Shown here: positions 1-40,762 of the stretch, in pieces
Numbering within the stretch: position 1 is the first letter of the stretch
Layout of the letters: every line of letters starts with the position of its first letter
Source: a virus
IMG/VR virus record: IMGVR_UViG_3300022750_000024
Location: 1-40,762 of that record
Length of the DNA: 40,762 nucleotides
Strand: one strand, 5' to 3'
The notes under the pieces: generated by a model
Told to the model about the DNA's origin: nothing
Seen by the model: only the letters and a program-made list of their open reading frames with translations
Database searches by the model: none
Position numbers and translations under genes: made by a program

Positions 1-49
1 AGACTTGACCGACAGGCCGCGATGCAACAAAAGCCCCGCACCCCACGGC

Positions 50-126
50 GCGTCCTTAGCTCAGTTGGTTAGAGCATCTGACTTTTAATCAGAGGGTCCT
101 CGGTTCGAGCCCGAGAGGACGTACCA
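50..126 (+). tRNA. tRNA-Lys (anticodon TTT), prophage integration site
   Basis: A 77-nt cloverleaf can be folded. The acceptor 5' strand is GCGTCCT (50-56) and pairs with AGGACGT near the 3' end, with a closing G-U. The D-arm begins GCTCAGTTGG, the anticodon arm is CTGACTTTTAATCAG with anticodon TTT, the T-arm has GGTTCGAGCC, and CCA is encoded (124-126). The 3' part from position 81 is repeated exactly at the far end of the prophage. The tRNA stays intact because the phage attachment site supplies an identical 3' half. Confidence 0.96.
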
Positions 127-127
127 T
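81..127 (+). repeat. attL core: 47-bp direct repeat
   Basis: This stretch, from the anticodon loop of tRNA-Lys to one base past CCA, is identical to 40636-40682. The preceding bases differ (TG here, GC there) and so do the following bases (C here, T there), so 47 bp is the full extent. It is the core recombination site made when the element integrated into the tRNA 3' end. Confidence 0.95.
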
Positions 128-186
128 CTACCGCCTTGTTTTTTGGCTGTTTTCCCCCGGGGTCATCCGAACGCATCCAGAACGTT

Positions 187-217
187 GGTGACTTCCGCCA
201 AGTCACCAAGGTGACTT
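187..217. promoter_or_regulatory. Cluster of three GGTGACTT repeats near attL (candidate integrase arm sites)
   Basis: GGTGACTT occurs at 187-194 and 210-217, and its reverse complement AAGTCACC at 200-207. The first pair forms a perfect 8-bp inverted repeat with a 5-nt spacer; the second pair is almost touching (2-nt spacer). A fourth copy lies near attR at 40534-40541. Short repeats flanking both att cores are typical of arm-type sites bound by phage tyrosine integrases or excisionases. That role is inferred. Confidence 0.6.
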
Positions 218-316
218 TACACCTTCGCGGCTGTTGATGTTCTCTTTCCGTTCTTGCTTCTCGCCCTCGCCCGGCGCAAGACCCCGCGCGGGTCGGCGCC
301 TGTATCGAGATCATCC

Positions 317-670
317 ATGGGAGCGCGCAATCCCGACACCGTCAGCTTTCCGCCCATGGCGATGCAGGCCATCACCGTGGCCGAGATCCGCGCCATAGGC
401 TGGACCGTGCGCGCGACCTGCGGGCGCTGTCGCATCTCTCTTCACACCGACCTGAACCACATGGTGGCGATCGCCGGGCCGGACATGGTCCTGTGGGGCA
501 AGCATCCCCGGTGCAAGGTCTGGGCCTATGGCGACGACGAACGCTGCACCGGCCGGATCCTGTTCGAGGTCCGGTCGATCAAGGGAGGGTCATGGCGCGC
601 CATGCGCTGGACCGACGAGGTGCGCGCGGCGGTCGAGATGCGCAGCCAGTCCGGAAGCCAGGACCGCTAG
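317..670 (+). CDS. Small zinc-ribbon-like protein, unknown function
   Basis: Protein of 117 aa if it starts at ATG 317; later in-frame ATGs at 356 and 362 are possible, and no strong Shine-Dalgarno decides between them. The body has a CGRC pair followed by two more cysteines (in KVWAYG and ERCTGRI contexts), a layout suggesting a four-cysteine zinc ribbon, and a basic, aromatic C-terminal half. It is the only plus-strand gene at this end and runs convergently towards the late operon. It lies just inside attL, a usual place for accessory cargo. No family is recognised with certainty. Confidence 0.6.
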   Translation: MGARNPDTVSFPPMAMQAITVAEIRAIGWTVRATCGRCRISLHTDLNHMVAIAGPDMVLWGKHPRCKVWAYGDDERCTGRILFEVRSIKGGSWRAMRWTDEVRAAVEMRSQSGSQDR

Positions 671-699
671 GCCCCTCCGATGATGTAGGGGCGGAGGGG
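671..699. terminator. Candidate bidirectional terminator hairpin
   Basis: Between two convergent stop codons (670 and 700). CCCCTCCG (672-679) pairs perfectly with CGGAGGGG (692-699), and GCCCCT (671-676) can alternatively pair with AGGGGC (687-692). There is no T-tract, so intrinsic termination is only suggested by position and stem strength. Confidence 0.4.
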
Positions 700-1044
700 T
701 CAGTATCCGCGCAGTTTTATCGGCGCGACCTTCGGGCCTCGGAGCCAGAGAGACCACGACGACCGACCGTTAAGCAGGGAATGGATGCGGTGTTCCAGAT
801 GCGGCGCGACGATGCCGAACCGCCCCGGCCGCCAGTCGATGACACGGCCGTCGCTCAGTTCTTCGCGATAGCCGCCCCAAAGGATCAGGCGGACGGCCCA
901 CGCCGGGTGGTTGTGGTAGCAGCCTAGATCATCAGCACGAACGAACTTGTGGACCTGAACGACGCAGCCGAGGAACGTCGCCAGCCGCTTAATCAAAAGG
1001 GCTGGGCGACCGTCGAACGACCCGCGCCATTCGGTCCAAGTCAC
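700..1044 (-). CDS. Cupin-like phage protein
   Basis: Protein of 114 aa starting at a GTG located 2 nt after the preceding stop (1047-1049). The middle holds HNHPAW followed by a glycine-rich turn (ILWGGYREE), then a PGRF turn, PHLEHRI and finally LWLRGP. This fits a small group of phage cupin-fold proteins with histidines on a beta-barrel (H-x-HP ... H-x-H). The histidines could bind a metal, but no substrate can be named. It is the last gene of the leftward late operon and is followed by a hairpin. The role in infection is unknown. Confidence 0.72.
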   Translation of the reverse strand: MTWTEWRGSFDGRPALLIKRLATFLGCVVQVHKFVRADDLGCYHNHPAWAVRLILWGGYREELSDGRVIDWRPGRFGIVAPHLEHRIHSLLNGRSSWSLWLRGPKVAPIKLRGY

Positions 1045-1046
1045 GG

Positions 1047-1325
1047 CTAAGCCGGTTCGTAAGTCGCGGCGAAGATGTCGCCCTTGCACGGATAGATCTC
1101 GCCCTTCACGCCGGTGATCAGCATGTCGCCACGGTCGAACCGCATCGTACCTTCGAGCGTAGGGATCAGATAGCAGTCGTCGTTTTCGTGCGTCACCGGA
1201 TGGCCGCCGTATTCGAACGACCATGGCATGCCGTTGTGCTGGGCCGCGCCCGAAAGGCGGCCATGTTCGGCCAGCTCGTCAAAGGTGATCGCGGTGATGA
1301 CGACGGGTTTCTTGCGGTAGAGCAT
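1047..1325 (-). CDS. Conserved phage protein with YRKKPVVI N-terminus
   Basis: Protein of 92 aa. It starts MLYRKKPVVITAITF and ends with the pattern GDMLITGVKGEIYPCKGDIFAATYEP. Both ends are hallmarks of a small protein seen in many tailed phages and prophages, for which I know no function. A Shine-Dalgarno (GGAGAAG) precedes ATG 1325. It lies in the small-gene tail of the late operon, 2 nt before the cupin-like gene. Confidence 0.8.
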   Translation of the reverse strand: MLYRKKPVVITAITFDELAEHGRLSGAAQHNGMPWSFEYGGHPVTHENDDCYLIPTLEGTMRFDRGDMLITGVKGEIYPCKGDIFAATYEPA

Positions 1326-1376
1326 GGGTCTTCTCCAAGGTTTGAGGGGGAATCGATCGATTTAGGGGCGCTGGGG

Positions 1377-1508
1377 TCAGGCCGGCCGGCGGATTGCGTC
1401 CACGAGAGAGGACCCGGCGTTGACGACGGCGCCCGCACCGAAGACCGCGCACAGGACGAAGACGGAAAGCGGGGGCTCAAGGAGCCGCTGCCAGAGCCAG
1501 CTGCTCAC
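1377..1508 (-). CDS. Small single-span membrane protein
   Basis: A 43-aa reading frame starting at a GTG that overlaps the upstream stop as GTGA (1505-1508), a typical coupling junction. Residues about 13-30 are hydrophobic (LSVFVLCAVFGAGAVV), flanked by an amphipathic start and a basic end (RRPA). One transmembrane helix is predicted. The position within the late end of the operon allows a role as an accessory holin or antiholin, but this is only suggested by size and topology. Confidence 0.55.
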   Translation of the reverse strand: MSSWLWQRLLEPPLSVFVLCAVFGAGAVVNAGSSLVDAIRRPA

Positions 1509-1735
1509 ACGTCCTCATTGCCGCCAAAGGGCGCGATCAACTCGTTGACGGTGAAATAGGTCTCGTTGGCGATGGCGGCGATGCGGGCATCGTTCGACAT
1601 GATCGTTGGCGCCGCGAAGAAGGCGATCCGATCTTGCGGGTCCAGGATCGCGGCGAAGATGGCGCTCTCTTGCCCGGCGCTCCCGAGCATCGACACCAGA
1701 CCAAGGGTGGGGATTTCGGCGATGATCTGGGTCAC
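1505..1735 (-). CDS. Hypothetical small late protein
   Basis: Protein of 76 aa with a GTG start at 1735 immediately after the TAA stop (1736-1738) of the tail-fibre-like gene. It has hydrophobic and acidic residues and no recognisable domain. The mid-part, DPQDRIAFFAAP, and the ending YFTVNELIAPFGGNEDV look folded rather than low-complexity. The GTGA overlap with the next small gene supports expression as part of the operon. Function unknown; it may accompany the putative receptor-binding protein encoded just upstream. Confidence 0.65.
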   Translation of the reverse strand: MTQIIAEIPTLGLVSMLGSAGQESAIFAAILDPQDRIAFFAAPTIMSNDARIAAIANETYFTVNELIAPFGGNEDV

Positions 1736-2590
1736 TTAGGCCACCTTGAAGATGGGGATCGCGCAAGAGTTCGCGCCTACCCGTGTGAATGTTTGCCCCG
1801 TGAGGTCGGGCCATGTTCCGAAGGTTTGGGCGCCCAGCGACATGACCAGCGCGGCCGTGGTGGCGGCGCCCGTGATGTCCGTCAGGTTGGGACTGCCAAC
1901 AAGAAACCCGGCGACGACCTGGGCGGCCGCGTAGGCCTGGCACACGACCGTCGAGTTATCTGCGTTCGCAGCCAGCCAGTACACGCCCGCCTCCAGCGTC
2001 GCGTTCGCCAGAAGAGGCAGAGTGAACGGCCCAGTGGCGGCGGTCGACTGGCTGGCTGTCGTCGCGAGCGCTGGGCCTGTCGGCGTGCCGGTCAGCGGGT
2101 TGTTCGCATAGATAGCGAGCTGCAGGTTGCCCGCCGCCGCAGCCGTGGTGATCCGCGCGGCAAGCTGGCTGATCGTCACGCGACTTTTCAGAACGAACGG
2201 GATCGAGCGAATGGCGTTGGCGGCCAAAGCGGATCCCGCCGCGAGCGACATGCCGATATTGCCGTGATACCAGTTGCCGGAGATGTAGCCGGGATGGTCG
2301 GCAAGGTCTTCCTTGACCCACACCGCACCGCCCGGAGTGACTACGCGGGCGGTCCACATCTCGGCGGTCACAGTGTTCAGCCATCGCGATCCGACTGCAT
2401 AACCCGCGGCGGAATCGTCCGCCGCCGTCGGAGCGGCCGTGGCCGTCAGGTTGCCCTTCACCGTTCCGAGGAACGTCTTGATGGCCTCGGGCGTCGTCTT
2501 CTTTGTCACGCCGCCCTGCACGACGGGGAAGGCCTCTGTGCCTGATAGGGCGGCCGCCGCAGTAAGGGCTGAAATCTTGGTGTCGGCCAT
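1736..2590 (-). CDS. Tail-fibre-like / putative receptor-binding structural protein
   Basis: Protein of 284 aa. It opens with MADTKISALTAAAALSGTE and VVQGGVTKKTT, a start shared by many phage fibre and spike proteins, where it forms the attachment region. The rest is rich in Ala, Thr, Gly and Ser with alternating hydrophobic residues, as in beta-rich tip domains. It lies downstream of the lysis genes, away from the main tailspike at 6322-8184. It could be a second receptor-binding protein or a head decoration fibre. The family role is inferred from the N-terminal signature only. Confidence 0.7.
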   Translation of the reverse strand: MADTKISALTAAAALSGTEAFPVVQGGVTKKTTPEAIKTFLGTVKGNLTATAAPTAADDSAAGYAVGSRWLNTVTAEMWTARVVTPGGAVWVKEDLADHPGYISGNWYHGNIGMSLAAGSALAANAIRSIPFVLKSRVTISQLAARITTAAAAGNLQLAIYANNPLTGTPTGPALATTASQSTAATGPFTLPLLANATLEAGVYWLAANADNSTVVCQAYAAAQVVAGFLVGSPNLTDITGAATTAALVMSLGAQTFGTWPDLTGQTFTRVGANSCAIPIFKVA

Positions 2591-2594
2591 AGGT

Positions 2595-2759
2595 CTATTC
2601 CATCAGCAGTTTGTCGCCGCTTTCCAGCAGCAGGATGTCCCCCGTTTCGAGCAGCACAGAGCCGCCCGGATCAGGCGGCGGCCCCCCACCGCCCGTGGAA
2701 GGGGCGGACGTGCCGGGCCGGCCGACACCGCGACCGACGTTGCCGACGCCCAGCTGCAT
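2595..2759 (-). CDS. Small protein with Gly/Pro linker and acidic-hydrophobic repeat
   Basis: Protein of 54 aa whose ATG (2757-2759) overlaps the upstream TGA as TGATG, so it is translationally coupled. A Gly/Pro-rich linker (STGGGGPPPDPGG) is followed by the near-repeat LETGDILLLESGDKLLME. This end pattern is common in small phage proteins next to head-decoration or fibre genes. No function is known to me. It sits between the 101-aa virion-like protein and the fibre-like gene. Confidence 0.6.
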   Translation of the reverse strand: MQLGVGNVGRGVGRPGTSAPSTGGGGPPPDPGGSVLLETGDILLLESGDKLLME

Positions 2760-3064
2760 CAGGCGACCGGCAGGATGTACAGCGCGCCGGCGCCCGTGGA
2801 CTGGATAACCGCGACCTTGTCGCCCGGGGTCATTTGCAGGTGGAAGCTTTCCCCGGCTTCCAGCGGTATCGAGCCGGCCGCGTCGGCCGCCGTAGGGTTG
2901 GCGCCCACCGCGACGAAGCACCGGGCGCTGGGGCGCAGCATGACCTCGACGGCGTCGATCGCCGCGCTCGGGGCCGAGGCCCCGGCGAACGCGACCTTCT
3001 GGGCGATCGACCAGTCATAGGCGCGGGTCGAGGATTTCGACTTGTCATAGCGGGCGGCGGGCAT
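2759..3064 (-). CDS. Small virion-like protein
   Basis: Protein of 101 aa; ATG 3064 follows the o-spanin stop by 3 nt. The sequence reads like one small beta domain: IDAVEVMLRPSARCFVAVG, then IPLEAGESFHLQMTPGDKVAVIQ, then GALYILPV. Similar small beta proteins in phages often decorate heads or tails, but this is a resemblance of pattern only. Coupled to the 54-aa gene downstream. Confidence 0.65.
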   Translation of the reverse strand: MPAARYDKSKSSTRAYDWSIAQKVAFAGASAPSAAIDAVEVMLRPSARCFVAVGANPTAADAAGSIPLEAGESFHLQMTPGDKVAVIQSTGAGALYILPVA

Positions 3065-3067
3065 GGG

Positions 3068-3385
3068 TCAGGATCCTTCGCAGGGCGTGCCCGTCGACCA
3101 GGCGATAAGGCGGTTCAGTTGGTTGGCGATGTCGCCCCGGCTCTTGGCCAGCCGCTGGATCCCGGCGCGCCAGGCGGGCGGGATCACGGCGCCGCCCTCG
3201 CGGGGCAGGCCGTCGACGGCGACGGGACAGCGGGTCAGTTCGGCCGGCGGCGTCTCGCGCACCGTCCGCACAACCACGACCGGCTCGGGAACCGGGGTCG
3301 CGACGGGATCGCTAGCGCAACCCGCCAAGGTCGTTGACAGCAGCAGCCCAGCCAGGGCCGACGCGATCGTTCTCGACTGCCGCAT
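3068..3385 (-). CDS. Rz1-like outer-membrane spanin lipoprotein
   Basis: Protein of 105 aa. A basic start and hydrophobic stretch end in the lipobox LAGC, with Cys at about residue 23, so the mature protein should be a lipoprotein in the outer membrane. Pro- and Val-rich sequence follows (TPVPEPVVVVRT), as expected for an o-spanin. Its first 74 nt overlap the end of the i-spanin gene in another frame, the classic Rz/Rz1 arrangement. With the i-spanin it would fuse inner and outer membranes at the last step of lysis. Confidence 0.85.
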   Translation of the reverse strand: MRQSRTIASALAGLLLSTTLAGCASDPVATPVPEPVVVVRTVRETPPAELTRCPVAVDGLPREGGAVIPPAWRAGIQRLAKSRGDIANQLNRLIAWSTGTPCEGS

Positions 3386-3782
3386 CGGCCGCCTCCATTC
3401 GTTTCAGGGTGTCGTTGGTTCGTGCGGCCATGGCGGCCGCCAGGGCGGCGTCGGTGGCCTGTTTGCCCTCGCGGGCTTCCATGGCGCTGACGGCTTCAGA
3501 GAGGCTGCCTTCGACCGTCTGGGCGCGGAACAGGGCCAGATCGGCGACCCGGTCCAGACAGGCCACGCCCCAGTCGCCGCGCCTGGCGACAACGAAGGGT
3601 TCGGCAGGGGTCGTTCCGGCCGTGGCGGCGCAGATCTTCTCGGCGCGGGTCAGCAGGTCGCGCTCGCGATGCGCGGTCAGCTGGGCCTGGACATACCAGC
3701 TCGCCGCCGCGATCAGCACGACCGCGAAGGTCAGCACTTTTCGCCCGGCCTTGAGGGTGGCGAGGATCGCGGCGACGGTCAT
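3312..3782 (-). CDS. Rz-like inner-membrane spanin
   Basis: Protein of 156 aa from ATG 3782; a start 10 codons upstream is possible but would overlap the preceding gene. One N-terminal transmembrane segment (VLTFAVVLIAAASWYVQAQL) is followed by a periplasmic Ala/Glu/Arg-rich helical region suited to a coiled coil. The o-spanin gene overlaps its 3' end. The position after endolysin and holin completes a Gram-negative lysis cassette. Called on topology and context, since i-spanins share little sequence. Confidence 0.8.
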   Translation of the reverse strand: MTVAAILATLKAGRKVLTFAVVLIAAASWYVQAQLTAHRERDLLTRAEKICAATAGTTPAEPFVVARRGDWGVACLDRVADLALFRAQTVEGSLSEAVSAMEAREGKQATDAALAAAMAARTNDTLKRMEAADAAVENDRVGPGWAAAVNDLGGLR

Positions 3783-3786
3783 GGTT

Positions 3787-4227
3787 CTAAACCGCCTGCG
3801 CCAGGCGCTCACGAAGGGCGTAGCCCTCGAAGCCCCAGAGTTTGCGGATGGCCTGTTCGCGCGCGAACTTCTTGCCCAGTTCCTGATTGAAGTTCTCCGG
3901 CGAGGCGCACGCGCTTTCGCCAGTGACGGTGAAGCCAGTCTTGGTCGTGAGAACGCAGACCGTCAGGACGTCATCGAACACATGGTATTGCTCGCGGTCG
4001 ACCTTGCCTTCCACGTCGTCGAGGGTGACACGCAGGGCGACGGCGACCTTGGCGGCCTCGTCGTCGGATACTCTCAAAGCATCTGTCATTGAGGTAGCTC
4101 CTTCTTGAGTGCCGGAAGAGACGTCCGGCTCGCCACATCCGAGGCAGAAGCAAACCCCGGTTTGTTCGTTGAGGGCCCAAGAGCAGGTGCAGCAGGGCGA
4201 GAACTTGGAGAAGCTGGGGCCGCTCAC
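3787..4227 (-). CDS. N4 gp49 / Sf6 gp66 family protein, possibly with a zinc-ribbon N-terminus
   Basis: The C-terminal 100 aa (from ATG 4089) match the phage gp49/gp66 family: an acidic start, TVCVLTTKTGFTVTGESA, then CASPENFNQELGKKFAREQA and IRKLWGFEGYALRERL. The frame stays open upstream to a GTG at 4227 that overlaps the endolysin stop as GTGA. It adds 46 residues with cysteines in CCTC and CFCLGCGEPD patterns, which look like a zinc ribbon with GC3-rich codons. A good Shine-Dalgarno (AAGGAG) in front of ATG 4089 means both a long and a short product are possible. Biochemical role unknown. Confidence 0.75.
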   Translation of the reverse strand: MSGPSFSKFSPCCTCSWALNEQTGVCFCLGCGEPDVSSGTQEGATSMTDALRVSDDEAAKVAVALRVTLDDVEGKVDREQYHVFDDVLTVCVLTTKTGFTVTGESACASPENFNQELGKKFAREQAIRKLWGFEGYALRERLAQAV

Positions 4228-4604
4228 GAGTACACCTTCCGGTCCAGCTCGAAGTGTGGGCCGTCCTTCAGCGTCTTCCAGTCGCCGCCCCAGACGATGG
4301 GCGTCGACAGCTCCAGCGCGGCCTGTTTGATCGCTCCGGCGATGCGCGGATACAGCGGCCAATCCCAGCGGACCTGACCGCCCACCAGGGCGGCTACGTC
4401 AACGGCGTGGCCGGTCAGATGCCGACTGTTCATCGTCTGCGTCGCCTTGGCGGCGAACAGCTGCTTTTGCCGCTCGACGGTGCGCAGGCCCTCGGTGACG
4501 CGGAAATCCACAGGCGTGGTCAGGATCGCCCGTTCGATCACGGCGACCAGCGCCGGATGAACGCCCACCAGCTTGGCGCGCGACGCCTTCGACAGGTTCG
4601 GCAT
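4224..4604 (-). CDS. Endolysin, M15-type D-Ala-D-Ala carboxypeptidase-like
   Basis: Protein of 126 aa. The M15 zinc signature is clear: SRHLTGHAVDV (His62, Asp69 as ligands) and DGPHFEL (His117), with an earlier GLRTVERQ segment typical of phage L-alanyl-D-glutamate or D-Ala-D-Ala peptidases. It should cut the peptide stems of peptidoglycan. There is no signal peptide, so release depends on the holin encoded just upstream; the start overlaps the holin stop as TGATG. The length matches single-domain phage endolysins. Confidence 0.93.
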   Translation of the reverse strand: MPNLSKASRAKLVGVHPALVAVIERAILTTPVDFRVTEGLRTVERQKQLFAAKATQTMNSRHLTGHAVDVAALVGGQVRWDWPLYPRIAGAIKQAALELSTPIVWGGDWKTLKDGPHFELDRKVYS

Positions 4605-5014
4605 CAGCCTTCTCCTTCGGTTGTCGGGGGAACAGGATCGGCCTTGGCCGCGCCGATGCGGGCGGCCCAGCCCTGCATCAGCTGACGCCACACGGCGCCG
4701 GTGTCCTTGATCGCGGATGCGCCGGCCTCGATCGCGGCCTTCTGCCAGGCGTGCAGGGCCTCGAAGGCCAGGAAGGCGACGAAGAAGCCGATCACGTCGC
4801 CGACTGCGTCGGGCCAGTCGGTCAGGGCCAGAAGCGCGCCGCTGACGAAGTGGAAGACGATCACGCCCACGGTCCACTGGACGAAACGCTGACGCATCCC
4901 CAGGCCGGGGCGGATGAACTGCCCTACCAGCGCGCCCAGCACGCCCGGCACGAACGGCTCGACCGCGTGGCGCGTCATGTCCCACAGATGCAGAAAGGTC
5001 GTCTTCCAGGCCAT
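4604..5014 (-). CDS. Holin-like membrane protein
   Basis: Protein of 136 aa. Hydrophobic segments lie at about residues 20-33 (VPGVLGALVGQFI), 46-64 (WTVGVIVFHFVSGALLALT) and 71-86 (VGDVIGFFVAFLAFEA), followed by a polar helical tail ending in acidic residues. Being first in the lysis operon and overlapping the endolysin start makes a holin the best call. It would form pores in the inner membrane that release the endolysin. A copy of the late box ends 20 nt upstream of its ATG, giving the lysis cassette its own leader. Confidence 0.8.
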   Translation of the reverse strand: MAWKTTFLHLWDMTRHAVEPFVPGVLGALVGQFIRPGLGMRQRFVQWTVGVIVFHFVSGALLALTDWPDAVGDVIGFFVAFLAFEALHAWQKAAIEAGASAIKDTGAVWRQLMQGWAARIGAAKADPVPPTTEGEG

Positions 5015-5034
5015 GCCCCACCATGACCGGCGTT

Positions 5035-5051
5035 CGGCAGGGGGTGGACGG
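5035..5051 (-). promoter_or_regulatory. Late box copy F, upstream of the lysis cassette
   Basis: Matches the 17-nt box CCGTCCACCCCCCGTTT at 13/17 (the CCGTCCACCCCC part is intact). Twenty nt separate it from the holin ATG. This copy lies in a divergent intergenic region with no upstream gene stop on the same strand, so its spacing is tied to the downstream start codon and not to the gene behind it. Confidence 0.6.
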
Positions 5052-5114
5052 GGAAGCGTTCGCGGACCTAGACTCCTCCGGTCTTCGAGGAGACGACGTC
5101 AGGGAGGGCGGGCG

Positions 5115-5987
5115 ATGTCGGCAAGGATTGGCGTCAAGGCGGTCGAGGCAGAGGGGTTTCTGTTCGCCGTGTGCGGCGAGGAGACCGACCCTTATTTCCA
5201 GAACGCCCAGGAGTTCGCGCGAGAGAACCGCCTGATCCCGGCGGCGCTGAAGACGATGCGTCATGACGCGATCGTCGTCGACATCGGCGCCAATATCGGC
5301 GTCACCGTCAGCATGACGGCGGCCGCCCTGCCGCGTGCCCGCATCGTCGCCGTGGAGCCGTCACCCCGCGCACGGGTCTGCCTAGGCCGCACCGCCCTGC
5401 GCGCCGGGTTCGGCGAGCGCCTGACGATCGTCCAGGCCTGCATGGGCGCCGAGGGGGGCGAGGCCGGGTTCCATGAGGGGGCCAGCGCCTGCGCCAGCCA
5501 TGTTCAGCCCGGCGCGCCCATGGTCCCGATGACTACTCTGGACGCGACGTTCGACGCCCTGGCGCTTCCGCGCATCGACATGGTCAAGATCGACGTCGAG
5601 GGCTGGGAGATCGACGTCCTGCGGGGCGGCGCGCGGGCGCTGCTGGAAGGCGCTCCCCTAGTCATCGCCGAGATCAACACCTGGTCGCTGAACTGGAACC
5701 GTCGCCTGCCGCTCCGGGACATGATCGACTATCTTCGCCAGACGTTCGGCCTCGCCGCATGGGTCGAGGACGGCGAGCTGAGGATCGCCGAGAGCGACTT
5801 TGACTTCTACGCCCTGGCCTGGCGCATCGAACAGACCCGGGGCCTGGACGTCGTCTTTAGTCACGATCACGCCAAGGTCCGGGCCCTGGCGGCTCAGTTC
5901 ACCCAGTCGGGTGCGGGCGGCTCGGACGATAGCGCGGTCGCCGGGTTCGGCGCGTCGTCTGGCCAGCTCAGCAGAGCGGCTCTGTAA
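5115..5987 (+). CDS. FkbM-family SAM-dependent methyltransferase (moron)
   Basis: Protein of 290 aa from ATG 5115, preceded by GGGAGGGCGGG. SAM motif I is VDIGANIG (55-62), followed by VEPSP (80-84) and the family-typical KIDVEGWEIDVLRGG (158-172). FkbM enzymes O-methylate sugars or small molecules. In a prophage, such an enzyme could alter a surface glycan used as receptor. It lies between the tailspike and lysis genes on the strand opposite to the late operon, and its last 94 nt overlap the fibre-chaperone gene antisense. This looks like a lysogenic-conversion gene; the substrate is unknown. Confidence 0.88.
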   Translation: MSARIGVKAVEAEGFLFAVCGEETDPYFQNAQEFARENRLIPAALKTMRHDAIVVDIGANIGVTVSMTAAALPRARIVAVEPSPRARVCLGRTALRAGFGERLTIVQACMGAEGGEAGFHEGASACASHVQPGAPMVPMTTLDATFDALALPRIDMVKIDVEGWEIDVLRGGARALLEGAPLVIAEINTWSLNWNRRLPLRDMIDYLRQTFGLAAWVEDGELRIAESDFDFYALAWRIEQTRGLDVVFSHDHAKVRALAAQFTQSGAGGSDDSAVAGFGASSGQLSRAAL

Positions 5988-6334
5988 GCCAGAAGCTCGG
6001 ACTGTCGCTCAGGGCTCAGGTCGGCGAAACGAGGCGCGTTGGTCAGATAGGGGTCCACCCGCTGCGCCAGCAGTCGATCACGGACCCACCGTGGCCAGGG
6101 CAGGGGCCGGCCCATGATCGCGCCGCTCCAGTCTCCGGGCACGAAGGTTTCGCCGCGGGGCCCCATGTCGCCCGCGAAGCCGTGCACGATCGCGACGGCG
6201 ACATCGTTCGCCAGCAGCACGCCGTCGGCCCGCACGGGCTCAGGCGGAGACGGCTCGCTGGCGGCGGCCCTCAGGCGCTGTTCCATCTCGAGTATGCGAT
6301 CGAAGCGCATCTGACGGTTGGTTACGACAGCCAT
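5894..6334 (-). CDS. Probable tail-fibre/spike assembly chaperone
   Basis: Protein of 146 aa; ATG 6334 overlaps the tailspike stop by 13 nt. The N-terminal part has a helical RFDRILEMEQRLRAA segment. The C-terminal part reads LSPERQSELLAYRAALLSW and ends with a proline-rich PPAPDWVN. This ending (helix, Pro, Trp) is typical of tail-fibre assembly chaperones, which help fold the fibre encoded just upstream. The 3' end overlaps the FkbM gene on the other strand by 94 nt. Confidence 0.68.
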   Translation of the reverse strand: MAVVTNRQMRFDRILEMEQRLRAAASEPSPPEPVRADGVLLANDVAVAIVHGFAGDMGPRGETFVPGDWSGAIMGRPLPWPRWVRDRLLAQRVDPYLTNAPRFADLSPERQSELLAYRAALLSWPDDAPNPATALSSEPPAPDWVN

Positions 6335-8184
6335 GCAGAGACTTCCTTGCTCGCGGCGGCGGGGGCTCCGTTGATGATGTTCGTCGTCAGGTTTCCGCGC
6401 AGGTCCCCCCGGACGCGATAATGATTGTTTCCGGCGTCGATATAGACACCCACGCCGTTGCCGTTGAGACCGCGCCACGGCCCGCAGACCACGTCCATGT
6501 CGACGCCGTCCAGAGCACCGACGAGGGCGACACCGGTCCCTGCGTTCTGCGCCGCCCAACCCGAGATCTTTGCCTTGGTGATCGCGCCCGACAGGTTGAA
6601 CCCGTCCTGGGCGTTCAGGTGAGACTGGTGGTCAACGATGGCCAGCCCGTTGATCGAGCCGCCGCCGCTCGTCTCGGCTTTCACGCCGTAGCCCGTGGAG
6701 GCCGACGAGGTCCAGTCGCCCCGGAAGACGGCGCCGTTGATCTTGCCGCCCGCCGCCTTCAGATGGATCCCGGCATAGCCCGGATTGTCGTAATAGGTGC
6801 CTGAGCTGGTCAGGCTGTTCACTTCCTGCCCGGGGCCGGGATCAATCAGGACATCCACGTCCGCGCCGATGAACTGACAATCGCGAATGTTCAGGTCGCC
6901 ACAGTTGCGAAGGCGAAGGGCATGGGCCGGTCGGGCCGCAAGACTGTTTTCGGTCAGGACCTCGACCATCGACACCGCCAGGCCGCTGTCGAACTGGAAC
7001 AGCGTCGCTCCGGGCTTTCCGTCCCGGACGGTGATATCCTCCATGTAGATGACGCTGAGGTGGATGTTCGGATCCGCGTCGCCCTCGCAGATGAAGAAGT
7101 GATGCGGGTCTTGGGCGAGGAGGTTCGACATGACGAAGCGGGGCGCCAGACCGTTCCGCAGCCGGACATAACGACCGCCCGTCCGGGCCACTGCTGCGCT
7201 GATACGAAGGTCGTGGATCTCGGCGAAGTAGGACGAAACGTCGAAAACGTGATTGCTCGGATGGGTCGTTCGGACTTCAGTGCCCTCGCCGTCGCCCCGG
7301 ATGTGAAACGCGCCGGTGACGCCGATGGCCGATGAAAATCGGAACCGGCCTTCAGGAAAGCGGATACGTCCGCACTGGACGTTGAAGAACGATGTTTCCG
7401 TCGGCAGGTCGGCTTTGGCCGCCGCCCACGCCGTCTCGAAGACCGACGTAGGAACATCGCCCCAGTTGCGGATCGCGGCCCAGTACTGCCGGTCGATGAA
7501 GTCTGTGATCTCGTATTGCTGTTGCAGCTTCAGCTGCACCGGCGCCGGAAAGGATCCGGGCGCATCGCGCTGATAAAGGATCTCTTCCTGCGTCGCCCCC
7601 AGCGCCTCGCGCGCAGACGGCCCGTCCAGCGCCGTCAAGGCCTCGGCGAAGAACGGCGACACCGGCAGGCCGCCTACGGCGCCCTCGGCCGCAAACGCCT
7701 GGCCGCCCGCGTCCCAGGCGAAGAACCGGCCCTTGCGGGCATCCAGGGACGGCAAGGCGGCCGCCGTCTCGCCTTGCGGCAGAAGGAGTGAGCGGCCGAG
7801 GATGTCCCGATCCTCTTCGGCGATCCGCGTCAGGCGGTCCAGCGCCCGCTCCATGGCCCGCGGCTTGAAGCCCTGTGTATCCGGCAGGGCGAGCGATTGA
7901 CGGCGAGCCGTCCGGCGAGCCAGCACCAGCACCGATCCAGCGGTCCAGCCGCCAACAGGCACCGCCGCGCCGTACAGATTGACCGTTCCGCCGCCGGTCA
8001 GGGGATCGCTGGCTGTCAGGAGATAGTCGCTGACCGGGCTGAGGGCCGGACCTTCCCGGCCCTCCACAAGAACGGTCGCCACCACGTCCGCAGGGTCGGC
8101 ATAGGTCCAGCCCGTGGGAAACGGGCCGGTGGCCGTCCCGGTCAGCGTAAACGTCGAAATGGACGGCGCGGCGGTCGTGGTCAT
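6322..8184 (-). CDS. Tailspike with T7 fibre-like N-terminus and beta-helix body
   Basis: Protein of 620 aa. Residues about 1-125 resemble the N-terminal virion-binding domain of T7-type fibres (GWTYADPADVVATVLVEGRE, then VSDYLLTASDPLTGGGTVNL). From about residue 260 the sequence has short repeating units rich in G, N, D and V (RLRNCGDLNIRDCQFIGADV, IHLKAAGGKINGAVFRG) typical of a right-handed parallel beta-helix. It should bind, and possibly cleave, a surface polysaccharide. No catalytic residues can be assigned by eye. A late box ends 20 nt before its ATG. Confidence 0.88.
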   Translation of the reverse strand: MTTTAAPSISTFTLTGTATGPFPTGWTYADPADVVATVLVEGREGPALSPVSDYLLTASDPLTGGGTVNLYGAAVPVGGWTAGSVLVLARRTARRQSLALPDTQGFKPRAMERALDRLTRIAEEDRDILGRSLLLPQGETAAALPSLDARKGRFFAWDAGGQAFAAEGAVGGLPVSPFFAEALTALDGPSAREALGATQEEILYQRDAPGSFPAPVQLKLQQQYEITDFIDRQYWAAIRNWGDVPTSVFETAWAAAKADLPTETSFFNVQCGRIRFPEGRFRFSSAIGVTGAFHIRGDGEGTEVRTTHPSNHVFDVSSYFAEIHDLRISAAVARTGGRYVRLRNGLAPRFVMSNLLAQDPHHFFICEGDADPNIHLSVIYMEDITVRDGKPGATLFQFDSGLAVSMVEVLTENSLAARPAHALRLRNCGDLNIRDCQFIGADVDVLIDPGPGQEVNSLTSSGTYYDNPGYAGIHLKAAGGKINGAVFRGDWTSSASTGYGVKAETSGGGSINGLAIVDHQSHLNAQDGFNLSGAITKAKISGWAAQNAGTGVALVGALDGVDMDVVCGPWRGLNGNGVGVYIDAGNNHYRVRGDLRGNLTTNIINGAPAAASKEVSAWLS

Positions 8185-8204
8185 GCCCTACCGTCACGCG
8201 GGCG

Positions 8205-8221
8205 CAACGGGGGGTGGACGG
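8205..8221 (-). promoter_or_regulatory. Late box copy E, upstream of the tailspike
   Basis: 16/17 match to CCGTCCACCCCCCGTTT. It ends 20 nt before the tailspike ATG, and GGTAGGG in the leader can serve as the ribosome binding site. The stop of the preceding gene (8241-8243) is 20 nt behind it. Confidence 0.65.
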
Positions 8222-8240
8222 GCGCGGCGCTGCCCGACGG

Positions 8241-10970
8241 CTAGTCCGCCCCGATCGCTTCGCTGGGGCTGATAAAGAACCGGGCGTTCTCGGCCTTCTC
8301 GACCCGCTTTTCGTACCGCTTCACGCTGCCCGGCGACGCCGCCTCCTGCAGCCGGAACCACACCAGATAGTCCAGCGCCGCCCGGGTATAGAACAGGTTG
8401 ATCAGCGGGATATTGGCCTTGGCCGCTCCAATCAGCTTGGCCGGGATGTCCTTGATGTCGTCGGGATCCCCGCGCGTGGTCAGGTGGACAATGGACATCA
8501 GCCGCTCCAGCTCGCCGATGCTGGGCCCCATCATCGACCCGACGGTGAAGCCCAGTCCGTTCCGGTTCGCCTCGCCGAACAGCAGGTCGCCATAGATGCC
8601 CAGCCCGCCGCCTTGCAGCAGGCTGGCGATGAACAGGTCCCCGCCCTGGAACTTGCCGTCCTCGTCCATGAAGCCGCGCGGCTCGCGGCCCTTGACGATC
8701 TGTTTGGCCTGCAGCGAGGCATAGCCCAGCAGGGTGCTGGCCACGATGACGTGGGCGAGAAGGGCGACAGGCTTCTGGCCCGCATAGCCGCCCGCCGCCG
8801 GGACGACGTGGCGGCCCATGATCGCGGCGCTGAAGCTCCAGAACTGCGTCATCGCCCGCACGGCCTCGCCCCAGACGGTGCCCGGCCGGGTTCCGCGCGT
8901 GATCGCCACACGCTCGCGCGCCCGCGCCTCGGTCAGGGCGTCGTCCAGCACGCCGCCGACCATGGCCTGAAATCTGAGGCGCAGGTCCTCGCGCACCCGG
9001 CGCGCGCCCTCGGCCGTGGCGTCTTTGCCTGTCAGGCCGGCCCGCTTCAGCAGGTCCCGGTCGGTGATCCCGTCCAGGGCCTCGAACGTCCAGTAGCGGC
9101 GGCCTTCAGGCTCCGCGTTGTCCGCGACGGCCCCGGCGGTCTGCCTCAACGACTTCGCCTCCGGCCGGGCGGCCTCTGGCGCGATCAGGCCGCGTCGCGC
9201 CAGCTCCCAGTCGTCGGCGTCGATGCCGTACCGTTCCAGCGTCTCGCGCGTCCCGGCGTTCAGCGACGCCCACGGGTTCGAGGCCTCGGCCCCCAGATGC
9301 GCCGAATACATCTCGGCCACCCCGCGCCTCAGACCGTCCGACCAGGCCTCGAACAGATTGACCTTGTAGAACAGCCGTTGCGCTGATGCGGCCCACCCCA
9401 GCGGACCGTCCGCCGCATGGAAGCGGCCGGTCATGTGCGCCGCGGCCGATCGCGCGCCCACGTCCAGCAGGTCCGCCGCCGCCTTGCCCTCCGCGCCCTG
9501 CAACCGGACGATGCCCTTGAACGCCCCGGAATAGCCGTCCAGATAGCCGGCGCCCGCCCGCTTCATCACCTGGGCGGCCAGACTGGTGTCCGACAGGCCC
9601 GACAGCACCATCCCACCCAGCTTGGCCAGCGACTGCTGGACGCGGATCGACCGCCCGATGATGGCCAGCCTCAGGTTCTCTGGCGCGGATCCCGCCCCGG
9701 TCATCTCCTCGAACTCGGCCCGTCGCTGCGCGCTCATCAGCCGGTCCGCCGCGCCGCTGTCGCCCCGGCTGCGCGCCGCCGCGTGCAACTCGCCCACCTT
9801 GTTTGCGAACATGGCGTCGGGCGACGGCCCCCAGCGGTTCATCAGGGCCGCGTTCTTGGCCGCCCGTTCCAGCCCGCCCATGACATTGGCCAGCATAGAG
9901 CCGCGGCCGAACCGCTGGTGATAGTCGTACCACTGGTCCGGATGGCTGAAGTGCATGACCCGGTGTTTCGACACGCTGCGCGCCTTGGACGCTGGGGGGC
10001 GGAAATCCCCGATGTCGTCGGCCCCGCCCAGGATCTCGGACTTGCCCGACACGATGTCGAACCACATCCGGTACATCATGACCTCGCGCACGTTCGTCGC
10101 GTCGTCGATCGCCCCGCTGGCCTGCAGGGCCTTGGCGTCGTCCAGCCAGCCCTCGTCGAGGTCGCGCGCCTCGATCCCCTCGAACGTCTTGTCCGACAGC
10201 TTGGGCAGGGTGAAATCGCGCCACTCTCGGAACGCGCGGCGGCTGGCCCTCAGGCTGGCGCCCTTCATGTCCTTGATGGCGCCCAGCCCCCCGGCCTGGA
10301 ACTCGCGCCAGAAGCCGCCCGCCACCCTCAGCCGATCATGGGCCTGCCGGGCGATATAGCCTTCGATCCGACCGATCCACGCCCCGGCGTCGTTCTGCAT
10401 CAGCCGACCCTTCTCGGTCGCGGCGTTCAGGATCTCGGCGACCTTCAGGGCGTCGGCGTCGCCGGTCGGGGGGATGTCCTGCCCGTTCAGCCGCGCCATC
10501 TCGCGGCCCACGGCGCGCTCGAAATCATGGTCGACGCCGAACCCGCTCATCCGCTCCAGCAGGTCCGCCTCTCTCAGGCCCCGTTCGACATCGCCCCACA
10601 GGGCCACGGTCCGGGCCCGGCCCTCGGCGTCGACGCTGAAGGACCCGCCCAGCCCCTGTTTCTCGCTGCCGACGTTGAACGCCTTGAGCTTGTCGGCCTC
10701 GTCCCCGACAGCATCGCCCATCCCGGCCAGCAGGGCGTCGAAGTTGGCGCTGGCCCGCTGCGACGCGATCTTCAGCCGCCGTTCGGCCAGGCTCTCCAGC
10801 AGCCGCTCCTTCGTCAACTCGCCCGCCGCCTCGGTCATGGCCGCCTTGTCGAAGGCCTCGCCTCGCCGCTGCGCCTTGCGCAACAGTCGATCCAGCACGT
10901 CGTCGATCTGTTCGTCCGTGAAGGCGTCGCCTGTCGCCATGCGAACGGTCTGGTGGCAGGCGCGGGTCAT
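8241..10970 (-). CDS. Large internal virion (ejection) protein
   Basis: Protein of 909 aa; ATG 10970 is 1 nt past the upstream stop. It is mostly helical and charged, with Ala/Arg/Glu-rich stretches. One hydrophobic segment near residues 720-740 (VALLAHVIVASTLLGYASLQ) could cross a membrane. The size, and the place between a transglycosylase-bearing ejection protein and the tailspike, fit the C-terminal or partner part of a gp16-like DNA-ejection machine, split into two genes here. I recognise no enzyme motif. The role is inferred from synteny with T7-like phages. Confidence 0.75.
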   Translation of the reverse strand: MTRACHQTVRMATGDAFTDEQIDDVLDRLLRKAQRRGEAFDKAAMTEAAGELTKERLLESLAERRLKIASQRASANFDALLAGMGDAVGDEADKLKAFNVGSEKQGLGGSFSVDAEGRARTVALWGDVERGLREADLLERMSGFGVDHDFERAVGREMARLNGQDIPPTGDADALKVAEILNAATEKGRLMQNDAGAWIGRIEGYIARQAHDRLRVAGGFWREFQAGGLGAIKDMKGASLRASRRAFREWRDFTLPKLSDKTFEGIEARDLDEGWLDDAKALQASGAIDDATNVREVMMYRMWFDIVSGKSEILGGADDIGDFRPPASKARSVSKHRVMHFSHPDQWYDYHQRFGRGSMLANVMGGLERAAKNAALMNRWGPSPDAMFANKVGELHAAARSRGDSGAADRLMSAQRRAEFEEMTGAGSAPENLRLAIIGRSIRVQQSLAKLGGMVLSGLSDTSLAAQVMKRAGAGYLDGYSGAFKGIVRLQGAEGKAAADLLDVGARSAAAHMTGRFHAADGPLGWAASAQRLFYKVNLFEAWSDGLRRGVAEMYSAHLGAEASNPWASLNAGTRETLERYGIDADDWELARRGLIAPEAARPEAKSLRQTAGAVADNAEPEGRRYWTFEALDGITDRDLLKRAGLTGKDATAEGARRVREDLRLRFQAMVGGVLDDALTEARARERVAITRGTRPGTVWGEAVRAMTQFWSFSAAIMGRHVVPAAGGYAGQKPVALLAHVIVASTLLGYASLQAKQIVKGREPRGFMDEDGKFQGGDLFIASLLQGGGLGIYGDLLFGEANRNGLGFTVGSMMGPSIGELERLMSIVHLTTRGDPDDIKDIPAKLIGAAKANIPLINLFYTRAALDYLVWFRLQEAASPGSVKRYEKRVEKAENARFFISPSEAIGAD

Positions 10971-10971
10971 G

Positions 10972-11226
10972 TCAGGGCTTCGGGGGCTGCAGGGTGATGA
11001 CGAAGTCGGCGTGGATCAGGACGCCGCAGTCGCATTCGAACCCGCCGGGCTCGCGGATGCGCTGCACGCCGTCCGCGTCCTCGGCGAAGTCGAGGCTCCG
11101 CGTCAGCATGTGCGTTACGTCGCAGGCGGGACAGTCGAACTGGACCTGATCGGGGACGACGACCACGGCGGCGAGGGTTGCGGGGGCGTTAACAATTTTC
11201 ATGACGTCCACCAAAGTGCCCGTCAT
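10972..11226 (-). CDS. Small zinc-ribbon-like protein
   Basis: Protein of 84 aa; ATG 11226 overlaps the stop of the ejection-protein gene as ATGA. It contains FDCPACD and, about 35 residues later, FECDCGVLI, a CxxC...CxC pattern that could hold one zinc ion. The rest is beta-prone and hydrophobic. It is translated between two very large ejection proteins, so it is probably made late, but nothing shows whether it is in the virion. Function unknown. Confidence 0.68.
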   Translation of the reverse strand: MTGTLVDVMKIVNAPATLAAVVVVPDQVQFDCPACDVTHMLTRSLDFAEDADGVQRIREPGGFECDCGVLIHADFVITLQPPKP

Positions 11227-14171
11227 GCGACAAGATCGGACGCAAGGCAGAAGGCGGCCGCGCGGATCGCCTCCGCCACGGTGGACGGTTCTGTGGACTT
11301 GTCGAACGTTGGCATGTCGATGCCGTTGGCCTGCGCCAGCGCCTCGGTGTCCGCCAGCAGTGCCTTCAGCTCCGGATCGTCGGCGATGAGCGCGGCCAGC
11401 CGGGCCTCCGGTGTCAGCCGGCCGCCAACGTCCGCAGCCGGTGCGCGATCGCCTTGCCGTTCGCTCGCTCCGCCGGGTCGTTCGACGACGGGTTCAGCCG
11501 GTCGAAGGTCGAGGCCAGCAGGTTCAGCCTCTCGCGTCGTCCAGGCGGGCTCTGTTCCGCCGGCGTAGGCGAGGCCCCTTTGCCCTTCGCCTTCGGCAAG
11601 GGCGTAGCGGTTGCGGAGGGTTTCGAGGAAGGCGCGGCCATCGGGTTGAACTCCAAACAGATCGGGTCCGGCGGGCGTCGCGGCCGCGCCTCGGGCATAG
11701 TCTTTCAGGGCCTCGGCGATCCGGTCGGCCGCGCGTGGCTTCGTCATCGCCTCGTCGCGGAACATCAGCCGGATCAGAGCCTCGGTCTCGGGGCTGATCG
11801 CCTCGCCGCCGAACATGTCCGTCTGGCCCAGCCGGTCGCGGAACAGCTCGCCCACGCTCATGCGCGACGCCCGCGCTTCCCGCACCAGGGCGACCGCGCC
11901 CGTCAGGTTCTCGGTGATGTCCAGCCCGGCCGGCGCCTCGGCCCGCATCCGCGCCCAGGCGGGGGCGGCGTCGGCCAGGGCCTGACCGATGCCGCGCACA
12001 TTGGCGTCGGCCGTCTCGAACAGCGCCGCCGTCAGCGCCTCGTCGCCATAGGCGCGCTGTACCAGCGCCGCCTGCACCCGGGCCTTGCCCGACAGGCTCA
12101 GCGCCCCGGCCGCGTCGGTCAAGGCGTTGGCGTCGTTCGGCGCCACCCGGGATACGAACCCCTTCAGGAAAGGCCGGTTGCCGGCGGCGAAGGCGTCGTC
12201 GCCGTCGATCAGGCCCAGGGTGTCGGCGTCCAGCCGCCGCGCATCCGCCTTCGCCTGCTCCACGGGGCTGAAGCCCTCGGTCTGGCTGACGTTCAGCTCC
12301 CGCGCCATGTCCGCCCGCCCGGCGCCCGTCATCGGCTCCGACCGCATCCGCACCAGCACCGGCCGCTCGAACCCCGCCGTGTCGATCCCCTGCCGCGCCA
12401 GCTCGGCCTGGTACCGGCCCCACGCGTCCGTCCCGGTCATGGCGCTGCGCCTCAGGGCGATGGTCCGTCCGTTGCCGCTCTCGACCAGTCCGTCCGGGCT
12501 GACGATCGGCGCGCCCCCCGACGCGGCCTTGTCGCGCATCAGCAGGGCGGGGTTCAGATCCCGCTCGAGATTATAGTTCTCGGCCTGCGACCCCGCACGC
12601 GCCCGGTCGCGCGGCTGCAAGGCGGCGGGATAGGCGGCCTCGGGGTACAGGTCGTCGGTGTGGCTGGTTTTCAGGTCGCCCAGCTCGACGACGGCGAACC
12701 GCACCGGAATCTCCGACCCGCGCCGCGTCACCGCCGCATCGGCTTCCAGCCAGCGCCCCCGGATCGACGGCACGGCGCTGGCCTCGTCCAGCGCGTCCAG
12801 ACCGTTGCGCGCCAGCATGGCGCCCAGATCGACCGGCGCGTCCGCCGCGATGGCTTCCAGGCTTTCGGTGAACGCCCCCACGCGCTCGTTGTCGGTCAGG
12901 CCGTCGGTCGGGCGAGGAGGGCGGGGCGGGGTCAGGTCCTCGATCGACGCCCCCGACTGGTCGCCGCCCTGGCCGAACTTGCGCCGCCACTTCCCGGCGA
13001 ACTGCCCGGCCGTCATGTCGGCCCGCCCGCCGTTCAGGCGGATGGCCGCATCCGGATCGGCCACGCCGGCCGCCCTCAGGGCGTCGACCGCCGGACGGTT
13101 CGGATCGCGCAGCAACTCGAACGCACCGCCCTGGCCCTGCTGGTGGGCCAGATACAGCTCCCACTCCTGCGGCTCGCGCCCCAGCTGGCGGCGCAGGCCG
13201 GTGCGGTTCTCGGCCAGCAGGTCGATGCCGCGGCTGACGTTCAGGCTGGCGTCGAACGGATCGCCGCCGCCCATCCGCCGCCATGCGCTGCCCCTGCCAG
13301 TCAGAAACTGGAACACGCCCGAGGCCGAACTGGCCGGATTGTCCGCTCGCGGGTCCAGGCCACTCTCGATCTCCGCGATGCGCAGGGCTGTCGCGGGGTT
13401 CTCGCCCCGACGGCGGGCGGCCTCACCGATCAAATCCGCGACCCGCGCGGCGGATCCCGTGCGCCGCGCGGCGGGCGCTCGCGTCGGCGCAACGGCCCCG
13501 ACGCTGCCGCCGATCACCCCGCCCAGCGCCGTCCCGAAGACGATATTCCTCAAGGCGTCGCCGCCGGTGTAGTCCTCGCCGGTGCTCAACCGCGCGCCGG
13601 CGTTGATCGTCTCGGCCGCGACGCCCCCGGCCAGGCCGTCGATTACGCCCACGGCCGCGCCACGGGCGATATTCGCGCCTCGCGACCCTTGCGCCGCGAC
13701 GCCCAGGCCGCGCACGGCCGCCGATCCGCCGCCGATGAACCAGGTCGGCAGCATAACCGGATCGGTGGCGCCGCCGATCACCGACGCCCCGATGCTGTCC
13801 AGCGCGCTCAGATCGGCCCGCGCGGCCGTCTCCTCGCGGAAGCGACGCAACGTCGCCTGCCGGTTCATCTCGGCCGCACGGGTCTCATTCACCGGTTCGT
13901 CGAACTTCAGATGGCCCTCGACGCCATAGCGCTCATTCGCCTGCTCCGGCGTCAGGCGGTTGGCGTATTGCTCGCCGAAGACCCGGGCCTGCTGATCATC
14001 GAAGGCGCGCCGGTTGTCCGACTGGATGAAGCCCAGCACGCGGTCGGTGACCTGGCTCTCCTCGAACAGGGCGCGGCGGCCCTCGCGCGCCGAAACCTCG
14101 CCCGTCTCGATCAGCGCCGTCAGGTCGGCGTCCGACGCGGTCTGAGCGTTCTGGCGAAACGGATCTTGCAT
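11223..14171 (-). CDS. Internal virion protein with lytic transglycosylase and DdrB/ParB-like domains
   Basis: Protein of 982 aa from ATG 14171, with AGGGGG upstream. Residues about 120-230 contain glycine-rich hydrophobic stretches that may insert into membrane. Residues about 243-350 form an SLT-type transglycosylase domain: IAEIESGLDP with candidate catalytic Glu269, then ASGVFQFL. Residues about 488-740 resemble the ParB-superfamily domain found in phage DdrB-like antirestriction proteins (VVELGDLKTSH, then ESGNGRTIALRR, SPVEQAKADARRL). The protein would enter the cell with the DNA, cut the cell wall and perhaps protect incoming DNA. The last role is inferred. Confidence 0.85.
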   Translation of the reverse strand: MQDPFRQNAQTASDADLTALIETGEVSAREGRRALFEESQVTDRVLGFIQSDNRRAFDDQQARVFGEQYANRLTPEQANERYGVEGHLKFDEPVNETRAAEMNRQATLRRFREETAARADLSALDSIGASVIGGATDPVMLPTWFIGGGSAAVRGLGVAAQGSRGANIARGAAVGVIDGLAGGVAAETINAGARLSTGEDYTGGDALRNIVFGTALGGVIGGSVGAVAPTRAPAARRTGSAARVADLIGEAARRRGENPATALRIAEIESGLDPRADNPASSASGVFQFLTGRGSAWRRMGGGDPFDASLNVSRGIDLLAENRTGLRRQLGREPQEWELYLAHQQGQGGAFELLRDPNRPAVDALRAAGVADPDAAIRLNGGRADMTAGQFAGKWRRKFGQGGDQSGASIEDLTPPRPPRPTDGLTDNERVGAFTESLEAIAADAPVDLGAMLARNGLDALDEASAVPSIRGRWLEADAAVTRRGSEIPVRFAVVELGDLKTSHTDDLYPEAAYPAALQPRDRARAGSQAENYNLERDLNPALLMRDKAASGGAPIVSPDGLVESGNGRTIALRRSAMTGTDAWGRYQAELARQGIDTAGFERPVLVRMRSEPMTGAGRADMARELNVSQTEGFSPVEQAKADARRLDADTLGLIDGDDAFAAGNRPFLKGFVSRVAPNDANALTDAAGALSLSGKARVQAALVQRAYGDEALTAALFETADANVRGIGQALADAAPAWARMRAEAPAGLDITENLTGAVALVREARASRMSVGELFRDRLGQTDMFGGEAISPETEALIRLMFRDEAMTKPRAADRIAEALKDYARGAAATPAGPDLFGVQPDGRAFLETLRNRYALAEGEGQRGLAYAGGTEPAWTTREAEPAGLDLRPAEPVVERPGGASERQGDRAPAADVGGRLTPEARLAALIADDPELKALLADTEALAQANGIDMPTFDKSTEPSTVAEAIRAAAFCLASDLVA

Positions 14172-14192
14172 GGCGACAGGATCCCCCTGCCG

Positions 14193-14209
14193 AAACGGGG
14201 GGTGGACGG
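14193..14209 (-). promoter_or_regulatory. Late box copy D, upstream of the transglycosylase ejection protein
   Basis: Perfect 17-nt box. It begins 6 nt after the upstream stop codon (14216-14218) and ends 21 nt before ATG 14171, with AGGGGG in the leader. Confidence 0.7.
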
Positions 14210-14215
14210 AACGCC

Positions 14216-16522
14216 CTAGTTGAAGCCGAAGCGGCCGCTGCGTCCGGCCTGCCGCGTGCGCGCCAGCTGCTCCCACGTCCGGGTCACGTCGCGGCCGTCC
14301 GCCCCCCGAACGCGCACGTTCCGGCCTTGGGCGTCGGGGATCACCAGTTCGACGCCGCTGTCATCGGCCATGTTCCGCCAGGTCGCCGCCTCGCGGACCC
14401 TGTCGGCATACAGCCGGCGGCTCTGCTCGGGCGTGTAGCGCGTGCTGGGCGGCGCATACAGGTTGGCGCCGTCGCGCTCGATCAAGCCCCGCACCACCTC
14501 GCGCGCGCCCTCTCGCACCGGCCGGACCTCGAAACCGGACGAGGTCGGCAAGGCCCAAGTGTCCTCGAAATCATAGGCGTCGACCATTGGCGCGGTCGCG
14601 GTCTTCACCGCATCCGCGACCGTCGCCCCGCGCGACACCATCCCATAGGCCAGCACCTTGGCCGCCTCGACGGCCGCCGGTCCGCCGCGCTCGCTGCCCA
14701 GCGCCGCCATATAGGGCCCCATGGCCTCGCGCAGACCGCTGTCCAGATCGTCGCGGGTCGCCTTCTCGGGCACGGCCGTCGTCGGGGGAATGTTCCGGCC
14801 CCGAGCGTACTGGGCAAGGCGAGAGGGCGAGGAGGCATAGGCGGTCAGGGCGCCCAGGTCGGCCGGCTTCAGCCCCGCCTGCTGCAGCTCCCTCAGCACA
14901 GCGGACTGCAAACCGCCGAACAGCGCCGCGCGCGCGCCAAGGGCGGCCAGGGCCTCGGCCGGCGCGCCGTCCGCGTCCAGCTGCCCCACCCACGCCTCGG
15001 CCGTGGCGCTGTCCAGCACCCTGTGCGACCGCGACGGGATCCCGCCGCTGGTCTGGGCCGTCAGCGTGGCCCGGGCATAGGCCTGGGCGGTCTCGGCCGA
15101 CGGCTTTGCAGAGAAGGCGCGCCAGCGGTCGCGCACCCCCTCGGCCACACGGTCGCCCGGCCCCACGGGCGTCGCCGCCCACGCCGCCGGATCGGTTCTC
15201 AGCCGGCGATCCTGCTGGATCATCTCGCCGGCCAGCTCCAGCGCACGCGCGCCCACGGCCGTCTTCGCCTCGCCCTGCAGCCGCTCCAGCTCCGACGCAA
15301 CCTGATCGGCCGTCATGGTCCGCATTCGCGCCATCAACGGCCGCACCGACAGGGCCGCCTGCTGGTCCGTCTGGACCGACACGGCCAAAGCGTCGCCGCC
15401 GATCAGCCGCGCGCGCGTCACCAGCCCGGCGTCCGGCTGGCCGCCGGTCAGGATGTTGCGGATGTCGGCCGGGACCTGGGCTTCCAGATCCGCCGCCGCC
15501 TGAGCGTCTTCGATGACGCCGTTCGCGCGGGCGCTCTTGACCGCATCGCGGGCGCGCTCGATCTGGCGGGTGTCCATCCAGTCATAGGCCCCGGCCTCGA
15601 TTTCCTTTTCGACCGCGTCGTACTCTCCGGCCTCGATGCGACTGGCGATCGCCGCATCCATGGCCGCCTGACGTCCTTCCAGCGCCAGCTTTGATCGCAG
15701 GCTCGCAGGGGCGGCGGCCAGGATCGGCGCGGCCTCGGCGTCGAACCGCTGCGCCACCGCAGGATCCCGACGCGCGCGGTTCACCAGATCCTGCAGACCC
15801 TGCGACACCGTCGTCATGGTGCCGGCGTCCCGGCCCTCGTCCTCGGCCGCCATGGCCTGCGCCTGCAGCGTCGCCTGTTTCGACAGCAGCATGGGCCGCA
15901 ACCGGTCCGCGACGTTCGGCGGCAGGTCGGTCAGCACCGTTTCCTGCGCGGCCGTGAAATCGCTCATCAAGCCGTCGGCGAACCCCGGCGTGGCGCCGTC
16001 CCAGGCCTGACGCCGCGCATCCTCGCGCGTATCGAAATCCTTCTGAAACGCCATAAGCGCCTGGACGGCCGCCGCCTGGTCCGCCGCATCCCGGTCCGCC
16101 GCCGATCGGCGGCCCCGCGTCTGGACCTCGGTCGCTATGGCCTGCGCCCCGACGCGGACGCGAAGGTCGCGGGTCTGCCGGGTCAGGCTGTCTCGCACCC
16201 CGTCGGAAACATCTTCCCGCGCCAGCAGCGGCGCAACATGGGCGTCGAACGCCGCCAGCTCGCGCTCGGCATAACCCGGATCCCGCCCGTCATAGGCCTC
16301 CGCCCTCAGACCGGCGTCCAGCGCCCAGGTCTGCTGGCTCGCCTCGACCTCCCGCGCGGCAACCTGATCGTCGGCCTGTTTCCGGGCCTGATCGTATCGC
16401 TCAACCTCGCGCGCTGCGCCCTGCAGGGCGTTGCCGATGCTGGTGAAGTCGACGGTCGTCCCGCGACTGACGGCTCCGTTCGGGCCCGGCTGCTCGATCG
16501 ACTGGGGAAGTTTCGCGGCCAT
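14216..16522 (-). CDS. Internal virion protein, gp15-like
   Basis: Protein of 768 aa. It is almost entirely helical by composition (Ala, Arg, Glu, Asp, Gln), with many heptad-like stretches such as residues 30-160 and no membrane segment or enzyme motif. In T7-like phages a protein of this size and make-up, encoded between gp14-like and gp16-like proteins, forms the inner core tube used to eject DNA. The start (16522) is 2 nt after the upstream stop. Assigned mainly by order and composition. Confidence 0.75.
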   Translation of the reverse strand: MAAKLPQSIEQPGPNGAVSRGTTVDFTSIGNALQGAAREVERYDQARKQADDQVAAREVEASQQTWALDAGLRAEAYDGRDPGYAERELAAFDAHVAPLLAREDVSDGVRDSLTRQTRDLRVRVGAQAIATEVQTRGRRSAADRDAADQAAAVQALMAFQKDFDTREDARRQAWDGATPGFADGLMSDFTAAQETVLTDLPPNVADRLRPMLLSKQATLQAQAMAAEDEGRDAGTMTTVSQGLQDLVNRARRDPAVAQRFDAEAAPILAAAPASLRSKLALEGRQAAMDAAIASRIEAGEYDAVEKEIEAGAYDWMDTRQIERARDAVKSARANGVIEDAQAAADLEAQVPADIRNILTGGQPDAGLVTRARLIGGDALAVSVQTDQQAALSVRPLMARMRTMTADQVASELERLQGEAKTAVGARALELAGEMIQQDRRLRTDPAAWAATPVGPGDRVAEGVRDRWRAFSAKPSAETAQAYARATLTAQTSGGIPSRSHRVLDSATAEAWVGQLDADGAPAEALAALGARAALFGGLQSAVLRELQQAGLKPADLGALTAYASSPSRLAQYARGRNIPPTTAVPEKATRDDLDSGLREAMGPYMAALGSERGGPAAVEAAKVLAYGMVSRGATVADAVKTATAPMVDAYDFEDTWALPTSSGFEVRPVREGAREVVRGLIERDGANLYAPPSTRYTPEQSRRLYADRVREAATWRNMADDSGVELVIPDAQGRNVRVRGADGRDVTRTWEQLARTRQAGRSGRFGFN

Positions 16523-16524
16523 CT

Positions 16525-16977
16525 TCAGTATCCCCCGCCACGACGGGCCTGCGCCGCCTGTCCGGCGGCGCCCAGAAAGCTCGTCCCCGCCTCGATGAAC
16601 CCGGCGGTCAGATCCGCGACCGCCTGACGCTTCGCGGTCACAGCGTCGTTCTTCAGCGCCACCGACGCGCTCAGGCCGTCGCGCACCGTCTGGCGTGCCC
16701 GGTACATGCCCTGGCGCGCCAGATCGTCGATCACGGCCAGCGCCGATCCCTGCAGGCCTCCCCCGCCCGATGCGGCCGCCAGCGTCGCCGCGCGGGCGCC
16801 GATCCTGTCGCTGTCTTCCAGCTGGATCGAGGCCTGAACCCCCGCTTCCTGGCGGGCGTTCCGCGCCGCATAGCCCAGGGCTTTCGCCTTCGCCTTGCCC
16901 GCCCGATAGCCGCCGAGGCCCTTGAATATGGACCCCAGCGCCTGAGCCCCCGCCGCCAACAGAACCGGCGCCACCAT
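16525..16977 (-). CDS. Internal virion protein, gp14-like
   Basis: Protein of 150 aa; the ATG at 16977 overlaps the upstream stop as TGATG, favoured over a start 8 codons earlier. It has an Ala/Gly-rich hydrophobic N-terminus (MVAPVLLAAGAQALGSIFKG), a helical body with GARAATLAAASGGGGLQGSALAVI, and a Gly/Arg end. The G-S-AL...ID pattern and size match gp14-type proteins, which insert in the outer membrane on ejection. It lies between the gp13-like and gp15-like genes. Confidence 0.78.
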   Translation of the reverse strand: MVAPVLLAAGAQALGSIFKGLGGYRAGKAKAKALGYAARNARQEAGVQASIQLEDSDRIGARAATLAAASGGGGLQGSALAVIDDLARQGMYRARQTVRDGLSASVALKNDAVTAKRQAVADLTAGFIEAGTSFLGAAGQAAQARRGGGY

Positions 16978-17510
16978 CAGAACACTCCCCCGAATAGCCA
17001 ATAATCGGACCCGTCAGGCCCGAAACCCTTCATCAGACCCTCGCGCTTCAGGCCAAGAACCTCGGCGAACGAACACGCGCCCAGAGCCGTCGGCCAGTCG
17101 CCCGCCGCCGCCGGCGCCCGCACCGTGACGTCCACGCGCCGCGCGCCGGTCTCGCGGATCATCGACCGGAACGCGGCCCGGATCATGACCCAGCCGCGCG
17201 GGCTCAGGTCGCTGGCGAACAACCAGCCGGTGAACCGACCATGGCCGTGCGGCTCCAGTCCGCCGCACGCCAGAGGCTTCGACCATTTCCGGGCGCCGTC
17301 GGTCAGGGTCCAGCACGGCCCCACGATCCGCTCCGGGCCGAACAGCGGTTCCCCCGCCAGCCGATGCTCCAGTGCGAAATCCGGCCGGGCGTCGATGCGC
17401 AGGGGATCGGTGGGCGAGAAGGCGCGCAGGGTCAGATCGCCGGGACCGACGAACGGCCAGAGCGGCGCGCCGCCCGCCACGCGGTCAGCCCAAGCCACGG
17501 CCTTATCCAT
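16977..17510 (-). CDS. Internal virion protein A-like (GNAT-fold, gp13-like)
   Basis: Protein of 177 aa; the start overlaps the tubular protein B stop by 8 nt. Features are an N-terminal WADRVAGGAPLWPFVGPGD, then WTLTDGARKWSKPLACGGLEPHG, a long helix with MIRAAFRSMIRETGARRVDVTV, and LGACSFAEVLGLKREGLMKGFGPDG near the end. The last part resembles acetyltransferase-fold proteins found at this place in T7-like phages. Enzyme activity is not implied. It is probably a minor virion or tail-assembly protein. Confidence 0.72.
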   Translation of the reverse strand: MDKAVAWADRVAGGAPLWPFVGPGDLTLRAFSPTDPLRIDARPDFALEHRLAGEPLFGPERIVGPCWTLTDGARKWSKPLACGGLEPHGHGRFTGWLFASDLSPRGWVMIRAAFRSMIRETGARRVDVTVRAPAAAGDWPTALGACSFAEVLGLKREGLMKGFGPDGSDYWLFGGVF

Positions 17511-19758
17511 CGACGTCCGCCGTGGCGCGGATCGAATGGATGACCAGGTCGAACCCGCTGTCCGTCTGCACGAAATAACGCCGGTCGCGGCTGGCCCCGC
17601 CCAGCAGGGCCGATCGCCACGTCTGGCGGCGGACGACGGGCCCGTCCACGTCGCCCGGCTCGCGGCTCAGCAGCCGGTCGGTCAGGCTGTCGCCCTCCTC
17701 TCCGACGGTTCCGGTCTCGGCCGTCCCGGCTTCCAGGACGATGTGTACATGCTTGTAGTTGACCAGCCTTCCAGCGGTGGAACCCGGCCCGGCCAGCTCG
17801 GGCGGCAGGCCCTCCCAGCGGCTGAGAAAGGGCAGTCCCGCATAGATGGCCGCCGCAGTGGTGTCCGAGGGCAAGAGCGCTTGCCCCCCGCTGCTGACGG
17901 ACCGGTCGCGATACTCACCCCAGCCTTTGCCGGGAGCGACGGCGGCGATGGCGCCCGTGGCCGCCATAAGGGTGACGGTCTCGTCCGCCAGATGATCCAG
18001 CCCATCGACGCCGGTCGTCACGGCGCCGGCGTACCGCTCCGCCGCATCGAGGAACAGACGCTCCTCCGGATCCGCCAGCCTCAGGATCAATCGCTGGATC
18101 GCGTCGGCCTTCTGTCTGCGGACGATCATGATCAGTCGGGGCCGTCCGTTTCGTCCGGGGACGACGCAGCTGCTCTCCAGCACCATCCCGCCCGCAAGCG
18201 GCTGCTCCGGCGTCGGAGGTGTCCGCGCCCCGATGCCCTGGCGGTTCCAGCCCAGCACGTTCTGCTCGGCGTGATAGGTCATCGACGCCTGACCGCCGTC
18301 GGCCAACCTGACCCACAACAGGTTCATGGGCTGTTTCAGCCACGTCAGCTCGGCCAGGCCTCGCCCGGTGATGTGCCCGGCGACCACGCTCAGATCGCCG
18401 GCGCTCAGTGTCTGGTCGGGGGCGACCCCGACGAACCTCAGGGTCTCGCCGCCGGCGGCCGCGAAGATCACCGTGTCATGGGCCAGCACCGGCATGACAT
18501 CGACGCTGCCGTACTCGCCGACCGGGCGGGCGACGCAGCCGGCCGGGCTGATCGGATCGTCGACCGTTGCCCCGCTGATCAGGTATTCGCCGTCGGTCGT
18601 CCCGGCCATCAGGAAGGTGGTGCCTGCCAGCCAGACGATGCGGTTGCGCTCGTCACCGACGAACCGGCGCACCGCGTCGTCGTCGACGACCCGCCCCGTG
18701 CCCAGTCCCGGCTTGAAATCCAGCGCGGACGGTCGGAACCCCGCGGTCCGGGTGAAGTCGATGGCGTCTGGTTCGCTCGCGGGCGCCGCCATGGCCAGCC
18801 GCTCCTCGCGCACGGCCGGCGGCGCGGTCGGCCAGCCTCTGACGTCGGAATAGGCGCCCTCGGCCCAATAGCGCGTTCCCGTCTCCAGCCCGTCCGGCAG
18901 GCCCGTCAGGGCCTGGGCCGTGGCGCTGTATCCTCCGGACGTGGACAGGATGCGCAGCACAGCCGCGCCGTCGCTCACATGGGCCCACAGCACCTTGCCG
19001 TCCGAAACGGTGCCGCTGTCATGAACGGGCGGTGTGTTGCCCCCGTCGTCGGCTGAGCCCACCCGTTGATAGATCCGGCCGTTGGACAGCCGCTGGGCGC
19101 CGTTTGGAATGTTTTCCTCTCCCGGCTCCCACGACAGGATGCCCGGGTTGCCGTCGTTGGCCCTGAGGCGGAACAGCGCGCCCACATGGGTCACGCTGAA
19201 CAGGGGTTTGTTGCTGTTCAGCAGCGTGCCGTCGAAGGTCAGGATATGATCCTCGTCGCCGTTCTCTCCGCGCCAGGGACCGTCGATGAAGACCGTCGGC
19301 GCCAGCGTCCAGGACACGTTCGACTGCCGCGTCAGCGTGTGGCTACGCAGGCCGTCGCGGTGCGTGAAGAAGACGGCGTCGCCGATCTGACGCCATCTCA
19401 GGCCCTCCAGCTGGGCCGCCGTCCAGGGCGAGGCGAACTCGACGAAGCCGCCAACGCCGGTCGGCACGCGCTCGCCGTCGACCGTCCAGGGCCGACAGTA
19501 ACCGTCGCCGAACTCCAGAAAAAGCGCGTCCGCGCTCGACCGGCGGAACGGCACGAGGCGAGAGGCCCTGTCGGCGAACTTCGGTTGTCCGACCATCCAC
19601 GTCCCCGGTCGACGACCGGTCGGACCGACGACGCGGCCGATCATGTTGAAGCCCATGACGCAGCCCTTGCTGAACTGCGCCAGATCGCTGCGCGCCCACG
19701 CATCCGGGCCCAGCTCACCGACGTTGAAGGCGTTCTGAAACCCGGTCTGTCTGCTCAT
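17503..19758 (-). CDS. Tail tubular protein B (gp12-like nozzle)
   Basis: Protein of 751 aa. It begins with QTGFQNAFNVGELGPDAWAR followed by KGCVMGFNMIGRVVGPTGRRPGT, the typical start of podovirus nozzle proteins (NF-x-GE-x-SP, then R-x-G). Later come FEFGDGYCRPW-like and VFFTHRDGLRSHTL segments and WLAGTTFLMAGTTDGEYLISG, expected of a beta-propeller. It forms the distal tail tube to which spikes attach. A perfect late box ends 21 nt before its ATG. Confidence 0.88.
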   Translation of the reverse strand: MSRQTGFQNAFNVGELGPDAWARSDLAQFSKGCVMGFNMIGRVVGPTGRRPGTWMVGQPKFADRASRLVPFRRSSADALFLEFGDGYCRPWTVDGERVPTGVGGFVEFASPWTAAQLEGLRWRQIGDAVFFTHRDGLRSHTLTRQSNVSWTLAPTVFIDGPWRGENGDEDHILTFDGTLLNSNKPLFSVTHVGALFRLRANDGNPGILSWEPGEENIPNGAQRLSNGRIYQRVGSADDGGNTPPVHDSGTVSDGKVLWAHVSDGAAVLRILSTSGGYSATAQALTGLPDGLETGTRYWAEGAYSDVRGWPTAPPAVREERLAMAAPASEPDAIDFTRTAGFRPSALDFKPGLGTGRVVDDDAVRRFVGDERNRIVWLAGTTFLMAGTTDGEYLISGATVDDPISPAGCVARPVGEYGSVDVMPVLAHDTVIFAAAGGETLRFVGVAPDQTLSAGDLSVVAGHITGRGLAELTWLKQPMNLLWVRLADGGQASMTYHAEQNVLGWNRQGIGARTPPTPEQPLAGGMVLESSCVVPGRNGRPRLIMIVRRQKADAIQRLILRLADPEERLFLDAAERYAGAVTTGVDGLDHLADETVTLMAATGAIAAVAPGKGWGEYRDRSVSSGGQALLPSDTTAAAIYAGLPFLSRWEGLPPELAGPGSTAGRLVNYKHVHIVLEAGTAETGTVGEEGDSLTDRLLSREPGDVDGPVVRRQTWRSALLGGASRDRRYFVQTDSGFDLVIHSIRATADVDG

Positions 19759-19779
19759 GCCCCGATAGTCGGCCTGCCC

Positions 19780-19796
19780 AAACGGGGGGTGGACGG
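19780..19796 (-). promoter_or_regulatory. Late box copy C, upstream of tubular protein B
   Basis: Perfect 17-nt CCGTCCACCCCCCGTTT. It starts 4 nt after the stop of the tubular A gene (19801-19803) and ends 21 nt before ATG 19758. Confidence 0.7.
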
Positions 19797-19800
19797 ATGC

Positions 19801-20406
19801 TTACAGCGCGCCCGCTCTCAGCTGGGCGACGCGATCGACAAGCATCACGTCGTCGGCGCGGGCGTCCTGACCATCGGTGCCCATGGCCGCCAGAATGGCC
19901 TGGTCCGCGAGTTTTCGAAGCTCCAGCGCACGTTCGGTGGATCCGCCGATCGGCCGCGCCGCGCGGGCCGCCAGCTCGAACGTCACGGCGTCCGCGACAT
20001 TGGCGTCCAGAGCATCCGCATCCCGGCGCTTGACATAGCTGATGTTGATGGCTCCCCCCTCCGTCGCCCGCAGGATGGGCGCTGCGACGCCGTCGGGTCG
20101 TTGCCAGACGCCTCGTTCCCAACCGCTGACGCGCGCCACCTCCCAGAAGCGCAGCGCTCCCTCCGGGGCCAGATAGGAGAACGGGAAGCGCCAGTTGGCG
20201 GGAATATGGGGGCTGGGGGTCAGCGTGGTGTATTCCAGCGCGCACAGCCAGCCATAGCGCACCAGCACCGCGTCGATCGCCGGCTGAAGGTGCGGCAGGA
20301 TCTTCACCACGCGGCTGGGCGGCGGATCGCCGCTGATCGACGCGACCGTATCCTCCCCCAGCTGCACGAGGGCTCCGTTGATCAGCAGGGTGGCGGCGTC
20401 CGACAT
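19801..20406 (-). CDS. Tail tubular protein A (gp11-like gatekeeper)
   Basis: Protein of 201 aa from ATG 20406 with AGGAAG upstream; a TTG seven codons earlier is less likely. The sequence INGALVQLGEDTVASI, then LQPAIDAVLVRYGWLCALEYTTL and LEVA-like WEVARVSGWERGVWQ fit the helical podovirus gatekeeper family. The C-terminal helices (ARPIGGSTERALELRKLADQ) also fit. It sits between head and nozzle. It is preceded by a strong terminator-like hairpin. Confidence 0.85.
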   Translation of the reverse strand: MSDAATLLINGALVQLGEDTVASISGDPPPSRVVKILPHLQPAIDAVLVRYGWLCALEYTTLTPSPHIPANWRFPFSYLAPEGALRFWEVARVSGWERGVWQRPDGVAAPILRATEGGAINISYVKRRDADALDANVADAVTFELAARAARPIGGSTERALELRKLADQAILAAMGTDGQDARADDVMLVDRVAQLRAGAL

Positions 20407-20427
20407 GAGGTCTTCCTGAAATGACAA

Positions 20428-20459
20428 GGGGCGGGAGAGGCGGCGACCCCTCCCGCCCC
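20428..20459 (-). terminator. Strong hairpin terminator after the capsid module
   Basis: GGGGCGGGAG (20428-20437) and CTCCCGCCCC (20450-20459) are perfect 10-bp complements with a 12-nt loop. On the transcribed minus strand the hairpin is followed by TTGTCATTT, a partial T-run. It lies between the capsid module and the tail-tube genes, as the T-phi terminator follows the capsid gene in T7, so it could reduce tail-gene expression relative to capsid. Confidence 0.65.
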
Positions 20460-20515
20460 CGATGCGGCGCGCTGTTAGACGAGCAATCCGGCGAGCGCGC
20501 CGATGGGGCGGCCCC

Positions 20516-21016
20516 TTACTGGGGCGAACCGTAGATCGACCAGGCGATAGTCCCGGCGCCGGGATTGCCGCCCTTCAGGGTGGCGCGCAGTTCGGCACGG
20601 CTGCCATCGGCCTTGGTGGCCTCCTTGGCGGCGCGAGCGGTCGCGTATCCGGCGAGCTGCCACAGAGGCTTGCGCCGGTTGGCGATGGCCACGGATTTCA
20701 GCAGCGAGACCGAGCCGGCCGCCGTAGCGACATCCTGGGCGGCGATCAGGCAGTCCGGATCGAGCGCAACGCCAACGTCCAACGTGATGGAGGTGCCCAT
20801 GTCGTCGAAGTCGATCGTGGAGATCGCGTCGAAGCGCGTGGTCCAATCCACATAGCCGAGGCTGATGTAATCGTCCTGGGCGACGTCGCCGGTGAAGTAA
20901 TCGCTCAGGATACGGGCCACGCGGCCGTTGCAGAAGTAGGGGTCGGTCAGCGAGCCAACCGCGCCGCTGTTCGCGGCGTGGGCGGCTCCGAGGATAGCGC
21001 CGATGAAGCGGGTCAT
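20516..21016 (-). CDS. Probable minor head/decoration protein
   Basis: Protein of 166 aa, ATG 21016 with AAGGGAAG upstream. It is made directly after the major capsid protein and before a strong hairpin, so it is probably made in large amounts. The sequence has SLTDPYFCNGRVARILSDY, then YVDWTTRFDAISTIDFDDM and SITLDVGVALDPDCLIAAQD. These suggest beta strands with a helical end. I do not recognise a family. Head decoration or stabilisation is inferred from position only. Confidence 0.7.
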   Translation of the reverse strand: MTRFIGAILGAAHAANSGAVGSLTDPYFCNGRVARILSDYFTGDVAQDDYISLGYVDWTTRFDAISTIDFDDMGTSITLDVGVALDPDCLIAAQDVATAAGSVSLLKSVAIANRRKPLWQLAGYATARAAKEATKADGSRAELRATLKGGNPGAGTIAWSIYGSPQ

Positions 21017-21117
21017 GGGTGTCTTCCCTTGTCATCACAGCGGCCTTTCAAGGTCCGCGGGCCTTTCGGCCAATCAGGAGAATGGGCCGATCCTTCAAGA
21101 CCGGCCCGGTTCAGCAG

Positions 21118-22062
21118 TTAGGCCAGGTCCTTGACCTCGATGCCGGCGACGCCTTCGTCCCAGCCGCGCGCGGCGCCGTGTTCGGACCGGTAGTAGGCCC
21201 AGGGCGTCATCGACTTGTCGGCCCGGCGGACGATGTCCGCTTCCTGCAGTTCGCGGGACCGGTACTGCATGACGCGATCGACCCACATCGGCAGGATGTA
21301 GGTGTCCGCCGACCCGGCCTTCAGCGGCACATCGTCATCAAACACGAAGTCGATGCCCCAGAGATGGGTCAGCTCGCCGCTTTCGAGCCGCTTGGCCGAC
21401 GCGTAGTCGCTGCTCGTGGTGGGGATGGTCGTCAGCAGCTGGGTCAGATCGTCCTCGCGAAGGGCCAGCTTGATCTTCGCACCCTGCATGAGCTTGAGGA
21501 TCTTGGTCTTCCGGATGATGGCGCGCGCAGCCAGGATTTTGCCCAGCGTGATGGGGAGAGCGCCCGAAGCGGGGACAGCCGAGACTTCCAGCGTGTGCAT
21601 GCGGGTACGGCTGGCGACATCGATGATCTTTCCAGACGGGAAGTTCAGGATGTCCTCGCCATGCTCGCCGATGCGCGCGGGCGCAAAGAAGCTCTCGCGG
21701 ATCTTCGTGTCGATCTTGCGGAACTTGCCGGCCCGCATCGAGGACATGACCATATTGGTCGGGTCCTGCAGCTGGTGCACCTTCTGAACGGTCTCGATGA
21801 ACTTGCCGTCGTGGTATTGCTTGAAGAAACCGACGCGGCGCGTCATCTCCAGCAGACCCTCGGGGCTGTCCGGTACGACGGTGTCGATGTCGGTCGGATC
21901 GGACGTGCCGATGGCGTCGACGTTGAACGACTTGCCCTCTTCCGAATAGGCGAGGTCGCTATCGACGTGAGGCAGGTAGATGCTCTCGGTTTCCTGAGGC
22001 ACCATGCTCAGGTTGGAGCGGAAGCCGTCAACGTCGGCTTGGGTAATTTGTGAATAGTCCAT
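21118..22062 (-). CDS. Major capsid protein
   Basis: Protein of 314 aa, AGGAG 12 nt before ATG 22062. It follows the scaffold gene and has the features of podovirus capsids: QQ-like N-arm (DGFRSNLSMVPQETESIYLP), FFKQYHDGKFIETVQKVHQL, SRTRMHTLEVSAVPASGALPITLGKI, and near the end LWGIDFVFDDDVPLKAG and YILPMWVDRV. It should form the HK97-fold shell. Its 5' leader holds a perfect 8-bp hairpin (22084-22110). Confidence 0.88.
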   Translation of the reverse strand: MDYSQITQADVDGFRSNLSMVPQETESIYLPHVDSDLAYSEEGKSFNVDAIGTSDPTDIDTVVPDSPEGLLEMTRRVGFFKQYHDGKFIETVQKVHQLQDPTNMVMSSMRAGKFRKIDTKIRESFFAPARIGEHGEDILNFPSGKIIDVASRTRMHTLEVSAVPASGALPITLGKILAARAIIRKTKILKLMQGAKIKLALREDDLTQLLTTIPTTSSDYASAKRLESGELTHLWGIDFVFDDDVPLKAGSADTYILPMWVDRVMQYRSRELQEADIVRRADKSMTPWAYYRSEHGAARGWDEGVAGIEVKDLA

Positions 22063-22083
22063 GGGCGCGCGCGCTCCTGCATT

Positions 22084-22110
22084 CGATGAAACGGGTCTGG
22101 TTTTTCATCG
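22084..22110 (-). promoter_or_regulatory. Hairpin in the capsid 5' leader
   Basis: CGATGAAA (22084-22091) and TTTCATCG (22103-22110) are perfect complements with an 11-nt loop, 21 nt upstream of the capsid ATG. It may protect the capsid mRNA 5' end or tune translation after cleavage between scaffold and capsid. No direct evidence for either. Confidence 0.45.
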
Positions 22111-22209
22111 GCTGCAGTCTCGGCCTGTTGCCGTGCGTGCCTGACGATGCGCTCGTCTGGGCGTCGTCTCCGGGCTCCGGCGCTTGCGCGGTCTCCGGCG
22201 AAGAGAATG

Positions 22210-22246
22210 GTTAACGGCTGAGGTGATTTGCCCCAGCCGTCAACCG
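22210..22246 (-). terminator. Hairpin between scaffold and capsid genes
   Basis: GGTTAACGGCTG (22210-22221) pairs with CAGCCGTCAACC (22235-22246) over 12 positions. The single mismatch becomes a G-U pair in the minus-strand transcript, so the RNA stem is unbroken. It starts 6 nt after the scaffold stop. A moderately pyrimidine-rich run (TTCTCTTC) follows. It could be an attenuator or an RNA-processing site. Confidence 0.5.
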
Positions 22247-22252
22247 CTATTT

Positions 22253-23266
22253 CTAGCTGACAGCGTCCGGGCGTTTTTCGCCGCGTTGCTGCGTCAGCAG
22301 AGCAGCGCGTTCAGCCAGGACCGCCGCATGTTGCGGATGCCCTTTGGTGTTCAGCGCCGTCATTTTCTCCCTGTCCGCGTAGAAGGCGTTGAGGGCCGCC
22401 TTGGCGGCTGCGGGCGTCAGCTGCCTCGTATCGCCTCCTGCATTCCCGCCGCCCGGCGCTTCCGGTTCGGCCATCTTGCCGACGGCGTGGGCGAGGATGC
22501 GGGCGAGGGTCAGGTTCGAGCCCAGCTTCGTCTCCAGCTCGGCCGCCGCCTCCTCCGCCGCCGCCGCCTTCGCCGCCGGATCCTTGATGTGGCCCAGGCT
22601 GGCGTCGATGCCTTCGCGGATCAGCTTGCCGATGGCCCGGACGTTGCCGTCATAGGCCGCGCCCTGTTCCTTCTTCAGCGTCGTGGTCACTTCCTCGGAC
22701 AGGGCGACCAGTTCGGCCTTTTCGGCCTCGGCCGCCTTCTGGCCCAGGCCGTTCAGGGTGTCGATCACGGCCGCCATCTGCGCAGGCTGGAACTTCGCCT
22801 TGCCGCCCAGCTCGCGCAGGATGCCTTCCAGCTCCGGCGTGTCCGCCGCCGCCTCGGGCGCCAGGGCGATGGCGTAATCCTTCGGATCCTCGGGCACGCC
22901 CAGGGCCTTATGGATCGGCGCCCAGTCCTCGGGGGCCTGGTCCTGCGGCTTCGACGGGATCTTCAGCAACTCGGCCGCCGTCGCGCCCTTCAGCTTCGTC
23001 AGATGCTGGTGCGCCTGGGCCAGGTCGTCTACCGACTTGTACCCGCGAAACAGCGGATCCTCGGCCAGCGCCTTGGGCAGCTTGTCCTGCCAAGGCGCAT
23101 CGTCGGTCGTGGTCGTGGTGGTAGAGGCGTTCGGGTCAGCCTGGGTCGTCGAAGCCTTGGGGTCCGACGACTGGGTCGTCTGCGCCGCCGGTGAAGTCGT
23201 CGTCGCCGAAGTCGACGCGGGGTCCGCCGTCGTGGTGGCGGTCGTTCCGCCCGTATCCGTGCTCAT
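22253..23266 (-). CDS. Capsid scaffolding protein
   Basis: Protein of 337 aa starting at ATG 23266 with a strong Shine-Dalgarno (AAGGAG). The first 50 residues are Thr/Ser/Ala low complexity. Then PWQDKLPKALAEDPLFRGYKS, VDDLAQAHQHL, KPQDQAPEDWAPIHKALGVPEDPKDY follow, a pattern typical of podovirus scaffolds. A long helical domain follows. It guides assembly of the capsid and leaves or is expelled before packaging. Its first 131 nt overlap the end of the Bbp19-like gene in a different frame. Confidence 0.88.
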   Translation of the reverse strand: MSTDTGGTTATTTADPASTSATTTSPAAQTTQSSDPKASTTQADPNASTTTTTTDDAPWQDKLPKALAEDPLFRGYKSVDDLAQAHQHLTKLKGATAAELLKIPSKPQDQAPEDWAPIHKALGVPEDPKDYAIALAPEAAADTPELEGILRELGGKAKFQPAQMAAVIDTLNGLGQKAAEAEKAELVALSEEVTTTLKKEQGAAYDGNVRAIGKLIREGIDASLGHIKDPAAKAAAAEEAAAELETKLGSNLTLARILAHAVGKMAEPEAPGGGNAGGDTRQLTPAAAKAALNAFYADREKMTALNTKGHPQHAAVLAERAALLTQQRGEKRPDAVS

Positions 23267-23597
23267 AGTCTGCTCCTTCAAGCGTTTGGGTCAGGCCCGC
23301 CGCCGCGATGGCGACCGGGTCGAAGCCGGCCAGATTGGCCATGGTCAGCACGGCGTAGCCGCGCCCGTTCTTGTGGTTGCTCTCCAGCGGGGTCTCGGCC
23401 GCGCGGGCGGCCCCGATCTCGCCGATGGTCGTCAGGGCGTGCAGCAGGACGACCCGGCCCAGCGCGGTGCCGAACGTCATCCGGTACGCCTCGCCGATGG
23501 CAACCGGATCGCCCCGCCGCACCTCGGCGATCAGCCGCGCGCTGTCGAACCCGCGTGCGGGCTCGAGTTCCGGGGTGTCGTCGGCGGCGTCGGTCAT
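23136..23597 (-). CDS. Bbp19-like phage protein
   Basis: Protein of 153 aa; ATG 23597 overlaps the upstream stop as ATGA. The middle has YRMTFGTALGRVVLLHALTTIG and later ESNHKNGRGYAVLTMANLAGFD, resembling the Bordetella phage BPP-1 Bbp19 group of small proteins encoded between portal and scaffold. The last 40 residues are Asp/Gly-rich and are encoded over the scaffold gene's start (131-nt overlap). That C-terminal tail may be a by-product of the overlap. Role unknown. Confidence 0.7.
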   Translation of the reverse strand: MTDAADDTPELEPARGFDSARLIAEVRRGDPVAIGEAYRMTFGTALGRVVLLHALTTIGEIGAARAAETPLESNHKNGRGYAVLTMANLAGFDPVAIAAAGLTQTLEGADYEHGYGRNDRHHDGGPRVDFGDDDFTGGADDPVVGPQGFDDPG

Positions 23598-23968
23598 CGC
23601 GCGCTTTCGTGCTCTGACAGTCGCGCATTGTGCAGGAGGACGATCTTGCTGACGGTTTGGTGGATGCCCTCGGCGTCGCCGAAGTGAGCGATCTGCTCAC
23701 CATGAAGGTCGAATGGCCCCGTCACCGCGCAGATCATGGAACCCCTGTCAGGGCCGCTTCCAAACCAGCGCTCGCGCCACTCCTTGCGGCCCAGCGCGAT
23801 GCTGTCGCGACAACTGTTGGCCTCGATCACATATGCGGAGATGTCGTCGATGTGCAGGGTGACGGTTTCCGCATTCGCCTCTTTGGCTGCATCGATCGCC
23901 TGATCCACCCGGATCAGGGCTCCGACCAAGCCCATGCGGTCAGTTCGGGGTAACTTCAGCTTGCTCAA
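23594..23968 (-). CDS. Hypothetical protein of the head module
   Basis: Protein of 124 aa with a TTG start at 23968, supported by AGGAG 8 nt upstream. It contains GALIRVDQAIDAAKEANAE, then VTLHIDDISAYVIEANSCRD and VSKIVLLHNARL. The layout looks like alternating helix and strand. It sits 15 nt after the portal stop and is coupled (ATGA) to the Bbp19-like gene. Unknown function; somewhat lower GC than its neighbours, so it may be a later addition. Confidence 0.68.
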   Translation of the reverse strand: MSKLKLPRTDRMGLVGALIRVDQAIDAAKEANAETVTLHIDDISAYVIEANSCRDSIALGRKEWRERWFGSGPDRGSMICAVTGPFDLHGEQIAHFGDAEGIHQTVSKIVLLHNARLSEHESAR

Positions 23969-23983
23969 GGCCTGTCTCCTTCA

Positions 23984-25705
23984 TTACGCCGCCATGCGGG
24001 GTTGCTGTCCGGCGTTCTCGATCGAGGCCATGCCCTGGCCGGCGTCGCGCAGCGCGGTCGCCTCGGCGGTCATGGTCTCGTTTTCCTGCTGCTGGGCCTG
24101 CGCCTCGGCGCGCGCGGCGGCCTTCTCGGCCACCACGGTGCGGCTGTTGATCATGCCCGGGGCGTTGCCCAGGCTGTCGTTGATCGTGCGCAGCACCTCA
24201 TGCACGGCGACGATGTCGCTGGCGGTGTCGTCGAACTGTTTGGCCGTCGCCGCGGCGTCCATCAGCCTCAGGGCGCCGTCCACCTGGGTCAGCATCTGCG
24301 CCTTGGCCAGCGGCCCGGCGTAATCCCAGTCGACATCGACGGCCGACAGGGCCGGCGGCGGCGCGGGAACCAGATCCTCCTCGATCAGGGCGGACAGGCC
24401 CCGGTCGGCGCCCTTGCCGAACAGGTCGCGGTCGAACGCCGGGACCAGGAACGACAGGGCCCGCGTGCGCAGGTCGCGCCGTTCCCGGATCTCCTCGGCC
24501 GTGACGTTGGCCGCATCCCTCAGATTGGTGAAGTTGCCGAAGAACACCTTCTCGATATTGTCCGTCAGCCGCTCGCACCGGCGCTCGGCCCAGCTGGGGT
24601 CGCCGGCCACGTCCATCTTCTGGACGGCGTCCTTCATCGACTGGAAGCCCAGGTTGACGGGGTCGTAGGTGTTCACCGCGCCCGGGCGCCGGTCCAGCCG
24701 GTTGCCGAACAGGCGCGTCGGGGCGAACGACACCGGGTCGTTCAACAGGTCGATGGCCCGTTCCATCCCGCCCGAGAAGTGGTTCAGGGCCATGGCGTCG
24801 GGCAGGGCGTCGAACCCCAGCCCGGTGCGATACGGACTGCCCTCCCAGGCGTCCATTCCGGCCACCTGATAGGGGAAGCTGTCGTACCCTTCCTCCTTGA
24901 TCTCGAAGAAGTCATGACCGGGCAGCAGCGTCAGGCTGGCGAAGGGTTTGTTGGTCGCCACCGCGCCGGCCACGCCGCCGTCGCGAGGCTGGACCAGGTG
25001 CAGAACCTCGACCTCCGTCCGGGCCTTGGCGTCATCCTTGGCCAGCTCGGCGATCTTCGGGTGATCCAGCGCCAGCGGATAGGTCTGGACCAGCCGCCAG
25101 ACAGGCAGACGCCAGCGGCGGAACAGGGTGTCGACCTCGTCGGCCTCGTTCCGCATCCACCAGCAGCTGCGCAGCGGCATGTGCTGATAGCGCGGGCCGA
25201 AACCGCGCTTGCGGCCCGTCCACTGGACGCAGTTGCCGAACGCCAGGAACTCGAGGCCGCACCGCACCGTCGCCGGCACGAACCCGGACTGGGGCAGCAT
25301 CTGCGCATCGAAATACTGCCAGCGCAGATCGTCCAGATAGTCGCGGCTGGCGTCGTCCAGCTCCAGCTTCCGGCCATCCGGACCCTTGGTCCAGATCGCG
25401 CGACCGCTCAGCGCCATGCCCCGGTTGACGTTCGGGGCGAGAAAGGGCGCGGTGACGTCGATCGCATAGGCGACGAACAGGGCCGCCGCCTGTTTCAGGT
25501 TCTGGCGCGGCGTGTTGGTCACGATCCGGCGCGCGCGGCGCACCACGGGCTGGGTCGCCGTCACCGTGAAGTTGGTCGACGGATAGAAATAGTCGCTGAC
25601 CATCTGCCAGCCGGGCTCGAACGCACGCCGCTGCTGCTGGCTGTCCTCCCAGCTATTGCGGATGTTCCGCCCGCGCTTCGAAAGGGTCGGCATGGCGGCC
25701 GTCAT
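23984..25705 (-). CDS. Portal protein (head-tail connector)
   Basis: Protein of 573 aa. It opens with RGRNIRNSWEDSQQQRRAFEPGWQ and VSDYFYPSTNF. Later come NRAIDLLNDP-like ERAIDLLNDPVSFAPTRLF and WAERRCERLTDNIEKVFFGNF, and VTAEEIRERRDLRTRALSFL. These mark podovirus connectors, which form the 12-subunit ring at one head vertex where DNA enters and leaves. The C-terminal region is helical and Gln/Ala-rich (barrel). ATG 25705 is 1 nt past the preceding stop. Confidence 0.9.
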   Translation of the reverse strand: MTAAMPTLSKRGRNIRNSWEDSQQQRRAFEPGWQMVSDYFYPSTNFTVTATQPVVRRARRIVTNTPRQNLKQAAALFVAYAIDVTAPFLAPNVNRGMALSGRAIWTKGPDGRKLELDDASRDYLDDLRWQYFDAQMLPQSGFVPATVRCGLEFLAFGNCVQWTGRKRGFGPRYQHMPLRSCWWMRNEADEVDTLFRRWRLPVWRLVQTYPLALDHPKIAELAKDDAKARTEVEVLHLVQPRDGGVAGAVATNKPFASLTLLPGHDFFEIKEEGYDSFPYQVAGMDAWEGSPYRTGLGFDALPDAMALNHFSGGMERAIDLLNDPVSFAPTRLFGNRLDRRPGAVNTYDPVNLGFQSMKDAVQKMDVAGDPSWAERRCERLTDNIEKVFFGNFTNLRDAANVTAEEIRERRDLRTRALSFLVPAFDRDLFGKGADRGLSALIEEDLVPAPPPALSAVDVDWDYAGPLAKAQMLTQVDGALRLMDAAATAKQFDDTASDIVAVHEVLRTINDSLGNAPGMINSRTVVAEKAAARAEAQAQQQENETMTAEATALRDAGQGMASIENAGQQPRMAA

Positions 25706-25706
25706 G

Positions 25707-25898
25707 TCAGCCCACGCCCGTCAGGGTCGGCGCAGGCGCCGCCGTGGCCGCCGTGGCGACGGCTTCGCTCAGGAAGGTCGAGGCCCTCCCGCCCGTCGCC
25801 AGGCGCTTCTTGCGGACCTGGTCGATGCGGTTGGCCGTATCGGCCGGATCGACCGGACGAGGCGGGGCGGCGACCTTCTGACGGCGGAGAAAGCTCAT
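25707..25898 (-). CDS. Small virion/assembly protein (gp7.3- or gp6.7-like position)
   Basis: Protein of 63 aa: basic N-terminus (MSFLRRQKV), Pro-rich linker, RIDQVRKKRLATGGRASTF and a Thr/Leu/Gly C-terminus (PTLTGVG). Short proteins with a KRLA-x-GG-R motif and a TLLG-like end are encoded next to portal genes in many podoviruses, where they act in tail or core assembly. The assignment is by pattern and place. A late box ends 21 nt before the ATG. Confidence 0.68.
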   Translation of the reverse strand: MSFLRRQKVAAPPRPVDPADTANRIDQVRKKRLATGGRASTFLSEAVATAATAAPAPTLTGVG

Positions 25899-25919
25899 GC
25901 TCGCACCATCGTGCGGGCG

Positions 25920-25936
25920 AAACCGGGGGGGGACGG
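25920..25936 (-). promoter_or_regulatory. Late box copy B, upstream of the portal unit
   Basis: 15/17 match to the late box. It lies 1 nt after the terminase stop (25938-25940) and ends 21 nt before ATG 25898. Confidence 0.65.
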
Positions 25937-25937
25937 G

Positions 25938-27488
25938 TCAGTCAAAGACCACCTCGACCACATTGCTGGCGCCGGGGCTGTCCAGACCCATGGTCGGCAA
26001 CAGCCCGGCCCGGTCCTCGATCCCCTCGCCGCCCAGGCACATGTACTCACAGGCCTCGCCCACCGATGAATACTCGTTCTTCTTGGCCGAGGTGGAGGTG
26101 ACGTTGGCCTTTTTCGGGTAGTGAAAGCCGCCGTTCAGCGCCGTGTTCAGCCAGACGCACGACGGGTCAGACAGGAAGCCGCCCCGACGCTTCAGCGGCC
26201 GCGCCAGCGCCGTCCGCCTCAGCTTCGTGTCGTTCGATGGCGCCGGAACGGTCGTGATGCGCGTCCGCTGCTGCAGCTCCCCGATCCACGACAGTTGCTT
26301 GTTCATGGTCGAGCGGCTCTTGCCGGCCGGGTCGGCGACGATGATCGCCCGCTTGCAGCGCGGGAACCGGGTCTTCATCGTGCTCAGGATCGCATCGGCA
26401 AAGCCGATCACGTCAAGCTCGCCGTCAGGCGCGTCCTCGGCCACGACCTCGGCGAACACCCGCCACTGGCCGAACAGGCTGCGCTGGCCGAACACGGCCG
26501 CACCCTTGAAGTCGACGTCGACGCCGATGATCACCGCCAGTTCGGGATCCGGCTCCATGGTCTGAGGGCTGACGTGGGCAGTCTCGTCGAACGCCCCGTG
26601 CACCGGCGTCCCCATCCGGCCGTAGGTCAGCTTGCACTGCAGCAGGCGGGCGACGTCGTGGGCCTCCATCCGGGCGGCCATGGACCGGTAGTAGTAGGGG
26701 TCGATCTTGGCCAGGTTGGCCTTGTTCTCCGCACCTGGGTGAAAGCCGTCGGCCGTGTCGGGGTCGTAGCCCGGCGGCTGTTTGTGCAGGGCGAAGCTGT
26801 TGTCGTTCGCGGCGCTGTAATAGTCCTTCTGGAACCAGCTGCCGATCGTCGGCGTGTTCGCGTCGCCCCAGACGCCCATATAGGCCTTGCTGGGCGGATT
26901 GTCGGGCCGGTCGTCGGGCTCCGGATAGCGCCCTACCCGGTTGGCGCAGTACGACAGGATGCTGGACTGCACATGGGTGTCCACCTCGGGCAGCCAGAAG
27001 GCCGTGCATTCCTTCCCCCGGAAGAACTCGTCCAGGTCGACGTCCTGCACCGCGCGAAAGCGCACCTCGACCTCGACCGGGCCCAGACCGTCCGGACCCG
27101 CCCCCAGCATCTGGAACACATGGTCGGCCGGGTCGCCCTTGGCCCCCTTCCACGAGGCCCGCGTGCCGTTGTCGTTCGCCGGGTTCTCCTTCACCAGCGG
27201 CTGGTCGGTCTCCTTCACGAAGACTTTCAGATACGACGGGATCACGCTGTCCCAGGCGATCCGGTACGTCGGGCAGACCACATAGATGCGGGCTCGACGC
27301 CACCCGTCACGCGGACTAGGGTGCTGCCAGAGAGCAGTCCGGAGACAGCGGCGCGCCGCGGCAATCGTCTTGCCGCCGCCCGTTGGCCCCACAATGAAAG
27401 CAAGCTGCGACCGGTCGAACTCGAACCGGCGCGCGACCGGCCCGGCGAAGTTCCACGCCCGGCGTTCGACCTTCGCAACCGCAGACAT
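25938..27488 (-). CDS. Terminase large subunit
   Basis: Protein of 516 aa from ATG 27488; an in-frame stop lies just upstream and GAGGG is the probable ribosome binding site. Walker A is GPTGGGKT (34-41). The C-terminal nuclease region has IIGVDVDFKGAAVFGQ and AIIVADPAGKSRS, which carry the expected metal-binding aspartates. It packages DNA into the prohead with ATP and cuts concatemers. The gene lies between the small subunit and the portal. A late box is present but 51 nt away rather than 21. Confidence 0.93.
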   Translation of the reverse strand: MSAVAKVERRAWNFAGPVARRFEFDRSQLAFIVGPTGGGKTIAAARRCLRTALWQHPSPRDGWRRARIYVVCPTYRIAWDSVIPSYLKVFVKETDQPLVKENPANDNGTRASWKGAKGDPADHVFQMLGAGPDGLGPVEVEVRFRAVQDVDLDEFFRGKECTAFWLPEVDTHVQSSILSYCANRVGRYPEPDDRPDNPPSKAYMGVWGDANTPTIGSWFQKDYYSAANDNSFALHKQPPGYDPDTADGFHPGAENKANLAKIDPYYYRSMAARMEAHDVARLLQCKLTYGRMGTPVHGAFDETAHVSPQTMEPDPELAVIIGVDVDFKGAAVFGQRSLFGQWRVFAEVVAEDAPDGELDVIGFADAILSTMKTRFPRCKRAIIVADPAGKSRSTMNKQLSWIGELQQRTRITTVPAPSNDTKLRRTALARPLKRRGGFLSDPSCVWLNTALNGGFHYPKKANVTSTSAKKNEYSSVGEACEYMCLGGEGIEDRAGLLPTMGLDSPGASNVVEVVFD

Positions 27489-27539
27489 CCGAAACCCTCA
27501 CCCTGACCCTTCGCGTCGGAATGAGTTTCGGCCGTGCCC

Positions 27540-27556
27540 AAACGGGGGGTGGACGG
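27540..27556 (-). promoter_or_regulatory. Late box copy A, upstream of terminase large subunit
   Basis: Perfect 17-nt box, with 51 nt between it and the terminase ATG. A more degenerate C-rich relative with CCCCCGTTTT lies at about 27611-27630. Confidence 0.65.
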
Positions 27557-27606
27557 GGCCTGAGGGCGAGAACCTGCCGGAAGGACACCCCACCTGAAAA
27601 CCGGGG

Positions 27607-27665
27607 CCGCCCGAAAACGGGGGCGGGGGGGTCGCGAAGGGGGCAGGGGGTCCGGCGGCAGGGGG
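27607..27665. other. G-tract region with hairpin between the terminase genes
   Basis: The 213-nt gap between the terminase genes (27489-27701) includes this block. CCGCCC (27607-27612) pairs with GGGCGG (27621-27626). The plus strand from about 27619 to 27665 has five runs of five to seven G, enough to form a G-quadruplex. No coding frame is apparent here. Confidence 0.5.
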
Positions 27666-27701
27666 ATGCGCCACTGATTTCTGATCAGCGGCGCTCAGCC
27701 A

Positions 27702-28244
27702 TCAATCGTCCGCGTTATCAACGCCTTGGCTGTCGTCTGGTGACTTTGGTTCGGTGACTTGCTCGCCTTCGATCACGCTAACCTGTTGATAATCCAGCAG
27801 ATCGGGCGGCGTGTCCCACTCGCCTGCGCCCTCGCCGTCGCCGGCCGCCGTGCCCGCCTCCATCGGGATGGCGACATAGGTGTGCGTCGGCGCGTCGCCG
27901 TCCTTCGGCGCTTCCTTCGTCGCCAGCTTCTGGTGGATGTAGGGCAACAGGTCCGCCCGCTCCCGCTGCATCAACAGCCAGGCCTCCTTGCCCTCGCAGC
28001 CCAGCACCAGGGCCAGCTCCAGCGCCTTCTTCGCCATGGCCATCATCAGGTTGCCGCCCTGCGCCCGCAGCTCGGTCGCCGTGACCAGGCCGATCTGGGC
28101 CGACTGCTGCCCCGGCGTCATCCCGCCATACTGGGCCTCGACGTACCTCTGAAGGTCGCCCGATCGCTTGTTTCCGGATCCTTTCGGCCGGCCCGGCCCC
28201 CGCCTGGGCGCCGGTGCGAGCCCCGGTAGGGCGGGGGTATTCAT
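27702..28244 (-). CDS. Terminase small subunit-like protein
   Basis: Protein of 180 aa. It starts with a basic GRPKGSGNKRSGDLQRYV motif seen in many small terminase subunits, followed by a helical core (GLVTATELRAQGG, MMAMAKKALELALV, RERADLLPYIHQKLA). The end is acidic (PKSPDDSQGVDNADD). It would recognise the packaging site. The dense repeat cluster just upstream (28266-28501) is a candidate for that site. Two GGTGACTT copies lie inside its 3' end. Confidence 0.78.
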   Translation of the reverse strand: MNTPALPGLAPAPRRGPGRPKGSGNKRSGDLQRYVEAQYGGMTPGQQSAQIGLVTATELRAQGGNLMMAMAKKALELALVLGCEGKEAWLLMQRERADLLPYIHQKLATKEAPKDGDAPTHTYVAIPMEAGTAAGDGEGAGEWDTPPDLLDYQQVSVIEGEQVTEPKSPDDSQGVDNADD

Positions 28245-28265
28245 ATTCGACCCCTATTTTATTGG

Positions 28266-28501
28266 GTTCTGGCGAGTTCTTTGGCCGGTTCTATGGATTG
28301 TTTCGGCTTTTCCACGCTCTAGGCAACCATAGAACCATAGAACCGTAGAACTCTGTCTTTCTCGCCATGTGCGACACAAAGGGCGCAATCCCTCACGCAT
28401 GAGGACGCCGCGTCCGGTTCTACGGTTCTACGGTTCTGTCACCGGGTCATGTCGTTGATCGCGCTCGCCAAAACACAGAACTGTGTCCAGAACCACAGAA
28501 C
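28266..28501. repeat. Iteron-like array: 12 copies of AGAAC/GTTCT in four triplets
   Basis: GTTCT at 28266, 28276, 28288; AGAAC at 28331, 28339, 28347; GTTCT at 28417, 28425, 28433; AGAAC at 28477, 28489, 28497 (start positions). The second and third triplets have an exact 8-bp period with consensus TAGAACCR / YGGTTCTA. The fourth includes a palindrome ACACAG-AA-CTGTGT (28473-28486). CCTCA/TGAGG (28391-28404) forms a small hairpin between triplets two and three. Confidence 0.85.
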
Positions 28502-28632
28502 CGGATCCGAGGCTCCCCTGACCCATGGCGCAGCGCCTATTCTCGCTAACCGGGCGAGGGTCGGGGAGGGACGGGGGACACATCTCCAGCCCTCTGGACA
28601 CGGGTCAGGGCGCGTCCAGACAGTCATGCGGA

Positions 28633-28748
28633 GCCCACGCGCACCGCGCCCGAGCGGGCGCTGCGTGGGCGCTCGCCGAGGGCTCGCTGAGGGATGCGGT
28701 GCGTCGCCGGGTCGGCGACGCGGTCAGGCCCCGCACGCTGTCGCGTGC
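28633..28748. repeat. Run of perfect hairpins
   Basis: GCCCACGC (28633-28640)/GCGTGGGC (28663-28670) encloses GCGCCC (28646-28651)/GGGCGC (28656-28661). Then GCGTCGCC (28701-28708)/GGCGACGC (28714-28721), then GCACGC (28733-28738)/GCGTGC (28743-28748). All are perfect. They could act as single-strand initiation sites, as part of a cos/pac site, or as a structured RNA. Confidence 0.7.
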
Positions 28749-28801
28749 AAGGCCTTCCTGTATGCTAGGTGGTCGGCCTGGCGGCCTCCCGACGCCGCTG
28801 G

Positions 28802-28819
28802 CGCGGCTTTCAGGCCGCG
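28802..28819 (-). terminator. Hairpin across the helicase stop codon
   Basis: CGCGGC (28802-28807) pairs with GCCGCG (28814-28819), loop TTTCAG, spanning the stop (28810-28812). It could end the early leftward transcript. No T-run follows. Confidence 0.35.
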
Positions 28820-30798
28820 ATCGGCAACGCGTCCGCGTCATCCCACGCCAGCGCTTCGGCCAGCTGGATGAAGACGCCGCTGGCCTTGCGGTCCAGCCCC
28901 TTGTCGCACTTGCCCTCTTTCCAGAGATGCTTGGGCATCTGACGCAGCACGCCCAGCCAAGGCCCGGGCGCACCCATCCGGCCGGCCCAGGGCGTCCCGG
29001 CGAACAGGGTGTTCAGTCCCGGGTGCTTGGCGGGAATGAAGAGGCGCGCGTACTGCCAGGTCTCGGGGTTCGGGGCGCTGAACTGGTCCTTGCCAAAGCT
29101 GATCGTCATCCCGAACGATTTCAGCACGAACAGCACGTCGTCCAGGTTCGATTTCGGCCCTGTCGCCCCATCGCACTGGTTGCGCCAGCCCACCAGCACC
29201 GATCCGACCGACTTGTGCGTGCCGATCCTCAGGTTCTCCGGCTGCGCCTCGATCAGGTGCATGAAGCACCGGCGCCAGGTCTTCTCCTTGCCCGACGTCT
29301 CCACCAAAGTGTCGTGCTGCAGAAGGCTGACCCACTCGTCCAGCTCGGTCTGGTCGGGCATGCTGTCCCTCAGCGCGACATGATAGCCGGCGGCCAGCGT
29401 CCCGAAGGTGTCGGCCGCCCGGTCGCTGTGCCCGCTCTCGACAAGGGCGGCCCGGAAGGTGTCAACCAGCAGGTCCCAGCGTGACCGATTACCGTCCAGA
29501 CCGAACCAGGCCACCATCCGCATCAGCAGCTGGCGCCCGATTTCCTTGACCCGCTTTTCGTCCTTCAGCCCCAGCGAGGTCAGGATGTCGACCGGCTTCT
29601 GCCCGTCCACGGCCGTCGGCCGCACCCGCTCGCGCAACATCAGCACCGCCATGCGGCTGGCGTCCTGGGCGTCGACGGGCGGCATGGCGATCGACGACAT
29701 CAGGAAGCTCGAGTTCACGCTGAACTCCTGGCCGATCCCGTCCTTGCCGCCGCGCTGCATCTTGTCCCCGGAATAGGCGACGCGAGCCAGCTCCAGGATC
29801 TTGTCCGTCGTCCGGGTGTCCTCCTTGGCCTCCATCTCGTCGACCAGCACCGCGACGCTGTCCTGTTTGACCTTCTGATAGATCCCGGCCTGCGTCGTGT
29901 TCGACGTGGCTAGCAGGGCGCCGTTCATCAGGAACCGCAACAGCTTCTGGAACGTCGACTTCCCCGCCCCCTCGGTCCCGGTGACATAGGCGACGGGCCG
30001 CTGCTCCAGGGCCCCTCCGACCATGGCCGTCATTCCCCAGCCCAGCGCTAGGCGCGGGTCCAGCTGCGGCCGTTCCCAGTTCCAGCTCTGCAGCCCCTGC
30101 AACAGGATGTCGCCGGGCGAACCCTCGCCCTGGCTCTCCAGCTTGCGGTGAGGGCGGCCGATCTTGGGCCGTCCCGGATAGATGTAGCGCCCATGGGCCC
30201 CCGGCGGCCGCCACTTCCCGTCGATCAGCACGGCGTCGCCGGCATGGAAGATCAGACCGCCGCCCTCGTCGCGCCACGCCCCGCGGCCGCGCACCCGGTC
30301 CTCCAGCTCGAACGTGCCCATGTACGCGCAGGCCGCGAACAGGTCGTTGCGGGCCTCGTCCGCTTCCCAGCCCTTGACCTCCCACGGGTCGCCCTTCTTT
30401 CGCGGGGCGGACAGGCGGGGCCAGGCCCATTCCAGATACTTCGGCCGCCCGCTGAACAGGCTCGCGATATTGCCCTTGCCGGCGTTCTCGGCCAGCACGG
30501 CGACCTCGCCCAGGGTGTCGAGAAAGAAGTACGTGGTCCCCGACAGCGTCGCCAGCTTGCCCAACGGCGTCACCGGACAGTTGGTCGGCAGGCCTGTGCG
30601 GAAGGTGACGTGGCCGTACCGCCATTGACCGGGCAGAACCTCGTCCATGTGACCGCTGGCGACCTCGACCGACATGGGAAACCCGCGCATCGGATCCTCC
30701 AGCGACATCTCGCGCAGGATCTGCGTCAGGGCGGCCTCGTCCTCCTCCTCGAACGAGGGCAGGGACGCAGCGATGGCGGCGAAGGGATCGGTTGTCAT
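28810..30798 (-). CDS. Phage replicative helicase / primase-helicase ATPase
   Basis: Protein of 662 aa from ATG 30798 (a TTG five codons earlier is less likely). The central ATPase has Walker A GTEGAGKST (274-282) and VAVLVDEMEA as a Walker B-like strand, followed by an SSFLMSSIAMPP sensor-like segment. The layout is that of virus-type superfamily 3/DUF927-like helicases that act with a Toprim primase. It unwinds phage DNA at the fork. It is separated from the primase by the inserted membrane-protein gene, and the non-coding repeat region follows. Confidence 0.82.
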   Translation of the reverse strand: MTTDPFAAIAASLPSFEEEDEAALTQILREMSLEDPMRGFPMSVEVASGHMDEVLPGQWRYGHVTFRTGLPTNCPVTPLGKLATLSGTTYFFLDTLGEVAVLAENAGKGNIASLFSGRPKYLEWAWPRLSAPRKKGDPWEVKGWEADEARNDLFAACAYMGTFELEDRVRGRGAWRDEGGGLIFHAGDAVLIDGKWRPPGAHGRYIYPGRPKIGRPHRKLESQGEGSPGDILLQGLQSWNWERPQLDPRLALGWGMTAMVGGALEQRPVAYVTGTEGAGKSTFQKLLRFLMNGALLATSNTTQAGIYQKVKQDSVAVLVDEMEAKEDTRTTDKILELARVAYSGDKMQRGGKDGIGQEFSVNSSFLMSSIAMPPVDAQDASRMAVLMLRERVRPTAVDGQKPVDILTSLGLKDEKRVKEIGRQLLMRMVAWFGLDGNRSRWDLLVDTFRAALVESGHSDRAADTFGTLAAGYHVALRDSMPDQTELDEWVSLLQHDTLVETSGKEKTWRRCFMHLIEAQPENLRIGTHKSVGSVLVGWRNQCDGATGPKSNLDDVLFVLKSFGMTISFGKDQFSAPNPETWQYARLFIPAKHPGLNTLFAGTPWAGRMGAPGPWLGVLRQMPKHLWKEGKCDKGLDRKASGVFIQLAEALAWDDADALPIAA

Positions 30799-30827
30799 CA
30801 GACGCACGCGCAACTAGAGGGGAAAAC

Positions 30828-31466
30828 ATGCCAACTTTCGAACACCCGCCAGCGTGGTGGATCAGCCTCGCGAACCTGACCCAGTGGCTTTATTGGCCTG
30901 CGTGGAGTGCGATTTTTTCTTTTCTCGCCTTGATGTGGGCGATCAGCCTCGCAAATCGAAACAGCCGCGATACGCGAGCCAAGGAAGTAGTACTTCTCAG
31001 GACCGCCTCGGCCCACATCAACGTCATTATTCAGCATTTCGTCCGACTGCTCGAACGGATTGAGGGGCTGGACGATAGTAAAACGCGACGGTTTACAGCA
31101 AGCTCTCGTCGGGTTCTTGATCAAGCGGCCGTGCTGGAAACCTTCCACGCCTTGGATGCTTCCGGAATGCCTACCCCCGGTACGGCCGGCGCACTCTTGG
31201 CCAGCGGCGTGACCACCCGACATCTCGTGGTGCTGCTCGATCGGTTCAATGACAATCCTAATGCCGTTTTCAACAGAGGGCGGATCGAGACGAACCTTGA
31301 TAGGCTGAGAAAACACAAGGAGCGGCTGGACCAAGAAGCCAAGCGCAGGGGCTACAGACCCTCTCGCAGTCGCAAAACGCGGTTTCATGGTTTCACCAAG
31401 TCGTTGAAGTCCTTGCCCGCCTGGGCGCGAACCACGTGGACGGCCCTGTTCAAGCCCAAGGCCTGA
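30828..31466 (+). CDS. Membrane-anchored protein of unknown function (moron)
   Basis: Protein of 212 aa starting at ATG 30828, preceded by GAGGGG. One or two hydrophobic segments occur at residues about 14-42 (LTQWLYWPAWSAIFSFLALMWAISLA). A long helical, charged soluble region follows (IQHFVRLLERIEGL, RRVLDQAAVLETFHAL, RIETNLDRLRKHKERLDQEAK), then a basic tail. GC is visibly lower than in the flanking genes. It is inserted against the operon between primase and helicase and overlaps the primase 3' end by 82 nt. Superinfection exclusion or anti-phage defence is possible, by analogy with other morons; nothing specific is shown. Confidence 0.75.
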   Translation: MPTFEHPPAWWISLANLTQWLYWPAWSAIFSFLALMWAISLANRNSRDTRAKEVVLLRTASAHINVIIQHFVRLLERIEGLDDSKTRRFTASSRRVLDQAAVLETFHALDASGMPTPGTAGALLASGVTTRHLVVLLDRFNDNPNAVFNRGRIETNLDRLRKHKERLDQEAKRRGYRPSRSRKTRFHGFTKSLKSLPAWARTTWTALFKPKA

Positions 31467-32488
31467 CGCCGCCAGTGCGTCTCGACTCGGGCGAACCCGG
31501 CCATGGCCTCGGGCTTGTCCCAGTCGTTGTCGGCACACAGGACCACGGCACTAGCGCAGCCCGGCCAGTCGAACAGCCGCATCAGGTCCAGCGACCCCGC
31601 CGCCCAGACGCGGCAGTCCGGCCGCGCGACGGCCAGGGTCAGGGCGTCCTCGATCCCCTCGGTGATGACCAGCGGATCCCTGCGGCCCTTAGCCTCGGCC
31701 CGCGTGGGCGACAGGCCGCTGGGCCCCGGACTGACCCGGATCGCTGCGCCGCTGGCGGTCCCGATCATCGTCTTGTCCTTGCCCCGCCCGGCCTTCGCCG
31801 ATCCGTCGGCCTTCAGCCAGGTCCGGTGCAGCGCCGTCACGGCCTTGCCCGCCGTCATCGCGCTGATCATGCCGTTGCGCCATTCGAAGACCTCGCCCGT
31901 CTCCGGCTCGACCCATTCGACCTGATCCGCCCACTTCAGGGCACCCGGCCAGTGCTGCAGCCGTTCCATCGGGATCCCGCGCACGGCCCTCAGATAGTGC
32001 TCGGCCGGCGTATCCTTGATCCCGGGCAGGCCGATCCACAGGCCGAACAACAGGCCCTGCCGTGCCTTCGCCGCCGCGGCGTTCTTCACCAGCTCGGCCG
32101 CCGCATCCTTTTCCCGCCGCTCGCGCGCCTGGATGTCCTCTGCCTTGGTCCGCACCCGGCCGCGATCGAGGCCCAGGAACTCCAGCGCCCACCAATAGGC
32201 GTCGATCTTGGCCTGCAGCCTCAGGACATAGGCGATCAGGTCGAACAGATCGCCCTTGGCGGCGACCCCGGCGTATTCCTTCCACGCCCCGGCGGCCGTC
32301 CCCTGCGTCCAGATCACGAAACTGCCCGGCCGCTTGTCGTTCCGCGTCGGGTTCAGCGGGTGCAGGGTCTCGGCCGTCGACGCCTCGGCATAGCGCAGCC
32401 CCAGCCGCTCCAGCACCGCCGGCAACGACTTCTGAAGGCGATGCTTCACCTCCGGCCAGGGGTAGGGGAGAGGGCGCAGCTCGGTCAT
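31385..32488 (-). CDS. DNA primase with Toprim domain
   Basis: Protein of 367 aa. The N-terminal part has a primase-like binding region (HPLNPTRNDKRPGSFVIW, GDLFDLIAYVLRL) without a clear zinc finger. The C-terminal Toprim domain has LVITEGIEDALTLAVA and VVLCADNDWDKP, the Glu and DxD residues that bind metal. It should make primers for the helicase-led fork. The start overlaps the PAPS-reductase-like stop as ATGA (32485-32488). Confidence 0.88.
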   Translation of the reverse strand: MTELRPLPYPWPEVKHRLQKSLPAVLERLGLRYAEASTAETLHPLNPTRNDKRPGSFVIWTQGTAAGAWKEYAGVAAKGDLFDLIAYVLRLQAKIDAYWWALEFLGLDRGRVRTKAEDIQARERREKDAAAELVKNAAAAKARQGLLFGLWIGLPGIKDTPAEHYLRAVRGIPMERLQHWPGALKWADQVEWVEPETGEVFEWRNGMISAMTAGKAVTALHRTWLKADGSAKAGRGKDKTMIGTASGAAIRVSPGPSGLSPTRAEAKGRRDPLVITEGIEDALTLAVARPDCRVWAAGSLDLMRLFDWPGCASAVVLCADNDWDKPEAMAGFARVETHWRRQALGLNRAVHVVRAQAGKDFNDLVKP

Positions 32489-33426
32489 GCGGCGAGGCTC
32501 CGCTCATAGTCGCGCTGCAGCGCCGCGCGAGCAGCGCCACCGCCCGCGCCACTGTCACAAGACGTCGTCGTGCACTCACCGTCGTCGTCCTCATCCAACA
32601 GGTCGTCATCGACGAGCATGGGCTGCGCGTGAACAGAGGCGACAAGCTGGGAGACGCTCTCGTAAGCATCAAACCTTGCGCCCCCCGGCGACCTCGTCTT
32701 GGCGGAGGCTTCGCGCTCCATCCACCAATCAGCAATGCCGGGATTTTCGCGGATCAAGCGGGCCCGCTTGCCCCGGCCCTTGAGGAAACACAGATCGCAG
32801 TTGCCCTCGTAGTCGTAGAGGCCGAGGTCGAAATCCTGCGGCAGGTCGGTGGACGGAAAGCGACCCGATGGCCCCAGCCAGAACCGCATTACGTCCGGCT
32901 TGCTGACCTTGGCCAGACCGAGGGGCCACGCCGCTGTGAAGCGCTCCTTACCCGACGCGTTACGTGCTGCCTGCGCCAGGATGCGATGGCCTTCATCGTG
33001 GCGAAGACCGACGGGGTTGGTCCATTTCTTGAAGCCAAGCGAGACCATGAACTTTTTCATCGGCTCGATCTTCAGCTTGGATGTGCAGTAGCGCATCTGG
33101 CTGTTCGGCAAGACCTGCTTGCGGCGGATCATCTCCGCAAACCATTTCCCGGTGCGGTCGGCGCTGTTGAAGCCCACTTCCTCAAAGGTCGTGGGCGGGC
33201 GCCATTCGATCCAGCGGATGTTCACACCCCAGCGCGACCCGCACTCGTAGACGAAACGCAGGGTCTCCTCGCGCTCCCGGCCGGTGTTGGCAAAGGCGAC
33301 GACATGATCATCGGGAAGCTTGCCGCCATACGCCTCCAGCGCGCGCCAGAGCATGTAAGCCGAGGTTCGGCCTCCGCTGAACGACCACAGGCACGGACCG
33401 TCGATGATAAACGGATCTGTCACCAT
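32485..33426 (-). CDS. PAPS reductase-like (PP-loop ATPase family) protein
   Basis: Protein of 313 aa. The PP-loop SFSGGRTSAYML lies at residues 15-26, followed by AFANTGREREETL, the pattern of PAPS reductase/DndC-like adenylyl-handling enzymes. Cysteines occur in MRYCTSKLKIEPMKKF and CDLCFLKG, similar to iron-sulfur or thiol sites in relatives. The C-terminus is an acidic tail. Phage members are common but rarely characterised; DNA or tRNA sulfur chemistry is possible. The early operon contains no obvious partner genes. Confidence 0.82.
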   Translation of the reverse strand: MVTDPFIIDGPCLWSFSGGRTSAYMLWRALEAYGGKLPDDHVVAFANTGREREETLRFVYECGSRWGVNIRWIEWRPPTTFEEVGFNSADRTGKWFAEMIRRKQVLPNSQMRYCTSKLKIEPMKKFMVSLGFKKWTNPVGLRHDEGHRILAQAARNASGKERFTAAWPLGLAKVSKPDVMRFWLGPSGRFPSTDLPQDFDLGLYDYEGNCDLCFLKGRGKRARLIRENPGIADWWMEREASAKTRSPGGARFDAYESVSQLVASVHAQPMLVDDDLLDEDDDGECTTTSCDSGAGGGAARAALQRDYERSLAA

Positions 33427-34136
33427 TGGCTCAAATCCCCGTCCAGCCGCGCCCTCAGGGCGACGGTCAGTTGCTCGATCGTTTCGTCCAAGGCGCGATC
33501 GTCGTCGCGGCTGTCGGCCAGCCCTTCGACGTGGAACCGCACGGTGGATTTATCCAGGCCGGTCGCCGCCGCCATCGCGGTCAGGTTCACGTCGCCCTCG
33601 GTCATCGTCAGGTACACGGCCAGCTTCCGCGCCCGCGCCAGCGCCCGAGGCGGCGTCGCCCGCGACCCCGTCACCGTGGCCACAGCCGTGGCGTCCGCCC
33701 CCGTTTCGGCCGCCGCGACCGCGCAGGCATGCGGCCAGATCCAGCGCGCCGTCAGCTGGGCCGCCTCGTTCTCGGCGATGGCCCGGGCCACGACGGTGAC
33801 GTCCTCGTTCGACCAGGCGACCTGATGCTGGGTCGCGCGCATCCGCCGGTCGGTCGACCGCTTCAGGCCGATGGCCGCGAACAGGGCGTCCTCGTTGGCG
33901 CCCGGATAGACGGCGCTCAGCCCCGCCATGGCCAGCCAGCGCAGCGGCGCGCCACAGCTGAACAGGCTGCGCGGCCGGGCCGTCTGGGCGAGGACCAGCA
34001 CGGCCTTGACGTTCCCATGCCGAACCGCCGCCGCCGCCAGGGCGGTCAGGATCGCGGCGCGCGACGGCGTGCCGAACCGCTGCGCCACCGGGGCCGGGAT
34101 CAGGGACCGATCGGGGACAAGGGCCAGCATCGTCAT
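33420..34136 (-). CDS. DnaA domain IV-like replication or regulatory protein
   Basis: Protein of 238 aa. The C-terminal 60 residues (ARARKLAVYLTMTEGDVNLT, MAAATGLDKSTVRFHVEGLA, LDETIEQLTVAL) follow the pattern of the DnaA DNA-binding domain (AR-x-A-x-YL ... G-x-D-x-TV ... R-x-D ... L). There is no AAA+ domain. The N-terminal half has helices with PSRAAILTALAAAAVRHG. It may be the phage replication initiator that binds the repeat array, or a transcription factor. It is encoded in the early operon just before the replication enzymes. Confidence 0.68.
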   Translation of the reverse strand: MTMLALVPDRSLIPAPVAQRFGTPSRAAILTALAAAAVRHGNVKAVLVLAQTARPRSLFSCGAPLRWLAMAGLSAVYPGANEDALFAAIGLKRSTDRRMRATQHQVAWSNEDVTVVARAIAENEAAQLTARWIWPHACAVAAAETGADATAVATVTGSRATPPRALARARKLAVYLTMTEGDVNLTAMAAATGLDKSTVRFHVEGLADSRDDDRALDETIEQLTVALRARLDGDLSQW

Positions 34137-34303
34137 GAGCCGAACTGCCTTCCGACCTGACGCAGGTCGACGACGACGCCGTCATCCTCGCTGATGATCT
34201 CGTCTTCGCTATCGGGCTCACGGTCGAGGCCGTCCGCATCCATGGCGTCCAGCAGGTCGATCCCGGCGGCGACGAAGGCTTCAAGGGCGGCGCGCACCGT
34301 CAT
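34133..34303 (-). CDS. Small acidic protein
   Basis: Protein of 56 aa coupled to both neighbours by ATGA overlaps. A short helix (RAALEAFVAAGIDLLDAMDA) is followed by an acidic stretch (REPDSEDEIISEDDG) and VVVDLRQVGRQFGS. Small acidic early proteins often mimic DNA or inhibit host enzymes, but this is only suggested by charge. No family is recognised. Confidence 0.6.
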   Translation of the reverse strand: MTVRAALEAFVAAGIDLLDAMDADGLDREPDSEDEIISEDDGVVVDLRQVGRQFGS

Positions 34304-34656
34304 TTCAGGTCCGCCCGATTGGACCAGCTCGAGGTATCGACGCCGTCGCTCGGCAATCCGTCCAGGATGTCGCCGGCCGCGTCGGCCAGACCTTCCAGCC
34401 GCGCACGCAGGGCGAACCGCACCTTCGGGTCCGTCTCGGCCGCAAATCCCCGCGCCAGCAACAGGAACGCCCGGAAACACGCGCTGGGCAACGGCCTCAG
34501 GTCCGGCATCCGCCACGTTTCGGCCCCCGCCAGCGCCTTTTTCAGCGCCTTGGCCCTGGCCTCGACCTCCGGCGCCCGGGCGGCCTCATGGGCCGCCTGC
34601 GCCACCTGACGCCACAGCACCCGTTCAGTGCTGGTCATGTTCGGGTTGTGGCTCAT
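34300..34656 (-). CDS. Hypothetical early protein
   Basis: Protein of 118 aa, helical and Ala/Arg/Leu-rich (ERVLWRQVAQAAHEAARAPE, ARAKALKKALAGAETWR, LPSACFRAFLLLARGFAAET). The start overlaps the Cro-like gene's stop as ATGA. Nothing identifies its function. Its place right after the Cro-like gene means it is made soon after induction. Confidence 0.65.
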   Translation of the reverse strand: MSHNPNMTSTERVLWRQVAQAAHEAARAPEVEARAKALKKALAGAETWRMPDLRPLPSACFRAFLLLARGFAAETDPKVRFALRARLEGLADAAGDILDGLPSDGVDTSSWSNRADLK

Positions 34657-34919
34657 GCCGCGCGATCCCGGATCAGTTCGGCCGCCGGCAGGTGCCAGTC
34701 GTCGCCGGTGACGGCGCCCGAGGTCAGCCGGGCGATCTCCTCGACCAGCCCGCCGCCCGGCTTGGCCCGGTTCGGATCATCGAACGGCAGGCACAGGCGG
34801 CGAATATATTCCCGCGAGCGCTTCAGCTTTTGGCCGGCCCAGGCGTAGTCGCGGGACACGAGCCGCAGCCAGCCGTCGAAGGCGGGCCTAGGGCGAGGAA
34901 GGGGGAGGGTGTCGGTCAC
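34653..34919 (-). CDS. Cro/YdaS-like regulator
   Basis: Protein of 88 aa. The sequence FDGWLRLVSRDYAWAGQKLK, SREYIRRLCLPFDDP, then LVEEIARLTSGAVTGDDWHLP fits the small helix-turn-helix regulators whose last helix ends in TGGAVTPNDF-like motifs. It is the first gene of the leftward early operon and is divergent from the repressor gene. It should act as the Cro half of the lysis-lysogeny switch. The 19-bp early element lies 66 nt upstream. Confidence 0.8.
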   Translation of the reverse strand: MTDTLPLPRPRPAFDGWLRLVSRDYAWAGQKLKRSREYIRRLCLPFDDPNRAKPGGGLVEEIARLTSGAVTGDDWHLPAAELIRDRAA

Positions 34920-34985
34920 AATCGGGGTTCCGGTTTGCGGTTCGACTCCCCCTAGGTCGCTGCTTCGTTGCTCTCGTCAACCAAA

Positions 34986-35004
34986 AAGTATGAGTTAGGT
35001 TGGT
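34986..35004 (-). promoter_or_regulatory. Early element copy 1 (leftward operon operator/promoter)
   Basis: Read on the minus strand it is ACCAACCTAACTCATACTT, 18/19 identical to the plus-strand element at 36209-36227. Both copies lie upstream of the first gene of an early operon and point in the direction of transcription. This is the expected layout for paired phage operators bound by the repressor. Confidence 0.68.
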
Positions 35005-35084
35005 ATTTCCACAAGGGTCATGCTAACGGCAAAGTCGCAATGTTGTCGCTGGCCGCACCATACAAAGCACGCTCTTACCGGCCC

Positions 35085-35762
35085 ATGGCCGCATTCAGAG
35101 ACGTCGAAGCATCGGACCGCCGCCGGAAAGGCTTGGCGCTGAAGGCCGTGCGCCGCCGTCTGGGCAAGACCCAGCAGGAGGCGGCCGAGGCCTACGGCAA
35201 GACCGTTCAGGCCTGGCAGCTGTATGAGCAGGGCAAGCGCCACTTCTCCGAGCCCAAGCTCGCGACCCTGTTGGCCAGCGTGAACGCGACGCGAGAGGAG
35301 TTCGATTTCGAGCTGTCCCGGATCCCGGAAGACATTCTCGACGTCGCCCCGCCGGCGCCTTCAGGATTCGAGGAGCGCCCGGTCAGCAGCCTCAACATCC
35401 CGGTGGGCGGCGTCGCTCACGGCGGCGCCCTGCGGCCCAACGTCTATGACGAGGGCGGCGGCGAAGTGATCGACTTCGCCCGGTTCTTCTCCCCGGGCAC
35501 ACGCGTCCTTCGCCTAGCCGGCATGTCGATGTTCCCCTATGCGGAGGCTGGCGGCTTCGTCACCTACAACCCCCGCCACCCCGCGCGACGGGGCCAAGGC
35601 GCGGTGATCGAGATGAAGGACGGCGGCTTTGCCGTTAAGCGCTTCGAACGGTTCGACGGCGAAATGCTGGTCGTGACCGAGCTTTATCCGGAAGAGCAGG
35701 AACTGAAGATCCCGCTCGACACCGTCGCCGGGGTTTATGCGATCGGCCTCAGGGGCGACTAG
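35085..35762 (+). CDS. CI/LexA-type prophage repressor with S24 peptidase domain
   Basis: Protein of 225 aa from ATG 35085; an in-frame ATG at 35040 is possible, and the lack of a Shine-Dalgarno suggests a leaderless message. The N-terminal helix-turn-helix is RRRLGKTQQEAAEAYGKTVQ followed by WQLYEQGKRHFS. The C-terminal S24 domain has LAGMSMFPYAE with Ser148 and FAVKRF with Lys185, the self-cleavage dyad. PVGGVAHGG is a plausible cleavage region. It should keep the two early operons off and be inactivated by RecA after DNA damage. Confidence 0.93.
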   Translation: MAAFRDVEASDRRRKGLALKAVRRRLGKTQQEAAEAYGKTVQAWQLYEQGKRHFSEPKLATLLASVNATREEFDFELSRIPEDILDVAPPAPSGFEERPVSSLNIPVGGVAHGGALRPNVYDEGGGEVIDFARFFSPGTRVLRLAGMSMFPYAEAGGFVTYNPRHPARRGQGAVIEMKDGGFAVKRFERFDGEMLVVTELYPEEQELKIPLDTVAGVYAIGLRGD

Positions 35763-36141
35763 CCGGGCGGCAGAACGTCAGGTTCACGCCCATCAAAGCA
35801 TGCTCGGCCCGGGCGCTCTCTTGCGCCTCCGTCGTCATCTCTTCCCGCAGCTGATCGACCAGCGCCATCGCGTTGTCGTACCAGTCCGTCGCCTCGGCTC
35901 CGCTGGCCGGCGCGAGCGCTTCCGCCTGGGCCCGGGTCGCGGCCAGATGCTCAAGGCGCGCCTCCAGCGCATCCCGCCTCTGATGCAGTGCCCCTAGCCG
36001 GTCCAGGACCTGAAAACAGGTGTCGGTCTGCGCCCCGGTCAGGCCGGCCGCCATCTCCACGCCAGCCTCGGCCTGAACGCTTCGTACAGCGGCGGCCCAT
36101 TGGGGATCCTGGAGAGCGAGAGCGGCGATCAGCATGAACAT
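35749..36141 (-). CDS. Hypothetical protein convergent with the repressor
   Basis: Protein of 130 aa if it starts at ATG 36141 (ATG 36135 or GTG 36147 are also possible). The first residues are hydrophobic (MFMLIAALAL), then a helical region (QRRDALEARLEHLAATRAQA, NAMALVDQLREEMTTEAQE) that could form a coiled coil. The 3' ends of this gene and the repressor gene overlap by 14 nt. It lies between the two early elements and may be expressed in lysogens. Possibly exported; function unknown. Confidence 0.55.
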   Translation of the reverse strand: MFMLIAALALQDPQWAAAVRSVQAEAGVEMAAGLTGAQTDTCFQVLDRLGALHQRRDALEARLEHLAATRAQAEALAPASGAEATDWYDNAMALVDQLREEMTTEAQESARAEHALMGVNLTFCRPASRP

Positions 36142-36200
36142 ATTCACAACATCGCAGCCCTGTCGCGGGGCGCCAGCGACGAAGGACAACAACAATTAAG

Positions 36201-36227
36201 TTGACACGACCAACCAAACTCATACTT
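36201..36227 (+). promoter_or_regulatory. Early element copy 2 with TTGACA (rightward operon promoter)
   Basis: TTGACA at 36201-36206 is followed by ACCAACCAAACTCATACTT (36209-36227), matching the leftward element 18/19. The first gene of the rightward operon starts 28 nt downstream. TTGACA to CATACT spacing is 14 nt, which is short for E. coli but within the range described for Caulobacter housekeeping promoters. Confidence 0.65.
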
Positions 36228-36255
36228 CTGGCTCCGCAACCACGCGGAACCACCC

Positions 36256-36612
36256 ATGACAACGTCCACCCTCGACGCCCATCCGGTCCCCGACACCGCG
36301 GACCACACGACCGAGCGCGTCAGCGATCTGCTGCTGCGGCTTGAGCGCGGCGACCCGCGCCGCCTGACGCTGCGGCCCCTGGCCGACATCCGGGCTGATC
36401 CGGACGCGGACCTGATTTTCTGCACCGTCTTCGTCGACGCCGGCGACGGCCCGGGGCCTCAGCCCTTCGCCCTGCACGAGATCGGCCTGGCCGCCGAATG
36501 CCTGGCCTTCGACCCGCCTTTCCCCGCCGCGCCCGGCCTGGCCTCGCGCCTCGCCGACGCGGCCCTCTCGGCGGCCGCGGCCGCCAACCAGCTGCACAGG
36601 AGCCTCAGCTGA
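36256..36612 (+). CDS. Hypothetical protein, first gene of rightward operon
   Basis: Protein of 118 aa: acidic N-terminus, then TERVSDLLLRLERGDPRRLTL, strands with ADLIFCTVFVDAGDG, and an Ala-rich C-terminal helix (LASRLADAALSAAAAANQLH). No family recognised. It starts 28 nt after the early element, and its stop overlaps the next start as TGATG. As the first gene under repressor control it is likely made immediately on induction or infection. Confidence 0.65.
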   Translation: MTTSTLDAHPVPDTADHTTERVSDLLLRLERGDPRRLTLRPLADIRADPDADLIFCTVFVDAGDGPGPQPFALHEIGLAAECLAFDPPFPAAPGLASRLADAALSAAAAANQLHRSLS

Positions 36613-37067
36613 TGGTCGCTTATAACTTCCAGCCCGGCTTCGCCAAGCCGATCACCAGCGGCGAAAAGCACCTGACGATGCGCGAGCCGCGCGCAGGCCG
36701 GTCCCGCCACGCCCGCGTCGGCGAGGCGCTGCAGCTCACGACCTACGGCCGCACGAAGAAGCGCCGCCAGCTGGGCGAGAACACCTGCATCCTGACAGCC
36801 CACGTCGTTCTCGGCCCTCAAGGCCTGGTCCGGGTGACGGACATCAAGGCGGACGGCTCGACCCGAGCCGGCGGCATCTCCCTGCTGCTGACGGCCGCCG
36901 AACAAGGCAGCCCCGACGCCGCCCGCTGGGGCGACGCCTTCGCCAAGCTGGACGGCTTCAAGGATTACGCCACCCTCTACGCCTGGCACGCGGCAAACGG
37001 GACCAAGTTCAAGCCTGACGCGGACGGCCGAGTAGTTCGGGACCTGATCGCATGGGTGACGGCATGA
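36612..37067 (+). CDS. ASCH-like domain protein
   Basis: Protein of 151 aa. The N-terminal half (FQPGFAKPITSGEKHLTMRE, HARVGEALQLTTYGRTKKRR, LGENTCILTAHVVL) follows the ASCH/PUA-like pattern: F-x-I-x-G-K-x-T-R, then G-D/E-x-L-x-L, then V. Such folds bind RNA or modified nucleotides; some cleave acetylated cytidine. The C-terminal part is typical of the phage branch (GFKDYATLYAWHAANGTKF). Tightly coupled at both ends. Confidence 0.7.
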   Translation: MVAYNFQPGFAKPITSGEKHLTMREPRAGRSRHARVGEALQLTTYGRTKKRRQLGENTCILTAHVVLGPQGLVRVTDIKADGSTRAGGISLLLTAAEQGSPDAARWGDAFAKLDGFKDYATLYAWHAANGTKFKPDADGRVVRDLIAWVTA

Positions 37068-37504
37068 AGTATTCCGAACTCCGGAGGCTCAACGCGGTCA
37101 TGCCTGCGCCCGCCAACAACCCCGAGGTCCGCAAAGTCGCCCTGTTCGGCGGCCACGGGGGCGGGGGCAAGACCCGGCGCGCTTTCGGCGTTGACCTCAG
37201 TCGGTCGCCCGACACGGCAGCGGTCAGTCTCGCGGGGCGGGCCGGTCAGATCATCCTCGACGAAATGGCACACCCCCTCGCGGAGGAGATGGTGACCGTC
37301 TTGGCGGATTACCCGGGCTGGTCGTGGCTGCTGAAATACGACGGCGCCCAAAGCGCCTTCGCCGTTACCCTTCACAGCCCCTGCTACAATCCCGTGCGCG
37401 GCACCGGCCAGATCTATCTCGGCTTCGCTGACAGCCCCGCCGCCGCCCTGCGCAAGTGCCGCATGGACTGCGACGCCTTCAACGCGTCGGAGGGTCGGGC
37501 ATGA
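37064..37504 (+). CDS. Hypothetical protein with glycine-rich loop
   Basis: Protein of 146 aa from ATG 37064 (ATGA overlap); an in-frame ATG at 37052 is possible. It has VALFGGHGGGGKTRRAFGVD, which recalls a nucleotide-binding loop but lacks the rest of an ATPase, then LSRSPDTAAVSLAGRAGQII, and ends AAALRKCRMDCDAFNASEG. GC-rich coding, no family recognised. The P-loop resemblance may be chance. Confidence 0.6.
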   Translation: MKYSELRRLNAVMPAPANNPEVRKVALFGGHGGGGKTRRAFGVDLSRSPDTAAVSLAGRAGQIILDEMAHPLAEEMVTVLADYPGWSWLLKYDGAQSAFAVTLHSPCYNPVRGTGQIYLGFADSPAAALRKCRMDCDAFNASEGRA

Positions 37505-37704
37505 CCGCGAACGTCACCATCCTGTCCGTCACAGTCCGGATCGAGCAGGGCGAGAAGACCAGGACGGTCGAGATCGCCGCCGCCTTCGACCGCATCCAGT
37601 CGCCCGAGGCCGCCCGCACCGCCGGCCGCGCCATCGGCGACCTGCTGTCCGACAACCTCGAACGTCGCCTGCGTCACGGCGAAGTCCTGGCGGTGGCGGC
37701 ATGA
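37501..37704 (+). CDS. Small hypothetical protein
   Basis: Protein of 67 aa; ATG 37501 overlaps the preceding stop (ATGA). Two strands (VTILSVTVRIEQGEKTRTVEI) and a helix (AARTAGRAIGDLLSDNLERRLR) are suggested. Unknown function; part of the coupled rightward string. Confidence 0.6.
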   Translation: MTANVTILSVTVRIEQGEKTRTVEIAAAFDRIQSPEAARTAGRAIGDLLSDNLERRLRHGEVLAVAA

Positions 37705-38003
37705 GCGCCACCTATTACGCACAGAGCGAGTTCCGCCCGGCGACAATGACTGTCGGTCAGTTGATCTCGAAGCTTCAGGAAGTCGAAGATCTGGACCTGC
37801 CCGTCGTGTTCAGGACGCCGCTCTACGGCACCTTTGGCTCAAATACAGCTTACAGTGTGGATGCTGTTTCGACAGAGCATCTGCCTTCTCGGACACAGCA
37901 TTATCCCGCTGCGCTTCAGTTCGACGAAGAGACCGGCGAAGAATATATGTCGGAGCCTTTCGACGAGGTCTGGCGCGACTGGAAAGGGGTGGTGATCGCA
38001 TGA
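37701..38003 (+). CDS. Small hypothetical protein
   Basis: Protein of 100 aa; ATGA overlap with the previous gene. It starts SATYYAQSEFRPATMTVGQL, ISKLQEVEDLDLPVVFRTPL, a pattern similar to small phage proteins in which a helix (V/L-x-L-I-x-L) is followed by D-x-PV-x-F. The middle is less GC-rich than its neighbours. Unknown function. Confidence 0.62.
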   Translation: MSATYYAQSEFRPATMTVGQLISKLQEVEDLDLPVVFRTPLYGTFGSNTAYSVDAVSTEHLPSRTQHYPAALQFDEETGEEYMSEPFDEVWRDWKGVVIA

Positions 38004-38338
38004 CCATGCAGCCCCTGCACACGCCGCTGACCTTCCGGCCGCCGGCCAGCGCTCGCTACTATGACTCTCACCAGACGGCAGCCGTCGTCGGCCTCAGCCG
38101 GGACCGGTTCCGTAAGGTCCGCAAGCCGTGGACCCGCGATCGGGACTTCCCGGCCGAGGTCAACGAGCCGGGTGAACCGATCCGTTATCTGGCCGAGGCC
38201 GTGGACCGCTGGGTCGAGCGCCGCACCCGCCGGGTCCATGCCATGGCCGAGGCTCCTGCGCCCGCGCCGCGCGACACGGCGCCCACCGCCGCCCGCAACG
38301 GCCGGGCCGCCCTGCGCGCGCTGAAAGGGGGCCGCTGA
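38000..38338 (+). CDS. Helix-turn-helix protein, candidate excisionase
   Basis: Protein of 112 aa. Residues about 20-70 (YYDSHQTAAVVGLSRDRFRK, VRKPWTRDRDFPAEV, then IRYLAEAVDRWVERR) follow the AlpA/excisionase-type winged helix pattern: target site selection helix, wing, and a final helix with D-x-W. It lies a few small genes before the integrase. It is the best candidate for the excision or directionality factor that acts on the GGTGACTT arm sites. Confidence 0.65.
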   Translation: MTMQPLHTPLTFRPPASARYYDSHQTAAVVGLSRDRFRKVRKPWTRDRDFPAEVNEPGEPIRYLAEAVDRWVERRTRRVHAMAEAPAPAPRDTAPTAARNGRAALRALKGGR

Positions 38339-38466
38339 TGTTCAACCGTCCGCGCACCCGCCCGCGCCGGTCAGGCCCCCTGCTGACCGAATATGGGGTG
38401 TCGATGCTGATCTTCGCCCTCGCCCTGCTGTTCTTCGTATGCCTGATAGCCAAGGGGCGATTCTGA
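38338..38466 (+). CDS. Small single-span membrane protein
   Basis: Protein of 42 aa with a TGATG overlap at the start. A basic N-terminus (FNRPRTRPRRSGP) is followed by one hydrophobic helix (VSMLIFALALLFFVCLIA) and KGRF. It should sit in the inner membrane with a cytoplasmic N-terminus. Unknown function. Confidence 0.55.
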   Translation: MFNRPRTRPRRSGPLLTEYGVSMLIFALALLFFVCLIAKGRF

Positions 38467-38534
38467 TGGGCGCCGTCGCCGCTTGGCTTCACGCCGTCGT
38501 CCTGTCCCTGCTGGCCCGGGAACGGCTGCTGTGA
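38466..38534 (+). CDS. Possible 22-aa peptide
   Basis: A frame of 22 aa (MGAVAAWLHAVVLSLLARER plus LL) starting at the overlap ATGATG and ending where the next GTG starts (GTGA). The junction pattern suggests a translated link between two genes. Size makes this uncertain; it could be only a coupling leader. Confidence 0.3.
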   Translation: MGAVAAWLHAVVLSLLARERLL

Positions 38535-38824
38535 CCCCGGACCAGCTGGTCAGCGAAATCACCGTCTCGATCCGCCGGTCCCTGTTCCAGCGGCTCAAGA
38601 CCCTGCCCATCAGCCAGTCGGAGCTGACGGGTCTGATCGCCACCGCCACCCGCGCCGTGATCACCAAGGGTCAGGTCGGCGACCTCGCCGTCATGGCAGC
38701 CGAGGGCGCCAATCTGGCGGGCGTGGTCGAGGCCGCGGATCCCGACGACCCCGCCCTGTTCACATGGAAGTCCCGCCGCTCCGGCATGGACCCCAAGATC
38801 CGCGACTTGACCGAACTTCCCTGA
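38531..38824 (+). CDS. Hypothetical protein
   Basis: Protein of 97 aa with GTG 38531 (GTGA overlap); an ATG 16 codons upstream is the alternative. Pattern: DQLVSEITVSIRRSLFQRLK, then ELTGLIATATRAVITKGQVG, and ESAN-like AAEGANLAGVVEAADPDDP. Helical, no family recognised. Last of the coupled string before the integrase. Confidence 0.6.
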   Translation: MTPDQLVSEITVSIRRSLFQRLKTLPISQSELTGLIATATRAVITKGQVGDLAVMAAEGANLAGVVEAADPDDPALFTWKSRRSGMDPKIRDLTELP

Positions 38825-38864
38825 CGCCCCTCTCTGGGCCGTCCACGCCCCTCAGGAGGCGACC

Positions 38865-40289
38865 TTGACCCGCAAGACATCCAAGCGCCGCCAGCGCCAG
38901 CACGGCATCCTGCCGGCCGGCTTCCAGTACCGGGACGGCCGCCCGCGCTGGCTCCCGTCGCCGACGCGCCGCGACCAGGGGTGGAAGCCTGTCGACTTCT
39001 CGACCCGCGACCGCAAGGGCGGCCAGACCTGGCTGACCGAGGGCGACGCCATCGAGCGTTGCAAGGCGATCAACGCCGCCGTCGCCGCCTGGACGCTGAA
39101 GGGTCAGCCCGTGCCGGCCGACATGGCCACCTTCGCCCCGGCGGGCGCCGTCGACGGCTCGGCGCTGACGCCGCAACAGAAGCTGGACCGCCGCTCCATC
39201 GGCGCCCTGATCGACGCATGGCTGGTCAGCGACAAGTTCATCCTGCCGCGCGGCAAGGGCGGCCTGTCGGACACGACCAAGGCCGATTACAAATCCAAGA
39301 TCCATGTCTTCCAGCTGGCCTTGGTCGAGGCCGGGGGCGAGGACGAGGCGGAGGATCGGAAAGCCGTCGACGCCCTGCGGGCCCTGCCGATCGAAACCCT
39401 GGCCGCGCCCGACGACGAAGACGAGGACTTCCCCGTCGACGAGGCTTACGCCTGGCTGCTCGAACGTCGCGGGCACAACATGGCCCACGGCGTGCTGCAG
39501 GTCGCCTCGGTCTGGTTCGGCTGGCTGAAACGCAAGAAGCGGATCGCCGCCTTCGCCGTGAACCCGGTCCAACTGGTCGAGCGCACCCGCCCCGACGGCC
39601 GCATCCGCGTCGGCACCCCCGAGGAAATGGCCGCCCTAGTCGCCTCGGCCGGGGCGACAGGTCATCACTCGATCGGCGACGCCATCCTGCTGGCGCTGGA
39701 TCTGGGCTGGTCGCTCAAGGACGTGCTGGCCATGGACCGCCGCCGGCTGCACAGGACGGTCGAGGGCGACGCCGTCCTGTGGCAGGTGTCGCGCGTCAGC
39801 CGGGCCAAGACGGGTGTCGCCTCGTCCGAGATCCCGCTGCTGGCCATCGGCAACGCTTGCGTCAACCGCATCGTCGCCCGCCATGCGGACGCCAAGGTCA
39901 CGCCCACCCGCCTGATCGTCCGGGAAGACAGCCCGCGCAACCGCTCCGGCGTCTGGTCGAACCGAGCGTTCAACGAGGCCTTCCGCGCGGTGCGCGCCCA
40001 TGCGGCCCTGACGGTCCCCAGCCTGCTGACCGGCGACGGCGACGAAGGGTCGGACTTCAACGGCGCCTTCGACTTCATGGACACCCGCGACACCTTCATC
40101 ACCCTGGCGCGCGACGCCGGGCTGGAAGCGAACGAGGTGTGCAAGCGCTCGCTGCACAAGGACGAAGCTCACGTCCTGCGCCTCTGGGCCAAACACTACG
40201 GCACCGGCGGTGCCGCCGTCGGCCGCTCCGGCGCCCGCAAGATGAGCGCCCACATGGAAGCCGGCGGCTGGGTCGCGGCCCTGACTTAG
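38865..40289 (+). CDS. int: Tyrosine recombinase-like integrase (divergent active site)
   Basis: Protein of 474 aa. The N-terminal basic region (1-60) and SAM-like core-binding region (about 110-235) precede a catalytic domain. Visible there: Lys315 (SRAKTG), Arg408 (DTRDT, in the usual HxxR place), His431 (SLHK) and Tyr445 (KHYG). The usual Arg I position lies in GWSLKDVL (281-288), where Ser or Leu replaces Arg. The gene ends 346 nt from attR, the usual place for an integrase. The att duplication shows integration occurred. Confidence 0.88.
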   Translation: MTRKTSKRRQRQHGILPAGFQYRDGRPRWLPSPTRRDQGWKPVDFSTRDRKGGQTWLTEGDAIERCKAINAAVAAWTLKGQPVPADMATFAPAGAVDGSALTPQQKLDRRSIGALIDAWLVSDKFILPRGKGGLSDTTKADYKSKIHVFQLALVEAGGEDEAEDRKAVDALRALPIETLAAPDDEDEDFPVDEAYAWLLERRGHNMAHGVLQVASVWFGWLKRKKRIAAFAVNPVQLVERTRPDGRIRVGTPEEMAALVASAGATGHHSIGDAILLALDLGWSLKDVLAMDRRRLHRTVEGDAVLWQVSRVSRAKTGVASSEIPLLAIGNACVNRIVARHADAKVTPTRLIVREDSPRNRSGVWSNRAFNEAFRAVRAHAALTVPSLLTGDGDEGSDFNGAFDFMDTRDTFITLARDAGLEANEVCKRSLHKDEAHVLRLWAKHYGTGGAAVGRSGARKMSAHMEAGGWVAALT

Positions 40290-40305
40290 GCTAAGGGTGG
40301 TGATC

Positions 40306-40530
40306 ATGGAAACAATCGCCACCATCACCGACCGCTTGAACCGCCTGGCTCCAGGCGAAACCCTTAATCTCTCCGAGGAGGAGTTGGCCGACGCCGGTCT
40401 GTCGTTCAATGACGACGACGTCGAACCCGCTCTGGAGCCTCACCTGACGGCTGGTCTGTCTGCCTTCGACTTCGTCGGCAAGAACGACTACGGCCGGCGA
40501 TATCTCGCCGTGACGAGGCTGAACAAATAG
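40306..40530 (+). CDS. Small hypothetical protein next to attR
   Basis: Protein of 74 aa from ATG 40306 with AAGGGTGG upstream (GTG 40297 is possible). It has TIATITDRLNRLAPGETLNLS, EEELADAGLSFND and a strand-rich end (GRRYLAVTRLN). It is downstream of integrase and may share its transcript. A GGTGACTT copy begins 4 nt after its stop. Unknown function. Confidence 0.6.
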   Translation: METIATITDRLNRLAPGETLNLSEEELADAGLSFNDDDVEPALEPHLTAGLSAFDFVGKNDYGRRYLAVTRLNK

Positions 40531-40533
40531 GCT

Positions 40534-40541
40534 GGTGACTT
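40534..40541 (+). promoter_or_regulatory. GGTGACTT near attR (candidate arm site)
   Basis: Same 8-mer as the cluster near attL, here within GGTGA-CT-TCACC, a near-palindrome. It lies 95 bp from the attR core. Nothing else is recognised between 40546 and 40635. Confidence 0.5.
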
Positions 40542-40635
40542 CACCGCCCACGACCGCCCATCTTCGCCCTTGCGCGACCGGGCTGGAACGGCGAAAAGCC
40601 CAGCAACGGCGGGGTGCCGGCGTTTAGCGCCACGC

Positions 40636-40682
40636 ACTTTTAATCAGAGGGTCCTCGGTTCGAGCCCGAGAGGACGTACCAT
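40636..40682 (+). repeat. attR core: 47-bp direct repeat (tRNA-Lys 3' remnant)
   Basis: Exact copy of 81-127 with no 5' half of the tRNA in front of it, so it is a displaced remnant and not a gene. It marks the right prophage boundary. The bases after 40682 are host sequence. Confidence 0.95.
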
Positions 40683-40708
40683 TTCTCTTCGCCGGTAGCG
40701 GGGTTGGC

Positions 40709-40728
40709 GGCAGGGTTCATCCCCTGCC
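40709..40728. terminator. Host hairpin downstream of attR
   Basis: GGCAGGG (40709-40715) pairs perfectly with CCCTGCC (40722-40728) across a 6-nt loop. It would lie just after the tRNA-Lys gene in an uninfected chromosome and could end its transcript. No T-run is present. Confidence 0.35.
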
Positions 40729-40745
40729 TCGAGAGAAAGCCGGTC

Positions 40746-40762
40746 ATGCGCATTTTCTCGAT
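40746..40762 (+). CDS. Possible start of a host gene (cut by the window end)
   Basis: ATG 40746 opens a frame (MRIFS...) running off the window. Only five codons are visible, so this is a guess based on a purine-rich GAGAGAAAG about 10 nt upstream. Confidence 0.22.

What the first reader, a model, noticed from the sequence alone, without database searches (positions are those of the whole stretch)
5035..27556. Six copies of a 17-bp C-rich box at a fixed distance from start codons of late units
On the transcribed strand CCGTCCACCCCCCGTTT occurs at 27540-27556, 19780-19796 and 14193-14209 (perfect), 8205-8221 (16/17), 25920-25936 (15/17) and 5035-5051 (13/17). In five cases 20 or 21 nt separate the box from the ATG (51 nt for the large terminase). 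Each box heads a functional unit: terminase; portal-to-tubular A; tubular B to gp15-like; transglycosylase ejection protein; tailspike; lysis. The copy before the lysis genes has no same-strand gene behind it, so the spacing follows the downstream gene. The layout recalls T7 late promoters, yet no phage RNA polymerase is in the window. It may be a new phage promoter class, an RNA-processing site or a translation leader.
Basis: partly seen in the sequence, partly recalled or inferred. Interest (0 to 1): 0.86.

Follow-up and report, generated by a model that had tools for sequence, protein, structure and literature searches.

The report
Leaderless phage late promoters, DnaA-box-like boxes
The repeated C-rich boxes are most likely upstream halves of promoters that switch on a temperate phage's virion and lysis genes, with the messenger starting exactly at the start codon, and they are probably read by a phage protein related to DnaA and to GafY, the known activator of phage-like gene transfer agents in Caulobacter.

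Summary
In detail: six boxes on the late strand, 20-21 nt from an ATG (51 nt for TerL). Nine nt after the box lies NANNNT, the two most conserved bases of a sigma70 -10 element, in 5 of 6 window boxes and 18 of 22 boxes of four related phages; other offsets reach at most 4. The hexamer ends 5-6 nt before the ATG, so the predicted transcription start is the ATG itself: leaderless mRNAs. TerL keeps box and hexamer (one nt further) but has a ~30-nt leader with a Shine-Dalgarno. Eight more distant relatives carry other, genome-specific boxes at the same gene borders, again with NANNNT at fixed spacing. Across phages the boxes align to a DnaA box (TTATCCACA). No T7-type RNA polymerase, conserved RNA fold or host copies were found. 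The window encodes a 238-aa protein (33420-34136) whose C-terminal domain has the DnaA domain-IV fold and matches host-encoded GafY. Best model: this phage GafY-like protein binds the box over -35 and recruits host sigma70 polymerase. Promoter and geometry are well supported by sequence; the reader protein is inferred. No transcript data exist.

The parts
27540..27556 (-). box CCGTCCACCCCCCGTTT before TerL
   Evidence: same border and box type in G001, G003, G004
27524..27529 (-). -10-like hexamer GAAACT (10 nt after the box); leader of about 30 nt with SD AGGGTGAGGG before TerL ATG 27488
25920..25936 (-). box CCGTCCCCCCCCGGTTT before the 63-aa gene and portal
25905..25910 (-). -10-like hexamer GATGGT, 6 nt before ATG 25898
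19780..19796 (-). box CCGTCCACCCCCCGTTT before tail tubular B
19765..19770 (-). -10-like hexamer GACTAT, 6 nt before ATG 19758
14193..14209 (-). box CCGTCCACCCCCCGTTT before transglycosylase ejection protein
14178..14183 (-). -10-like hexamer GATCCT, 6 nt before ATG 14171
8205..8221 (-). box CCGTCCACCCCCCGTTG before tailspike
8190..8195 (-). -10-like hexamer GACGGT, 5 nt before ATG 8184
5035..5051 (-). weak box CCGTCCACCCCCTGCCG before lysis gene
   Evidence: not conserved in relatives
5020..5025 (-). -10-like hexamer CATGGT, 5 nt before ATG 5014
33420..34136 (-). 238-aa candidate late activator: C-terminal DnaA-domain-IV/GafY-like HTH (residues about 137-231)
34968..35762 (+). cI/LexA-like repressor of the lysogeny switch (context)

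Best explanation
Each box is the upstream, -35-covering half of a late promoter. Host RNA polymerase with the housekeeping sigma70 contacts the NANNNT (-10) hexamer; the -35 hexamer is replaced by a phage-specific, DnaA-box-derived box centred near -30 in the window and bound by a phage-encoded activator, most likely the 238-aa protein at 33420-34136, whose DnaA-domain-IV-like domain is homologous to GafY. Transcription starts at the A of the ATG, so five units (63-aa gene/portal, tail tubular B, transglycosylase, tailspike, lysis) get leaderless mRNAs; TerL gets a ~30-nt leader with a Shine-Dalgarno. Shown by sequence: box, hexamer, spacing, conservation at gene borders, genome-specific variants, absence of a phage RNA polymerase, fold and homology of the protein. 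Inferred: promoter activity, start at the ATG, sigma70 use, box-protein binding. The figure below is for the whole model.
For: (1) NANNNT exactly 9 nt after the box in 5/6 window boxes and 18/22 group-A boxes, against a background of 0.021-0.026 per position; other offsets reach at most 4/22. (2) Hexamer to ATG is 6 nt, sometimes 5, in nearly all non-TerL copies of four phages, and 5-7 nt in those G002, G005, G521, G532, G424 and G627 copies that sit at an ATG. (3) TerL in G000, G001, G003, G004 and G005 keeps the box and an A-containing hexamer (NANNNT in four; CAAAAC in G004) but has a leader with an AGGGTCRGGG-like SD. (4) Other phages carry other boxes at the same borders: TTTATCC (G002 five copies, G521 two, G532 one), TCATCCGACGC (G005 four), GTAATCCGCC (G006 two), TAACCCCCCC (G627 three), all 17 with NANNNT at 22-26 nt; G424 GGTCCCAAARCGCC three copies with TATGAT, TAACAT, TACACT 18 nt downstream. 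(5) Box variants are coherent within a genome: 14.5/17 identity within versus 13.1/17 between orthologous copies; 2 of 5000 shuffles reach it. (6) Boxes resemble DnaA box TTATCCACA: the true order ranks in the top 4 of 1680 permutations. (7) The 238-aa protein: Foldseek top 11 hits are DnaA, best 3pvp DnaA-DBD with DNA, TMt 0.80; HMM of host GafY hits its relatives at 5e-13 to 3e-6; hhalign to GafY 97%, E 2e-11; the host GafY lies beside GafZ/DUF6456. (8) In C. crescentus GafY activates GTA promoters via RpoD domains 3-4 (PMC11150451) and leaderless mRNAs are common (375; PMC4117421).
Against: No RNA or binding data. The 238-aa gene precedes primase and helicase, so it could be a replication initiator. 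C. crescentus GafY acts from about -120 with IHF, not over -35. G001, G005 and G006 records lack the early region, so the protein could not be checked there; in G424 it is only a weak match (E 0.005). The DnaA-box register was set by eye, with shifts of 1-2 nt allowed for some phages; group A matches it at only 4-5 of 9 positions. Three of 22 group-A hexamers lack the final T.
Confidence: 0.6

Rival explanations
1. Same late promoters, but the box is read by another factor: a different phage protein (for example the AT-hook/TerS-like 180-aa protein at 27702-28244 or the 118-aa protein at 34300-34656), a sigma-appropriating protein or a divergent phage sigma, while the 238-aa protein starts phage DNA replication.
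For: The 238-aa gene lies next to primase and helicase; the 180-aa protein has an AT-hook-like GRPKGS motif, is conserved in nearly all relatives and lies just before the first late box; several early proteins have no known function.
Against: Only the 238-aa protein is a DnaA/GafY-type DNA-binding protein and the boxes resemble DnaA boxes. No box iterons were found in or near its gene.
Confidence: 0.28
2. Host factor: the promoters use a host alternative sigma, host DnaA or host GafY, and the phage supplies nothing.
For: G002/G521/G532 boxes are close to a DnaA box (7-8 of 9 matches); host GafY exists.
Against: The strict box+hexamer+ATG pattern is absent from 388 genomes of the probable host family; boxes differ between phages and change together within each genome; group-A boxes lack the TTA of a DnaA box.
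Confidence: 0.07
3. RNA-level element: a processing site, translation leader or regulatory RNA target.
For: C-rich and close to the start codon; spacing to the ATG is constant in five copies.
Against: TerL keeps box and hexamer but not the ATG spacing; no consensus RNA structure; the hexamer fits a -10, not a ribosome site.
Confidence: 0.04
4. T7-type late promoters read by a phage RNA polymerase.
For: 17-nt box followed by GGG in several copies; layout at unit borders.
Against: No RNA_pol domain in the window or in G001-G005, with positive T7 control; the downstream NANNNT is not a T7-promoter feature.
Confidence: 0.01

Closest known systems
GafY/GafZ of Caulobacter crescentus GTA and GafA of Rhodobacter capsulatus GTA
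   Same: DnaA-domain-IV-like activator family; sigma70 promoters with degenerate -35; late, phage-derived structural genes; alphaproteobacterial host (PMC11150451, PMC9632790, PMC9638019, PMC6363796).
   Different: GafY binds about -120 and needs IHF; CcGTA is one long cluster with GafZ antitermination and a 250-nt 5' leader. Here the box covers -35, each unit has its own promoter, mRNAs are predicted leaderless, no GafZ/DUF6456 is found in the phage records, and the protein has an extra N-terminal half.
T4 middle promoters (MotA box) and lambda CII promoters (own knowledge)
   Same: Phage activator site in place of the -35, plus host -10 at fixed spacing.
   Different: Different proteins and boxes; CII works on lysogeny genes.
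Mu C-activated late promoters
   Same: Phage protein activates several host-polymerase late promoters (PMC4461284).
   Different: Different site and, as far as is known, an unrelated protein.
T7/T3/SP6 late promoters (own knowledge)
   Same: Repeated promoter at unit borders with genome-specific variants.
   Different: Need a phage RNA polymerase, absent here.
DnaA box TTATCCACA
   Same: Cross-phage box consensus (T/C)(T/C)ATCCRCC matches most positions.
   Different: Single site at about -37..-29 of a promoter rather than clustered at an origin; the window box differs at TTA and at the last base.

Membership tests
sigma70-type promoter | -10 hexamer with A2 and T6 about 6 nt before the start | tested here: met
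   18/22 group-A at one offset, 17/17 in six other genomes, TANNNT 3/3 in G424; the start itself is not mapped
sigma70-type promoter | consensus -35 (TTGACA-like) | tested here: not met
   the box occupies that place; no TTGACA; therefore an activator-dependent variant is proposed
T7-type phage promoter | cognate single-subunit RNA polymerase encoded by the phage | tested here: not met
   with T7 positive control
GafY family (238-aa protein) | homologous DnaA-domain-IV-like HTH with following helical tail | tested here: met
GafY family (238-aa protein) | NCBIfam NF004688 above curated cut-off | tested here: not met
   24 bits versus cut-off 136: distant relative, not an orthologue
GafY/GafZ system | adjacent GafZ (DUF6456) | tested here: not met
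   none in G000, G002, G003, G004; found in hosts G521 and G532
GafY family (238-aa protein) | binds RpoD and activates late genes | not testable with these tools
   needs experiment
DnaA box | TTWTNCACA | tested here: inconclusive
   8/9 in G002 and G532, 4-5/9 in the window group
leaderless mRNA | transcript 5' end at the A of ATG | not testable with these tools
   predicted from hexamer spacing only

The most novel reading that the evidence does not exclude
An undescribed class of phage late regulation: a phage-encoded DnaA-domain-IV/GafY-like activator with rapidly diversifying DnaA-box-like sites over -35 that drives several leaderless virion and lysis mRNAs. It may show the phage ancestry of the GTA master regulators GafY/GafA.
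Probability: 0.5. Interest if true: 0.82.

Novelty: new variant of a known kind. Interest (0 to 1): 0.7.

Why it matters
How late genes are switched on in epsilon15/HTVC010P-like temperate podoviruses without an RNA polymerase of their own is, to my knowledge, largely undescribed. The result gives an exactly testable promoter (box, -10, start at ATG) in at least twelve phages, a set of naturally matched activator-box pairs for studying recognition by DnaA-type domains, and a possible phage source for GafY/GafA, which control gene transfer agents across Alphaproteobacteria. It also suggests that phages of these hosts make leaderless mRNAs for major virion genes.

Tried and rejected
Single-protein scans with portal and TerL found no relatives; the exact 17-mer is absent from IMG/VR; an 8-sequence alignment was too divergent to search. 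T7-type polymerase: absent. RNA hairpin: some single copies look foldable, but the 22-copy alignment gives no consensus pair. Missing Shine-Dalgarno as the mark of boxed genes: inconclusive, since many unboxed genes also have weak ones; only a few, TerL among them, are strong. Host promoter element: strict pattern 0 of 388 genomes. De novo motif search in distant relatives with 16-mers found nothing, because their boxes are shorter; reading the borders by eye found them. Origin iterons in the 238-aa gene: none. G009 (about 30% identical): no box recognised. A CCGT-N7-CCGT direct repeat in the box was considered as a dimer site but is not kept in the relatives.

Full report
What the window is. 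The window is a 40,762-base IMG/VR virus record. A complete tRNA-Lys lies at 50-126 and its 3' part recurs at the right end, so the record spans a tRNA-integrated prophage. Its virion genes are of the epsilon15/phiV10/BcepC6B/HTVC010P type. A cI-like repressor, a primase, a helicase-like protein and an integrase match are present. Late genes run on the minus strand from TerL (27488) down to lysis (about 4,200).

The observation. They are far above chance. In a profile scan of box plus downstream 15 nt, the six late sites are among the top seven; the only other site above 12 bits is on the plus strand at 33691, inside the 238-aa gene.

Relatives. An alignment of the 909-aa virion protein with distant phages found four IMG/VR relatives at 55-73% identity and more distant ones. 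Full records were taken. G001, G003 and G004 carry five, five and six copies of the same box type, at the borders TerL, 63-aa gene before the portal, tail tubular B, transglycosylase and tailspike; G004's sixth is before the virion-909 neighbourhood or one of these genes as read from the profile list. The lysis copy is special to the window. There a plus-strand FkbM methyltransferase gene stands between tailspike and lysis, which would hinder read-through into lysis, so a local promoter makes sense.

The second half of the element. Nine nt after the box comes NANNNT: GATGGT, GACTAT, GATCCT, GACGGT and CATGGT in the window, and GAAACT one nt later at TerL. Counting NANNNT at every offset from 0 to 39 gives 5 of 6 window boxes at offset 9 and never more than 2 elsewhere; for 22 boxes of four phages it gives 18 at offset 9 and never more than 4 elsewhere. 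Background is 0.021-0.026 per position. The binomial values are 7e-8 for the window, before a factor of 40 for the offsets tried, and about 1e-25 for 22; the latter overstates the case because the copies are related. A2 and T6 are the best conserved bases of a bacterial -10 element (own knowledge). The hexamer is followed by 5-6 nt and then the ATG, so the standard start point falls on the A of the ATG. That explains why the box keeps its distance from the start codon. At TerL the ATG is 30 nt further on, the box-hexamer distance is kept within one nt, and a strong Shine-Dalgarno appears. The module is therefore box plus hexamer, not box plus ATG, which favours transcription over translation. 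RNAalifold finds no consensus pair in the 22 copies.

Other phages, other boxes, same geometry. G002 has five copies of TTTATCCRCG, G005 four of TCATCCGACGC, G006 two of GTAATCCGCC. Searching 390 genomes of the family around G293, whose DNA matches the right att flank at 100% over 46 nt, gave prophages in G521, G532, G541, G627 and G424. They have TTTATCC (two and one copies), (T/A)TACCGTCC (G541, two, read by eye), TAACCCCCCC (three) and GGTCCCAAARCGCC (three). In the six genomes counted by script all 17 boxes have NANNNT at 22-26 nt from the reference base. G424, read, has TATGAT, TAACAT and TACACT at 18 nt after the box. Most of these copies stand before tail tubular B, the post-virion gene, the 63-aa gene or TerL. 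The boxes thus differ between phages but are uniform within each. For the four closest phages, identity between copies within a genome (14.5 of 17) exceeds identity between orthologous copies (13.1); 2 of 5000 label shuffles reach this. Such concerted change is expected if each phage encodes its own reader, although recombination among copies could contribute.

What it is not. There is no RNA_pol domain in G000-G005, and the T7 record gives a clear hit in the same search. The strict box-hexamer-ATG pattern of the window type has no match in 388 genomes of the probable host family.

The candidate reader. The 238-aa protein at 33420-34136 has weak HTH and DnaA matches in Pfam and PDB profiles and its best NCBIfam match is NF004688/PRK06030, stronger than DnaA itself. 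In three host genomes the NF004688 protein lies immediately before a 238-aa gene, shown to be DUF6456 in one of them. DUF6456 is the annotation of GafA/GafZ-type proteins (PMC9638019), and the GafY-GafZ gene order is that described for C. crescentus, where GafY is homologous to DnaA domain IV (PMC9632790). A profile of host GafY finds the phage proteins at E 5e-13 (G002), 9e-9 (G541), 6e-8 (G004), 1.5e-7 (window), 2.4e-7 (G003) and 3e-6 (G627); the next unrelated frame is at 0.005. Profile-profile comparison gives 97% probability and E 2e-11. AlphaFold models the C-terminal part (from about residue 125) with pLDDT mostly 74-95, while the N-terminal half is poor; the eleven best PDB matches are all DnaA, led by DnaA-DBD bound to DNA (TMt 0.80), and include DnaA domain IV with DnaA box (TMt 0.76). 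No Foldseek E-value is below 0.001, so the fold result rests on the consistency of the hits.

Box and reader fit each other. Placed in register with the -10, the boxes of twelve phages give the consensus (T/C)(T/C)ATCCRCC. G002 reads TTATCCACG and G532 TTATCCACC, 8 of 9 with the DnaA box TTATCCACA; the window reads CCGTCCACC, 5 of 9, the first three differences being transitions. Among 1680 orders of the DnaA-box letters the true one is in the top four. The registers were set by eye with shifts of 1-2 nt, so this number is optimistic. In C. crescentus GafY binds RpoD domains 3-4 and helps polymerase at promoters with a degenerate -35 (PMC11150451). A phage relative bound over -35 would be the usual arrangement for such activators, from which, as the authors of that paper note, GafY itself departs.

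Steps shown and inferred. Shown by sequence: boxes, hexamers, spacing, conservation, concerted variants, absence of a phage RNA polymerase, the fold and homology of the 238-aa protein. Inferred: promoter activity, leaderless starts, sigma70, binding of this protein. Leaderless mRNAs are normal in this kind of host: 375 in C. crescentus (PMC4117421). The main rival is that the protein starts replication, being next to primase and helicase, and that another early protein reads the box; no box iterons were found near it.

Novelty. Activator-dependent phage late promoters are a known kind. I found no paper describing this one, but the library is open-access only.

Noticed in passing
window 5115-5987 (+): FkbM-type methyltransferase gene on the strand opposite to the late genes, between tailspike and lysis; relatives lack a box before lysis, so the lysis box looks newly gained with this insert.
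   Followed up: partly
window 32485-33426 (-): PAPS-reductase-like gene in the replication operon; found in G003, but only a fragment-like match in G004.
   Followed up: no
window 27702-28244 (-): 180-aa protein with an AT-hook-like GRPKGS motif, conserved in nearly all relatives just before the first late box; probably the small terminase subunit, but it has no family match.
   Followed up: partly
window 50-126 and right end near 40636-40680: tRNA-Lys att site: complete tRNA on the left, its 3' part on the right.
   Followed up: partly
window 700-1224 (-): ORF with a weak cysteine-dioxygenase-like PHROG match near the left end.
   Followed up: no
window 11223-14171 (-): Transglycosylase ejection protein also carries a ddrB-like ParB domain.
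   Followed up: no
window 33691 (+): A partial box-like site (17.7 bits) on the plus strand inside the 238-aa gene; chance or an operator/origin site.
   Followed up: partly
G627 C7 198036-200534 and G424 C1 503321-505756: The 909-aa virion protein homologue is matched in several pieces within one open frame (insertions or diverged stretches relative to the window protein).
   Followed up: no
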